Notes under the pieces: model-generated
What the model saw: only the letters and a program-made list of their open reading frames with translations
Databases searched by the model: none
What the model was told of the DNA's origin: nothing
Shown here: positions 1 to 64,000 of the stretch, piece by piece
How positions within the stretch are numbered: position 1 is the stretch's first letter
How the letters are laid out: the number at the start of each line of letters is the position of its first letter
Assembly (NCBI RefSeq): GCF_037392515.1
Contig: NC_090288.1
Coordinates: forward strand, 9,093,969-9,157,968
Length of the DNA: 64,000 nucleotides
Reading direction: 5' to 3'
From: Haliotis asinina
Lineage: Eukaryota > Mollusca > Gastropoda > Lepetellida > Haliotidae
Position numbers and translations under genes: made by a program

Positions 1-3000
1 CTTAGAAATATATTAGTTTAAGAATATTATTACCATATTCGTCACAATACAGTAATACAATACAATACGCTTGTTCATGAATATGTTTCTATTTTAATCA
101 ATTTGTTTTCAATGCACTAATAGTACTACTGGTTTTTCAAGTCTTAATTATGCCTATAGTTGAAGAGCACAATACCAGTACCATACACCCACGTTGAGTG
201 GTGGAACAATATGTACGAAAAAGAAATAGCTATACTATAGTGAAGTATTTGATACCCGTGCGTTTGGACTAAAACCCGTAGTAACGTTCCAACAGCTCTG
301 TGTTGGTCAAATCAATATTTTAAAGACTGGACCATTTGTACACCAAATTAATATTAAATCTGAACAATGGACAGTGAAACATGTTTTTGAATATATTCAA
401 AAACAGTATACAGGCTTGACTGAAACAGTTAACGCGAGAGACAGAAACAAAATAATAACATAATTAAGCAAAACAAAAAGAACAAACGTAACATTATGAA
501 GCATTTTATCACATTTACTGTTTGTGTTGAAGCGGAAAATATATAATCTCTTGATTGCAGTATTGTCCCTAAATATGTTTGTGTGTGTGTGTGGGGGGGG
601 GGGGAGATTTCCCTGGCGTTGACTATACGAAAACAAATAAAGTTAGTTTCAGTTGTACTGTGTTCTCTCTGATGACATAGAAATTGTATGTGGGGTGTCC
701 TTACCATTTCATATAGGTAGCGAAAGTATGTGAAGTGTGCCACACGTCGGTCTAAGCAACGTTTGATGGCCTCCGCACATTAAACTCAGACCACAGGTGT
801 GAAAACGTAACACTACAACCACTGAACTAACAAGCCGTCCTTCACAAAGAAACGAAACGAAGTTAAAACCAATAATCATGGCTTTCACAATTACATTCTT
901 TTTGTCCTTATTAGTCTGTGAATATTGAAACAAACGTTTTATTCGAAATCAATTTAAATGATTTATAGCTTATACTACACAACATATTTATTTCTCGACA
1001 GGAGACAAATCTGTCACAGTTGCAATAATTAACCCTGTTCACACTTCTATATACCCCCATTGATCTATATACAACGATTAACCCACGCGTCAGAAGTGTT
1101 GTAAATTTCTTGTATGTTTCAGAGGGAGGCCATATCATTGATTGACACGTGTTGATTGCCAAACATATGCGTGCTGTCAATGTCCAACGGATATGGAGAA
1201 CGCTGGCAGTGGGTTGAGTGGGAAATAAATGTAATTTGTATTCAAGGAGCCCCTGATGTGATAGCTAGGTCAGCTGGAAGTTTGTTTGGGTCAGTGTATC
1301 TTGGAGACACGTGATAACAATCACTGTATCAGTAATTTCTGTGTTCCTGGGTTGTGATGAGCCCGGCAGTTTAATGGATAAAATATGTACTAATAAACTG
1401 TACATTTGAGTGCATGGTCAACGGAACCGCCCAAGGTAAACTAAATTACTAAAATACAACTAAAATACATTGAGAGAAAGAAAACCCAAAACGTTTGGAT
1501 AAAAAACTAATCTCAGAGAGTTTTATACTGTTAGAAAAATAAATTTATAGGTATTTCTATGGATCCAAACAGTTCTACCAATATTTATACATTTCCCCCA
1601 TCTACTAACCAAACAGAACTTGAACTGATTTAGAGATCTTGTTCAATACATCCAAATTTTTAACAATGTCATTATCACAATCCGTAGACCAAAACACAAG
1701 ATAGTCTGGCTTTACTTGCAATTTGCAACAGCTGTTTCGTACGTCTACTTTGAACATGAAATCGGGCTACACTTTGTGGTTTCATATAAATTTTAAATAG
1801 ATTCAAATTACTGAAGTCCTTAAGGGTGTTATATCAAATGCATTTTTATTAAGAAATGGAAAGAGGCTATGATCAACATAATCGCATATAGTTATGCCGT
1901 TTATATCAAAAGTGTTTTGGTTTAGTGTCTGGCTTGTGATAATGAACTTTAAAGTGTCGTTGTTCATTGCCGCAGGTCAATTATGGTGCTGTACCTCCCG
2001 TGTATATTTGAAGTATTGAACTTTCTGTGCAGTCCATGTATTTGTTTTAAGTGTTGACGTTTCTTCCTACCCGACTGTATTGTAAGTGTCGAAGTTTCCT
2101 AGTGATTGTGCATATTCAACGTGCGAGAATTCCTTTGTGCCTAGAGAATGTTAGTGTTTGTATTCTCTTTATACTCTGTGTACATTTAAAGAGCAAATTA
2201 GTTTATACTGTGTTTATCTTTAATGAGTAAATTAGCTTATACTGCACTTATATTTAAAGAGGAAATTAGTTTGTACTTCGTCTTGAAAAGCATGATTTTT
2301 CTGCTGCGTGTAAGTGAAAATATACAATTTTTAACTTAGCTGTGTCACGTGATTGTATGTTAATTCTCCAAGAACTGTTCCCGCAATAATGCACTGTCTT
2401 GAATATGCGTCACTGAATGGGCCTGGAAAGTCCGACATTTGGTGGAAATACGTCATTATCCTACCATCTTTATAACCACGAATATATATCTGTTTACTTG
2501 CGTCTGTTGTAGTGATTACGCAATGACCTATTTTACATCGTACGATGCAGATTAATATCTTCACAACCACTCGTTACATAGCAAGCAGAACAGCACAGTT
2601 TATAGTTTAACTCCTTGTGAAGAAATACAACGAGTGTGATTTATATCTACATTAAAACCCTGTTGTTCTAGCTCCACGCAACATTATAAACAAACGTAAA
2701 CAAGAACACTTTGATAAGTCAACGTGCAATTTCCTGATTTAGGGGACACTTGGTGGGTCGAGAGACCTTTGGTGGAGATATGGGACTGGCTTCTGTTTTA
2801 AGACAAATACATCATGTACCTACCACTTAGGTCAATGAGTATTAAGTACTGCTGATTCTAATACACTTACTTTTCTTGTGATGTATTTAAAGGATTTGTT
2901 TATAAGATTAGGGATCACTAATGTGTTATGGCAGTGTTACCAGCTTGTCATTGAAAAATAGTTGGTTTTGTTGTGGAAGGTGACCAGTGTTTGATCGTCC

Positions 3001-4589
3001 GTTACCTCACACGTGCATGCGCGTACACATGTATGCACTCACCCGATCATGGCTCATATAACCATGCTTGTGATACTGGTTTTAGTGGTCAGGCTTGTTA
3101 ACATGGTTATACTGCCCAGGTCATGCTAATGGTCATTTTGCTCCTGAATATTGCTGAGGGCGATGTTCAACAACGTTTACGAGATATCGGTCATATTGCA
3201 GTGATATTCTTAAAAGAAACGTCGCTGTTAAGAATATGACTGGAAACATATATCGGAAACATTTTATTCACTTCAGACTTACTTCGGCTCTTACCCATTT
3301 GCTTGAGAGAACTATGCTAATTTTTCTGTTCTTCTTTCTACAGATTTTTGTTATTTTTTCATATAAATTGATAATCTCATTTTCCTTTTGTAGGAAACTT
3401 TAGTCACGAGATTTTCGTGTTCTGTAATCAGAAACAACACTGAAATGATGGATTTGTTTCATACTTGTTTAAAGATGTATAGCTCTCGTGTCCCAGTTAC
3501 CTAGATCGGTACTCATGATGTCAACCACCGGATTGTAACATTGACATAAACATGGAATACTCAAGAGTGTAGGGCTAAACAAGAAGCAGAAATGCATCGT
3601 TTTACAGGGAGAATTTGCATTTAGCTATTCCAAACAATCTAACCAGCCTTCACAAGTTGTTTGTTCTGTATACAGACAGTACAGGTCAAACTGTTGAACC
3701 ACAGCCCTAAGATTTAATAAGACTGATAAATACAAACATACATCATAATATTTACTTATGTTTTACGTATGTAACTACATGCCAAACGCAACACGTTTGT
3801 GATACATGTAATTATCTTTGAGTCTCTAGTCCTACAGTAAAGAAGCACTTGGTAGTCATTTATAATCAAGGAGATATCTCTCCTCACTGTCTCCGCTGAA
3901 AGCTACCGGTAATGGAGCCCTGATACACAATTCATATCATGCTCTTGGTAAAAATTTATGCCCGTGACAAGGGTTCCATTATTGCTATAATGACGACCAC
4001 AACAGGATATTATCAGAGCCCAATACCATATTTCATTTGAACGATGCATCTTGACGCAATGAGCAAGACTCCCCGTGAGTGATCTCTCCCCACGTCAAAT
4101 ATTGACAATCTCTCCACGCTACTGTACGAACAACTTTCTTTTATTATTTCGGTGAGACCGGCGCTCCTTAAAAATTGACAAGACATTTTACTTTCCTTAT
4201 TTGAGCAGAACATATCATCACAGGTTGATTTAAACACCAATAAACGCGATCTCTGATCGTACGGTCGTGCCTATAGCGTCGTTTTAAGTAAGGGTTATTG
4301 GATATTATATATACACTTGCAAGTAAAGAAGTGTTGGTTTTGAAACCTTGTTGATGCATTAATGCATCTGAATGAACCCGTTATATAATAAGAACACTTT
4401 ACTTAAAAACACTACATAATTCTTTTCATATAAGTAATTTATAACCTGTTATAAGTTATCTGTGATTTTCATCAATCAGTCCCTAGAATTAAGGGTCCGT
4501 CTCCTGAGATCGTCTTCGACTATATAGGTGTAAAAGAGTGAGAATGTGACTATTTTGTGGAACAAGGTATCGGTGTATGGTTTCCATGG
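1..4589. other. No gene recognised
   Basis: AT-rich sequence with a (GT)n-(G)n stretch at about 578-604 and the 34-bp repeat at 2173-2274. The open frames are short and none shows a domain or sensible splice context. Confidence 0.6.
2173..2274. repeat. 34-bp tandem repeat, three units
   Basis: Three adjacent 34-bp units of the type ACTGTGTTTATCTTTAATGA, GTAAATTAGCTTAT start at 2173, 2207 and 2241, with about 75-85% identity by eye. No coding potential seen. Confidence 0.75.
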
Positions 4590-4830
4590 TTGCCAGGTGC
4601 CAGGTGGCTCAACTGTCAGTTATAAGCGTCGCAGAACCAGGTTCGACTCCCGAGTCTACGCTGTGAAGAACACGATAACTGTTTGATCTCATGGTGGAAT
4701 GGCGTTGGGTTTTCGTCCCGTGGACCAAGATCCGATTAGGACAATGCATTAGTCTGTTATTGTTCGGTTGTTTGTAGTATTGCTGGAATATTTCGACGAC
4801 GGGTTTTGAATTTTGTACATAAAAATATTC
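4590..4830 (+). repeat. tRNA-derived SINE-like copy
   Basis: Has a box A-like GGTGGCTCAACTGTCAGTT and a box B-like AGGTTCGACTCCC, followed by a tail with GGCGTTGGGTTTTCGTCCCG. It does not fold into a plausible functional tRNA and is read as a SINE head. Confidence 0.45.
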
Positions 4831-5328
4831 ACCTAAAACGTGAATAGTTTATTCACAGGTAAATTAAACTGTTTCTGTTATTAACCAGCTGGTATTTATC
4901 GTTGTTGTGGTGACGAGAAACCTACTTAAGTCTATCTGAGCAGTGATCTCATTCTGACAATGATATCACCGACATTAACGTCAGACAAACGTGGGTAAGG
5001 ATAATCAAACGCGAATCAATGGATATCAGGGTTTACTGCTATGGAAAGTGTCTTTGATATCTCATGGCTTGATTTGACAGTTTAATGTCGAAAGTAAAGA
5101 AACGTTCGAGACGAGTACCACTGTGGCGAATGTGTATATATTTATGAGACACAAATGTTTCCATAATATTAGAAAGTCCCTGTTGAACCCTACAGACGGA
5201 CCTGGTGCATGTGTTATAATGGATTTAAACAGAACACAGCGGATCCTGGTATGTAAAGTGTTCAGACTGTCTTTCTGACGGTGTTATGTTTGGTTGGTGC
5301 ATGTTCTAGGTGTGCGTATACGAAATTC

Positions 5329-5409
<81 letters not shown>
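5329..5409. repeat. (AGT)27 microsatellite
   Basis: Uninterrupted AGT trinucleotide repeat of 81 bp. It generates a spurious poly-valine open frame at 5294-5527. Confidence 0.95.
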
Positions 5410-7045
5410 CAATTCAGATTTGAGAAACAGTAAGACGAGGTTGGTCTCATCTTATAAAAACGTGCATCCCTCCTTTAGCGGTGTTTCATCCGTGTCTGTG
5501 TTTGCCTGTAAGGATGACCATTTATAATCTAATACATATTTCAATAACTTAACACAGAATTTGAAATTCAAATTATTGTATATTTTAAGTATATCTATGA
5601 AAGTAAATTGAGAAAGGTGTGACTATCTCTGGAAGAATGAACCTGGTGTATGAACATTGATTTGCCTTTGCATGTGTTTGTGTAGAATGCACTCGTCTTA
5701 ATTCCTGATCACCTGGCACATAATCTCTGTTACACATTGACTCATGTCATCACCATGTATAATCTGGAACGTAAACCGAAGGGTTTCTGATGAACAGAGA
5801 GCGGGTTTTGTCCTTTATATCTACAGGATTGAATCACTGAAAACTTCATATAAAATCAGACCTAGACTGTAAATTGATTTATGCTAGTCCGTACTTAAAA
5901 ATTCTCTTTTTACGATTATTTAGTAATTGCATCATCTATCAAATAAATTAACAAATATTGCAGACTAAGCACACACCCTTGACAACTGATGTGTCAACAG
6001 TTTCCTGACAGTTGGGATCGTATTGTGTACTGCTTTAAGCACATATATGTATGTTTATGCAAGAGTTTTGGCTTTTTTTCATTTTACAACTTCATATGAT
6101 GATTCATAAGACCAGTTTCATTTTCACTGAAATATGATATTAGCTTCACGTTTTTTCTCAAACGTTTGGTATATATCATGCTAACTGCTTTATGATGTCT
6201 TTAAGCCAGACATATAATTAAGTCTTATTACTCCCCTAAATTACGAGGCTCATACCGAATGCCAAATACTACTGGCAATCTTACTTTGATGACAGGATTG
6301 ACAAAGACGGCAAATGCCCGACACGTTCCAAGATATCTCGCTTGTACATGGCGACCGTTCTCGTACCAATAACGAAACTCGACAACCCTATCTGTTTTAG
6401 ATTGCATCAGTGTAAATCGGAATAAAAAACACTTTAACATAATCCCTAGTGATATGTGTTGGATCCTGGATTTCTGGGTTTAAACATGGCATATATCATG
6501 CTCTCTTAAGGCAGGTTTGACAGCCCGTAATACGGGGTTGTGATAACGAAGATTAACTATATCATAACGGAATTGCCATTGTATGAACACAGACAGTCTT
6601 GTTCCTTAACGGCCTTAAATGTATATTTCATAAATGCATTTTCGTATAGTTCGGTGTTTGAAATTTCAAGATTTTAAGATTTCAAGATTTTAGTTACGCG
6701 GTACCCGTAATGTTATTGTAAAAAAAACTAGCGGTATATACTTTCATCGGGACGGGGAAAACAGAAAATACCAGGGTATTTGTGATGTGATGCCCCAAAT
6801 AAATGTTTCATATGGCATAAAGAAATTCGTATTTTGTTTTTTGATCTGCCTACCTACAAATAAGCACATGTAATATAATCTCTAAATTAAGAGAAGATTT
6901 ATTCAGCTTTGCTGTAAACAAAAGAGTGCCTACATCCTTTCTATAATCACAAGAAACGGTTTCAAACAATCACATTTAACCACATTTTCATAAAAAACAA
7001 ACTAACTCGGAGTGTGAAAAAGGGACCGGTGTAAGAACATCAGTG

Positions 7046-7190
7046 TTGAGTGAGTGAGTGAGTTTAGTTTTACGTCACACTCAGCAATATTTCAGGTATA
7101 TAGCCTCTATCTGTAAATAATCGAGTTTGGACCAGACAGTCCAGTGATCAACAGCACGATAATGCCAGAGAAATATGTATGTTTTGTAAC
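7046..7190 (+). repeat. Molluscan SINE-like repeat, family B
   Basis: Starts with (GAGT)n, then TTTAGTTTTACGTCACACTC, AGCAATATTTCAGG and AATCGAGTTTGGACCAGACA, then CCAGTGATCAACA. I recognise this arrangement as a dispersed repeat common in gastropod genomes. The copy is 3' truncated. Confidence 0.65.
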
Positions 7191-7959
7191 GGTAAACCAT
7201 TAAAACCTACGCTGTAGGCGGGTTATAGGTGTTCGACACGGACAATCAGAGGCAGAAACAAAGGGGGAAATACAAGCACCTTGCCTGACACAGACATGTG
7301 TCTGTAGTATAATACCCATACTGTAACATTACACGTCATTGACTAAACCAGCGCTAGGAAATATATGATGTCTCTCGTCTATGATATATACACGTGGCTA
7401 ATAACATGTATATACGTGCGTTTTTATTTCGTATCTACAATATTCTATCAAACAAAATATCAAACACATCTGAGCTTTTTATATACAGTGTCAAATGTTA
7501 AACACTAGATGTTTAATAAACAAGTGAATAACACGAGATGATGCATGAATTATGTTATGGATTATGCTGAAACATGACTAACACTGAATTATTTATCTGG
7601 CATGAAACGTTCTTGGCCCTACGAAATTCTTAAGCCCTTTCTTAACGTATTGGCTACGGTCAAGGTTAAGAATTCTTAGGGCTACGAACAGTTCGAGAAC
7701 TTGGTCTGATTACATAAATGCGAGAACTTGTGAAAACTGACGTTCAGAGAAGAGGAACCAAATAGGAGCAGTCTTAGCGCTACGTCGTTCATGGGCTTAC
7801 GATTTACCTATGTAGTTACGATAGCTCGCAACATTACGAACATCGTGTAGTTCGGGACGATGATTATCGTTTTCAGTCAGATCAAGTTAAGGACTAGCTA
7901 TTAGTTGAATGGTATTCAATCTAATAGTTTTACAATTTCAAGGAGCTTCAAAGAAAAGG

Positions 7960-8007
7960 TGCGTTAGTGCGTGAGTGCGTGAGTGCGTGAGTGCGTGAGT
8001 GCATGAG
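7960..8007. repeat. GTGCGTGA 8-bp tandem repeat
   Basis: About six copies of GTGCGTGA, with slight variation at both ends. Confidence 0.85.
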
Positions 8008-8989
8008 CGTGCTTCTTTACTATCTGTAACAATAATCCCGTTCACTGTGCTTAATGCCATCATCAAGACAGTCTCAGTGTATGCAAAGGGAAGATCGGCT
8101 CTTCACCTGACGAGAAACATACCTGCATACTTACTGTCGAAAGTTTATGATGTACTTGTGATAATAACCAATTTGCCAATAAATCTTTGAAAGGGAAAGT
8201 GAGTTGTCTTTAATATACCGTTGTACTAATAATTCTGCAATACGATCGCAGGGGACATAAAAAGAGACATATATTGTGTCCCTTTTGGGAATCAAACCTG
8301 GGTCTTCTGGGTGACACTGGGCTACCGTAGGGGGACGTTATCAGCACTTATTTCAGAAAAAAACATGCTTACAAATATTGGAAAGCATCACAGATTAACA
8401 ATGGCAATATGAAAGATTCGGGTGTTCTATAAATTTGTTAGCAGTATATGGAAGCTGATATGGTAATAAACCATATACATATCCCACTCTCTGCGATACA
8501 ACGTTATGTGGTTTAACAAAGAGCGAGAACAGCACAGCAATCACACCTGTTAACAACTTAGTACTTAAATAACAGCTCGGAGGAACGAATTAAAATCGAT
8601 ACGTGAAGTAACACTGATGACCCCTGCTCTACACATCACAGTCTATCATTGTACAACTACAGTTTTTTACATACACTGTACATGTACGTACATATACACT
8701 TGTTACATATATGTCAAACAAGGAATATAACGGTACTACTCACCTGGGACTAGTTAGATGGTTTTGTTTGGTGGGTCCGTCAAGCGTATTACCGAGGGTG
8801 TAATGCCGGCGGTCGTGAATATCCCCCTTTTTGTAAACAATTTATGCAAGGCCGTCATTGACTTGCTAGTTCGAGTGGAAAGCATTGTACTTGATAGCGA
8901 GATTTCCAATAGCTAGACTTGCCTAGCGCCCAATAAGAGTCCTGTGTATTGGACTGTACTATTGATATTCATGGAATTACGATACTCGT

Positions 8990-9112
8990 TAACCTCATCG
9001 GAGGGTGTTGGGGTAGCCTACGGGTGATGACAAAGACCCGGATTTGTGGTGTGCCCCGAAATGTTGCTGGAATGATGATAAAGCGGTGTGATACTAAACC
9101 CACTTACTCACA
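8990..9112 (+). repeat. Molluscan tRNA-derived SINE, family A (damaged head)
   Basis: GGTGTTGGGGTAGCCTACGG, AAGACCCGGATT, GTTGCTGGAATGATGATAAA and the ACTAAACCCACTTACTCAC tail follow the family A plan in the plus orientation, with a deletion in the middle. Confidence 0.5.
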
Positions 9113-10266
9113 TCGTCTGGTGTTTTCATTCACGGAGACGGTGATTTAGGCTCGGCAGATGTTTCTTTGTCAAGCCCGCATTTGCTGGTCGTGGGTTCGA
9201 ATCCCTAAAGGTGTGTTTGCTCCTCAGTACCGTGTTTCATGAAAGGCGTAAATGTTTGAGAACAACAGTATTTGGAGTTGGAATCGTAAAATAATACCAG
9301 GCATCTTATGTTGAAATGCTCATCAAAATCGGAGTTAAAACAAACTCACTCACTCAATCACGAGATCTTCATCACCAGGGTAGACCTGATCTTCACCAAC
9401 CAATGTCACATAATGGGTGAGTGAGTGGATTGTCAACTGAAAGATGGACATACTGCTGACATATAGCTGGACAAACTGAAGTGACCACAAACATCATAAC
9501 AAACTATACCAACGTTTTACGTCCTAAATCTGAGATTTTCAGCAATAATGCAACAATATTACAGCTGGAGACCCCAGAAATGGATTCACACATTGTAGCC
9601 ACGCAGGAAATCGCAGGGAACATCTCAAGACGTTTTAGAATCATTATGACAACAAGCGATTTTTACAGAATCGTCTATGAAGTTGTATCTCGGAAATAAG
9701 ACAACGCAGGTAACAAAAGTAAAAGGTTGTAAATTGTGAAAACATAAAGCTTTCATTTTTTTAAACAACTGTCACGATTGAAGGTTTAGACAAACCTATA
9801 AACAAGATAACCTCCCCCGGAAATGTACATGATTACTACAGCACCCCACATAGGTATACCTCATATTACGTCATGGAGGCGCGCCCCTCTGATTGGTTGA
9901 AATTTCGTTCGCGGGAAGGAATTGTGCAAATTTTCCTAATCATGACTTTTGAATTCAATATTCGTCCCACAAACAGCACCCTTGATTTGTAATCAATATT
10001 TACAGCCATGTGATATAGTAACCTTGTTCACCCAAAGATTTTTTTCATCACAAACAAATTTCAATTCAAAGTCGAATTAAACAAAACAATAAAATAAATG
10101 TTTACACAACGACCTTATTTCCCTGGAACACAATCAAGCGTTCATTGGTGTACTGGAAAACCTCGGAAGATGAGTCACTTTTGAAATGAATATTGATATT
10201 TGCTGATACTACAGAATGATAGAAGTGAACAATATGGCACCGGACCGGTTTGTTCAGTTCGCATCA

Positions 10267-10430
10267 ACTGACGGTGGGGTACCCTTGTGGTTAATGCGTT
10301 CGTTCTTCACGCCGAAGACCCGGGTTCGATGACTTACATGGGTACAATGTATGAATCCCACTTCTGGTGTCCGCCTCTATGATATTACTGAAACCTTGCT
10401 AAAAGTGGAATAAAACTAAATTCACAGTGT
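10267..10430 (+). repeat. Molluscan tRNA-derived SINE, family A
   Basis: Box A-like GTGGTTAATGCGTTCG and box B-like CCGGGTTCGATGA, then CCCACTTCTGGTGTCC, GATATTACTGAAACCTTGCT and the AAAACTAAATTCAC tail. It is nearly full length, plus orientation. Confidence 0.7.
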
Positions 10431-11257
10431 CATACTCTATCATATCAAAATGAAACAGACAGAGGAGTCCGCCATCCCATACTTATTGACATGATATTAC
10501 TTTGTATACTCAAAACTCGTAAGAGCTCTCCTATGCCAGATCAGTACAGGAAACGTATTATAAACAGATTGAGAAGTTTCAGAGAGTAGATTATTCAGAT
10601 GTTAGTCGAAGTTGCGTTCCTTATGTGTGACGTGTTTAAACTTTTAAGATTAAAACAAACGTTCATTTTGAGTTTATACATTTGTCACATTATTTGTATT
10701 CCACATATATAATATTTACCAGGAAAAACGCTTGGGTAATGACGCCATAACTAACAAACGTCTTTCTTTAAAAAGGACTCTTAAAGGACAAGTGATGGAA
10801 AACGCGCATGAATACAATAACTGAGTGAACCGCCCCATTTCAGTGTCAAATGCTCTGCGGTAATGTCTTTACACATAATACTGATACGCAGCTCCTTGGG
10901 AACTTGATCCAAACATGACTTTGGTAATACTAAATTGTCTATCAGTTTTCAGGCAAGGAGTCGCAAAGATGCATGGAGCTTAATATATGTAAAGTAGGTC
11001 GTGTTTGGACACCTCATCGACAACAATATGTATTTTAGCACAGTGTATTATTTATGATAAGAAGCTCCTTACTCGGGAATACCTCCACAAACATATACAT
11101 ATATTGGTGAAAGATTATTCTGCTCAGGAGTCGTCGATGGTGACACTAACAGCAGGAGCAGTGGTAGCAGCTGCTGCAGTAACAGTAGAAGTAGTAGTAG
11201 CGACGGTAGTACCAGATGCAGAAGTCGTTCCGGCAGCAGCAGCAGTTTTGTGTGTGT

Positions 11258-11445
11258 TAATCAACATTGTTCCAGCTGTTTGGCGGCAGTTTGTCAATAA
11301 TCGAGTCTGGACCAGATAATCCAGTGATCAACATCATGACCATTTATTTACGTAATTTGGATACGCTGACATGTGTGAATCAAATCAGAGAGCCTGACCA
11401 CCTGATCTCGTTAATCGTCACTTGTATCGTGTAATGTGACCTGTG
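11258..11445 (+). repeat. Molluscan SINE-like repeat, family B (second copy)
   Basis: Contains GTTCCAGCTGTTTGGCGGCA, AATCGAGTCTGGACCAGATA, CCAGTGATCAACATCATGAC and AGAGCCTGACCACCTGATCT, and runs further 3' than the copy at 7046. The 5' end is fused to an AGC/AGT-rich stretch. Confidence 0.65.
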
Positions 11446-12204
11446 TGACCACGTGCACCGTGCAATCACGTGAAACTAGCGAATCGGCTTCTTGCCAATT
11501 CCAGTCGAGATTCGAGACTGAGTTCAGTGTGAGGCCGTTTTGTCAGGGAGATTTGAAGCAAGTCTAGGGCAACTGACAACTTTGCCTCTCACAGCAAATA
11601 CTCACTGTACAGCCTTCTGGCTGGGCGCCGTTGAAGTCACCCTGAACGACACTGTAAACACGTCAACGTCACCACCCGAGATCACAAACACCACGCTCAT
11701 ATTTATCTGAAACTTTACACCCCGTCCCTCTCACAGAACTCTCCTAGAAATACCGCGGTGTCGTGGAGCTTCACCCTCGAGACGAGTGTCATACCGCCGG
11801 GTGGTTTAACGAGTACTTAAACATGTCATTGTAAAACAAATTCACACTTGAAGAGAATTCTTTAATGTTCATTAACAATATACAACAGTGAAAAACTCAC
11901 AAAGGAGGGCACATTCTTTTTCAGCCACGGATGTCAATATATTTGGTACATTTCAATTCTTCATTTTAATTGAAATTTACTGAAGTGACTTTTCTACCGT
12001 GAAAAGACATTTAAACACAATGCAGCACAGAAGAATACCCTTTCAAACAGACAGACATTTTATCTACTATTAATTTGGCGTTTTGCCAATGATAGAACAA
12101 ATCTCACTGTCATGAATAATAAAATGCAATAACTCAGTTAAACTATGGCATAAACGGTAAAATGGGCGGGGAATATAAATGATGAAATAACTCTTCCAAA
12201 ATGG

Positions 12205-12262
12205 ATAGCATAGTGGTTGAAGTGTTCGTTCGTCCCACCAAAGAGGCGGGTTCGAAGGAAGG
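12205..12262 (+). repeat. tRNA-like SINE head
   Basis: Reads GATAGCATAGTGGTTGAAG, GTGTTCGTTCG and then GGCGGGTTCGA, which are family A-like promoter boxes. No matching 3' body is seen. Confidence 0.4.
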
Positions 12263-12644
12263 GGTTCTGTTGAATTTTAAGGGTTTTTTTAATCTGTATA
12301 TCAAGAATATCGTCACATGACCGAGACGTTCAGCACTAAAATGGAATGGGTGACACTCTGGCGTAGACACACCAAAGCGTCGAATGCATGACTATCATAG
12401 TATGGTAAAGCAAGGACATAGATCACGAGTCAAGAGTGCCTGGCGTACAGAGAAGGTCGGAGGGCGAACAGCCCTATATTACACAGAGGATAGCAGACAA
12501 TATATAACACATATACCGAGATGCTAAGGAAACTATACATATGTCTCAGTTTATTTAATAATGTAATGATTTTGACTCGTGTATGTTTCGATCAGACAGA
12601 AACAAAAAATTAATAATAATTCTACATCGTTTAGATTTGAAGAT

Positions 12645-12650
12645 TTTATT
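12645..12650 (-). terminator. Candidate polyadenylation signal of the receptor gene
   Basis: AATAAA on the minus strand (TTTATT on the plus strand), about 156 nt after the receptor stop codon at 12806. The distance suits a short 3' UTR. A second AATAAA lies at 12550-12555. Confidence 0.45.
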
Positions 12651-12805
12651 CTATTCAAAAGTTCAAAAAATAAAAGAAAGTTTGGCACAACACATCTGCT
12701 AGTTTGTATCTTTGAAAACCAATAAATGTGGAAACGGAATGACATCTTACAGAAGTTATAGGAAGATACGTGTAAGAATAACAGGTAGATCTTTCACTGT
12801 ATATT

Positions 12806-14008
12806 TCACTGTATGTCCTTGCTGCCCACAGTCAACATCAGTTGAACAATGTGACCTAGTTGTTGTAGGTCATGGGAGGGGTTGTTCTCGTCCTTAACGG
12901 GGGTCATGACATCACTGATGCCTACCTGGGTCATCATCTGTAAGTACAATATCTTGGTGATGAGATCCAAAACAATAAATACGTTAACTTTCTTTTGGTT
13001 AACATTTTTTGATTACATATGCTGAATAATATTTACGAAATACAGCAATATTGAACATTTTTTTGTCAAGAAATATACCAGGTACAAACGACACCTAGCC
13101 ACCAAATACACAAGAAATACAGACCATCATGAAGGCCTAATTTAATATGCCAGTTGAAATCTATATAAACAATGACTATGCTGTATTTATATTGCTATAA
13201 AGTACGTGTATGTACGTATGCGTACGTATGTACGTACGTCGTGGAAGAGGTTACTATTCGCTTTTTAGATTTGCGGCACGTGAGTACTTGAGGACCAAAG
13301 ATGAAGAGTTGAAATCATGTACCAGGTCTTTCAGACCTATAGCTGCTGCTAGCTGAGACTGGAATCACACTTGGCGTACACGACGTGACAGAGCGGCGCT
13401 GAACCCAACCGGCTCACTCACTACAGTATAAACAAAAATACGTACCCCTTGTTTATAGAAGATGATAACACTATCCTCGGACAGGCTTGTGCATGCGAGA
13501 TGGTGGCTGTGCATGACCTCCAGAGACCTGGTCACACTCTGGCAGACAAACAACATTTCGGTGACGTCAAGTCCTGCCAAGATGGCCACCCTCAGACTCA
13601 CAGCGCCATCTGGTACTTTCACAGCCTCAATACGTGGTGGCTGCCGACCACGATGACGTCTTCTGGAGATACGGTGACTTTCAGAGATTCGGGCTGCTGT
13701 TGGAAATAAAGACGCATTCAAGGTGTGTTTGAAAATATGTCAGGTCATTGATTCTAAGTGGTCTATACATAATTACCACAGCTGGTAAGCGCTGTAAGTC
13801 AAATGCGGATAATTATTACTTTTTGATAGTTCTTGACAAAATTGAAGTAACCATGGACAAACGTCTGAATGACCCTTATGAGATTAAGTATTACTTCTAA
13901 CATAGTTTCTGCTAAATGGTCTCAAGAGACTCAAGTAGGCCAATACTTACAGTCATTAGTTGAAAACAGGATGATGGATCTGCCACTGCCGAACACACCG
14001 GTCACAAA
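12806..14008 (-). CDS. Receptor exons 28-30: cytoplasmic tail resembling a degenerate protein kinase
   Basis: Three exons with good splice sites and agreeing phases: 14008-13951 (starts [11 protein letters not shown]), 13696-13446 and 12937-12806. The middle exon has a basic stretch ([14 protein letters not shown]), then [28 protein letters not shown] and SEDSVIIFY. This resembles the kinase segment around helix E and the catalytic loop, where LxxLHSxGIVHRDLKPENIL is usual, but the HRD and N residues are missing. The last exon has [14 protein letters not shown], similar to the region after the activation segment, and ends KDIQ-stop. No ATP-binding lobe is visible. If the resemblance is real, this is a catalytically dead remnant that could dock partners. 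The exons are well supported; the kinase likeness is inference. Confidence 0.55.
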
Positions 14009-14244
14009 CTGCAACATAATACTAGTAATGAAAATAGTGTTAGTACTGAAACCTTGGTCTCCGGAAACATGCAATCCATATTGAAAACAATACCAGCCGC
14101 ATTTTCATAGTTTATTCAACGAAGTGGATGAAATGTGACACAGTCTTAATACGGACGGACTCCAAGAAGAAACCCTCATTTAAAATCATCAGAGTCTTGC
14201 TAATGGATATCATACCAACAAAGTTCCCTACATCAAGAGGAATT

Positions 14245-14304
<60 letters not shown>

Positions 14305-17300
14305 CTTTTCCCTGAGAAGCATTGCTTGCAATTGGTGTACATCGTGTATCAAAACATAATAGGTGCGGTGCGGTGGCCAGAATAACAAAGTATCTGTTTG
14401 TGTGTCGTCTGATAGGTCAACAATGTTTGGCGGTATCGTCAAAACTACTCACCTTCCTTCTGAGGTTTGTGGAGGTTGTCGATGACAGCGTGTAGATGAG
14501 GGGGTTGAGGGCGGAGTTAATGGGCAATATAAAGGCTGCCGTCCACGTGTACACATCTCCGGGGATCATGTGACCTCGCATCGCCATCAGACCTGGCCAA
14601 AAATAAATAAGAGATAGCTATAACGTCAGCCATGTTCACACAGCGATCTTAGTACGTTGATCTCTGTTAGCCCTAGTAATAGAGTCATACGGCCTTTGCG
14701 CAAATAACCAATATTTCGATTGGCCTTTACCACCTGACCATTCAATCGTTTAATTTTAATGACCATATTTGGAATATGGAACTTGTGAAGTCTAGCGCCC
14801 AATACATGTTAAACCGCGTAGCTATTTGTCCTTAGAATCTGTCAGCATTGTAACAATTGGATGAATTCACTAAGCAGCAGCATCATGGCCATGAGAGGAA
14901 TTTACTAACCCATGCCGTATTAAACTTTGTATATTCCTATAACGGTGTGTGTCATATAATAAATATTTGAGCAATAAGGTGAAACTAAGGGTATACAATT
15001 TCGGAGGAATATTCTCGATGTAAATACTCACCCATAACACAGATTGGAAACCAGCACAGGAAGTCCGACATGACGATGACCGACAGTTTCCGGGTCAGCT
15101 GCACGTCTCCCTTCTGCACCGACACTTCCTGTCTTTCCCGGATGTCGCGGTAGATCATGGCTTGTCCAACAGCAATGATGACAAAGCAGAGGAAGTTAAA
15201 CAAGACAAATACCGCCACTGCGTATTCCCACCCTGGTGGTCTGTCTCTTGTGAGGGGAAGAGCTAGGCACACTCCAGATCGGGAGTAAAATGTCCCCTTG
15301 AAATACTTCAGAGGCAACAGCGGAAGCCCGGCAAGAACCAAGCCGCAGATCCAGGTGATGGCACAAACCGCGCCCGCCAGCTTGGAATTCTGGGCGAAGG
15401 TGGAGAAGGGAGCCTTGAGAGCGACCAGTCGGTCAATGGTGATGACACACAGGAAGATTGTGGACACCTCACTTGACAGAGTGGACAGGAAGCCAGCCAC
15501 CTGACACAGTTCGCTTTCGCGCCACCAGGTATCTTTCCAGTTGTACCATCCCCGGAAGTGGGCGTCAGCTCCAGCAATGATGAACATGTAGACGCCCATC
15601 AGGAAGTCGGAGAGGCCGAGGTTAGCGACGTAGATTCCGTTGTTTCGTTTGACTCCGGCTCTGTCAAACATCAGTCTGTAGAAAAGTACTGCTGAGTTGC
15701 CCACGAGTGCCACCGCTCCCAGCAACCACAGACTGATTCTAAGGTAGACGTTCTTCAACAAGTCAGAACAGGATGAGAACTCATCTGGCTGAGGTAGACA
15801 CTTCTCTTGGATGACACTGACTGGCCTTATACAACAAAACTCATATGCATCGGTTACAAGATCTTTCAATCCACTCAGGCCCGAAAACACCTCTCCATCA
15901 AAACGTCTAATGGCATTCATTCTCAGGTCAAGACTAGACAGATTATCAAGTCCATGGAAGGCTCCGCTCTCGATCTCACCAAGACCCATGCTGCTCAAAT
16001 TCAAACGTTTTAAGCTGGTTAAATCAGAAAATAAATTTTGTTGAAGCTTACTGAAAGACAGACCAGAAAGATCCAAGGCAGGAAGTTTCACCAGACCATT
16101 AAAAGCTCCCGGAGTGATGTATGACAACATTTTGTTCCCTCTTAAAATTAGATGTTTTAGGTTCTTTACACCCAAGAACACGTTTTCCTGGAGGGAAGTT
16201 ATCATGTTGTAACTAAGGTCCAGATATACGAGGCTGATCAGATCCACAAAGGAGGTTTTAGTCAGGTCTTGGATCCCAGAGTGAGACAAATTCATGTACA
16301 GCAGGGATTTCAAGCCTGTAAAGGAGTAATTCCCAAAGTCAGGCATGTTGATGTGGCTGACATCGAGGTTCTTCGTGTCAAGGGGAATGGTACTGACGTC
16401 ATTAGGAGAGAGGTGCTGACACCTGGTGTTCATTTCCTGTCAGGTACATCCCTCCGGACAGGTGGGGTCACAGTCGAACTCGTCGTCCCCGTTAGGACAG
16501 TGATCTGTCCCGTCACACACCTGGTCCCAGGTCAGACACGTCCCGCCATCACCACACCGGAACAGGTCAGGACAGACCCAGCTGTCTGAAACAAAATCGT
16601 TGTTTTATAGGGCTTTATATCAGCAATTATTGTTAAATGTACTCGGCGTTGATGCCCGGAAGCAGTGCGCGAATAGCTGTGGATAGTACAAATCCAGACT
16701 GGTCGGTGAATTTTCTTGAGGTCAAGTGTTTTTATGGCAATTTACATTTTTTGTAATCTACTGCCTAGGTTCTATATTCAAATTTTCGGGCTAGTGAACT
16801 ATTTTGTGGACTAGTAACATTCAGGTATGGCAAAATTTGGAAACTGTTGCGCACACTGGTCGGAACAAGATCGAAACTATGTTTACAATATATAGGGCAA
16901 ACGCATATACAAAGAAGTATCCGGTCTTGACATGGTCAGAAACAAATGTCGTTGGTGTGTAGCGACAAAGAAAGAAAATGATATGAACGCAATGAAAATC
17001 AAATTTTTCTCTCAAAAGTATGATGATAACATTCTGCTGACTGTTTTTTTTGTGAATTTCGGACTAACGGTGGTATATACTATTTACTATACGTACTAAG
17101 ACTATCTACAACATGTTTCTTGAAAGCTCCGAGAGTTACATCATTTCTCATAAATCTGTTTCAGTGATTGTTTTGTTTTGTCGTCTTGCAGGCACGACAA
17201 GAAGGGTAAAGGTCTGTTCGTCAGTGAATGATTTTGAATTACTTCCTTCTGGATTGAGACAGTATATGCAATGACGGTTTATACATCTTATAGTTATTGT

Positions 17301-20300
17301 TTTGTTTATTGGGATACATCTTTTAGGTAGATGTGGGTTAGAATTGGTCTTCAAGAACCCATGCTGGTCGTACGAGACGACTTGGTTGATGTGTGTCATT
17401 GTATCGCAACTGCGTTGATCGATGCTCATGCTATCAACCATTGGATTGTCAGATTGGGCGGAGTCTGTAATATGCTGAGTACAGAGTTAATGAAACAAAT
17501 ATAAGGATTCGTCAGGGTTTCTGTTAACGTTTTGTCCGCTTCAGGTGTCCAAGATTCACGGCGTGTAACTGATAGAACAATGTAGGTAAGGTCAGTCGGC
17601 AAATTCGATCGGTAACCCGGGACACACTTACCACATTGCTTCTCGTCGTGTCCATCCAGACAGTCACGCTGGCCGTCACAGACACGTCTCAGAGGCAGAC
17701 AGAAGCTGTCTGGACACTTCATGTAGTTCCCTGGGCACTCAAAGTCGCCTGGAGCAGACACAATTATATCTCAGGATATACCTCATAAAAACAAACACTC
17801 GACCGGATTCGAGTCCAGCGTTAAAACGACCTGTAATAGCCAACTCGAATGGAATTTCACAAACCATTGCTTTTTTATTGGCATTACTGTTTTGATGGAA
17901 TAAAGTAAGTTGTCGGTTGAGGCATCCGCATAAGCAAGCCACCGATCTTGTACACCTGTCTTGTTACAAACGTTCTAGAATGTTAAACAATGTTGTATTC
18001 TGGTGTTTGCCCCAGCAAGAACCTACCACAGTCCAGGAGGTGGGTGAGATCACGACATCCAACCACCCCGCCATGTTGATTGTAGTCCAGGACACACCTC
18101 GAGGCGACGTCGGCGGTGATGCCAGACTTACACAGCATCTGTGTCGTCGTCGTCAGCTTCTCTGAACAACAATATATCATAACTATGCTGACAGGTTCAA
18201 CGTGGGACTGACAACAACACGACATACATACACTGGAGAAGAGCTTGTCAGCCATTATTCTCAGAGACTCCGCGGTGAGCTGATGCTGATTTTATACTTT
18301 TCCTTAGGCAGTGCCTTATGTTTAGGTTGAGTCAAAGATAAGTAATAGACTGATATGTCATTTGGCTCTGATCTTATACACCAATTTCATAAATCTCCTT
18401 TAAGGACATATCCATACAAGGTGTGTAACAGGAGTGATATGTGATACCTTGCGGTATTAAATTTCTGACATGCCTTTTATAACCTATAATACTTACAATG
18501 ACATCTAGTTTCTGACATGGACATATTTTGCATAAAAAATCCTAAATAATGTACAGAAAATATAACACAAAGGAGTTAATTATATAACAGACTTTCGCCA
18601 ACTTCTGAATCTGAGACTTGACCCATATTCTGGTATTGGCTGCATTGGGTATATTTATTTCAGGGTCAGTATGACAGACTAGACGTCACTGAACGGGGAC
18701 CTACCCTCCTCACACACAAGAGGCCCCACTGTTAACCGGATGTTGCCGTACTCGTTCTCCACGCTGATGTTGACGTCGCTGACAGGTAGAAGTTGTTTGT
18801 CGACGATGTGGCCGTGGTCGTGAAGTCGTGACGTGTCAGGCAGCATGTTCCATGTTTGTTGGACGTTGACCTCACAAAAACACCTGGAGAGAGTGATAAT
18901 TTGAGCTCCTACTTCTTTCGTTTACATTCCTCCACCAAATATAGCTAGACCCCTTACATGAACAGCCAGTTCAACCCCTATCTGTAACCGCTATCAAGGC
19001 ATCCTGACATCTGTGGGGCATAATTCTGTACAGTGGTTTGTATCACGAATGCTGTGTTTTCTCAGAGAAGCTGCTGTGTTTGTTTGTGAACAAAATATTA
19101 CAGTGTGCATGGGTCGAGGAAACGTCTCGGACCGTCGATGCGGCCGTCGGAGCTAAGTTGCGTCCCTTTAGGCCTGTCCTAAGATGAAATATTGCAAAGA
19201 TGTTAGTATTGCACATCTACCCAGTTGTAAGTAAGACCCAATTCGTCCTCAGTTGGAAATGGCCGGCATAAGTCCCAACAACTAATAGTAGTCACCGGAG
19301 AGACAGAAAAAAGGATCGGTTGGGCAGGATCGTTGAATGCATGACCAGGTAGGAGGGTCTTTTCCAGTCCCGATTATTTACAAGCTGGGTCTCTCACTAG
19401 AATGACGCACAAAACAATGTTCACTCAAAGATATCATTCTGCACTCCATGCCCTCGGGCCAAACTCACCTATCGTGCCCCATGCCACAAGCATGCTCCAG
19501 TTCACAGGTACAGTTGGGCCTGGAGGCGTTGTGGAACAGGTGCCAGTCTCCATGAACGTCCCGCCACGAGATACTGCTGGACATTGTTCGGTAAACATAC
19601 TGGCAGTCTATATCCACCCTCTGACTACAGGACTGCGACTTCTGCAGGACGTACATGATACTGTCCATGGCGACGTTGTATTTCATGTGATGCTGAGCGG
19701 ATGATATCGTATCAATGACAACCGCATCTTCATGGTCGTGATGGACGACAGTCGCAACCGTGTTCCTGCTGTAGTCGAATATACACTCCACAGGGAATGT
19801 CCCTACAGTGACAAATGACATATGGACAAAAGGCATGTTGTTGGATCATATTTCAAGGACTTTGGCATTTCGGGCAGCACTTTAACCACAGCATGATACT
19901 GTAAAACCAATCCCTAAATATACGATGGTTATTGTATCACTCAGAGGCATTCCTGCTCAGCATGGCGGATGAACGTCCTTTTTATAAACATAATCTTAAT
20001 ACTTCATCCTCTAGTTGAAAATGCCATACATTCTAGTGTACTATTTTACTATACTAGTACTTGATCAGATAACGGAATAATTAGATTAGCCAAAGATCCG
20101 GGTCAGTGTAAAGCCCATTTCTGGTGTCCCCGCCATGATATAACTGGAATATTGATAAAAGCGGCGTAAAATCATGCTAACTCACTCACATTCCCTTCGC
20201 GCAACACCCGATAAAAAGGTAAAACATACAATCATTCGATACACTTGCCAATGAACCGAGTCATAAAAGTAGAATCATGTGTTTGTTTCTTTGACCCCAA

Positions 20301-23300
20301 ACTCACCTCCATCGGTATCCGTGAGGGTGTAGACACCGTTATCCCGAGCGCCCAGGGCGTACCACACTTCACAGGACGGGTGAGCCCGGACCCTGCACGT
20401 CGTCCCTTCGTCTTCGTTGTACACCCCACCGCAGTCGATGTAGCCGTCACAGACACTGTCTTCATGGATGCAGAGTCCGTCGTAACACTGGAACGCTGGA
20501 GCGGGGCACACGTCTGGAATTAAGTCAATAATGCATTGTCATCCATAAAGTCGAATGTCTCTGTTTTGACTAACCTGCTTCTAGAAGCACTGGGCAGGAC
20601 AAGCTCACCTTTCAGACAGAGGTGGCATTTTAAGAGATTCATAATCACATGATCATGTTGTAGTTGGAATCGTACAGAAGACACTGCTATTGTCACACAG
20701 GATATGAAACCGGCTTGCCACTTTTGTTTAGTTCTTGGAACTAAGTAGAGGATTGCCACAATAATTACCACAGTTGTCCTCGTCAGAGCCATCTCGACAC
20801 TGGACGCTGAGGTCACAGCGGTCAGACCAGGGGACGCACTGGCCATTGGTGCACATCCACTCATCAGCATCACAGGCCCTGGACTCTAGAATATTGAGGG
20901 TGTGAGCCATAAAATATAACAGATTTTATTGTATTAGAGGGAAAATTTCCAATCCACAATTATTTTTGAGTAACATGATACAAAAAAAACAACACATGTT
21001 CGGATTCGTGTCATGAGTAGCTGCACTTACAGTCTATTATAGAAACAAAGATGTTTACTGTCTTCAACTTGAATTTATGATATTTACCACATTCTCTCTC
21101 ATCTGATTGGTCCCCACAATCATCTCTGTAGTCACACAGCAAGGTGAAGGCCACACAGCGGCCATTGGCACATTTAAAACGCGATGGGCAAGACACGTCT
21201 GAAATGGAATCCGAGGCTAGAAGTTGGAACAATGTCATCGATGGCTGTATTGGTTAACTGCGTTTCGTGTGTGGTTGTGGGTGGGGTTTTAAACTTAGGA
21301 TTGATAATATTACGTATCTGTCGTTAGCTTCCTGGGAGGCACTTGACCTTGGCCAGACGTAATGATGAAATGATGATACGAGGGGATGTCAATAAGTTTT
21401 GAGCCTTGAGCATTTTTAATACCAAAATGTCACAGCCTATGGTACGACATTGAACCTTGGGGTGTAGCTGATGTGATATATAAGTTTTGGTATCCTACTC
21501 TCAGACGTTATTGAACTGCTCACATTGACAGAAAGAGACCCCCCCTCACGGCAGTGAAAATGAATAAAATTGAGTATAGAGCAGTAATTAAGTTTTTAGT
21601 TCTTGAAGGAAAATCGGCAAAGAACATTGAAGAAAGGCTTTCAGCAGTTTATGGGAAGTCTTCCCCTTCATCTGCTACTATCAAACGATGGGTCAATGAA
21701 ATTAAGCATGGTAGAGAGAGTCTTGAAGATGATCCCCGTCCAGGTCGCCCAACAACAAGCACTAGTCAGGAAAACACTGACAGAGTGCATAGACTTGTGC
21801 TGGAAAATCGTCGAATCACACTCCACGAGTTAGAGGAGACCACAGGCATTTCACACGGATCCATCGAGACAATTCTTCATGAACATCTCGCCATGTCTAA
21901 GGTGTGCGCATGATGGGTGCCAAGAATGCTTACAGATGAAATGAAGCAAACAAGGGTCACCATAATCAACTCCATGCTAACCAGATACAACAAGAATCCA
22001 GAAGATTTCACTTTAGGCTAGTAACCTGTGATGAAACCTGGATCCACCACTATGATCCTGAGAACAAACAAGAATCCATGGAGTGGAAACATGTCACTTC
22101 TCCCAGGACCAAAAAGTTCAAAGCCTCCAGATCAGTGCAGAAGGTAATGGCGACAGTCTTCTGGGATAGCAAAGGCGTCATCCACATAGATTACTTAGCA
22201 AAAGGAAGAACAGTGAATGGGGAATATTATGCTAACTTGTTGAGGCAAGTGCGATAGTCAATCAAGGAGAAGCGCCGGGACAAGATCTGACGTGGTATTC
22301 TTCTACATCAAGACAATGCTCCAGTACACGCCTCTCGCGTTGCAGCCGTTGCTGTCCAGGAATGCGGGTACGAAATCTTGCCGCATCCCCCCTACTCTCC
22401 AGACCTGGCACCAAGTGATTACCATCTGTTCCCAAATCTCAAGAAACACTTGCGTGGTCGTACATTTCAGGATGATAATGACCTTATTGCTGCAACTGAG
22501 ACTTGGTTTGAGGACCAAAATGGCGCCTTCTACAGAGATGGCATCAGCGCCTGGCAGAAAAGATGGAACAAGTGTCTTGACTCACAACTTGACTATGTTG
22601 AAAAATAAATGTGGTTCATACCAATATTTTGTGCTTTTCTATGCAAGGCTCAAAACGTATTGACATCCCCTCGTATTAAGTGATTTCACAATGAGGTTAA
22701 ATGCGCGCACATACACTGTCAGGTTCATGACTTGTGGTTGGTTACTTGTACTTCTCCAGATTTGTATTTCCAGAGATGACACGCTACAGTTTAACCTGGA
22801 TAGCCTAGTCAGACATATTTCTTCCCCACGGCACAGACGCTCACGTGGTAAGATTGTACACTATACCCCAAGTTTTGTCAAACTATGTATCTGTTCTCTG
22901 TCAAGTATTGGGTTGCCATATGATGAATGCATAGTTTTACCACAATCTCGCTCATCGCTGCCATCTGTACAATCCGTCCGTCCGTCACACCACCGTACCC
23001 GGGAGATGTGCTCGGTGTTGTCGCACCGGAAGTAGTACCCATACCTCTGCGCAGTCGCATTGAACATCACAGCCCGCACGGCTACATCAGGAACTGAAGA
23101 GTTAATAAGGTAGCCATAAACATTATGCCAGTATATATTCATTTGGAATATTGACTGAATAGTCCTAAAAATATCAAGAAAGCTATTGAACTATGGAATA
23201 ACCAAGCCCCAAAACGTGGTGACTTGAGTTTCAATTGTTATGCAAAGGTGCAGGAGAGCGGAATTATCTGTATAACCTTTACGGAACTGCCAAAATAATA

Positions 23301-26300
23301 GCGAAATATTTTAATTGGCAACAGGCTAGCATGGGTATGACAGTATTCTAAATTACCCTACCGTAAACGGTTATATGACGCTAAACACATTGCGTACGAT
23401 CCATCATTGCGCGTACCTGGGTCCACCTGGGTCTGGGGCATCTCACAAACATATTGCTGGACCCTATCGAAGGCGCACATGACGTCGTGCCAGATGGCCG
23501 TGTTCCTGACGTCCGACATCCTCAGCATCACACACAACTCTCCATCACCACCATCTGGCTGGGATACCTGGGTCTCGGGGTCAAGGTACCTGTGTTATAG
23601 CAGAGGTTCTCAACAAACTCTTTCAGAAACCCCAAACGAAGTGTGTTGAAATAAAAAAAAATGAGTGGGGACTTCTGGCACAGAAGGACGCCACCAAGAG
23701 CGCCGGAAACATGTGCAACAGTTGTGTCTCTCTAGCGTACCAGAATCCTGGATCGTTGAATATCAGAATTCTCTCTGCTAAAACAGATCCTCACATCCTG
23801 ATCCTTGATATGTTAGCGCCATAAAGTACCCGTGGATAAAATGGCGAACGTCTGAGAGTGGAATCATTTGGCATTTTTGTACCACATTACGTTAGCTGAC
23901 ACACTGTTGTGTAACGGACATATTGTTCAAAATGGCGTTAAGATACACTCACTTCATTGATGCATTGCTATACTGCCTCTTACCAGTCGGTGTAAGTCAA
24001 AGCTTCACCGCTCGTCCACTTAAAGCCTCTTGTCCTCTTCTTCCTCAAACCTAAAAGGAATCATGTTCATTAAATAACTATGATAATTTTTAACAGCTGA
24101 TACTGGTGCTTGTGATTATATATATTGTTTCCTTTCATGGACATATCTCCTAAAACCGTAACGTCATTATCTCGAGGACAATGTTATTTGTGTCTGTAAG
24201 ATGGCAAACACGATACAAACATGAATTAGCGTATCCACGATCACAGTGAACAATTGGTGATCCCGTTAGAATTTCAAGAGAACACTCCTACCGAGAAAGC
24301 AAACAGAAAGTACTCTTAATATGGCAGATGTACACACTTTAAACGGAAACACAAACACAAATAACAAACAATACATAATATGCGCATCGGAATAATAAAA
24401 ACACAATCAAGCGTCAGGCAAGAAGCTTTGTACGCTTCCTTCTGACAAAACGTGACCGATGCAAACCCATGTAAGACTCTTTCTGACTGGGGGCTGTTGG
24501 GTAACCTGGTGACTAAAGCCGTTCGCACTCCTTCTGGAGGACCTTGACTCACACCTACCCATGTGAACTTCTCTCTGACGAATTGTCACTGACAGTTCCC
24601 AAAGAAAGATTCTGTGACCTGTGACCGACACCTACCTATGTAAGCTTCTTTCTTGCGGACAGTCTGTGACATAAACATCATAGTGTGGATGTACTGCATC
24701 TCGCTGGAACTACTGATACTGACAAGGTGGCCGCCGTGTCCAACACATTTGTCTTCTGCCTCGGACCAGGTCAAACCGGTTTGTTCTTGTTTGAACTGGT
24801 AGCAATGCCCGTTAAAAGCTCGAAAACCAGGCTTGCACTCTGAGGACGCAAGAGGCCAGTGAATATCAAGAAACAGTTCAATCTCTTCACAAGCGGTCCT
24901 AATACGACGGTTTAAAGCCTGTTGTGAAACTGAAGTTCTCTGCGATGCACGGATTATCAGAGTTTACGCAAGTTCAGGAACTAGCGTGTTAATACATAGG
25001 TGATATGTTACACATTTTCAACATCCAAACATCATCAAAATATTTATATAAAATATATACCGGTGAAATATATTAACTATGTGGTAGTTCTTACCATAGA
25101 TAGACAATCTGATCCTGAATCCAGCAAGACTCGACACTCGTGACATTCTCATACACGACCTAAGAGTCACCTTGACCTTATTGGTTAAGGAAATGACCTC
25201 TGACCTCCGATAACTGGATGCGTTTTTCCCAGTGACCACGAAGAGAACATCCTTGGTTTCCAGGTCATCCTGCACAACTAGGGCGTCCTCGCAGTCGGCG
25301 TTCAGGGCTTCGTAGGCTCCAACCTGTTCGACAAGGAAGATAGAAATGCATTGAGGATGGAGACTGTTTGGGCTTGACGCTGTGATGAACAGTATTACAC
25401 GTACAGGGAGAAACATGAGAAATCTTGGATTTGAATCCATGGTCAGGCTTCAGTCTCACCAGATTGGGTCACCTAACACACCTTTGACATCTATGTTCCC
25501 TCTCAGTTTTGGAGATCGGCCAACTACCTTTGGAAGATCAAAACCATGGAAGCATGACTAGATATGTTGGTCCTTCCCATCACCTGAAGCATATCGACTG
25601 GCAGTTTCGTATGAGAAGCCATTTCACTCCTCGCACATTGAGGTATTTGGGATTTAAGGACACCAGTTTTCCCGTCTTTGCCCAAAACACTTTTAGATTT
25701 TCATTGTGCTGAAATAGCCAGGAAGGGACAACAGAGTATATCGGGTTCTCTAGGGAAGTACCTGCATGGACCGTCCTTCCTTCTTTGGGAGTGTTAGGTT
25801 CAGTATCTCCAGCTTGACTTGAGTCTGGGCGGGGAAGTCCACGTCCCACACGCAGTGTAGTCCTTCACCATAGTAGAAGGGGAAACGCGGAGAAGTTATC
25901 TCCCCTGCTTCTTTCACTTCCGTGTAACACCCTTCCTCAGACTGAATTTCTGTTACATTTGGAAATCAATACAAGCGGTATTTTTCGTTTAATTAGCTCA
26001 TTACAAACAAAACATCTTTGTCTGTTTGTCAACTGGTATTCGACAAAGTCTTATCTTTAACAAACGAGTCTCGAATAGGAAGACCAGTGTTTGATATTAT
26101 AAACAGACCCCAACCTGTCATGATGCGATTACAAGTACTTATACGTCATCGAACCTTGTCATACATCCATATGTTGCTTGGATTACTGGAGATTTACATT
26201 AACCCGAAATCCCCACTGGGATCAAGATTTATGTTGCTTTTATTTTAAAATATACAAAACTTAGTTTCAGTTGACAAAAATGCCGTAATAACTAAAACAT

Positions 26301-29300
26301 TTTAACACAGACTGGCTGACTTTTTGCCAACATTCAAATCTATCAAAGCAAATGCAAAATTATTTAAAAAAATAAAAAAAAGATCTGTGAAAACAAATCA
26401 GTGATACTTATGTATACATGCATATTAATTTCAGTCATAGATTTCTTGCAGATTAAACCTTGCGTCGGACATCCAGTAAGCTCCAGCTTGACGCATGCCT
26501 GTCCTTGAAGACGTATCCTGATAATTCTTGCAAATATAGCCTCGACAAACAGGAAACTTTGTGGAAAATCTGGAGCTGAGGATAGGTCAAGATGGAAAGT
26601 CTGAAAAATCAAGGAGAGTCAATGAGCTCGCCGTTACCGGTTTTGAACATTACTGAGTTATATCACAATGTGCCATTAAAGCCCTAAGGTGATGCAGGTT
26701 ATAGCTGTTTAGCCCTTTGGTAGAACCCACATGCATTGGTATGTGCCCTGACAAACCCGAAAATCGGCTCGGGTGGTACGTGTGACAAATTCTACGATCA
26801 TAGACTTTGCCATATCAAAGGGAGAGAACTCTGCGTAGAGTTTATTGGAGTCATTTAGAATCTGCCAATGTTTCACTGAAAGGAAGAAACACTGATAACA
26901 GTTTCTAGGACTGTAGCGATCTTTGGGGATACTCATAGAAATCATCTGTTTACCATGGCCGCACCATTGGGTCTAACTGTAGGGTCGAGGGTTCATCAGC
27001 ACTCTACTGGTTGAGGTGTATAAAACTGGATCTGGTCATCAGACCTCGATGTCAGTCCCAGCGGCGTTGGATGTCAACCTTATTATCACGTATGGATATA
27101 CAACTGGAATCTTTAGCAGAGCCACGGCTCCATGGAATGTACTTCCATGGGATGTCAGCAACATCAGGTCTTCAAAAGAGATTTGATCTCTTGCTCTTAA
27201 GCAGTAAAACTATGGTTATGTTATTAATTTATTATCAGTAACTATTGTTCTATAAAGTTTTTGAAAGGCAATTAGATATTCGAATGACATAAATGCTTGG
27301 CACCTTTCTTAACGACTTCTATCAGGACGTTTCAGAGCTAATTCTTGTTCCTCCATCGACATTCGCCTGACTACACTATTCCATTGTGATGACAGTATTA
27401 GACAGTTCCTGTTTTCACTTCATTGATGCCCAGACATATTTACCCTGGCGTTACCTCGGGCGTCCAAATACGGGGTAAGCTTGTCTGGAATCTGGCCGTA
27501 CATCACCGTGAAGGAGTCGGCCATCTTGGGATCACCCCCGACATCTGTCCAACCCTGGACGACCACGCCCTGCACAATAACGCCTGTCAGCAGGTCCACC
27601 TGTGGGTCATTAGCAGGCCATTATCTATATGCAAATTGTGGAGGGGATGAGAATGATTGTAAGATACATTCACTCTGCTGGACTCCAATGGACCTCCTGA
27701 GAGCTCCTTGTTGGTCCTATGAAATGTGTACCCTCCTTTTATAGAAGGACGGTCAAGTGGCGGTTGTGGAGTGTTTGTAAACACTAGACTTTCACTAGAC
27801 GTCATGAAATGGTCTTTCGTCGCTTTTAAGAAGTAAATTTATCATCATATCTTGAGCGGTGAAAGTGTTTTTAACCGAAATTTCTCCTTGTTTTCTTACT
27901 GCTTATAGAACACATGGCGCACCTGTTTTGTCAAATATTGCATTGATTAGTATCGTTTATTCCTGATATTCCTATTTGCGATACAGAAACACACACGTCT
28001 AGATTGTTTTTAATCATATAATGTCAGTCTTCAATAATCATCATGAGACATAACTGAAGTACATCAGAAACTGCGAAGGAATAAAGTCACTGAGTAACCG
28101 CTGATACATGTTTTTTTTCTGCCGCAGATTTACATATTTCTCTGGTTTGGATCAGTACAGGTAACACTCGTATGTCTTGCTATATATTTGTATTGTTTGT
28201 TGCTAAGGTCGTATTAAAAAATATCCCACCATCAGTGTTCTATAAAGATTATTGATATTGTCAGCAAGCACCAGCACATTTTGATGGCGGAATTAGTCAA
28301 GCTGGATCACAAAGGGGCGGGAACAGGTGTACAAACCACACACCCACCTGTATATACGGGTCAGGGTCAGTGTCGGACGCGCACCACCCTGAGGCAAGGT
28401 TAAGTCGAGCATGGTGAGGTGACATGGAGTCAGACGCGGCTGATGAAGAAACAATCTGGTCATCTTGAATCACCCCGGAGAGCATCCCCATCGGCAACCC
28501 ACAGGGCAGAGCTGGAATATATTCAGTCAGATGTACTGATGTATGTAATTCATATGTTTTATCGGTTTAGATTGGTACAGTATTACAGTGGGGATCCGTT
28601 TTAATGTCTCAGCTCAAACATTTCTTTTGTAGCTGACTGTTCATACTAAACATACGATTACGATTAATATAAGGATGGGTGATTTGTTTAGTCAACTAAA
28701 CATTATCTTGAAGGAACTTTTTTAAAAAAAATATTCCAAATCCTATTGAAAAACATGTGCCGCCAGTGGGATTCGAACCCGCATTCTTTGATTTAAGGTC
28801 TAAGTGAGTATAAAGCACAGCTACAGCGACACATGACAACGTGTGGGGACTCGTCCCATTAGCATTAAAGACTAGAGAGACACTAGGATTTGAATAAAGA
28901 AAACCAAACACACCTTTAGCTCTTATTTTGACTTCAGACAGTTCAAAAATGAATCCTGGTTCGTGGTCACGTCCCGGGTGAGAAGCTACATTATTTTGTA
29001 TGGTCACGTACTGTCCGGTAAGTGGCCGGACGCACTCAAACCGGTACACGTTGTTCCGACCCAGGTTCACGGGTCCCTCACAGACAGGGGAGCCAGACGT
29101 GAGGAAGTCCCACTGTCGGACACTGACATAGGTCATCACGTGTCGGGCGTTGTAGGGCTTCTCCTCTGGAACAGAATACACAGAGTAACGAATATTTAAA
29201 AGGCAGTAAGCGAATATGGATTTAGGCCGCGTTTTTACCACAATTACTGGAATGTCACAGCTGAAGGTACAAGAAACAGGCCTCACACACTGCACCCATC

Positions 29301-32300
29301 CGGGGAGACACTTTAATCGGTTATTGTTCAGCCGCTTAAAAGATAGACTTTACTTCATAAGAAGAACTTACAGTGATTGATGAGGATGATATCTTCATTG
29401 AGACATCTGGTAGAGAGTGTTGACCCCGGAAACGATGCCTCTTTTTCAAATATTCCTATTTGTGGCAAAACGGTGGAATTCATTTTAATACACTCAGACA
29501 CACGCAACTGACGTGGCCAGACACAATGTTGAAGGCGCGAGTCATAGATCATTGGTTACACCCACCTTCAGCTCTGACTATGATGACTGCCTGTACCAGG
29601 AAATGTCTCTGCAGGTCCACCTGCAGCCAGGGCTCAACCAGACCTGGCACTGCAGCAAAGGACGCAGGGCCTACAAGGGAAAGATGTGTGTACCGTAACT
29701 ACGTTAGTGTCATCGCAGTTATCACTAAACATTGCCATTACACCTTGTTGTTCACGTCACACTGTCACTAAACATGTGAATCTGCAGGAATCTGTAACAC
29801 TGACATCTCACCTTCTGGGTCGGCCATACAAGCGTTGACATTTATAAGGTACCAGTCACAGTCCATTCCTGAAAGACAAAACACACATGAAATACAGGAA
29901 AATGACTAAAATTCCATTTAAAAACGAACAAGAATGTATCTATAAAACAAATCTCTTCAGTACTTACTAATTCTTCCATCCAATGCATTTCCAGTGGAAT
30001 TTCCTTTGGCGGACTGGGACGATCTTGCAGCCTTCTTGAGAGCAACATTGGGTAATTCTCCGGAAACATCTGCAATTGATATCAACAAAACAGAATTCAG
30101 AGCATAAGCCATTATTCTAGATAATCAGAGAGTTTGAGTACAAGTTCCCAGGGAACCATGCTACCCAAGCCATTGTCTTGCCAATCCGGCTTAACAGGCT
30201 TATACAACACCCAGAATGGGACATACAGCAGGAAACATGATTTTACAAGGACAAACTTATACGTATACACACAATGTCTCTCCGTTAAATCTCATAGTTA
30301 AGTTTTTTTGTTAAGAGAATATTATGTTCAGTCTCTACATCCTCGCTACTCACAGATGATAAAAGGTGATACAACAGTGAGTTGATCAATATTCTATCAA
30401 TATCTGAACAGAGGACTCCAGAAAGTGGCTTAGCACACTGTAGATGTAGACAGAATGACACAAAACACATACCACAGAGCGGCACAGAGACACAGAACGC
30501 CATAGTTGTCTGGTGTTTACAGACGAGGTAACGCCAGTTCCACGCCCCCTTGCGGCAGTAGTTCTCCTCCAAGTCCCCCATGATGTAGTCGGTGTCGGTG
30601 GAGGGCCAGCCGTTGTTGGCCCAGTATTCACACTCGTACCCCAAGTTATGAACATTGTGACGACCTCTATAGGAAGAACCTAGGTCCTCAAAGAAAGCGC
30701 ATTCTCTCCGCTCTGCAAACGGAGATAGGTATAAGTGTGACTTGTTTCAGGGCATTGACTGGTCAACATTGGTTTGATACAGAAACTCACTTTTATCAAA
30801 GCAAAGACAAATGGGACGGAAAGTCGGAATACTGATTGAGTTGACAGTTTAATTTTGAAGTGAAGCAAATCGTCTAATGCTACTGATCACACTCACACAA
30901 ATTGGTCTTATATACTAGCGTCATATACTACCTAAAGTTTATACTCACTCGTGTAAATGTAGCCACTTACGTCAATCAACTACTTTAAAATAGATTTTGC
31001 AAAACAATCCATACTGTTTAACAGTACTGCTTACTGTTTGCGGTACTGCTGCTGATGTATTGTAAAACAAATTCGTAAGGTTGAAAAGATATTGTCATGG
31101 GTTCAATAAATGAGGAAATTGACATATAGTGAATGGATTAAGGGAGTCTAAACTTTTGATGGGCAGTATATACACAAGAATGAATGGTTTTTATTTTTGT
31201 CTTCTATACAGGGTTCCTCCTTTACTTATTGAAATATGGACATAGCATTATTTGACATATGTATTCACATACCGTATGGCTTGTAGAAGCAGAGGTGAAG
31301 CGCCAGAGTGTTGTTCCCACGTGGCACCAGATCTTCATGGGACGAGTCTGATGAGTGGATAAAGACAAATGTTTCCTCCAAGACCTCTGTGCCATTCACC
31401 GACTGGCAAACAGCCTGTGAGTGGGGCTGGGACAATCAGAACGCAACCATTTGTATATCTGCATGGTGGGTTACCAAGGTAACATTGCACTGACATTGAA
31501 GGATATCATTATGGAATAAATTTTTGAAGGCTGGGAAAATTTGATATAAACTCCAGTTCAAGAATTTTGATATCGACGTACATGCACACGTGCATGTATG
31601 TGTGTCGGCCTCCACAATGCCCGTCTGTGCTAGGCCAAGCTAAGGCAAGTTTTTACGTGCTGGTCCACCAAATTTCAGTATGACAAAAGTACTGTCAGAT
31701 AAGGCCAAACTGTCGTGTCATTAAGTATTCTTCAGGATTTTCTAAGTAGAAAATTACTTTCCATGTAAAATATCTCAAGCTTGAAAGAAAAATTCTCTTA
31801 CGCTATTTCTAAATGCCATTAATGAGGGCAAATATATTTCAGAGTGTTAAGTTATTAATTTCCTGAGTCGAATGCCCTGGTCACCATGGCGATTTCAGGT
31901 GCTTCGATCAGCTCACGATCAGAGTATTCAGACCCTCTGTTCTTTCAGGCAATGTAATACGTGATTAGCTGGTTAAACTTTCGGATCTGTAGCTACCAAT
32001 ACTCCAGGGACGCGAATGTCCACATCAGAGATTAAACTCAATGACCTCAACATGTAATGAATGTGCTGATGCAGATGGCTTACCTTGATTAGGTAAAATG
32101 GGAAGATGAAAGGAAGGGATACGCTTGAATTTGAATCTTCATCCGACCGGCAACACAAGGTCACCATGACCTCATTTTCATTAACCCTCATATTTGGCAC
32201 TTCACCTTCAATGTCATCATTGATGATTGCGTAATCTTTCAGTGTCAGGTTGAAGGTACTGAATTCTGAAAAACAACAATTTTGTCAGATTTCTAATATT

Positions 32301-33844
32301 CAAATTAAAATCATATGGAAGTGGTATGCCAAATGAAAAAGTATATTTTAATTAGATTCCAATTTGATAATAATTTTATAATACAAACAGATTGATTCCA
32401 GCTTTATCACAACCACCTTAACTAATAGAGTCTTAAGTTTGTTTTTAATGCCACACTTAGTATTACTTCAGTGTTATGACGACTGTCTCCGCATAATCGA
32501 ATCTGCGACAGCCAGGCTAATGATCGACATCATGACCATCAATCTGTGCTGAAAATATTGGAACAAAAATCTCTTGTCATGACGTCAAAACAGAGAATAC
32601 TGATTATCTATACAATTATGCACCCATACCTGATGGACAGTCAGCGTCACCTTGAAAGATACAGTAATGACCTTGCGGCCAAACATTTGATAAAGTGCTG
32701 TTTTCTGTGACGTTGAGAGTCTGGCCAGTTTCATTGTCAAGGTCATCTGATCTCATGCAAAAATTCAGCTGGATTGTATAGAGATGATATGGTCCAAGCA
32801 AGTGCAGGCTGTCGGACCAATCATGGTTGGATGACCTTGACCCTGTATAGGTCAAATTGACGTGACCCGTTTTCCATCCATATTCTGATGCTTCCGGACA
32901 ACCATAGACAGTAGACAGTAGACCATACTTCCCTTTCGGCCACGGGGATGCTTTTCGTTCTAGAAGAATTAGTGAATTACAATTTAACATCTATTAGGCG
33001 CAGTGGCTTAAGTGCCCGCGCTGTAAGCTAACGTCGGCGTGTCAATATCGAAAGGCATTATGGGATATTATTGTTTCGCTGTCTTGGAAGAATCAAAGCG
33101 ATAAAATGAAGACTCTTGTTTCACAGAACAGTGCACTGCAGTTAAATCTAACTCGAATGTTCCACTAGTTTCATTTCGTTAAAACCGTAATTCGTCATAA
33201 GCATACAGACAAAAACGCAGGGCTCAAGGCTGGAAATAAATTTATTGTAAATATAGTTCACTGTCCTGTACTGTTTTCTGGAGAACTGGCAAAATTCAAA
33301 CCACTTCAAACCAATCAGTTTCTGGGATGATATGATATGAATCATAGGATGATATGAATGTGTTATAGTGCAACACGTTACTCTTTATACTTTCCGTGTT
33401 GGCTTTGACTAAAAGTATTACAATTAAATCTCTGTCTTATTGGGGAAAACGTGATACTATGCGGGTTTTAGACGTTAATCACTTTATAGAACCGTTTCAC
33501 TGGGCTGAAAATGACATATAATCAAGGTAAACAGGGTTCGAATCCTCGATAAATGGATCCTAGCAGTCCTTAGGAACACGCATCTGCCACGCGGTCGGTG
33601 TTATAATAAATGTTATTATAATTTCGTTACACACCTGTGATTTTCCAAAACAGTATGTTTATCTAATACTTATGAATATTAAAAAGTAGGAAGCATGGCA
33701 CCTTTAAACTTTTACCCGTACCTGTAGTCACCAAATTAAATAGAATTCCAGCCACTTACCTGAAACATCGTCACTCTGGACAAGAAAGGCAATGACGACC
33801 AGCAGGGTCACACGAAGCGCCATGTTGCAGGACATTGCGGCCAT
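12806..33844 (-). CDS. ApeC/kringle/lectin/LDLa/LRR seven-transmembrane receptor, 30 exons
   Basis: Exons in transcription order: 33844-33760, 32959-32630, 32265-32084, 31414-31273, 30712-30473, 30069-29968, 29868-29812, 29670-29566, 29165-28914, 28511-28348, 27599-27444, 26600-26459, 25949-25762, 25323-25095, 24839-24636, 24050-23984, 23589-23417, 23093-22941, 21198-21088, 20885-20769, 20513-20307, 19802-19469, 18883-18705, 18161-18027, 17748-17632, 16585-15032, 14592-14453, 14008-13951, 13696-13446, 12937-12806. The sum is 6,306 nt (2,101 residues plus stop) and every junction keeps frame. The protein should enter the secretory pathway and sit in the plasma membrane with a very long ectodomain. 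The 7TM part is of the LGR type C/GRL101 kind, so G-protein signalling is expected from the family. The ligand is unknown. One in-frame TGA at 16440-16442 interrupts the model. Domain calls are by eye; the last three exons are the least certain. Confidence 0.8.
14246..14305. repeat. (GCAC)15 microsatellite
   Basis: Sixty bp of perfect GCAC tetranucleotide repeat in the intron between the TM7 exon and the first cytoplasmic-tail exon of the receptor. Long open frames on both strands here are only the repeat. Confidence 0.95.
14453..14592 (-). CDS. Receptor exon 27: third extracellular loop and TM7
   Basis: This 140-nt exon joins exon 26 through a split glycine codon. It starts [17 protein letters not shown], continues [18 protein letters not shown] and ends in a basic NLRRK. 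The NPLIY sequence is the class A NPxxY motif of TM7. LRRK marks the start of helix 8 or the tail. The acceptor (TTTTTGGCCAG) and donor (GTGAGTAGT) are clear. The exon ends in phase 0, which matches the next candidate exon at 14008. Confidence 0.85.
15032..16585 (-). CDS. Receptor exon 26: LDLa module 7, leucine-rich repeats and TM1-TM6
   Basis: This large exon begins with LDLa module 7 ([19 protein letters not shown], then [10 protein letters not shown]) and the CPEGC start of a leucine-rich-repeat cap. An in-frame TGA follows at 16440-16442. The same frame then runs open for 470 codons. About seven leucine-rich repeats follow (for example [17 protein letters not shown] and [12 protein letters not shown]), then a cysteine hinge (YEFCC) and the transmembrane helices. 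TM1 has GNSAV, TM2 [15 protein letters not shown]3 SEVSTIFLC followed by IDRL in place of DRY, and TM6 [17 protein letters not shown]. The [12 protein letters not shown] and LSSEVS motifs fit LGR type C receptors (RXFP, GRL101). The exon ends at a good donor, GTGAGTATT. Confidence 0.85.
16440..16442 (-). other. In-frame TGA between LDLa module 7 and the leucine-rich repeats
   Basis: The minus strand reads TGT ACC TGA CAG GAA ATG. The frame is fixed on both sides by LDLa7 upstream and by the leucine-rich repeats and 7TM downstream, with no shift between them. By analogy with other leucine-rich-repeat N-caps (a pattern like CPEGCxC), the stop occupies the place where a cysteine codon (TGC or TGT) would be expected, so one base change would explain it. 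No intron fits here. If translated as written, the product would be a soluble ectodomain of 1,438 residues. Confidence 0.8.
17632..18161 (-). CDS. Receptor exons 24-25: divergent LDLa module 5 and LDLa module 6
   Basis: The exon 18161-18027 encodes a divergent LDLa-like module ([19 protein letters not shown], then [11 protein letters not shown]) in which the usual acidic SDE box is replaced by [11 protein letters not shown]. The exon 17748-17632 is a standard LDLa ([15 protein letters not shown], then [11 protein letters not shown]). Both are phase 1-1. Together they cover about residues 1307-1390. The RDLTHL variant may no longer bind calcium in the canonical way. Module 6 keeps a DGHDE calcium box. 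Confidence 0.75.
18705..18883 (-). CDS. Receptor exon 23: cysteine-containing linker of unknown fold
   Basis: This 179-nt exon codes about residues 1248-1306. It starts [14 protein letters not shown], contains a [15 protein letters not shown] stretch and ends GPLVCEEE. Clean splice sites and matching phases on both sides (phase 2 in, phase 1 out) show that it is a real exon. It probably completes the fibrinogen-related region, because the CFCEV start follows directly from the CTCELEHAC end of the previous exon. I do not recognise a named domain. Confidence 0.7.
19469..20513 (-). CDS. Receptor exons 21-22: LDLa module 4 and neurexin-IV-like fibrinogen-related domain
   Basis: The exon 20513-20307 carries an LDLa module ([13 protein letters not shown], then [10 protein letters not shown]) and runs into [20 protein letters not shown], the start of a fibrinogen-related fold. 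The exon 19802-19469 continues with [20 protein letters not shown], a HHDHEDA segment, [19 protein letters not shown] and a CTCELEHAC end. The order C-E-W, G-V-Y-T, F-V-C-D, T-V-V-H-H, then a Y(N/D).(S/A)M motif followed by a cysteine, matches the C-terminal fibrinogen-like region of neurexin IV and contactin-associated proteins rather than a full ficolin domain. It covers about residues 1067-1247. The assignment is by motif order only. Confidence 0.65.
20090..20192 (+). repeat. Family A SINE, 3' part, in a receptor intron
   Basis: AAGCCCATTTCTGGTGTCCC, GATATAACTGGAATATTGAT, AAAAGCGGCGTAAAATCATG and CTAACTCACTCAC match the 3' body of the family. It lies in the intron between LDLa4 and the fibrinogen-related exon. 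Confidence 0.65.
20769..23093 (-). CDS. Receptor exons 18-20: LDL-receptor class A modules 1-3
   Basis: Three exons, each one LDLa module, all phase 1-1: 23093-22941 (contains [19 protein letters not shown] and [11 protein letters not shown]), 21198-21088 ([13 protein letters not shown], then [11 protein letters not shown]) and 20885-20769 ([16 protein letters not shown], then [10 protein letters not shown]). The acidic DGSDE calcium box is intact in modules 1 and 3 and present as DQSDE in module 2. Together they cover about residues 940-1066. A mariner element has inserted in the intron between the first and second of these exons. LDLa modules are typical of GRL101 and relaxin receptors, where they support ligand-driven activation. 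Confidence 0.85.
21377..22675 (+). mobile_element. mariner DNA transposon with terminal inverted repeats
   Basis: Both ends carry an inverted repeat of about 30 bp beginning TACGAGGGGATGTCAATA, at 21377-21410 and, inverted, 22642-22675, with only a few mismatches. The ends include TA, consistent with the TA target duplication of the Tc1/mariner superfamily. The 1.3-kb length is typical. It lies in the receptor intron between the first and second LDLa exons, in the opposite orientation to the gene. The well-matched ends and few coding breaks suggest a fairly recent insertion. Confidence 0.9.
21560..22608 (+). pseudogene. mariner transposase, inactivated
   Basis: The N-terminal helix-turn-helix part is open (starts [14 protein letters not shown], includes [14 protein letters not shown] and [13 protein letters not shown]), then ends at TGA 21911-21913, where CGA (arginine) would be expected, a CpG-type change. 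Downstream pieces retain the catalytic regions: [25 protein letters not shown] and [18 protein letters not shown], the D..D34D signature. At least one frameshift near 22015 and further stops near 22256 and 22288 break the frame. As read here, the copy cannot make transposase. It is a plain mariner and not a host-domesticated gene. Confidence 0.88.
23417..24839 (-). CDS. Receptor exons 15-17: C-type lectin domain
   Basis: Three exons (24839-24636, 24050-23984, 23589-23417), about residues 792-939. The start [50 protein letters not shown] and a closing W.DV.C...QQYVCE are typical. The region of the calcium/sugar site reads [10 protein letters not shown] and lacks a clear EPN or QPD..WND tandem, so sugar specificity is uncertain. 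This domain is absent from the paralogue and lies after the point where the two genes diverge. Beyond the first exon's donor at 24635 lie degenerate copies of the exon end (see the repeat at 24410-24660). Confidence 0.82.
24410..24660. repeat. Degenerate tandem copies of the C-type-lectin exon end and its donor
   Basis: The exon end CTTACATAG with donor GTAGGTGTCGG (24619-24660) is echoed at about 24541-24585 (CACATGG, GTAGGTGTGAG), 24455-24490 (CTTACATGG, GTTTGCATCGG) and about 24412-24450 (AAGCGTACAAAGC). Spacing is about 80 bp. The second copy has an intact-looking donor, but splicing to it would add 77 nt including a stop. Mutational decay increases away from the exon. Confidence 0.6.
25095..25949 (-). 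CDS. Receptor exons 13-14: CUB domain
   Basis: Two exons (25949-25762, 25323-25095), about residues 653-791. The first half shows [20 protein letters not shown] followed by a [12 protein letters not shown] strand. The second half has [10 protein letters not shown], the [13 protein letters not shown] segment and the closing GFRIRLSIY strand, as in CUB domains. The intron falls in phase 0 at the same place as in the first CUB domain of the paralogue, and the GEGLHCVW motif is identical. CUB domains usually mediate protein-protein or calcium-dependent contacts. I did not identify a complete calcium site. Confidence 0.82.
26459..28511 (-). CDS. Receptor exons 10-12: F5/8 type C (discoidin) domain
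   Basis: Three exons (28511-28348, 27599-27444, 26600-26459), about residues 499-652. The domain opens with [20 protein letters not shown], has the HARLNL..GWCA and DPYIQVDLL motifs, a central VQGVVVQGW and SFTVMYG stretch, and closes with FARIIRI...CVKLELTGC. This is the complete discoidin pattern of cell-surface and coagulation proteins, which bind lipids, collagens or sugars. The two internal introns are phase 0, as in the paralogue. The last donor is unusual (GTTTAATC), but the frame joins correctly to the CUB exon. Confidence 0.85.
28914..30069 (-). CDS. Receptor exons 6-9: fucolectin-like galactose-binding domain
   Basis: Four exons (30069-29968, 29868-29812, 29670-29566, 29165-28914), about residues 327-498. 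The first has the [13 protein letters not shown] start and an ALDG motif, followed by [28 protein letters not shown] and a closing [10 protein letters not shown] strand. This is the fucolectin/F-type lectin arrangement, a beta sandwich related to F5/8 type C. All introns are phase 1. I cannot place the complete sugar-coordinating triad of F-type lectins with confidence, so sugar binding is likely from the fold rather than shown. The same set is present in the paralogue, except that the 57-nt second exon has no clear counterpart there. Confidence 0.75.
30473..30712 (-). CDS. Receptor exon 5: kringle domain
   Basis: A single exon of 240 nt, phase 1 at both ends, coding about residues 247-326. 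It carries the kringle pattern: [11 protein letters not shown], then [22 protein letters not shown], a W..LVC pair and a final VPLC, giving six cysteines with kringle-like spacing. Kringles are protein- or glycan-binding modules of extracellular proteins. The symmetrical phase 1-1 exon makes it an ideal unit for exon shuffling, and the same exon recurs in the neighbouring gene. The SYRGR and DLE(E/D)NYCRKG segments are kept between the two copies. Confidence 0.85.
31273..32959 (-). CDS. Receptor exons 2-4: ApeC (apextrin C-terminal) domain
   Basis: Three exons (32959-32630, 32265-32084, 31414-31273), about residues 29-246. Family hallmarks are visible: a WPKGKYGLL start followed by a GCP motif, a LNFCMR segment, WPQGHYCIF followed by CP, the TLCCRSDE double-cysteine motif, the LPF..PFYLIK segment, and a C-terminal CFYKPY. 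ApeC domains occur in apextrins and related proteins of invertebrates, and some amphioxus members bind bacterial wall components. Here the domain is the N-terminal module of a membrane receptor. The third exon is shorter at its start than the paralogue's (AVCQSV against AHFDHDCQRV), so one face of the domain differs. Binding to microbial ligands is inference. Confidence 0.82.
32436..32560 (+). repeat. Diverged family B SINE-like copy in a receptor intron
   Basis: Retains GCATAATCGAATCTGCGACA, GATCGACATCATGACCATCA and the preceding (C)ACTTAGTATTACTTCAGTG block. It lies in the intron between the first and second ApeC exons. Strong divergence marks an old copy. Confidence 0.5.
33760..33844 (-). 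CDS. Receptor exon 1: signal peptide
   Basis: The first coding exon starts at the ATG at 33844 and encodes 28 residues, beginning [12 protein letters not shown] and continuing with a hydrophobic LLVVIAFLV core and a likely cleavage site near QSDD. A later in-frame ATG eight codons downstream would give a more compact signal peptide and could be the true start. The exon ends in phase 1 at a good donor (GTAAGTGG). The next exon begins directly with the ApeC domain; the EGF module found at this place in the paralogue is absent here. Confidence 0.75.
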
Positions 33845-33902
33845 TGCTAGAACACACCCAGCGGGATATTACCTCGCGATGATTTTAACTCTCCTCAAAA
33901 CG
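33845..33902 (-). promoter_or_regulatory. Possible 5' UTR with splice acceptor for an upstream leader exon
   Basis: Upstream of the receptor ATG the minus strand reads CTCTTGCAG followed by CGTTTTG, a plausible acceptor ending at 33903. This suggests a non-coding first exon further upstream and places the promoter elsewhere in the 2 kb between the two paralogous genes. I see no certain TATA box or initiator. Confidence 0.3.
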
Positions 33903-35520
33903 CTGCAAGAGAATGGAGTTAGTTTCAGTACTTGGGACCACAGTCTAACCCAGTGATCTGTCTGGTGTGACAATAGAGAAGGACTGTTAGTGTAGTACAC
34001 ATTTAGCACCAAACACTGCCTTATCTCTTGGTAATATAATCATTGTTAATCACGTGTATGTCTTATGATAACTAATGCCAGATACCTTGATAAATACAAG
34101 CTGGATAAACCGGTGTCAACAATAACACAAGGCCCTGAGAAGTCATGATACCTGATGCTTTTACTCAGGGTCTTTCATTTGTAATTGGTTCCAGCATAAC
34201 AAGAAAACGGATGACATTGTCAAAATGAAGCAAAAATGAAATAGGCAGTTGAAACTTACGAAAATAGAACTTGATCACAATAATGTTAGTGCTAAAGCTA
34301 AACCAACAAATACTGATGTTGTTAATAATATTTTGGCTTATTACCACCTTCGAGGACGTTCATGTTGCCTACGTGCGCCATCGTTAATACAAAGAAACAG
34401 GGATTATAGATTGATGTACTATGTGTCACTGTTGTTGCAGCATCACATCTTTGTTTCTTCAATCAGCTGTCACACTACATATTATTACGAATAATATTAC
34501 TGACCTTTGTAGCCGGAGATTTTAAGAGCAATATGCCGATGTGAAATTTGAGCTGTACACTTAATTATAAAAATTCTCTGGACAGCATTATACTTGTATG
34601 AACAGAAGCAGAGGCTACATCTGCATTTTTTTCAGTTTAAACAATCACTTTTAGTTCCTATACGTTTATGGCAAAGAATGTGTGCACATATTCTACGGGT
34701 TGTTTACCTGGGGCTTATTTACTATGCCTTTGTGATATGGAGCCGGTAGGTCAAGTAAGCAAGTGCTGAGAGAGTTGCATGACACTTGCATATAGTCCGG
34801 CATTCAACGATTAAATTTAATTATTATTATTTACTACCTATCCTACCTCCGTTATTCGACTGTTAATAAATTGACTGCACTAGACACGCTGACGGCTGGG
34901 CCACCTGTAATTTCTTTATTTCCAAGGTCTAACAATATTGTACAGTACAACAGGCACGGTCATAGCAAGGACAACAACTAGATGGGACAAAACTGTACAA
35001 CAACAGCATATGTAACTTAACACAGATAAGATCAAGATTGTTTTACACATAACCGGACCTTAGATTGACATATTAAAGTCATATGTAGATACCTCACCAA
35101 CGACATCAGATCGTGACGACATAGAACATCTCTGTCTAGCAGGCGGTAGTACGCAACTCATTCTGACATTAGTTTCAACGTCCGATAAGGTAGAGGCATG
35201 TGCAGTCACCAAGCAAGAACAATACACGTTTACTTGTATATAAAGAATAACATTTGACATCACGAAACTAACTTGTCTTCTTAAACAACAAGAACTGATG
35301 AAGGTACAGCAGCCTCCCCACCCACCTCCCTCACATTCCTGTTTTGTGGACTTCTTTGTGCTGTCAGTAATTCCAACAGACTTTTAAAAAAGTGATCTCA
35401 TTTGTATATGTATATCTACAGAATATTACTAGAATCCATATCTTGCCAAGAACAATGCTCAAGACAGAACAGGGCGTGTCTTGCCTAATCATTGTGGACT
35501 TCGATTCAAGTTTGAATGGC
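33903..35520. other. Intergenic region between the two paralogous genes
   Basis: About 2 kb in total separates the receptor's ATG from the secreted gene's stop. Apart from the candidate AATAAA at 34915 and the hairpin at 35521, nothing is recognised. The receptor's promoter and any leader exon should lie here. Confidence 0.5.
34915..34920 (-). terminator. Candidate polyadenylation signal of the secreted paralogue
   Basis: AATAAA on the minus strand, about 0.98 kb after the stop codon at 35896. I see no better canonical signal closer to the stop. If used, the 3' UTR would include the hairpin element at 35521-35621. Confidence 0.25.
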
Positions 35521-35621
35521 CTAGATTTACGAAGCTCTCTTAGCGCTAAGATAGTCGTAAGTTAATGTTGATGTGTGGCAGTTATGACGATCTTAGCGCT
35601 AAGGCAGCTCCGAAAATCTAG
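35521..35621. mobile_element. Palindromic hairpin element (foldback MITE-like)
   Basis: Arms of about 40 bp at 35521-35560 and 35582-35621 are inverted copies of each other (CTAGATTTACGAAGCTCTCT against CTAGATTTTCGGAGCTGCCT), separated by about 21 bp. Each arm contains the perfect palindrome CTTAGCGCTAAG. It lies just downstream of the secreted paralogue's stop codon, possibly within its 3' UTR. Confidence 0.7.
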
Positions 35622-35895
35622 CCTGGTCTAGACTGTACATCGACGTAACTAAATATTGTAGAATAGAATATGGGACAGTGTGGGTTACGTAAAACCCCGA
35701 TATATCGACTACATTTTTATCAGAGATCGATCTTGGGAAGGGTTTTGACCATCTTAATTATACATATAGTCTTCGAAATCTACGAAATCTTGGAAACTGT
35801 GATATCAGGTTTATCGCAAATCAAGGAGAAAAGGGATCTTTGATGAATTCACATGTAAAAACGAGGAAAGAAAACAATGACAAAGACAGACAGAT

Positions 35896-36338
35896 TTACG
35901 ACGGAACACTGTAGATGACGGTGTAGTTCCCAACGGGAACATCAACAGTGAGGAGCTGATATTTCAGTTCAAAGCCGTGTCCGCTTTCATCAGAGTTGGA
36001 ATGAAATTCCACATCAAGCATATGCCAGCTTGAAAGGACATCACTGATTGGTCGCTTGGTCTTACAGAAGCGATCAATCAGATTCTTTACGAGTTCATAG
36101 TCGTAGTCATAGAGGGCCAGGTAGTCGTCGACACAGTTGTCGTTGCCACCGATGACGTCGAGTTGGAGGAAGGAGATGCGGATGTATTGGCCCCAGACCC
36201 CGCGGATCCGCCAGTGGCAGGTGGAGTAGACGTCGTAGGTGTTGGGGAAGAAGGGGGAGCTGAGGTAGCCACAGGTGGCGCTGCAGGAGTCATCCTTTGA
36301 GCAGACACCGTCATCACCATAGCCGCAACTGCCACAGT
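35896..36338 (-). CDS. Secreted paralogue exon 16: second CUB domain and stop
   Basis: The terminal coding exon encodes DCGSCGYGDDGVCSKDDSC, then a CUB domain: CGYLSSPFFPNTYDVYSTC, IRISFLQLDVIGGNDNC, DYLALYDYDYELV, RFCKTKRPIS and HGFELKYQLL. It ends GNYTVIYSVPS and TAA at 35896. This CUB keeps the YLALYD motif of calcium-binding CUB domains and is of a different subtype from the first. No transmembrane helix or GPI signal follows, so the protein should be released. Confidence 0.85.
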
Positions 36339-39300
36339 CTGCAATTGTCAATCGGTCAAGCTGGCATGACCTGTTGTCAATATTCATATACAGATTTTAA
36401 TTGAGAAAAATGTTTAGAAAAAATCAAGCTGTCGTATCATTTTAATTTTCAGGACACAGATACATAACCGGATAAATGTTTACATCAGTCGATTTATAAC
36501 GCTGTATAACACATTGATAAAATCATGGTAAAGCCAGTACATTTTGTAACCTTGAACGGAATCGAACTTGTCATGTCAGTTGACATACAGAGACCATAAC
36601 TACTAAGCCACCCACTCTTCCGCTCCAGACTCTAACGTACCTGCCACAGAAACGTTGACGAGGAACCCAGATCGGAATGGAGCCTCGGACAATTTCATGC
36701 ATGACCGGAGCACAACGTCAACTTTGTTGCCAAGGGCAATGACCTTTGACCCATGGTAATCTTTAAAGTTGGACCCTGTTACCATGGTAAGTTGTTTAGA
36801 TGTTGTCACATCGGTGACGGCGATGCTGTCCTGGCAGTCGGCACTCACTGCCTTGTAGAAGCCGATCTGTAACCACATTATAATATATTCACACCTATAT
36901 GTAAGAAATGTAATATAATGTAATGTAACCACAACTTAAACATGCATATGGCTGACTATCGTATCCAGGATTGTCACTCTCAAATTTGAACTGTATTCAA
37001 ATGACATCAAGATATACAGATTGTTTGCATCGTCATCGAAGGAGAATTACACCATCACAAATATTTGGAAAATTCTGTTTGTTCAAAACGTAATTTAAGC
37101 ACTGTGCTTGTGCTTGTGGAGAGCTTGTCGGAGCTCTATGCTGAGTTCCCTTACGCTGCCCAGTGTGTTAAGCACCATCATCACTTGTAATGGTAATCTT
37201 GTCCATGAGTTGAAATAGCTAAAATATTGCGTCAAGACACTTGCTGGTCCCTGACATACAATGTGAACAAACATCATATGATAAAAGATCAACCAGTCGC
37301 TCGACAAAATAAAAGTGTCTGCCCCATCGAAAAACGTACAAAAATTACGAGGACAAATTCATTGCCTCACAAATATCCAAATCTCTGTAGCGTATGTGAT
37401 TCAAGTGTTTCGGGCTCTGGTTTCATGGCCTCATATAAGAGTCTGGATAACTTGTTTGAGTGGCATTTTAGAAGTTGAGGTGTACAAATAGGACAAATGG
37501 CATTTTAGAAGTTGAGTTGTACAAATAGGACAAATGGCAAACAGCATTTAGAGTTGTTATCCACAACAATTTGTCCTATTTGAAGAGCCTGGATAGTTGA
37601 ATATATTGTGCCACTGTGCACTGCCGAGTTACCGTAGAGTTGTCAAAAGGCACATGTGTTCGATGAGGTCTGGTGACTGGACTAGCGGAAGGTCATATCA
37701 CTAGTAACACGCACAAAGACCTCATGACCTCATGACCTCAAGACCTCAAGAGAATTCAACAGAAACCTGTCTCCCCATATTGTAGTAGAACGTGCACGGC
37801 CATCTGTATATCGCGTGGTTGCTGGTCCAAACGTCTGGTACTGAGACACCAAAGACTTTTGCAATCTGATGAATGCTGACTCAGTTTTATACATTCCTAT
37901 ATATGTGTCCAGTTGCCCGTTATTAGGGCAAAACTGCATTGAATGGTTGAAATCTTATTCTGATACGTATGTGAGGCGGTTTCATCGAGGATATACTCAA
38001 ACACAAACTTTCAAGCACCTCATGCACATTGTGCCTATGACCGTTCATCATGGACCACGAGTACTGCAGAGGTTAGTTAATCCCCGTGAGCTCTGATATT
38101 TGAATGTTTATCTGGTGGATAATTTTTCACATCATGGAAACCTTATCCTTAGAAAATTTAGATATAACATTAATGAACTGGTGTCAATGCGTTTGCATAC
38201 CCCTGAATTAGAAAACTCACCATGCGAGCCGTCTCCATCTGCGGCAGCGCAATGTCCAGGAAGTCCAGTCTAACGAAGGTGCCCTCTGGGAAGCGTATCT
38301 TCCACACACAGTGCAGTCCTTCCCCGTAGTACATAGGGAAGTGAGGGGACGATACTTTCCCGGGGGTAACCACCTCCATGTCACAGGCATCGATATCACG
38401 TATATCTGGAACATAAGTTATTGTTTGTGTGAAGAACGGTGCTGGTGGCGAAATGGACAATGCAGTGAGGATCTGGCGGTGTGAGAACTGGTGTGTATGC
38501 GTGTGTGTGCGTGTGTATGCGTGCGTGGGTGAGTGTGTTGCGGCCTGCCTCAATGGTGTCTTTGGTTTGTGGATATGGTGGATGCCCGATGTGTGTAAAC
38601 CATTATACAAACGGATGAGAAATATACCGAGTATAGTGTGTTCTTTTGAGAAGGTTAAACTTGAAAGGAACCTTAATTAAATTTGATTTCCTCAAGGCAG
38701 CAAAAATGTTCACTGAAGACTGCGGCAGGAAAAGAATTGGCAACGAAATACCCTCTACCTTCTTTAAAATATCGTAAATCTGCACTGTGTAAGTCAATCA
38801 ATTGTATGCAGATTCAACAGTGTTCTAGAGACAAATTAATCAGCAGTGAAGTTTAGTTGTTTGTTTCTTAATAGTTTTACATTAAACACGTAAACATTTT
38901 ACATGAAACGTTCATGCTTTGAATGGCACTGTACTGTCGTTTAAGATATTTGCAAATAATGATTAAACATAAAAAAAACTTGAAAAATACAACTTCTTTT
39001 TGCCGTCAGTTTTTCTACACTGAACCGAAAAAAGTCACTCCCTTTCTGATATTGGTAATCAGTTTCCTTCAAACAGATGTAAACAGCATAATAATTGTCG
39101 GAAAGATTTCAAAATGGATCATCAATACTTAAAGACGGTTTTCAGACAAATACATGTCAAAATGATGACAGATGGCGCGACAGTGCTATCCGATCTGTAT
39201 GGCCTCCTATAGCCTTGAGAGTAGCGTTGCGTCGTCTGTACATGGAGCAGATGAAACGGTTGATGAACTTTCGCCGAAACTCGGTGATACGCCTGAGAGA

Positions 39301-42300
39301 GTTCAGCAGCAGTTGTCGAGCTTGGATTGAGCCTCCACTCAATCTCGTCCCACAAATGTTCTATCGGCTTTAAGTCTGGATTGAGGACAGGCCATTTAGA
39401 GAGTTTGTGTCCCTTGTTGACGGAGAAAGTCTCTAGTTGCTCTGGGAGTATGGGCACGCGCGTCGTCCGGCTGGAAGACGTGGTTTCCATGACGACCAAA
39501 CTGTGGCTCGGCAGATGGCGGGCAGACGTTATACCATTTCCTCTACAAGGACCATTATTCTCGAACACCACAGAGGGAGGACCATTATTCTCGAACACCA
39601 CAGAGGGTCTACTTCGTGATTGAGAGCAATAGCACCCCACGCCATTATGCTGGGACTTCGCCAGGAGTCTCTTTCCAGGACATAAGTATCTGCTCCCCAT
39701 GTCGTCGCCACACACCCATTCTGCCATCAGCCGCCGAGGGGCAATACCGGCTTTCTTCGGACAAGACTACAGTTCTATGGTGATTGCCAATGGTTGTCTG
39801 TTGCTAGCGAAACGATTTTGCAGGTGATGATGACAATCCGCCGATTTTGCCTCAACGTTGTGACAGGCGGTCTTCCACTGCGAGGACGGACGGCTGTGCT
39901 TCCACAGCGGGTTCGAATCCCGCATGGGACTCAACCAAAAAGTACTAGAATTTGTACTTTACTAAGAAAGTGAAATCCCAAATATGACATACGTTGCATC
40001 AAACACAGAATCTGAAACCAAACTTTTTAAACATTGGTTGCTTGCTTATGAAAATGTAATTAAATTAATTAAATTAACATATCTGGCAAATTTTTTGGTA
40101 GTGTGGCGTTTCTTTTACGGTTCAGTATATATTATACAAACTATCTACTCATGCCTTATACCCCTTCCATTGGCTAGCGTCCTTAAACTCAAACTTAGTT
40201 CCGGCGATGGGGTCAAATGATCACAATCAACGTGTTCAGCACCTACCGTCAACACACATGGGCTGTCCGTAAATGCGGTCGGCATTGTCGACCAAGTTCC
40301 AGGACCTGTGGAAGTTGTAGGTGTAGCGAGTCGCGCCTGGGATGAGGTCACACCTCCGCCAGTCGTTGTGGTACATGAAGGACGCGCATCCTGGTCCCCG
40401 GGATAGACAGATGGCCTCGCATCTTCCCAAAGTCTGTGTGTTCTCGACCTTGAACTCGTCGCCGACGATGTTGGCGTACAGGTCGTGTTTCCGCATCAGT
40501 TGGATCCCGAGACGAGGAGAGTCTTCACTGCACGACAGGTCAAAGGTGACTGGAAAGGAAAGGGGATGTGTGTGTGAGTGAGTGAGTTGGCTTAATGCTA
40601 CTTTTAACAGTATTTCAGTTGTTATAGGAAACGACCCCAGATTTCTTTCTTTTTCAAGTGACCGGTCTCCAAATCATCCTGCCCAACCAGAACGTCCTCG
40701 CAGTCGGCTTTCAGAGCCTCGTAGACTTCTACCTGTTCATCAGCGCAGGGTGATACAGACCTGTTTCCAGTTTATTCCATTAAAACCTACTTGAAATACG
40801 AGGACAGTCCGAAGCGATGGAAGTCTTTTTTAGCTGGTTACATATCGGGAAATACCAGAAAACCCACGGTTAATCTGAACCCATGGTTGCAGGACACGAC
40901 GAGGAGCGATCTGACGTGTCGGGCTACCAAATTGTGTATGCAGCTACGTAACTGAAAGCTATTCTGCTATTGACCCACTTATCTCCAGACACATTCATAG
41001 ACATATGTCTAGTTTTCTTTGACAGATAAACATAGTCTGGTATGTATCAGTTCCATCCTGACCAGCAATGGCCAGTCTTAATGTATTGTGTACACATTTT
41101 CCTAGAACCATCTGCTCCGTGGGGATAGTTCTACCCGAGAACAGCCATTTTCACAGGATCAAAGATTCTGGCATATTTTCATCTAGCATTGGAAGCCAAA
41201 CTGTCAGAGACTAGTCCGTGACTCACCGTGTTTTGGGCAGCCGATGACCTCCATCTTCAAACAAGGGACACCGTAAACATGTAGCCTGATATATCGTGTG
41301 AAGATGGACTGAACAAACAGGAAGCGCTGGGGGAACTCCGCGCCCAGTTTCCGGTCTATCACGAAATCCTGAAACACGCAGCCACACTGGAACACCAAAT
41401 TCTTAATCTGCTGTTCTTTGACGCCAGGGAGTTTATCCGAGAAATATATTTGACAAACGGAGCAAATACTTGCAAATATCGATGTTTTCAAACAAAATCA
41501 TGTGGAAATTTTTTCGTTCCGCACGTTATTCTTTCTCAAACAAAAAATCGACAATCTCATTCTTCTAAAGTGCGTCTTGCGCTTGTAAATAGAATAGGCT
41601 TATACGTACCTTAACTTGACCCAGTCCGTCTCTGTACGGAATGAGGTTGTCGATGTCCACGCCATACATGACGATGAAACTGCTGGCGAGTGTACGCACG
41701 ACGCCATCCATCCATCCCTGCACCTCCACCCCTTGGACCTCCACCGGGGTCAGCAGGTCAACCTGAATATTGAATAACATCATCATCTTGAACAGCGACA
41801 GACTGGTGTATAAGGTTCTTAACGTGGGTCAAGTAAGTTACAGGAAACTGTGGCCTCTTTGTCTTTCCATCTGATGGTCATTCGAGAGGGCATGTGATTC
41901 CAGTCATATTCAGTCCTTCTCCACTGTTCTTGATAAGAGCCACTTTCCACCATGGTTCAGATGTATGACACCCACGTACTCACTCACTCACCAGCACAGT
42001 TAGAAACAACTCATCTTAAACCGATCTCTTCACGCTAACCCAACACCTAAGCATCCCCTCATTCAGTCATCCACTCACTACACCCATCAAACATTTTCAC
42101 TAACACATACACCCATCCAAACACCAATTCCCTCAGTCTTCCACCAAAACTCACCGGCGCCGATTCATTCAGTCACTCACTCATCCGACCAAGCATACAG
42201 CCACAAATCCAACCATCACTACCTGTATATACGGGTCCTTGTCCCTGGTAGAGTCTGCACACCAGCCGTGGTTGCGATTCAGTCTGACGTGGTAGGGGTA

Positions 42301-45300
42301 GACCTCACTCCCGGACACCGAGGACGAGGTCACCTGGAAGTCCCGTATCAAACCTGAGGTCAGTCCTAGTGGGAGACCACACTTCACCACTGGACGGGAA
42401 ACAGGACACACTGGTCAGTGTGGCAGTGGCTTTTGACGTGTAAGTGAGTGAGTTGAGATTTACACCAAACAGAAGTAGTATTCGTTATTTGTCAAAAAGA
42501 ACAGCTTCAGGACTAAACGATAATTCACGAGAGAACAGAACATTTCAGGGTTCTTTGGAGTGTGTTACGTCCAGACTAACTAGCACTCCTATCATTATAG
42601 ACATTATATATTTTATATTTTATATTTTTTATATATATATAAAATCTATATCTATCTATATCTCTATCTATATCTATCTCTATCTATATCTATATATATC
42701 TATATCTATATATCTATATATATCTATATATATCTATATATATCTATATATAGTGTCTGGGTATGGTTACGCGATTCACTAGACCTCTGGTCAATTTACC
42801 AAAACAGGTTCGATTTCAAGGCCGTAATATCTCTGAATTAGTGTACATATAGGTGAAAACATCAGTCATGCAAATACACCTTTTTAAGAGCTCAAGACTG
42901 GACAAGATGAATGACCTGTTTGTGAAAAAATCAACTTATGATCATTCAAAGTGTGGTATTTATCACAGTCAATGAACCGTTTATTTCACCCTCAACCTTT
43001 ACTCTGATTATATGATGTAAATCCGGATGTTCCACAGGTCGGGTTTCTGAAAGTCTCATTTCAACGTGGCTTCTGTTCAGTTCATAAATGTATATAACTC
43101 GTTTCATTCAAAAGGATTTCAAAGATAGAATTTCACTGATACCCGTTGACTGTAATAACCCATGATCCTTTCTATTCCGAAAATTGCGTTGTTTGTGGTC
43201 TAATTTGTTCGTGAATAATATTTACCCCAAGCTCTGACTTTCACTTCCGCCAGTTCAAACAGCTTGTTCCGGTCGTACACTGTGGCTGGGTGAGAGCCCA
43301 TGTTGTTCTGGATGGTCACGTACTGTCCAGTTATTGGCCTGACACACTGGAAGCGGAAGGTGGGTACACGGCCGGGGTTCAGAGGACCCTCGCAGACGTT
43401 CGCCCCGTGTGTGAGGAAGTCCCATTGTCGTCTGCCAACAGTCACCATCACGCGCCGTGTGTGGTAGGGCTCTGCGTCTACAAAAACAAGCATCTTTATA
43501 GAACATTCTTGTCACAGACCCCCAACTTTCAGTAAGAGAATCTTAGATCATTTGACGAGTTGCGTTGCGTTGCATTGCGTTGCGTTATGGTGCGTTGCAG
43601 TGCGGTACGATGCGGTGTCGTGACCTGTAGTGGAAGTCAAGATTATTTTCTTCACAGGTCTGTTTCCGAAAGAACTGAACAAGATAATGTGTCCTTAGGT
43701 TCACAGGAACAGTTGCGACTCGTCTATTGACCGAAATAGGATTTGATGTATTGCACGAGCTGCAAAAGTGTTGGTTTTTCATGTGCAAATTCTTGATTTG
43801 TACTTTTGAGCTCCTTTATATATGTGGTAGCCTTACATTGTATGTAGTAATTAACACGAATACATTGTACAGTATTTTGTGGAGGTGTACACAATTCATC
43901 ACGAGGAGAGAGACTGCTTCATCATCAGCCGCTGATCGGGTCATTCATTGTTCAGGGGAGAGAATGGAGGACACAGGGGTGAGGTCATTCTGTCGTACCG
44001 TGGAATCTATATATAGTCACGGCGTGCACTTCAAAATATCTCTCTAAGTCAACCTGCAACCATGGCTCTGGGATCTGTTGGTTGGCGTAAAACGTACCTG
44101 AAAGAATAAAACATCATTCATTTATAGACTTCTACTGGAAGGACTTTCTCCACGGGATAGACGACATCTAACGTGTTGTGATTCATATATGTGGCTATAC
44201 ATTACAATGAATTAATTAATGTACCTGTGTGAGATGTGTATTTATGTATCCCATGTGCATTATCTTATTGTACATACTGCAGTGTCACTGGCTCAGGTCC
44301 GATATCGAAGTTGATCGTTACACACAGGTACTTTGCAAAGTGCAACCAGGGAATAATATGAAAACTAACATATTTTCAGGTGTGCCCGATTTTTGGAGCC
44401 CATTTTCCAAAACTCCAAGATGGCCTCCGAGATGGTCGCCAAAAATAAAAAAATACCAATTCAATTTCAAGGGAGTCTGTTTCCCACTGATCTAAAGCAT
44501 GAAACTTTGCAGAGTGCTGTCGGGGAATATTATGAGAAAACATATTTTTAGGTTGCCAGATTTTTGGAGCCCATTGTCAGAAAACTCCAAGATGGCGTCC
44601 AAGATGGCCGCCAAAAATCAAGCATTTTCAGTTTGAACACTATATGACTTCCTCCGCTGGATTATAGCAGAAAACAATGCTCTAGTTCACCACGTGTCTA
44701 TTTTCAACCTTAGCCACTGCGTCATTGCTTGTAAAACATCTTTCAGAGTCAGTGGTCGATACTGTCGAGGTCAGGGCGTTAATCCAATCACCAAACCTGA
44801 CCAGTCCCATCCATCAAGTCGCATCTTACATACCAGCATCCGTTGTTGGGGACGCTGCATTTCAAGGGAGTCTGTTTTCATAATGTTACGTTAATGTCCT
44901 ATGTAGCTGTGTTGATTACCGAGGTCCTGGTCTACAGCATGCCAGGCAGGGTACAGATCCTCGTCACGGTCTGCCCTCACTAGTTTGTTGGCAGCCACGT
45001 CCGGCGGGTCGGCGCTCACGTCTGTTCAGAGAGGACAGGAGTGTTACCATTACGATTGATGAGTCTCCGACAGCAATTGATCGGTTGTAAAAACGAAAAC
45101 TGTTTATGCATGGATAGTTTTGTGACTATGGATAGTTGAGTAAATGACTTCGGTTGATAAATGCGCTGTGTAAAATATAGGATTTTTCAGTGCAGACTTG
45201 CAGCTTCATTGAGTTAACCGTTGACTTCATCTGGGTTTCAAGCTTCTTGTCAGCTATCAAAAGAGGCTGAAACTACTTCAAATTGTCTTTGTTTCATATA

Positions 45301-48300
45301 AACTATACCTATATTTGGGAAATGACTTCATATGAGACGAGTCTAGGACAAAATAACCTATTGCAATAGTTGATTGCAATAGTTTGTTGCTATTGATTAT
45401 CGCTATCGCAATAGCTGTTCCCACCTCGATAGTCACCCCTAGTTACCGTCTTCGTCAGTGGAACAGTAATATATGTGAGCCACGTGACTAGTAGATATTC
45501 ATTACAAATACAAGAAAAAATATTATATTTTCATTACTCGTGGTGGTGAGCACAGAAGATGAATGAATCGTATGTAATGAAACTGTAGGGTAGATGTGAA
45601 TAGTGCGTGATGGCGATTAAACCGTGAACATGAATAGTGCTTGATGGCAACGCTACGGTTTGTGAGAATAGTGTGTTGGCATTATATCCTAGAAACAAAA
45701 AGTATGGGAACACCCTACAATTTGATAGTCATATATAAACCTAAACGTGAGGTCATTTATACTCTGAGGTAAATGTAAATTTTGGAGTGTTAGGGGGCAC
45801 TTTAAACGACATGTTGTGAATAAAATGAGTCAATGTTTGCTGAGAATGAGTGAAATGAAACATTGTCAAATATAGAGAATAACAATGGCACTGAAACACG
45901 CCAGCACCACATGTTTGATTCAAACGCTCGAGCACAACAGCCTAGTCCATGTGAAAGACAGAGCTCCCATGCAGTTTATACATGACTATCAAATTTTAGG
46001 GTGTTCCCATACTTTTTGTTTGTAGTATATATATTTTTGTATAATTCACACTTTTTGTTACCTGTTTCCCCTTTGACAGTAAAAGGAAAAAGAGACAGAG
46101 GACTCTAAGGTCCTGTGTAAGAAAAGTTTGCACAAAACAACTACGCCACCAGACACAACACATTCTCTCACCAATCACACTTGCAAGTTTCAACTAATTA
46201 CATTAAGTTTGTTTACGTTCATTCAGGCCATATTGTTTCTTCATCAGGGAACATGAAGAAAGAATTCAGAAAGTCATTTAAATTTGCAAAATCATTATGT
46301 AACATCCACCTTTAAAAATAAATGATCTTGTTCAATAAAATACCTATGTAAATATTGTCTGAAATATTTAAAACTAAGGGTAGTTTTAATACTTTACTAA
46401 TACAAAAAACGAACAATTTTAGATTAAACACGTGATCAGTATATACATATTAATATATATGTATTGTTGGCAAAATATATGTTAATAGTACAGACTCATG
46501 TCATGATATTCTACTATATGATGTACTACTGACGATATATGAAATACCGTGCGAATTTTAGCAAGAACATAATATATATGAATATTGCTTGATGACGACC
46601 TGTAGATATGGATATAACGCTACAGATGTAAAGATGAGTACTAACCACACTTGTCAATGTAGCAGTACAGAAGGCGGTTGTTGCTGGAACAGGTCGGCTC
46701 CTCCCAAGTGCTCATGCCCTTCCGGCAGTAGTTGTCCTCCAGGTCCGAGATCAGGTACTTCCGGTCATTGTACGGCCATCCGCTCTCGGCCCACATGTCG
46801 CATGACGACCCCGGCGCCCATTCCGACCGGCGACCTCTGTACGACGCTCCCCCATCCTCGGCGTATACACACTCACGTCGGTCTGAAAGACAAATCATTG
46901 ATGCTGCGAAAATAACCGCTCTACACATAAGACAGTGGAAGTATATGGGGAATCACGCGCTTTCAGACGAACTCTTTAACTTCTAGGTTCCCTCACCCCG
47001 TCCTTATTCGTTCCCAACCCCTTAGCTCGACTCCAGTGCCCCGCAGCTCACTCGTGTCCCCAATCCCGCCATACCAGCTACTAAATTACAGGTTTTATGA
47101 TTTACATGAACAGAGGTTACCACTCCTTGTAAACCGGGACAATGAAAGATAGGAAAAGATAAGATAGGATAAGATATGATATCATCCCCGTGGAAATTTA
47201 TTTTGTATCATAAACGGTCTCAAACTGATATACGCAAAATTCACAAAATTACACGCAATAATTACATGCACATGTAGATAGCTGGTTGTTCCATACAATT
47301 AAGCCACAAAGGTAAAAAGACTGACTTAGTTGTTATGATACAGCTTGCATGATTACATTAAAACCCAATTATAAATACTTCGCAGCACCTACTGCTTCAG
47401 TGTCTAACGCAACATGTTTTATTCAGTGTGATGTCTTAATCTTAAGATCAAGAAACAGGTCTTCAAACCGTAGCTACAGCTTCATGTCTCACTCTCGCTC
47501 ATCTTTTCATATTAGGTATGCAAAAAGACATACCATATAGGGTGAATCTTTGGTGGACTAAAACACCGACCTACCATGTGGCTTGTAAAAGCAGAGGTTG
47601 AGGGCAAACGTGCGTGAGTCTACTTGTGACTGGCGGACATTGTCCAGCACCCAAGTCATCGTTCTGTTCCCAGTGGCTGTGAGGACCTCCTCCACCATCT
47701 CGGTCATCTGGACTCTCTGGCAATCGTGGTCGAAGTGGGCCTGAAACAACAGTGTAATACGTCTTAGTCAAACATGAGAATGTACACTTCAATGAAGTAT
47801 TACTTCATATTAATTAATATTAAAAAATTAAAATTTAAATTAAATTAAATTAAATTAAATTAAAATGAATTAAGATTTAAATTTAAATTAATAAATTAGA
47901 ATTAAAATTAACTTCACATCATATATTAATTGAAGTATTTTTTCCATCTTCTATTACTATTTTTAATTGTTTGAAAACTGAGGTGGGGGAGTGAAATGTT
48001 GGGTTGTGTTTTGGGAATAGGGGTGGCTGAGTGGTTGAGTGACTGAGTGAGTGGTTGAGTAAGTGAGTGTGTGATATCACTGTATTAGCTTCACAGACGG
48101 AAAGTCAAACGTGCTACAAGCATCAGTGTTTCGCGACTTTTACAAAAATCTTTGAGCTGACAATCATTCTAAATCGTGTTAGCAGTAAGCAGATCATAAT
48201 AGCGAATCTAGTATTCAAAACCCCGACCACATAGCACCATGTGATCTTGACCTCTCCTGGTCCCATAATCCCGATTGATGTATCACTTGATCATCACTGA

Positions 48301-51300
48301 CAAACAAGTGATCACTCTAGGATTCTGACTATATCATTAACATGGATTTATATTGTGCATGCTTTCAAAAACAGCAAAACAAACGCAACACGTGAACGCT
48401 TACGTTAATGAGATTTCAGTTTTCGAAACCAGGGTTCCTTTTGCTGTACATTACATTTTGTAATGGGATTTTTAGTGTCGAAACCCTTGTTATGATTTAG
48501 GAATCCAATCTTTCAAGAAGGAATAACTGAATTTACTGCCATGGTTTAATAGTTTGTTTTGTCTGGTTGGACAAGTTAGCACAGTCAGTAACCAACTACA
48601 TCAAAGTACTCACCTTGAGAAGATAGAAAGGATCTGTAAACGGTAGATGTATCTCATTTGTGACATTCTCATCCGATCTACAGCAGGTCCCGATCTTAAC
48701 CTCTAAGGTAAGGGTATTGATGGTCACGTTTGGTAAATGACCCTCGGAATCGTCCAGTCGGTATGGCGAGATGGTAACATCAGATCTCATGAATCCTGGG
48801 AAAGATCAACAATACTGACATTGGGCACGGAATGAACCGGCAAAATAAATAGACATGTTTCATGGACAGACGGTTTTCACCTCGTGCAAAAGGAAAGGAC
48901 CTCCGGTGGTCTTGTTTAAGAAGGATTTGCTGTTTGAAGTGACACATATATATTATTGCTGCTACTATCGCAATGCATAATGCATAGGGCATTCGAGGTC
49001 ATATCCTAACACAAACGACCCGATTTCAAAAGCAAATACAATGTAAATGTTAAATTCAAAAGAAAGAGACGTGAAGACGGAGCACCTCGAGGACAGTCGC
49101 CTTGATCTTGAAATATACAGTAGGTGCCAGGAGGCCAAGACCTGATGTCATTCTGACTGGATGTTGTGTGAGCATTTGTGCTGTTCCCAGGTTCAGTGTC
49201 CTTGACCTTTGTAACGTCCTTCCTCATGCAGAAGTTGAGCTGCAACTGAAACCAGTTGTATGGCCCTAGCAAGTGAAGATGTTCTGGCCACACCTGGTAG
49301 TCCACCTGCCACTGGGCGGGTGAGTAGGTCAGGTTGATGTACCCCAGCTGCCAGCCATATTCGGGTGGTTCTGGACACCCGTAGAATGGCGCGAGAAGAC
49401 CATAGCTTCCTGTGGGCCATGACGTCTGCTTGCTTTCTGAAGTGGAAAGGAACTGAACTGAAACTGCTGTTGGGTCCCATACACAGGTATTGATATTAGA
49501 AAATCTATCTAATATAGTAAACGCCAAACGAAACGCTACCCTCCTTCCTTAATGACAGAGGTACCAAAATCCTCAGCTATCTTTGTGATTCGTGGACGTC
49601 TTGGTCTGTCTACGGTGACCTCAGTCTGTCTGTGGGATGCTTGGAAGATCTATGCCTTCTACGTGCACCAGGATGTTGTGTGTGGCCGTTCAAATCATAC
49701 ATGGCGTTGGTGTACTTCAGCACCCTTGCTTTCCACTGTTTTTGACAATATTACATTTCATTCAAGCTCAACTAATATTTAATCATTTGCTTCAATGCAA
49801 GTTGTAACATGTTGTTTAAAGTGCCCATTAAGCACACAAATGACCACACCATGTTTAATTTGACTGTATATATTTGAGTATAAATTTTAGGGTGTTTCCA
49901 TTCTTTTTGTTCGTAGTATGTAGTATATATAATTGTATATTGTGAGCATTAGATTCGTGCCGATGGTTGCAACAAAGTGGTATATGACAGGCGTGTCATG
50001 CTTCGGGCTTTCCTCCCTCATAAAACTGACCAATGACATAACTCAAAGCGAGTGAGTGAATGTAGTTTTACGCCGCTTTTAGCAACATTCCACCAGAAAT
50101 GGGTTTCACAAAGTTCACAACCATATGGGGAATCGAACGGAAGTCTTCGGCGAAACAACTGTACAAAGTCCCGTCAAACCAAATCGCTCATTGACCAAAT
50201 CCTTCTCCTTTTTCACCAAATTCACTAATTAATCCTTAACTATCAAATAAGAAACAAGAACACCTACTAATAACCCATTTGAACACCCATGAAAACGTTT
50301 CGTTAAAAGAACTTACAAGAAGCTTGAAAAAATCTGAATTTCTTCAGAAGGTTTTGAGCAGTATTGCTTGAATATTACATAAAGAAAAAACAAAGAGTAT
50401 TGATTTTTGTCAGTGCTGCACTGGAGACATACAGGTGAGAGGAAGTACCGAACACGGTCGCAAATGAGAAAATCAGAAATCTAACTAACATATCTACTTT
50501 GGAAGCCTATTGATAATTTAGAAGTGGTAAACGAGTACCTACTTTGTCCACAGTCTGCCCCCATGAATCCTTCCGGACAAACACACAGACAGGTGGAGGG
50601 ATCAATATGGCCGCCATTCTTGCAGGTATGACCATAGCATGCTGAAAATATAGAAATATAGAAGATTCAAGGAATATGTCCTCAAATAGGATAAAGTTAG
50701 CAATACAACCCAAACAACAATCAATCGCAGTTATGTCATGTTCAAAAGACAATCACCTCAAAATCTTATTTATTGGTTATGGTTAATCATGTTAATGTTT
50801 GGCTCAACATTGTGATGCGCCTCGAGAACTGTTATAGTTTTCGAATGTTTTCATTTACACATAATTCCAAAATGATATCTCTGCACCTGTCTGTTCAGTC
50901 TGTGAGTTAACTGAAATGTGTCTTATATACTGTAGCCTGTCTAAACACCCGTGCACCGTGATATGCCTGTTTCATATACTGTTTAAGTTGATACTGTCAG
51001 ACTAGCGTTACACGTATTTGCTATGGTGAGTGAGTGCGTTGGGCTTTACGCACCCATTAGCAATATTCCAGCAATATCTGCGGGGACGCCAGAAATTGGC
51101 TTCATACATTGCTACCATGTTGGGAATCCAAACCGGGTCTTCTGCGTGGCGAGCGAACGCTTTAACCACGGGGCTACCCCACCGCTTCGTATTTGGTAAC
51201 AGTTAACATAAACATGATAATAATTGTGCTAACTTACGTGAAAGCTCCGTATTCGGGGTGAAGTCAGTCTGTACAACACCCAGAAAGGACAAACACAATG

Positions 51301-51328
51301 GTGTGAAGAGCAGTCTCCCCAGCAGCAT
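35896..51328 (-). CDS. Secreted EGF/ApeC/kringle/fucolectin/discoidin/PAN/CUB protein, paralogue of the receptor's front half
   Basis: Exons in transcription order: 51328-51238, 50641-50543, 49436-49086, 48795-48614, 47740-47575, 46882-46646, 45021-44920, 44097-43999, 43477-43226, 42389-42223, 41762-41610, 41368-41227, 40549-40247, 38405-38221, 36866-36641, 36338-35896. The sum is 3,198 nt (1,065 residues plus stop) with all phases in agreement. An optional 21-nt micro-exon at 44854-44834 would add seven residues. A signal peptide and the lack of any membrane segment or lipid-anchor tail point to secretion. The order of ApeC, kringle, fucolectin, F5/8C and CUB copies the neighbouring receptor, but this gene adds EGF and PAN modules and a second CUB and then stops. 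Binding of glycans or microbes is inferred from domain content. It could act as a soluble partner, opsonin or competitor of the receptor. Confidence 0.82.
36641..38405 (-). CDS. Secreted paralogue exons 14-15: first CUB domain
   Basis: Exons 38405-38221 ([35 protein letters not shown]) and 36866-36641 (VSADCQDSIAVTDV, ALGNKVDVVLRSCMKL, SGFLVNVSVA). The [17 protein letters not shown] block closely matches the receptor's CUB ([16 protein letters not shown]), and the phase-0 intron is shared. The 1.35-kb intron between them holds short direct repeats but no other gene. Confidence 0.82.
37461..37536. repeat. 38-bp direct duplication
   Basis: Two adjacent copies of a unit beginning TGGCATTTTAGAAGTTGAGG and ending AATAGGACAAA, at 37461 and 37499, in the intron of the first CUB domain of the secreted paralogue. 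A nearby TTTGTCCTATTTG (37571) is an inverted partial copy. Confidence 0.8.
39140..39895 (-). mobile_element. Tc1-like DNA transposon remnant
   Basis: Minus-strand fragments resemble a Tc1 transposase: an N-terminal GRPPVTTLRQNRRIV, central pieces, PDLKPIEHLWDEIEWRL, and the C-terminal FINRFICSMYRRR with IGGHTD. The reading frame is broken by several stops and frameshifts. It contains a 30-bp tandem duplication (see the repeat at 39549-39607). The element lies in the intron between the PAN exon and the first CUB exon of the secreted paralogue, in the same orientation as the gene. I could not identify its terminal inverted repeats. Confidence 0.75.
39549..39607. repeat. 30-bp tandem duplication inside the Tc1-like remnant
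   Basis: Two nearly identical adjacent copies of a unit beginning GGACCATTATTCTCGAACAC at 39549 and 39579. The duplication lies in transposase-derived sequence and adds ten codons of VVFENNGP-type residues in the minus frame. It arose after or during decay of the element. Confidence 0.9.
40247..40549 (-). CDS. Secreted paralogue exon 13: PAN/Apple domain
   Basis: This 303-nt exon, phase 1-1, encodes VTFDLSCSEDSPRLGIQ, a FKVENTQTLGRCEAICL segment, CASFMYHNDWRRCDLI and a closing W.LVDNADRIYGQPMC. The pattern of a cysteine-containing helix (LGRCEAIC), then CASF, then RRCDL is typical of PAN/Apple modules, which bind proteins or sugars. The receptor gene has no matching exon between its discoidin and CUB exons, so this module was gained here or lost there as a single exon. 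Confidence 0.75.
41227..42389 (-). CDS. Secreted paralogue exons 10-12: F5/8 type C (discoidin) domain
   Basis: Exons 42389-42223 (KCGLPLGLTSGLIRDFQVTS, then HGWCADSTRDKDPYIQ), 41762-41610 (VDLLTPVEVQGVEVQGWMDG, SFIVMYG) and 41368-41227 (AEFPQRFLFVQSIFTRYIRL, CLKMEVIGCP). Phases are 1, 0, 0, 1, identical to the receptor gene, and the third exon has the same length (142 nt). The domain is complete. A PAN module follows directly, whereas in the receptor a CUB domain follows. Confidence 0.87.
42601..42752. repeat. (TATC/ATAT)n low-complexity tract
   Basis: TATATTTTATATTTTATA followed by CTATAT and CTATCT units over about 150 bp, in the intron before the discoidin exons of the secreted paralogue. 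Confidence 0.9.
43226..45021 (-). CDS. Secreted paralogue exons 7-9: fucolectin-like domain
   Basis: Exons 45021-44920 (DVSADPPDVAANKLV, AWHAVDQDL), 44097-43999 ([20 protein letters not shown]) and 43477-43226 ([45 protein letters not shown]). The first and last exons have exactly the same lengths as the receptor's (102 and 252 nt), with the same phase-1 introns. The receptor's 57-nt exon has no obvious match here. This is the fucolectin/F-type beta-sandwich, with sugar binding likely but not demonstrated. The long intron between the first two exons contains a tandem repeat with YY1-like motifs. Confidence 0.77.
44330..44640. repeat. Two-unit tandem repeat (period 171 bp) with YY1-like motifs
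   Basis: Unit one includes TTTTTGGAGCCCATTTTCC and CCAAGATGGCCTCCGAGATGG. Unit two includes TTTTTGGAGCCCATTGTC and CCAAGATGGCGTCCAAGATGG with CCGCC. The shared block TTTTGGAGCC is at 44391 and 44562. The AAGATGG(C) cores resemble YY1 sites. It lies in the intron between the first two fucolectin exons of the secreted paralogue. Confidence 0.8.
44834..44854 (-). CDS. Possible 21-nt micro-exon in the fucolectin domain
   Basis: On the minus strand, 21 nt are flanked by ATGCAG and GTATGTAAG. They are phase 1-1 and would add seven residues (ASPTTDA, then G) without breaking frame. It sits where the receptor has its 57-nt exon. It may be chance, since direct splicing of the neighbouring exons is also in frame. 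Confidence 0.25.
45689..46025. mobile_element. Short non-autonomous element with about 40-bp inverted ends
   Basis: An end of about 40 bp (AAACAAAAAGTATGGGAACA, at 45693-45732) recurs inverted at 45982-46021 with very few mismatches. TA-rich sequence flanks both sides. The 0.34-kb interior has no convincing protein. This is a Tc1/mariner-type MITE. It sits in the intron between the kringle and the first fucolectin exon of the secreted paralogue. A related end occurs at 49882-49916. Confidence 0.75.
46646..46882 (-). CDS. Secreted paralogue exon 6: kringle domain
   Basis: This 237-nt exon, phase 1-1, encodes RRECVYAEDGG, ASYRGRRSEW, SSCDMWAESGWP, the ISDLEDNYCRKGMSTWEEPT segment and a LLYCYIDKC end: six cysteines in kringle spacing. 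It matches the receptor's kringle exon, which is one codon longer. The donor is GTTAGTACT. Confidence 0.85.
47575..49436 (-). CDS. Secreted paralogue exons 3-5: ApeC domain
   Basis: Three exons (49436-49086, 48795-48614, 47740-47575), about residues 64-296. Visible motifs are [55 protein letters not shown] followed by DCPRGF, GTCCRSDENV, LPFTDPFYLLK, the DCQRV segment and a closing LNLCFYKPH. The exon lengths (351, 182 and 166 nt) and phases (1, 0, 1) mirror those of the receptor (330, 182 and 142 nt). The donor after CPR is weak (GTGCTCCG), but the join to GFMRS restores the family's CPxGF motif and supports the model. A serine/threonine/asparagine-rich insert before the second WP motif is longer here. 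Confidence 0.82.
47815..47935. repeat. AT-rich (TTAAA)n tract
   Basis: ATTAATATTAAAAAATTAAAA and a run of TTAAA pentamers around 47838-47870, in the intron upstream of the third ApeC exon of the secreted paralogue. Confidence 0.85.
49555..49916 (-). mobile_element. Degraded Tc1-like fragment with a related end
   Basis: The end at 49882-49916 (AAATTTTAGGGTGTTTCCAT and on) matches the outer end of the element at 45689-46025. The adjoining minus-strand sequence near 49555-49620 can be read as RPRRPRITKIAEDFGT, similar to the basic linker of Tc1 transposases. The rest is not recognisable. It is probably a decayed relative that shares ends with the MITE. It lies in the intron between the EGF and first ApeC exons. 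Confidence 0.4.
50046..50170 (-). repeat. Family A SINE copy in the secreted gene
   Basis: On the plus strand: CGAGTGAGTGAATGTAGTTT, TACGCCGCTTTTAGCAACAT, AGAAATGGGTTTCACAAAGT and ATGGGGAATCGAAC, which is the complement of the family plan. It is in the intron between the EGF and ApeC exons. Confidence 0.65.
50543..50641 (-). CDS. Secreted paralogue exon 2: EGF-like module
   Basis: This 99-nt exon, phase 1-1, encodes PCYGHTCKNGGHIDPSTCLC, VCPEGFMGADCGQ. The six-cysteine EGF pattern with GF.G.DC ending is clear. It has no counterpart in the receptor gene, whose signal exon splices straight to the ApeC domain. Its symmetrical phase makes gain or loss by exon shuffling simple. Confidence 0.8.
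51026..51185 (-). repeat. Family A SINE, nearly full length
   Basis: GGTGAGTGAGTGCGTTGGGC, TAGCAATATTCCAGCAATAT, GCCAGAAATTGGCTTCATAC, TGGGAATCCAAACCGGGTCT and GAACGCTTTAACCACGGGGC. It lies about 50 bp downstream of the signal-peptide exon, in the first intron of the secreted paralogue. Confidence 0.75.
51238..51328 (-). CDS. Secreted paralogue exon 1: signal peptide
   Basis: The ATG at 51328 opens a 30-residue exon beginning MLLGRLLFTPLCLSFLG, a classic hydrophobic signal sequence, with likely cleavage near VVQT. It is followed by DFTPNTELS and a good donor (GTAAGTTAG), phase 1. Unlike the receptor gene, the next exon is an EGF module. Confidence 0.75.
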
Positions 51329-51329
51329 T

Positions 51330-54300
51330 CTTGAAGTTGGAATTATATGTTATTCAAAAACACAAAAAGATCCTCCTTCATACACGTATTTCCCCATCTC
51401 CCATCCATCACTCTGCACACCCAGCAGTTCATACCCTCCCCTCCTTCCAGACACCGTATATGACATCCAACACCCTCGTCCACATCCCCATCCCCACACA
51501 CCCTCACCACAGAAACACACAGGGTCATGAACACGAATTTCCATCATAGGACCCTGTCATAACTAAAGACAGAATTGTGCAAAACAGAACAGAACACAGA
51601 ACAGAATTTATACAGTATAAAGGTCTCATAGCCTAGGGTGAAACAATAGTATATTAGATAATTTAAGGATCACATGGCATTTGCGTTCGACGTCAATTAA
51701 ATACATATCTAAAAGAATATGACTGCATTTTTAATATATTTTGGCAGTTTGGGCACTTTAAATGCTATGGACATTTAGGTAAGATGGGGCATATTTTTAC
51801 GTATTGCTGAATATTTCTCACAGACAAACGTAACATGAAATTCATCTTCCAATGCCCTGAAGCTACATAATTTACAAAATGAATTACTCAAATCATTATC
51901 TTTAGATTTATGGTAATTGTTAACTCTAAGTTGTATACAGTGATTCTAAATTTGCGAAATGCTCGGATTAAAGAATAACGAAGCATTGCCAACATCTTGA
52001 CCTAAGCACACCTAAGAAAAAACACATGCAAATAATAGCTTTATTAGATGCAAATTTCCCAACCCTCAAAAACCGTTTTAAAAAATGTTGCATGTTTTTT
52101 TTCCAATTAAATGATAATATTTAAACCCGAAGTTTCAGCACTATAGAGCAAGTTTGCCATAAAAATCGTACATACTGACTTTAATGAAAGGTCATGTTTT
52201 TACTGAAAAGATTAAAAATAGGAATCATTGCTTTTATAGCTTGAGTTGGTAATACTGAACCTGCCTTAGTCCATTCAAAAACAGAGGAAAATGATGAAGC
52301 CAAAGATTCATAAGTAACAGACTTTAGATTTACTTTAGAATTATGTGTTTGAATCCCCATCATGAATACTCAAAGCATAAATCGGTACATACCTTCCAAA
52401 GCCACCAATGTACAGCTGTGTCCTGGGCAGCTGCTGCACTAAACAACGTGCAACACCGTAAATCACCAACGGTTCAGGAAATAACAGAAACTACCGGAGC
52501 AACATTATCGCCACACGAGAACTTTAACCAGAGACATGAGACACGGATTAGTAAACTCAGAGGTTGGATGTTGACGACAATTTGCAATAATCAGAGTATT
52601 TTGCTCAATTACTTTAAAAGGCAGCTTGGATTTCTTAATCCCTTACACAGACATCGTTGGTTTGTGTCCGGCTCGAATAACAGAAGTTGATGACAGTGGA
52701 AGAATTTTCAAAGACACGTTCTGTATTTGTATATTTCTAACTGACAGAACATGGTAGGACAAACAAATAATACAACTGTAGAGTGAGTGAGTTTAGTTTT
52801 ACGCCGCTTTTAGCACTATTCCAGCAATATCACGACGAGAGACATTAGAGATGGGCTTCATACATTGTACCCATGTGGGGAATCGAACCTCGGTCTTCGG
52901 TGTGGCAAGCGAACGCTTTAACAACAAGGCTACCCCGCCGCCCTGGTATCCTCTGTCGTCATATAGCTGGAAGAGTGCTAAAAGCGGCGTAAAACTAAAC
53001 TCACTCACTTATTCACTCTACAGCTGTGTTATTTGTTTGTCCTATCATGTTCTGTCAGCTAGTACACGGTATGTTTCAACAACATTATTTGTGTTCAGGA
53101 GACAGGAGTATTTGTTGATTCTGGAACATTGGGAAAGATGAGTTCGATAAACATTACTTCCAATTCTTGTTTAATTTCAACATGACCTTGTAATTATGAC
53201 TGAGTGTGTATTCCTATCTAATGTTATATTTATCTTTGTGCATATGTATGTGGAAATTGATATAAAGTGCGGGGCAAAGGTAAGCTCTTTTATGTTAAAT
53301 TCAATTAAAATTAAACCAGTTGTTATTAGATCTTTTTTATTCTATCAGTCACTTAACCATTATTTAAAATAAATTTGGGCCTTTTGACTATCCACCGGGA
53401 CAATTTGACCAAATTTGGTGAGGCGTTTTACAACTGGGGCAAATGGATTGGTGCCCAACTTTGAGTGCTGACAAAACGCATGTATAGTTCGTCGATTTGT
53501 TATAGAATTGTTCCCTATACTGTGTACTCATGAAATTCTTTTCACTAGGGGAAGGGTAGTGGAGAAGTCGGTCCGAGAAAAATACATCTTTATACATCTG
53601 TATTGATGATCTTCCACCTTCCGAGCAAACAAAATGATAAGAAGAACAAGTGTTAGTGTTATCACAACCAGATCTTTCATTTCGATAACACGTTTCTGTG
53701 TGTGAAGATTTTAAAAAAAGAATACAACATTAATCACAGCTATTCCTTTGATTGTACTCCCTCCTGTCTTTCAAACACCTGAATGAATTATTCTGGATTA
53801 CCATGTCCAGATTCTTCACTCCTCAGAATATAGTAAGGGCTGGCTGGTCGTTTTCAGTGGTAACCATGACGACAAGAAGTGTTTGTGAGGGCATACCGGT
53901 TTCAGACAGTTCGACAGCTGGCCAGACACTCGATAGTGAATCTCAGGTTTTGTAAACATGGGCAGTACACTTGTCACAGAACTTGGAGACTGAACTCCAC
54001 AGGTCTTCGGGCAAGTGAAATGCATTTGGACTGGTGCTCAGGCAAGAATTTTGTATGTCTAATTAATCGATCCATGGTTTTGTTGTTGCCCTCTGGTGAC
54101 CAACTGCTAACGTTTCGTGTTTGCAGACACCTGTAGAAATTGCAGAGAGCGACATAGAGAATATCCAGACTATTTCTCAAAGAGGGGAATGCGGATAGCC
54201 ATTAGGTGGTTGTCAACAATACTAGTGGTGTTCTCTCACTGAAGCTCAGAATTGAGACTGACCCATCATATACTCTTAAAAGGTAAGTAGTGGAACCCAA

Positions 54301-55379
54301 GCTTCCACCATGGATAGTAATGAACACATTTTCCAAAGACAGACAAGTGGTGATGCTCTCTCAAAATGTTCACTATCATATCAACACTGATTGACTCTGG
54401 TGTTTCTCCCATCTTTTTCAATCGTAAAATATAAATGAATCTCCCCACATTTATTGTGAGAGCATATTACCTACCATCACAGGGTCCATGAGGAATGTAC
54501 CCACGTGCTTGAGTATTATGACTGGTCTATCACAACATGTAAGATGTTGTACTCATTTCAGTCTGATCCTACAAGCACCAGTAACTAGGAAGTTATTCAA
54601 AACCAAACCTTTGCCTCCAAAAGCAAGATTCGTTTCTGGTTTTGAGACATTCCAGCAGAACGTCCTGAGACGTTCAATATATCCTGTTGATCTGGCAATC
54701 AAACACTGAACCATAGTGCCACACCAACCTCCACATGAGACAGGTGTGGTCATGACAGGTGTTCGGGCATAGAACAACATGCTCAAATGGAGTCATATGA
54801 TTTAAACTAACACATATGCATGTCACTGAAGTTATTTCACTGCGATACAGAAAAAACACAATAACAGAATATGGAATGCAAAGCAATTTAATTTCAAGAT
54901 GTTTCTGCAAAGGCTTAAACACCTTGACATGATAACAAAATGGTTTGACATTTCTTCAGATCCAAGACAATGATTTATGTGAAATTGTGATGACTGGTCA
55001 TTCAGGAGATCATGAATAAAAAAAATATTGTTCATAATGCCATGATTCGATTTCTATACAATTACTTAAATGGTACATGGTTCTTGCAACAAGATCTCTG
55101 AAATTTGAAATGCATCACAAGTGTGTCTGTCGCCAGAATATACCATTCAGCACTCTGAATCAAAGATCTGTCTGTGAGAAGCACTACATATTCAGGAGTT
55201 AGATGTCCTTAGATGGAATGATGCTCTGATATGTACTGACTGAACATTTCCAGTTCAAGGAGAACTAGTCATCCACGTGTCGGCCACAGCTTTGAATGAG
55301 ACATAGATATCCGACCAACACTCCTGCCAGGGACTTGTGCATCCACCATCCCATGGCTGCTGATCGGTTCAATTCTCTA
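51330..55379. other. Intergenic region between MCM3AP and the secreted paralogue
   Basis: Contains a C-rich stretch at 51380-51530 and the foldback SINE pair. The MCM3AP 3' UTR presumably occupies the upper part; a minus-strand AATAAA at 54450-54455 is one candidate end. No other gene is recognised. Confidence 0.45.
52781..53012. repeat. Foldback pair of family A SINEs
   Basis: A nearly full-length minus-orientation copy (GAGTGAGTTTAGTTTTACGC to GCTTTAACAACAAGGCTACC, 52781-52940) is joined to a plus-orientation 3' part ending GCTAAAAGCGGCGTAAAACT, AAACTCACTCACT. The outer 35 bp on each side are near-perfect inverted copies. This looks like one SINE inserted head-on into another. Confidence 0.8.
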
Positions 55380-58300
55380 TCATGAATTTAACATGAATTC
55401 CAGTCTTTTTTCAAACAGTTGACTCTCCTGTCTAAAAGCATCCACCTTGTCCTTCAGGCTGTGTATTTTCCCACCGATGGTCATGTCCGCATCCTCCTCA
55501 CAGAACTCAGCTTCCATATCTGGGTTCGGTTCTGGATCCTTCACTCTATTCCTGCTCAGAACCTGATGAGTCTTCACCCCAGAAGCAGGATACCAGTCCA
55601 TGGCCCCTGCTGATGCAATGGGCAGCAAGTTCCCTGCATCAATCCCAACATCCATCTCCATGTTTCCCTCTAGCAACAAGGACTCAAGGTACTTCTCAAA
55701 CTTGCGATCCTTCTCCTTCTCTGCTGCAATGGAGGACATGAGAGAGGAACACTGCGACGTCAGAGACCGAAGGCTTTCCGTCTGGTGGCAGCCCTCTGTC
55801 ATCATCATGAGGACTGGAATCTCTTCCTCCTTGGCAACACACTTCTCATGCTTCTTCTCCACAGCTTTCTCCACAGTCTCCATCACTGTATGACCTTTAC
55901 AAGACAGAAAGTAAGGCATTGTCTTAGAACAGGGTTGTTTTCCACTTCTGAAGGAGCAAAGCCACCATAGGATATTGGGAACAGACCATGTTTAACATAA
56001 ACAAGAATCATCAGAAGATGACAAATCCCCCAGCCCCCAAAATTTTGAAAGAACACATCATCTGATAATAACTTCAAGTCCAAAATGATTTTTATTTTCA
56101 CTGTCCAAATTGTTTCCAAGGAAATCTTGAAATACGTAAAAGCCAAAAATCTGCAAATAGCAAAAGGCACCACTTTCGGACCTGTTTGAAATATATTCCA
56201 GGATGGACATACATACAGACACATGAAGTGATGACTATATGCCCCTGAATAACAATCTGCTGATACATAGAATAGAATTTAGATGAAGACTGAGTTATGA
56301 TAACAGCCTTTTCCTGAATGTCAAATTTACTGTAGAAAATCTTGAAATATTGATATGAAGAGTTGTAGACATGTTAATAACTGATAAATAGTCTTTGGTA
56401 CTGCAGTTACAACTCATTTGCCACTTACAGTCAATATTGTTGTCAAACATGGCTTCCTTCCAGGATTCGGGGGCAGCAAAGTCATTAAACTCTTCCTCTG
56501 AGTAGTACACAAACAGCTCTCGGGGAGGGTTCTGAAACATAGCAGGCACAGTATGAGATATCAGAGTTAGTGAATTGCATTTTATCTATCTATCTATTCT
56601 ATCAATATCGCAATCGAGACACCAGAAATTGGCTTCACACATTGCAACCACATGGGGAATCAAACCCAAGTTTTGTAGTGACAAGCGAATGCTTCAACCC
56701 CTAAGCTTCCCCACCATCCTCGTGGAGTTTTGACCTGAGATACAACAGTTTGAGAATGTGAAAGAAGTGACATGATAGTTGAAATGGGTGCTAAAACATG
56801 AGAGATGACAAATAGAATGCAATATGAAGCCACATTTCACTTCAGCAGAATTCATGAAGGGAGATAGCCCACATTATTTAAGAACTAACCTCAGCATATG
56901 CTGTGCAGGCATAATTATAAGACATATTAGACACTATTTCCACAAGAGTAAAAAATATATTGATGTCAGTTCTTCTATCTGTTCCAGTATCAATAACCCA
57001 TCAGAGGGTGTGTGAATTATTATTACTATTTTTATGTTATAGAAACAAAACCCAAATATATTCTTTGGTTGTTCAATTAAATGCCAGCAATGTCCAGCAA
57101 TTTATTTGTCTTTTCAACTGATCCCAAATCTGTCATCAAGAAATATGAACTCTTACTTAACTTAAGTAAATCAATAAAGCAACAGAGATTGCAGCGTATC
57201 AAAAGTTTGATCTAAATACTCACTTCCTGAGAATGTTTGTCCATGATCGGGAGACATGAGATTCTGTAGTTGATGCAGGCATCGATGACGTCCGTCCAGG
57301 GCATGTTAACGTACGTGGGTTCACACCTGTCTTCCCCCTCCACCAAGTAACACACATCGTTAAATTCCTCCCATACCTTCTGCAGTAAGCTCTTGATCCT
57401 GAAGACACAGTAACCACAGGTGAGTCTCACAACGTCAAGGTTGAAGGGAACATACAAAACCTTGAACCGATGACTTTACATTATCAGGTCTGGTATTTAA
57501 AAGTATAATCTACCAAAGCTAAAAATTGTTTAAAAGTGAGTGAATGAGTATGGTTTTTTCAGCTATTTTAGCAGCAATTCCATGTTCAAACAATATCATG
57601 GAACACCAGAAAAGGGCTTCACACATCATACCCATGTGGGTAATCTAACCCTGATATTTAGTGTGACGAGTGAACTCTTGAAGCACAAGGTTACACCACA
57701 TCCCTAATTGTTTAAAAGATTTTTAACTTATGTAAAGAGAACTGCAGTCTAAGTTGTAAAGATGAAGGATAAAGCAAGTTCTGTGGATAGTCAACTTCTT
57801 TATGGCAGTGAGTGCAACGTTTTAGCGTAACTACTAACGCTGTTATCAAGCAAGTGATACAATTTGAAACATGGAGAATATGTACATTACTGCTTGCTGA
57901 GTATATACAATTAACAAGGTTGATGAACATTTGATATCTGAAGGTGATTTGAGCCGAGTATAGAAGTTGTCATCCATCAAGCATCCCACTTTCGTAATTC
58001 CAAATCTGAGAGAGTTTCCCAGCAATATTCCAGCAGGGGGACAACAGAAATGGGTTGCAAACATTGTGTTTCAGCATGCATAAACCATTAGGGTACCCAA
58101 TCATCTCCGGTAGAGAGAAAAAGTGCACAGGAAGACCCTACCTTGTGGCAAGATGGACGGTGTTCTTCCCCTTGTTCTGCTTGACCACATCCTGGACGAA
58201 GGCCCACACGTCAGAGCAGACCTGCTCCCAGGAGTTGCTGTGGTAGTTGTAGTAGCGGAAACGAGGGAGTTGAAGCATGGAGATCTCCTCGTACAGGTGA

Positions 58301-60712
58301 CTCAGGTGGTCCGATGTGTTCCAGTGGGAGGCTGGCAACTCTGTAATGCACATCACTTGATGGTCCAGATCAACTTTTATTGGATCGATATTATCATATT
58401 TCATCCTAACCACCACATATCTTATCCATATAATCTAATCTTGGATCTATCTCAGCCAGTCAAACCTGTTTTGGATCCTTATCATCTCATAGTGGATCCA
58501 TGTCATCTCATATTGGATCCACATCATCTCATATTGCATTCATATCATCTCATACTGGATCTAAATAATCTCACACTGGATCAGAATCATCTCATACTGC
58601 ATCCATATCACATCATACTGCATCCATATAATCTAATATCGGATCCTTATTATCTCATACTGCAGCCATATCATCAAATATCGGATCCTTATCATCTCAT
58701 ACTGCATCCATATCATCTAATATCGGATCCTTATCATCTCATACTGCATCCATGTCATCTAATATTGGATCCTTATCATCTCATACTGCATCCATATCAA
58801 CTAGCATCGGATCCTTATCATCTCATACTGCATCCATGTCATCTAATATTGGATCCTTATCATCTCATACTGCATCCATATCATCTAATATTGGATCTGT
58901 ATCATCTCATACTGCATCCATATCATCTCATACTGCTTCCACATGTCAATGACAAGACTGTCCCACCTGTTTTCTGGAAGCACCAAACAAACTCCGGGAT
59001 GGGACAGGAGATGGCAGCAAGATCAGCAGATGATGCCACCTCAGCCAGATGCTCCACTACACAGTTGTAGAGAGTTATCAGGGTGTTTGGAGCCTGTAAG
59101 ATACAGTCAGTAGCACATGACACAAGTGTTACATGGAAGGCCACCCAACAGATGTACCAAGGTTTCAAAGAAAGTACTGGCTGTGCTTCCTACAACAAAG
59201 TATACCTTTTTGGTTATGCCATAATAGACTGACATCTTGATGCTTTTCAAATTACACCACCATTATGTAATTGTCATAATTACTAAATATTAATGATTAA
59301 CAATGAACATTGGCCGAAGGTCTAAAAGATGAATAAACAGTTATACAATGTATCCTTTGTTCCAGTGTTGTATCTTTACTCTCAGAACATCTTACTATGT
59401 CGACATCAAATCAACGAGTGATGCAGTTGAAGAAGAGAGAGAGAGGGAGTGAGGGAGAGTGACAGAGAGTGAGAGAGGGAGGGAGAGAGAGAGAGGGAGG
59501 GAGTGAGACCCTCCTCACCTGGTGTAGTGTGTGTTTCTCCTTGTTGTGGCGGAGGTTGTGCAGGACAGGGGTGAAGTATTCCTGCAGCAGTAGTTCCTCC
59601 ACATATTCATCCACACGTGCTTTCAGCAGTGTCGGCAATGCTGCCATGTGATCCACTAGCCATACCAGACTTTCAGACAACTGTCAGCCAATCAGAAATA
59701 ACAAGTGCTTCTTCATTGGAGAAATAATAGCAGACTTTCATCTATCGGTATTTGTATTGTTTTTAGTAAGACAAACATTAAATTTTGTTGTTGTGAATAC
59801 CATACAGATTTCCCCAATTTAGAAATATAAATGTCAAAATGACAATATGTCACAAATCTGAGGACAACCTATAAAAAGCCTTATACAAGACCATCCACTG
59901 ATTGATTATTGCATTGCTGAATCTCAGAGACATCAATGTTATGTTAAATGAGGTGCCACCACTCACCCTGTCGGTTGCCTTAGGAAGGTCCGACTCCAGC
60001 TCTGGAACACTTGCATGGAGGGAGAGTTTGTTCACTTCCGACACCAGTCCATCATCCTTGAAACTGTCAAGGTCCAACCTTTGTATGAGTTCACTCACAG
60101 AGAAGCTCCCATTGGCTGATGCAGGTGCAACAATGACCAATGGTAGAGCAGGAGATTTGGGTTTGGCATGTAGAACTCCTGCAAGACGAGACGTGGCTTG
60201 CTGCCAGTAAGATTGGTTATCCTCAATTGGAGGAAGGACAAAGAGGATTCCTGCACTACCCAGCAGGAGACGCTTCTCTTCCATCTTCTGTACCTCCTTC
60301 TTGTTGAGAGTTCCCACCACAGTCCGCACGCACACTCCAACCTGCAAGGGTTGTCTTCCTTGGCTCTTTACCTTGGAATGGTACAAACTCAACACCTCAC
60401 CCTAAAACAACAGACATGTAGATTGTAGACAAAAGAGCACAATAGACAAAAATGATTAAGAATCACAATGTGAATGTAATGTAATTTTCTGAATAAAACT
60501 GATAAATTATACTTATCCTGACTTTTTTGACCATGCTTATTTGCTTATCTCCTCCCTCTATGCGAAGATAGTAGAACACTTGAAATCCCTTGAAGTTCTT
60601 CTTTTGAAGCGGACGTACAATTACACTCACCCACAGGAAACCTCCTTTTTTCCCACCACATCGGTCACCTGACCAGCCCTTTTTGTCATTCTCTCTCCGT
60701 AATTCTATAAGC
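55380..60712 (-). CDS. MCM3AP: MCM3AP (GANP), last eight exons visible
   Basis: Exons: 60712-60631, 60401-59967, 59680-59519, 59093-58967, 58340-58142, 57398-57224, 56531-56429, 55894-55380. They give 598 residues and a stop, all in frame. The protein is the C-terminal part of germinal-centre-associated nuclear protein, which carries the SAC3 mRNA-export scaffold and binds TREX-2 partners at nuclear pores. Blocks that align with vertebrate MCM3AP from memory are LVWLVDHMAALP, PNTLITLYNCVVEHLAEV followed by CPIPEF, SHWNTSDHL..LQLPRF, MPWTDVIDACINYRI and ELFVYYSEEEFNDFAAPESW. The final exon is helical and charged (EKEKDRKFEKYLESLLLEG, KIHSLKDKVDAFRQES). The gene starts outside the visible exons; I could not place the exons upstream of 60712. 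Confidence 0.8.
56585..56725 (-). repeat. Family A SINE in an MCM3AP intron
   Basis: ACACCAGAAATTGGCTTCAC, CACATGGGGAATCAAACCCA and GCGAATGCTTCAACCCCTAA identify the family. A (TATC)n stretch replaces the usual GAGT start. Confidence 0.65.
57534..57706 (-). repeat. Diverged family A SINE in an MCM3AP intron
   Basis: AGTGAGTGAATGAGTATGGT, AGCAGCAATTCCATG, CACCAGAAAAGGGCTTCACA, CCATGTGGGTAATCTAACCC. Old copy with many substitutions. Confidence 0.6.
58010..58080 (-). repeat. Family A SINE fragment
   Basis: CCCAGCAATATTCCAGCAGG, ACAACAGAAATGGGTTGCAA and ACATTGTG are the middle of the family consensus. Lies in the MCM3AP intron just after the exon at 58142-58340. Confidence 0.5.
58490..58950. 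repeat. Minisatellite of 21-bp units paired into 42-bp repeats
   Basis: More than twenty consecutive 21-bp units of the type ATCATCTCATACTGCATCCA. In the right half, units alternate (…TACTGCATCCAT against …TATCGGATCCTT), giving a 42-bp higher-order repeat. Because 21 is divisible by three, all frames give seven-residue peptide repeats, which produce long spurious open frames on the plus strand. It lies in the MCM3AP intron between exons 58967-59093 and 58142-58340. Confidence 0.92.
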
Positions 60713-61238
60713 CTGACACAAGAATTTCAGAGAATCCAACATGTCCGAGTGGGACGGTTGGCAGAGCTTGACATCATGAGTCAGATAAAGTATAAAACAT
60801 AAATTATATTCAGAAAGTTTTTTTCTTATCCTGACTCATGCTTATTTGTTTACAGAATCTGATGGAATCGGCAGTGGGTTAGATCATGACAGATTCTGCC
60901 ATAATTATAAGTATCTCCAGTACTTCCCATCCCTCCTACGGGAACTGTAACTGCAGTAATTTGGTCCTGTTCTTCCAATACTCATCCACGAAATGGGGGG
61001 ATCACATCCAGTTGAACTTCTCGTCTTGTGAAGTGATCGCTGACTGGAAAGTAATGATACATAGACCTGCTTACATCACGCTAGTGTTCAAACTAGTTTC
61101 TTCTTCTAACTAGCTATCTATAGGAAACCTATCCTCATGATGTCCTCATCACAGAGCTGAGACCCTTATTCATGTATAAGTAACTCCTTTACAAGTGCAG
61201 GGTCATCATCACTCTTGATAAGAAGGGGCGACTGAAAC

Positions 61239-62161
61239 TCAGCACCTTTGTGGAACTGTTAGTTGTTGCGCTACAACAAAAGGCCCAAACTGGTGAATAC
61301 CAGTGACATCTTCAATGGTGATGTCGTGGTAGTGGTTGGCAAACACTATGGATGATCTCCAAAAGCAGCCAGCCATGATCGTTGTAGGCAAGCTATTTTT
61401 ATGTACAGCGGGTGTCGATGCCACTCTCACTTCATGTGGATTGGAAGCTCATGGAGGTTCAAGTCCTGCTGCTTTGTTGGTCACAGTATATTGGCTCTCA
61501 TTCATACTTCATCAGAGGGTGAAGATAGTATTACGGGATACTTACGTAGGTGTCTAGGCAAATAATGGGATGAATAGGAGCTTGTCTCCTTGACCTAGTT
61601 CACGGAAGATGTATTTTCAATGCAGGAATTGTCGTACCAGTTGTCCAGGCAAATGATTTTGGATGATAAAATCACATTGCAGTCCTTGGTTCGCAATCTC
61701 ACAATGATCAGTGTCGAATTGTGTACAATTAAAGTCCAGAATATGTATTTCTGACATCCGTGCTGCTGTAGCTATGTCGAGTAGAAACAGCTCGTAAGGT
61801 GTTAGTCTTCCAGCTTGAACAAACATAGTAGGCTGAGTAAAACCCCAGATCTCCTGGTGATGGCAGGCCTGAGTACCCCAAAGTAGTTTGATAGTGAAGA
61901 ACCTTTATGTCCACTAGTATGTCGTAGGTGACATAAGTAGGATGAGTGGCTTTTGTTTCCACTTGGTGTATGTCTCAGATTGCATCCATTTATTGTTATA
62001 TCAGGAGTGAGCAGATCTACGTAGAGCTTAAGTGAATGCCTTTGCCACTCTACCAGAATATCCTGGATGTCTAAAGCAGGCTTTGATACGAACCATACGT
62101 GTAGTTGGAATGACATCCGAGCGCTCGTTTGGTGTGCGGATGGATGAGTAGGTTCTTCCAT
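61239..62161 (-). mobile_element. Tyrosine-recombinase element fossil (DIRS- or Crypton-like), broken
   Basis: Minus-strand fragments resemble a tyrosine recombinase: a central region around 61617-61826 with an ARMSEIHIL helix like the catalytic arginine region, and a C-terminal region around 61239-61430 with a WRS..VFANHYHD arrangement like the HxxR/W..Y end. This type of recombinase belongs to DIRS-like retroelements and to Cryptons; the fragments do not decide between them. The copy is broken by several disabling changes and looks old. No reverse transcriptase or repeat ends were recognised nearby. Confidence 0.45.
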
Positions 62162-64000
62162 ACTGGGAGTCTCAGTGATGGTTGTCCTAGTTCTTGATGA
62201 GTACTGGGAAACATTTACTCACTGGCCAGTAGACGCGACCAAAGTCAGTTGCAGCATCATCGTCTATTTTATCTTTCCTATGATTTTCGGCATTAAGATT
62301 GGACACATGATTGCATCAGCCTTCATTTCTTCCCATGTGATGCTGACAGCAACTGTTGTCCACGCAAATGGATCCGGTAGTGGAGATACAAATGTTGGTA
62401 TCTGTTAAACCTGGTGGCAAATAGGTCTATTTGCAGTGATCCAAATGTCTGACTGATGAGTCAAAACACCTCCTGATGTATCCACCATGTTGATCACTAG
62501 CAGCTAAATGATCATCGTGAAATCATGTGTAGTTGGTGATTCCCTCACTAGCATGTGGGCTTGTCTTGTCTTGAATGAGCATGTGAATGAACGACTGAGT
62601 AGAAGCATGCGAAACCTTCCACTGCTGAATACTGAAGTAGGTAGACTGTCCTCCTAGTCGGTGTGTCGGTGTTCTTTAACTGAAGATAATACTGTCGTTA
62701 TCTTCTACAGATCCTGTGAAGCAATTCCCGTGCTTCCCCAGGTTGGTACAGGTTGACTTTAGTGACCTGGTTCCATGAAGCATCAAAATAATCTTGAATT
62801 CCTTGCTGCTGGTGCAAGACAACCTGATGTTAGTGTCTGATGCTTAGAGATGAATTGTTGATCCTTCTTCCAAGTAAGCGAGTAGATAAAATCATCTTAT
62901 CTTCTTCGAAGTTGGAAACTTCTGGTGTTAAACAGTGAATGTTGGTAGGCTGATTCTGCATGCGTCAGTCTACTAGAATAGTTTGCATTCTCTGAATGCA
63001 GTCATCCATGCATGCATGCATGCTCCTGTGAAGGATGAAGATCCGTGTTCAACAGTGATGATGACACGTATCTCAAGCCGTAGTATCCTGACATAGCATG
63101 CAGGGAACGGATAAACAGTGAATCCTTGTGGCTGTAGCAGGATACGTGCATGTGTGCACTCGCCGAGTTGATGAAGGGTGCATCCTCTAAACTGCACTGA
63201 GATGATACAGCTGATGGTGAAGATCTTTGTGAACGGGAGTGTTCACACAGTACATTGTCTAACTGCTTTGAGACGCTACAGCTGATGGTGAAGATCTTAG
63301 TGAAAGGGAGCGTTCAGACAGTATGCATCTTCTCCATCCGATGCAACTGTTGCAGCTGTAGAAGCAATATGCAAGGTGACTGTAATATTTGTTGATGACT
63401 GACATAGCAAAATGCGGCAGTGGCTGTAGATGCTGCATGTTGCACTGATTCCCTGAAGCTCTGTACCTCAGGTAGTACGAGTAGAGATTCATTGAAGATG
63501 TCGCTCGTCGAGAGGGACGATATCTTTTCTGAAGAACTTCACAGACGAGCTGGTCCCTTGTTTCAGCAATGATCTAGTTGTATCTAGTAGCTGAAGATTA
63601 GCCTAGGGGGACGAATCACACTTCAATTTCTTTGGTTGAGTTAACATCGATTCTAATGATAACCTTTTCTGATACTAGGACCTAGTCTCCAGGTTATCCT
63701 GACGGCACCAGTGGGGTACATTTGGCGATTCACTATAAACCTGAATATCAGCAGTAGTTAGCACATGGCTACCTGATGCAATAAGCATCGAATTGCCACA
63801 CATGACTCTAGACAGTAAAAAGTTTCAGCACATATTTGAAAAGTAAACAAACACAAACAAAATTCTTACTAAGTTCACATTGACTGAGTGAACACTGAAA
63901 GTACAAATAACCATGCAAGTAGAACATAATAATATGGAACTGCCGCAGACACCCATGACCCATACCAAGAGCGCGATTTCATCAGTGAAAACGTAAAATC
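62162..64000. other. Unrecognised sequence upstream of the recombinase fossil
   Basis: Contains the 71-bp duplication and GT/CATG-rich patches (for example 63002-63022). It may be further decayed parts of the same element, since it lies on its expected 5' side, but I see no domain. Confidence 0.35.
63191..63332. repeat. 71-bp tandem duplication
   Basis: Two adjacent copies starting ACTGCACTGAGATGATACAG (63191) and ACTGCTTTGAGACGCTACAG (63262) share CAGCTGATGGTGAAGATCTT and GGGAG.GTTCA.ACAGTA. They lie in the unrecognised region upstream of the recombinase fossil. In the minus strand they read as serine-rich SPSAV.SQ repeats, so they may derive from a decayed protein-coding element. Confidence 0.65.

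What the first reader, a model, noticed from the sequence alone, without database searches (positions are those of the whole stretch)
12806..33844. A GPCR whose ectodomain stacks ApeC, kringle, fucolectin, discoidin, CUB, C-type lectin, LDLa, fibrinogen-like and LRR modules
Thirty exons join with consistent phases into about 2,101 codons ending in a class A LGR-type 7TM core ([17 protein letters not shown]). ApeC domains are known mainly from secreted or simply anchored invertebrate proteins; I know of no described receptor that places ApeC, kringle and several lectin folds on a relaxin-receptor-like GPCR. It would be a candidate direct link from glycan or microbe recognition to G-protein signalling.
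Basis: partly seen in the sequence, partly recalled or inferred. Interest (0 to 1): 0.92.

Follow-up and report, generated by a model that had tools for sequence, protein, structure and literature searches.

The report
Receptor gene with immune-lectin front end
A probable mollusc gene seems to join a string of microbe- and sugar-binding modules to a hormone-receptor-like membrane receptor, which could let a cell read microbes directly through G proteins, but this copy carries a stop signal before the membrane part and no transcript has yet shown that the two halves are one gene.

Summary
The exons are real and most domain calls hold. On the minus strand, 27 GT-AG exons (33844 to 14453) join in phase: signal peptide, ApeC (3e-34), kringle, two F5/8 discoidin domains, CUB, C-type lectin, six LDLa, LRR and a rhodopsin-class 7TM closest to relaxin receptor 1 (4e-70). 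"Fibrinogen-like" found no support.

First, an in-frame TGA (16442-16440) sits in the LDLa-LRR linker, so the chain as sequenced stops after 1,444 codons, before LRR and 7TM; the cytoplasmic tail is also unresolved. Second, an upstream tandem paralogue (51328-35896) repeats the ApeC-to-CUB block exon by exon (12 framed pairs, 48% identity, purifying selection) but ends in a second CUB and a stop, without a receptor.

The two halves are more likely one gene than two: a 255-bp CUB-to-lectin intron, no signal peptide or polyA signal there, and a split there scores 14 bits worse. RNA is needed.

The lectin-LDLa-LRR-7TM half is a published kind (Biomphalaria GRL101-like receptors in a schistosome-resistance region). 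I found no published ApeC, kringle, discoidin and CUB on such a receptor: a new variant of a known kind.

The parts
33760..33844 (-). Gene B exon 1: start codon and signal peptide ([28 protein letters not shown])
   Evidence: ATG, hydrophobic core, donor score 8.3, phase 1
31273..32959 (-). Gene B exons 2-4: ApeC domain with 8 cysteines
   Evidence: PF16977 E=3.3e-34, profile 1-208 of 208; exon sequences
30473..30712 (-). Gene B exon 5: kringle domain, one exon, six cysteines
   Evidence: PF00051 E=1.8e-5, below cut-off; 44% identical to the paralogue's exon, which matches plasminogen kringles at 4.3e-10
28914..30069 (-). Gene B exons 6-9: fucolectin/F5-8-type domain 1
   Evidence: PF00754 E=3.7e-5, below cut-off
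26459..28511 (-). Gene B exons 10-12: F5/8 type C (discoidin) domain 2; exon 12 donor is the weakest in the chain (-3.3)
   Evidence: PF00754 E=1.7e-9; splice scores
25095..25949 (-). Gene B exons 13-14: CUB domain
   Evidence: PF00431 E=1.8e-6
23417..24839 (-). Gene B exons 15-17: C-type lectin domain
   Evidence: PF00059 E=1.3e-13
20307..23093 (-). Gene B exons 18-21: LDLa 1-4
   Evidence: PF00057 E=2.7e-33 for the segment, 5 stretches counting the one in exon 25; assignment of stretches to exons by eye
18027..20307 (-).
   Evidence: no Pfam hit at E<=10, no PDB hit at E<=1
17632..17748 (-). Gene B exon 25: LDLa 5
   Evidence: by eye
15032..16585 (-). Gene B exon 26: LDLa 6, LRR block, hinge, TM1 to TM6
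   Evidence: LRR_8 2.2e-28, 7tm_1 4.2e-27; RXFP1 4.1e-70
16440..16442 (-). In-frame TGA (codon 1,445) in the LDLa 6 to LRR linker
16437..16520 (-). 84-nt in-frame GT...AG stretch that contains the TGA; encodes half of LDLa 6, so probably exon rather than intron
   Evidence: donor 5.7, acceptor 0.2; used as an intron by the gene finder
14453..14592 (-). Gene B exon 27: TM7 region with NPLIY
12806..13740 (-). Possible cytoplasmic-tail exons; two frames look weakly coding in turn and the structure is unresolved
   Evidence: no Pfam hit; AATAAA at 12650
35896..51328 (-). Tandem paralogue A: signal peptide, EGF-like, ApeC, kringle, F5/8 x2, PAN, CUB x2, stop; no receptor part
   Evidence: Pfam; homologous exons; no 7TM copy found by tblastn

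Best explanation
It is a type-C (GRL101/relaxin-receptor-like) LGR gene whose N-terminus carries an ApeC-kringle-F5/8-F5/8-CUB block of a kind that a neighbouring paralogue has without any receptor part. Shown: domains, order, phases, the homologous block in gene A, the closeness of the 7TM core to RXFP1. Inferred: that one transcript spans 33.8 to about 12.8 kb; that the ApeC and lectin modules bind microbial or glycan surfaces; that binding is passed through LDLa and LRR modules to the 7TM core to switch a G protein, as ligand binding is in RXFP1. As sequenced, translation stops at codon 1,445, so this copy would give a secreted, receptor-less ectodomain or be degraded. I think that is a null allele, a recent loss or a base error on a gene that was built as a receptor.
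For: 27 in-phase exons with one stop in 1,961 codons against about 111 expected at the intronic rate. RXFP1 best PDB match over LRR and 7TM, 4.1e-70. CUB-to-lectin intron 255 bp, phase 1 to 1, donor 4.3, acceptor 3.6; no AATAAA or ATTAAA in it and no ATG there that opens a signal-peptide-like exon. Forcing a gene boundary lowers the model score at 24 of 26 introns, by 14.3 bits at CUB-to-lectin, the fourth worst of 26. The first gene-finder run, with the TGA left in, also put ApeC exons 3-4, kringle, F5/8, CUB, lectin and LDLa into one gene that ends at the TGA, though it missed the main ApeC exon and others and used other splice sites at the CUB-lectin junction. In paralogue A the CUB exon ends in the same phase and appears to run on into another module. 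Block under purifying selection: pN 0.36, pS 0.74 over 726 codons of 12 exon pairs.
Against: No transcript. The in-frame TGA removes LRR and 7TM from the product. The tail does not resolve. The exon 12 donor is very weak (-3.3); a split there scores 1.9 bits better, and its intron holds an AATAAA, as 9 of 26 introns do. A split in the 1,724-bp intron 18 scores 1.2 bits better, and one in intron 22 is a near tie (-0.2). A signal-peptide-like ORF at 25440/25416 reads in frame into the second CUB exon. Paralogue A shows that the block can exist without a receptor. Ligand binding and G-protein coupling are untested.
Confidence: 0.68

Rival explanations
1. Two adjacent genes: a secreted ApeC-kringle-F5/8(-CUB) protein like paralogue A, and downstream a lectin-LDLa-LRR-7TM receptor like the Biomphalaria GRL101-like genes. 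The phase match is a by-product of phase-1 extracellular modules.
For: Paralogue A is such a receptor-less protein. The receptor half alone matches a published architecture (PMC12297450). Split slightly favoured at introns 12 and 18. Phase 1 is common in such modules, so matching phases prove little.
Against: No signal-peptide-like exon and no polyA signal in the 255 bp between CUB and lectin exons. In introns 12 and 18 the SP-like ATG ORFs have no donor of the needed phase 1, except 22092 (donor 1.2, Arg in the hydrophobic stretch). No copy of A's terminal CUB exon was found in B.
Confidence: 0.22
2. Pseudogene (compatible with the one-gene reading, so the odds overlap): gene B was a receptor but is now dead. 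The TGA, the unresolved tail and the weak exon 12 donor are early decay.
For: TGA in frame; two frames look weakly coding in turn in the tail exon; donor -3.3 at exon 12.
Against: One stop in 1,961 codons, intact 7TM motifs and 26 GT-AG junctions. If dead, it died very recently. A single-base assembly error would look the same for the TGA.
Confidence: 0.33
3. The 84-nt in-frame GT-AG stretch that holds the TGA is a real optional intron: kept, it gives a soluble multi-lectin protein; removed, it gives the membrane receptor.
For: Length 84 is divisible by three, donor 5.7; the gene finder uses it in one run.
Against: It encodes the second half of LDLa 6, the acceptor is weak (0.2), and removal would break LDLa 6 and the LRR cap. 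The 26 introns of the model are 99 bp or longer.
Confidence: 0.07

Closest known systems
GRL101-like receptors of the SudRes2 region, Biomphalaria sudanica (PMC12297450, passages read)
   Same: C-type lectin N-terminal to LDLa, LRR and class A 7TM; a snail; per the paper 10 of 14 SudRes2 genes have all these modules and RNA aligned to 11 of 12 predicted GRL101 CDS there
   Different: No ApeC, kringle, F5/8 or CUB on them in the passages I read; the word 'CUB' does not occur in the main text
Lymnaea GRL101 and type C2 LGRs (described in PMC8286064 and PMC4079206, passages)
   Same: several LDLa (twelve in Lymnaea), LRR, 7TM close to relaxin receptors
   Different: ectodomain described as LRR and LDLa only
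Human RXFP1 (PDB 7tmw)
   Same: best sequence match of LRR and 7TM, 4.1e-70
   Different: one LDLa (recalled), no lectin block
Mollusc ApeC-containing proteins, groups 8 and 9 (PMC9585378, passages and introduction)
   Same: [quoted passage not shown] group 8 occurs in gastropods and bivalves
   Different: the main text does not contain GPCR, transmembrane, CUB, kringle or LDLa; its figures and supplementary tables were not available to me, so what groups 8 and 9 contain is not known to me
Limpet mucus protein P-vulgata_14 (PMC7333891, passages)
   Same: ApeC, CUB, kringle and C-type lectin in one gastropod protein
   Different: secreted, with peptidase M12A, sushi and ShKT; no 7TM listed
Amphioxus adhesion GPCRs (PMC2246102, passages)
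   Same: kringle, C-type lectin, CUB, LDLa and discoidin modules on 7TM receptors
   Different: adhesion class with GPS; gene B matches 7tm_1 and shows no GPS match

Membership tests
Type C LGR (GRL101/relaxin receptor kind) | Class A 7TM core closest to relaxin/LGR receptors | tested here: met
   7tm_1 4.2e-27; RXFP1 4.1e-70 is the best of 465 PDB sequences matched (60 shown); LGR4, LHR, TSHR and FSHR follow, with LRR proteins among them
Type C LGR (GRL101/relaxin receptor kind) | LRR block directly before TM1 | tested here: met
   LRR_8 2.2e-28 in the same exon
Type C LGR (GRL101/relaxin receptor kind) | several LDLa modules (C2 subtype) | tested here: met
   6 modules; the sixth is below the Pfam cut-off
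Type C LGR (GRL101/relaxin receptor kind) | clusters with GRL101 in a 7TM tree | not testable with these tools
   no genome is held for the window, and the sequence collections on offer are prokaryotic, viral, plasmid and metagenomic by their descriptions; I had no GRL101 sequence to compare
ApeC-containing proteins | ApeC domain above the curated cut-off | tested here: met
   119 bits against 26.5
ApeC-containing proteins | eight cysteines | tested here: met
   eight counted by eye in exons 2-4; not aligned position by position, and the three DXED motifs were not checked
Adhesion GPCR | GPS/GAIN and 7tm_2 | tested here: not met
   neither appears at E<=0.1; the match is 7tm_1
Working receptor gene in this haplotype | open frame from start codon through TM7 | tested here: not met
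   TGA at codon 1,445
Single transcription unit 33.8-12.8 kb | one RNA across the CUB-lectin junction | not testable with these tools
   no RNA data; indirect tests

The most novel reading that the evidence does not exclude
A pattern-recognition GPCR: peptidoglycan or glycan binding by ApeC and lectin modules directly gates a relaxin-receptor-like 7TM core, and the same locus can also release the multi-lectin ectodomain as a soluble protein by stopping at the in-frame TGA.
Probability: 0.15. Interest if true: 0.88.

Novelty: new variant of a known kind. Interest (0 to 1): 0.6.

Why it matters
The literature passages I read treat GRL101-like receptors as having no settled ligand (insulin-like peptides are proposed, PMC8286064), yet a cluster of them with lectin domains lies in a snail region associated with schistosome resistance (PMC12297450). 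A member that also carries ApeC, a domain shown to bind peptidoglycan in amphioxus and molluscs (PMC9585378), would give a concrete ligand class to test. The neighbouring receptor-less copy would show how a recognition block can be shared between a secreted protein and a receptor.

Tried and rejected
Fibrinogen-like label: no support at lax thresholds. Selenocysteine reading of the TGA: an Rfam scan at gathering thresholds found nothing in the window, so no SECIS support. Pseudokinase-like cytoplasmic tail: I thought the tail resembled a degenerate kinase lobe, but Pfam found nothing at E<=10; dropped. Proof that the TGA replaces a conserved LRR-cap cysteine: the pattern before it looks like an LRR N-cap (recalled), but the short PDB search found nothing useful, the longer one listed 60 of 86 matches and printed alignments for the top five only, none of which covers the TGA, and a lax Pfam scan listed no LRR N-cap family. 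Kringle fold by AlphaFold2 from two sequences: mean pLDDT 51, not used. Second 7TM or ApeC copy elsewhere in the window: none found by tblastn apart from paralogue A. tRNAs: none. Literature searches for ApeC with GPCR, kringle, lectin, CUB or GRL101 listed no such receptor; I saw only the listed titles and abstract starts: 15 of 60, 25 of 65, 15 of 12,108, 30 of 6,844, 12 of 6,476, 25 of 33, 15 of 4,736 and 12 of 13 papers.

The boundary scan used a codon model trained on these same exons, lowered splice thresholds so that the weak exon 12 donor was allowed, compared against a joined path of 35 exons rather than my 27, and let both halves use the shared intron; it compares places in the gene and is not an independent probability. 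In the A/B exon comparison exon 7 (one of 13 block exons) was left out because A's copy could not be framed. dS is saturated there.

Full report
What is there. No genome is held for this window. The intron-rich genes and ApeC content fit a mollusc, but that is inference and the species is unknown. On the minus strand I curated 27 exons from 33844 to 14453 with a home-made gene finder and by eye. All 26 junctions are GT-AG and join in one phase, giving 1,961 codons with one in-frame stop. At the stop rate of the gene's own introns about 111 would be expected, so the open frame is not chance.

Domains. Pfam gives ApeC 3.3e-34, kringle 1.8e-5, F5/8 3.7e-5 and 1.7e-9, CUB 1.8e-6, C-type lectin 1.3e-13, LDLa 2.7e-33 with five stretches plus a sixth at 0.0023, LRR_8 2.2e-28 and 7tm_1 4.2e-27. 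Kringle, the first F5/8 and the sixth LDLa are below their curated cut-offs. The kringle call is helped by the paralogue's copy, 44% identical, which matches plasminogen kringles at 4.3e-10. The 'fibrinogen-like' stretch matches nothing. The LRR-7TM exons match relaxin receptor 1 best (4.1e-70).

The stop. TGA at 16442-16440 lies in the linker between LDLa 6 and the LRR block, in a Cys-rich stretch that looks like an LRR N-cap (recalled; not shown by a search). As sequenced the protein ends after 1,444 codons, without LRR or 7TM. An 84-nt in-frame GT-AG stretch (16520-16437) contains the TGA, but it codes for half of LDLa 6, so I read it as exon. In the tail (13740-12806) a weak coding signal moves from one frame to another within one exon, and I could not settle the end of the protein. 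AATAAA follows at 12650.

The paralogue. Upstream on the same strand, 51328-35896 encodes signal peptide, EGF-like, ApeC (1.1e-26), kringle, F5/8 twice, PAN, CUB and CUB, then a stop. The EGF-like, kringle and first F5/8 matches there are also below their curated cut-offs. Twelve of its exons pair with gene B exons 2-14 (exon 7 left out), 348 of 726 aligned residues identical, no stops, pN 0.36 against pS 0.74; dS is saturated. tblastn found no copy of EGF, PAN or the second CUB in B and no 7TM copy in A. In A one exon of the first F5/8 domain could not be framed with its neighbours, so A's integrity is not certain either.

One gene or two. In favour of one: the CUB-lectin intron is 255 bp, with fair splice sites and matching phase; it holds no polyA signal and no usable start; forcing a boundary there costs 14.3 bits, the fourth worst of 26 introns; and in A the same CUB exon appears to run on into another module. 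Against: two introns accept a boundary slightly better than the joined model (+1.9 after exon 12, +1.2 after exon 18) and a third is a near tie (-0.2 after exon 22), exon 12 has a very weak donor, and a signal-peptide-like ORF at 25440/25416 reads into the second CUB exon, although it would begin in the middle of a CUB domain. Phase-1 exons are common in extracellular modules, so matching phase alone is weak. I put one gene at about 0.7-0.75; the 0.68 for the best explanation also covers what the gene is.

Function. From known biology of the families, ApeC binds peptidoglycan (PMC9585378, introduction and abstract), and LDLa plus LRR modules relay ligand binding to the 7TM core in RXFP1 (abstract starts). 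The most likely design is a glycan- or microbe-sensing type-C LGR. Binding, coupling and cell type are all untested.

What is known. Snail GRL101-like receptors with a C-type lectin are published (PMC12297450, passages), as are amphioxus adhesion GPCRs with kringle, lectin, CUB, LDLa and discoidin modules (PMC2246102, passages) and a secreted limpet protein with ApeC, CUB, kringle and C-type lectin (PMC7333891, passages). Amphioxus ACP5 joins CUB to ApeC (PMC8361754, passages). Passages on GRL101 in other papers (PMC8286064, PMC4079206, PMC6267866) describe LDLa and LRR ectodomains; PMC11521371 and PMC12716839 added nothing on ApeC. I saw no ApeC on any GPCR in the listings of eight searches of open-licence PMC papers; subscription papers and protein databases were not searched, and the figures of the mollusc ApeC survey (PMC9585378) were not available. 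Hence: a new variant of a known kind.

Noticed in passing
35896-51328 (-): Tandem paralogue of the ApeC-to-CUB block, with EGF, PAN and a second CUB and no receptor part.
   Followed up: yes
40664-40738 (-): A 75-bp copy of gene B's second CUB exon (83% DNA identity to 25255-25329) lies inside gene A before the PAN exon; at protein level it is closer to B (78% over 23 residues) than A's own CUB exon is (44%), which suggests recent exchange.
   Followed up: partly
44797-45021 (-): In gene A the exons of the first F5/8 domain could not be joined in phase; lesion, missed micro-exon or base error.
   Followed up: partly
55446-60712 (-): Predicted exons of an MCM3AP/GANP relative (PF16769, 1.1e-25 and 6.3e-21) upstream of the two genes; useful for synteny.
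   Followed up: no
58471-58932: 42-bp tandem repeat, 11 copies, among the MCM3AP exons.
   Followed up: no
10272-10425, 51028-51185, 52781-52941, 20100-20189: Dispersed repeat copies about 78-80% identical in pairs, SINE-like in size (inference).
   Followed up: no
14245-14305: CGCA repeat, 15 copies, just after the TM7 exon; my gene finder took it for coding.
   Followed up: partly
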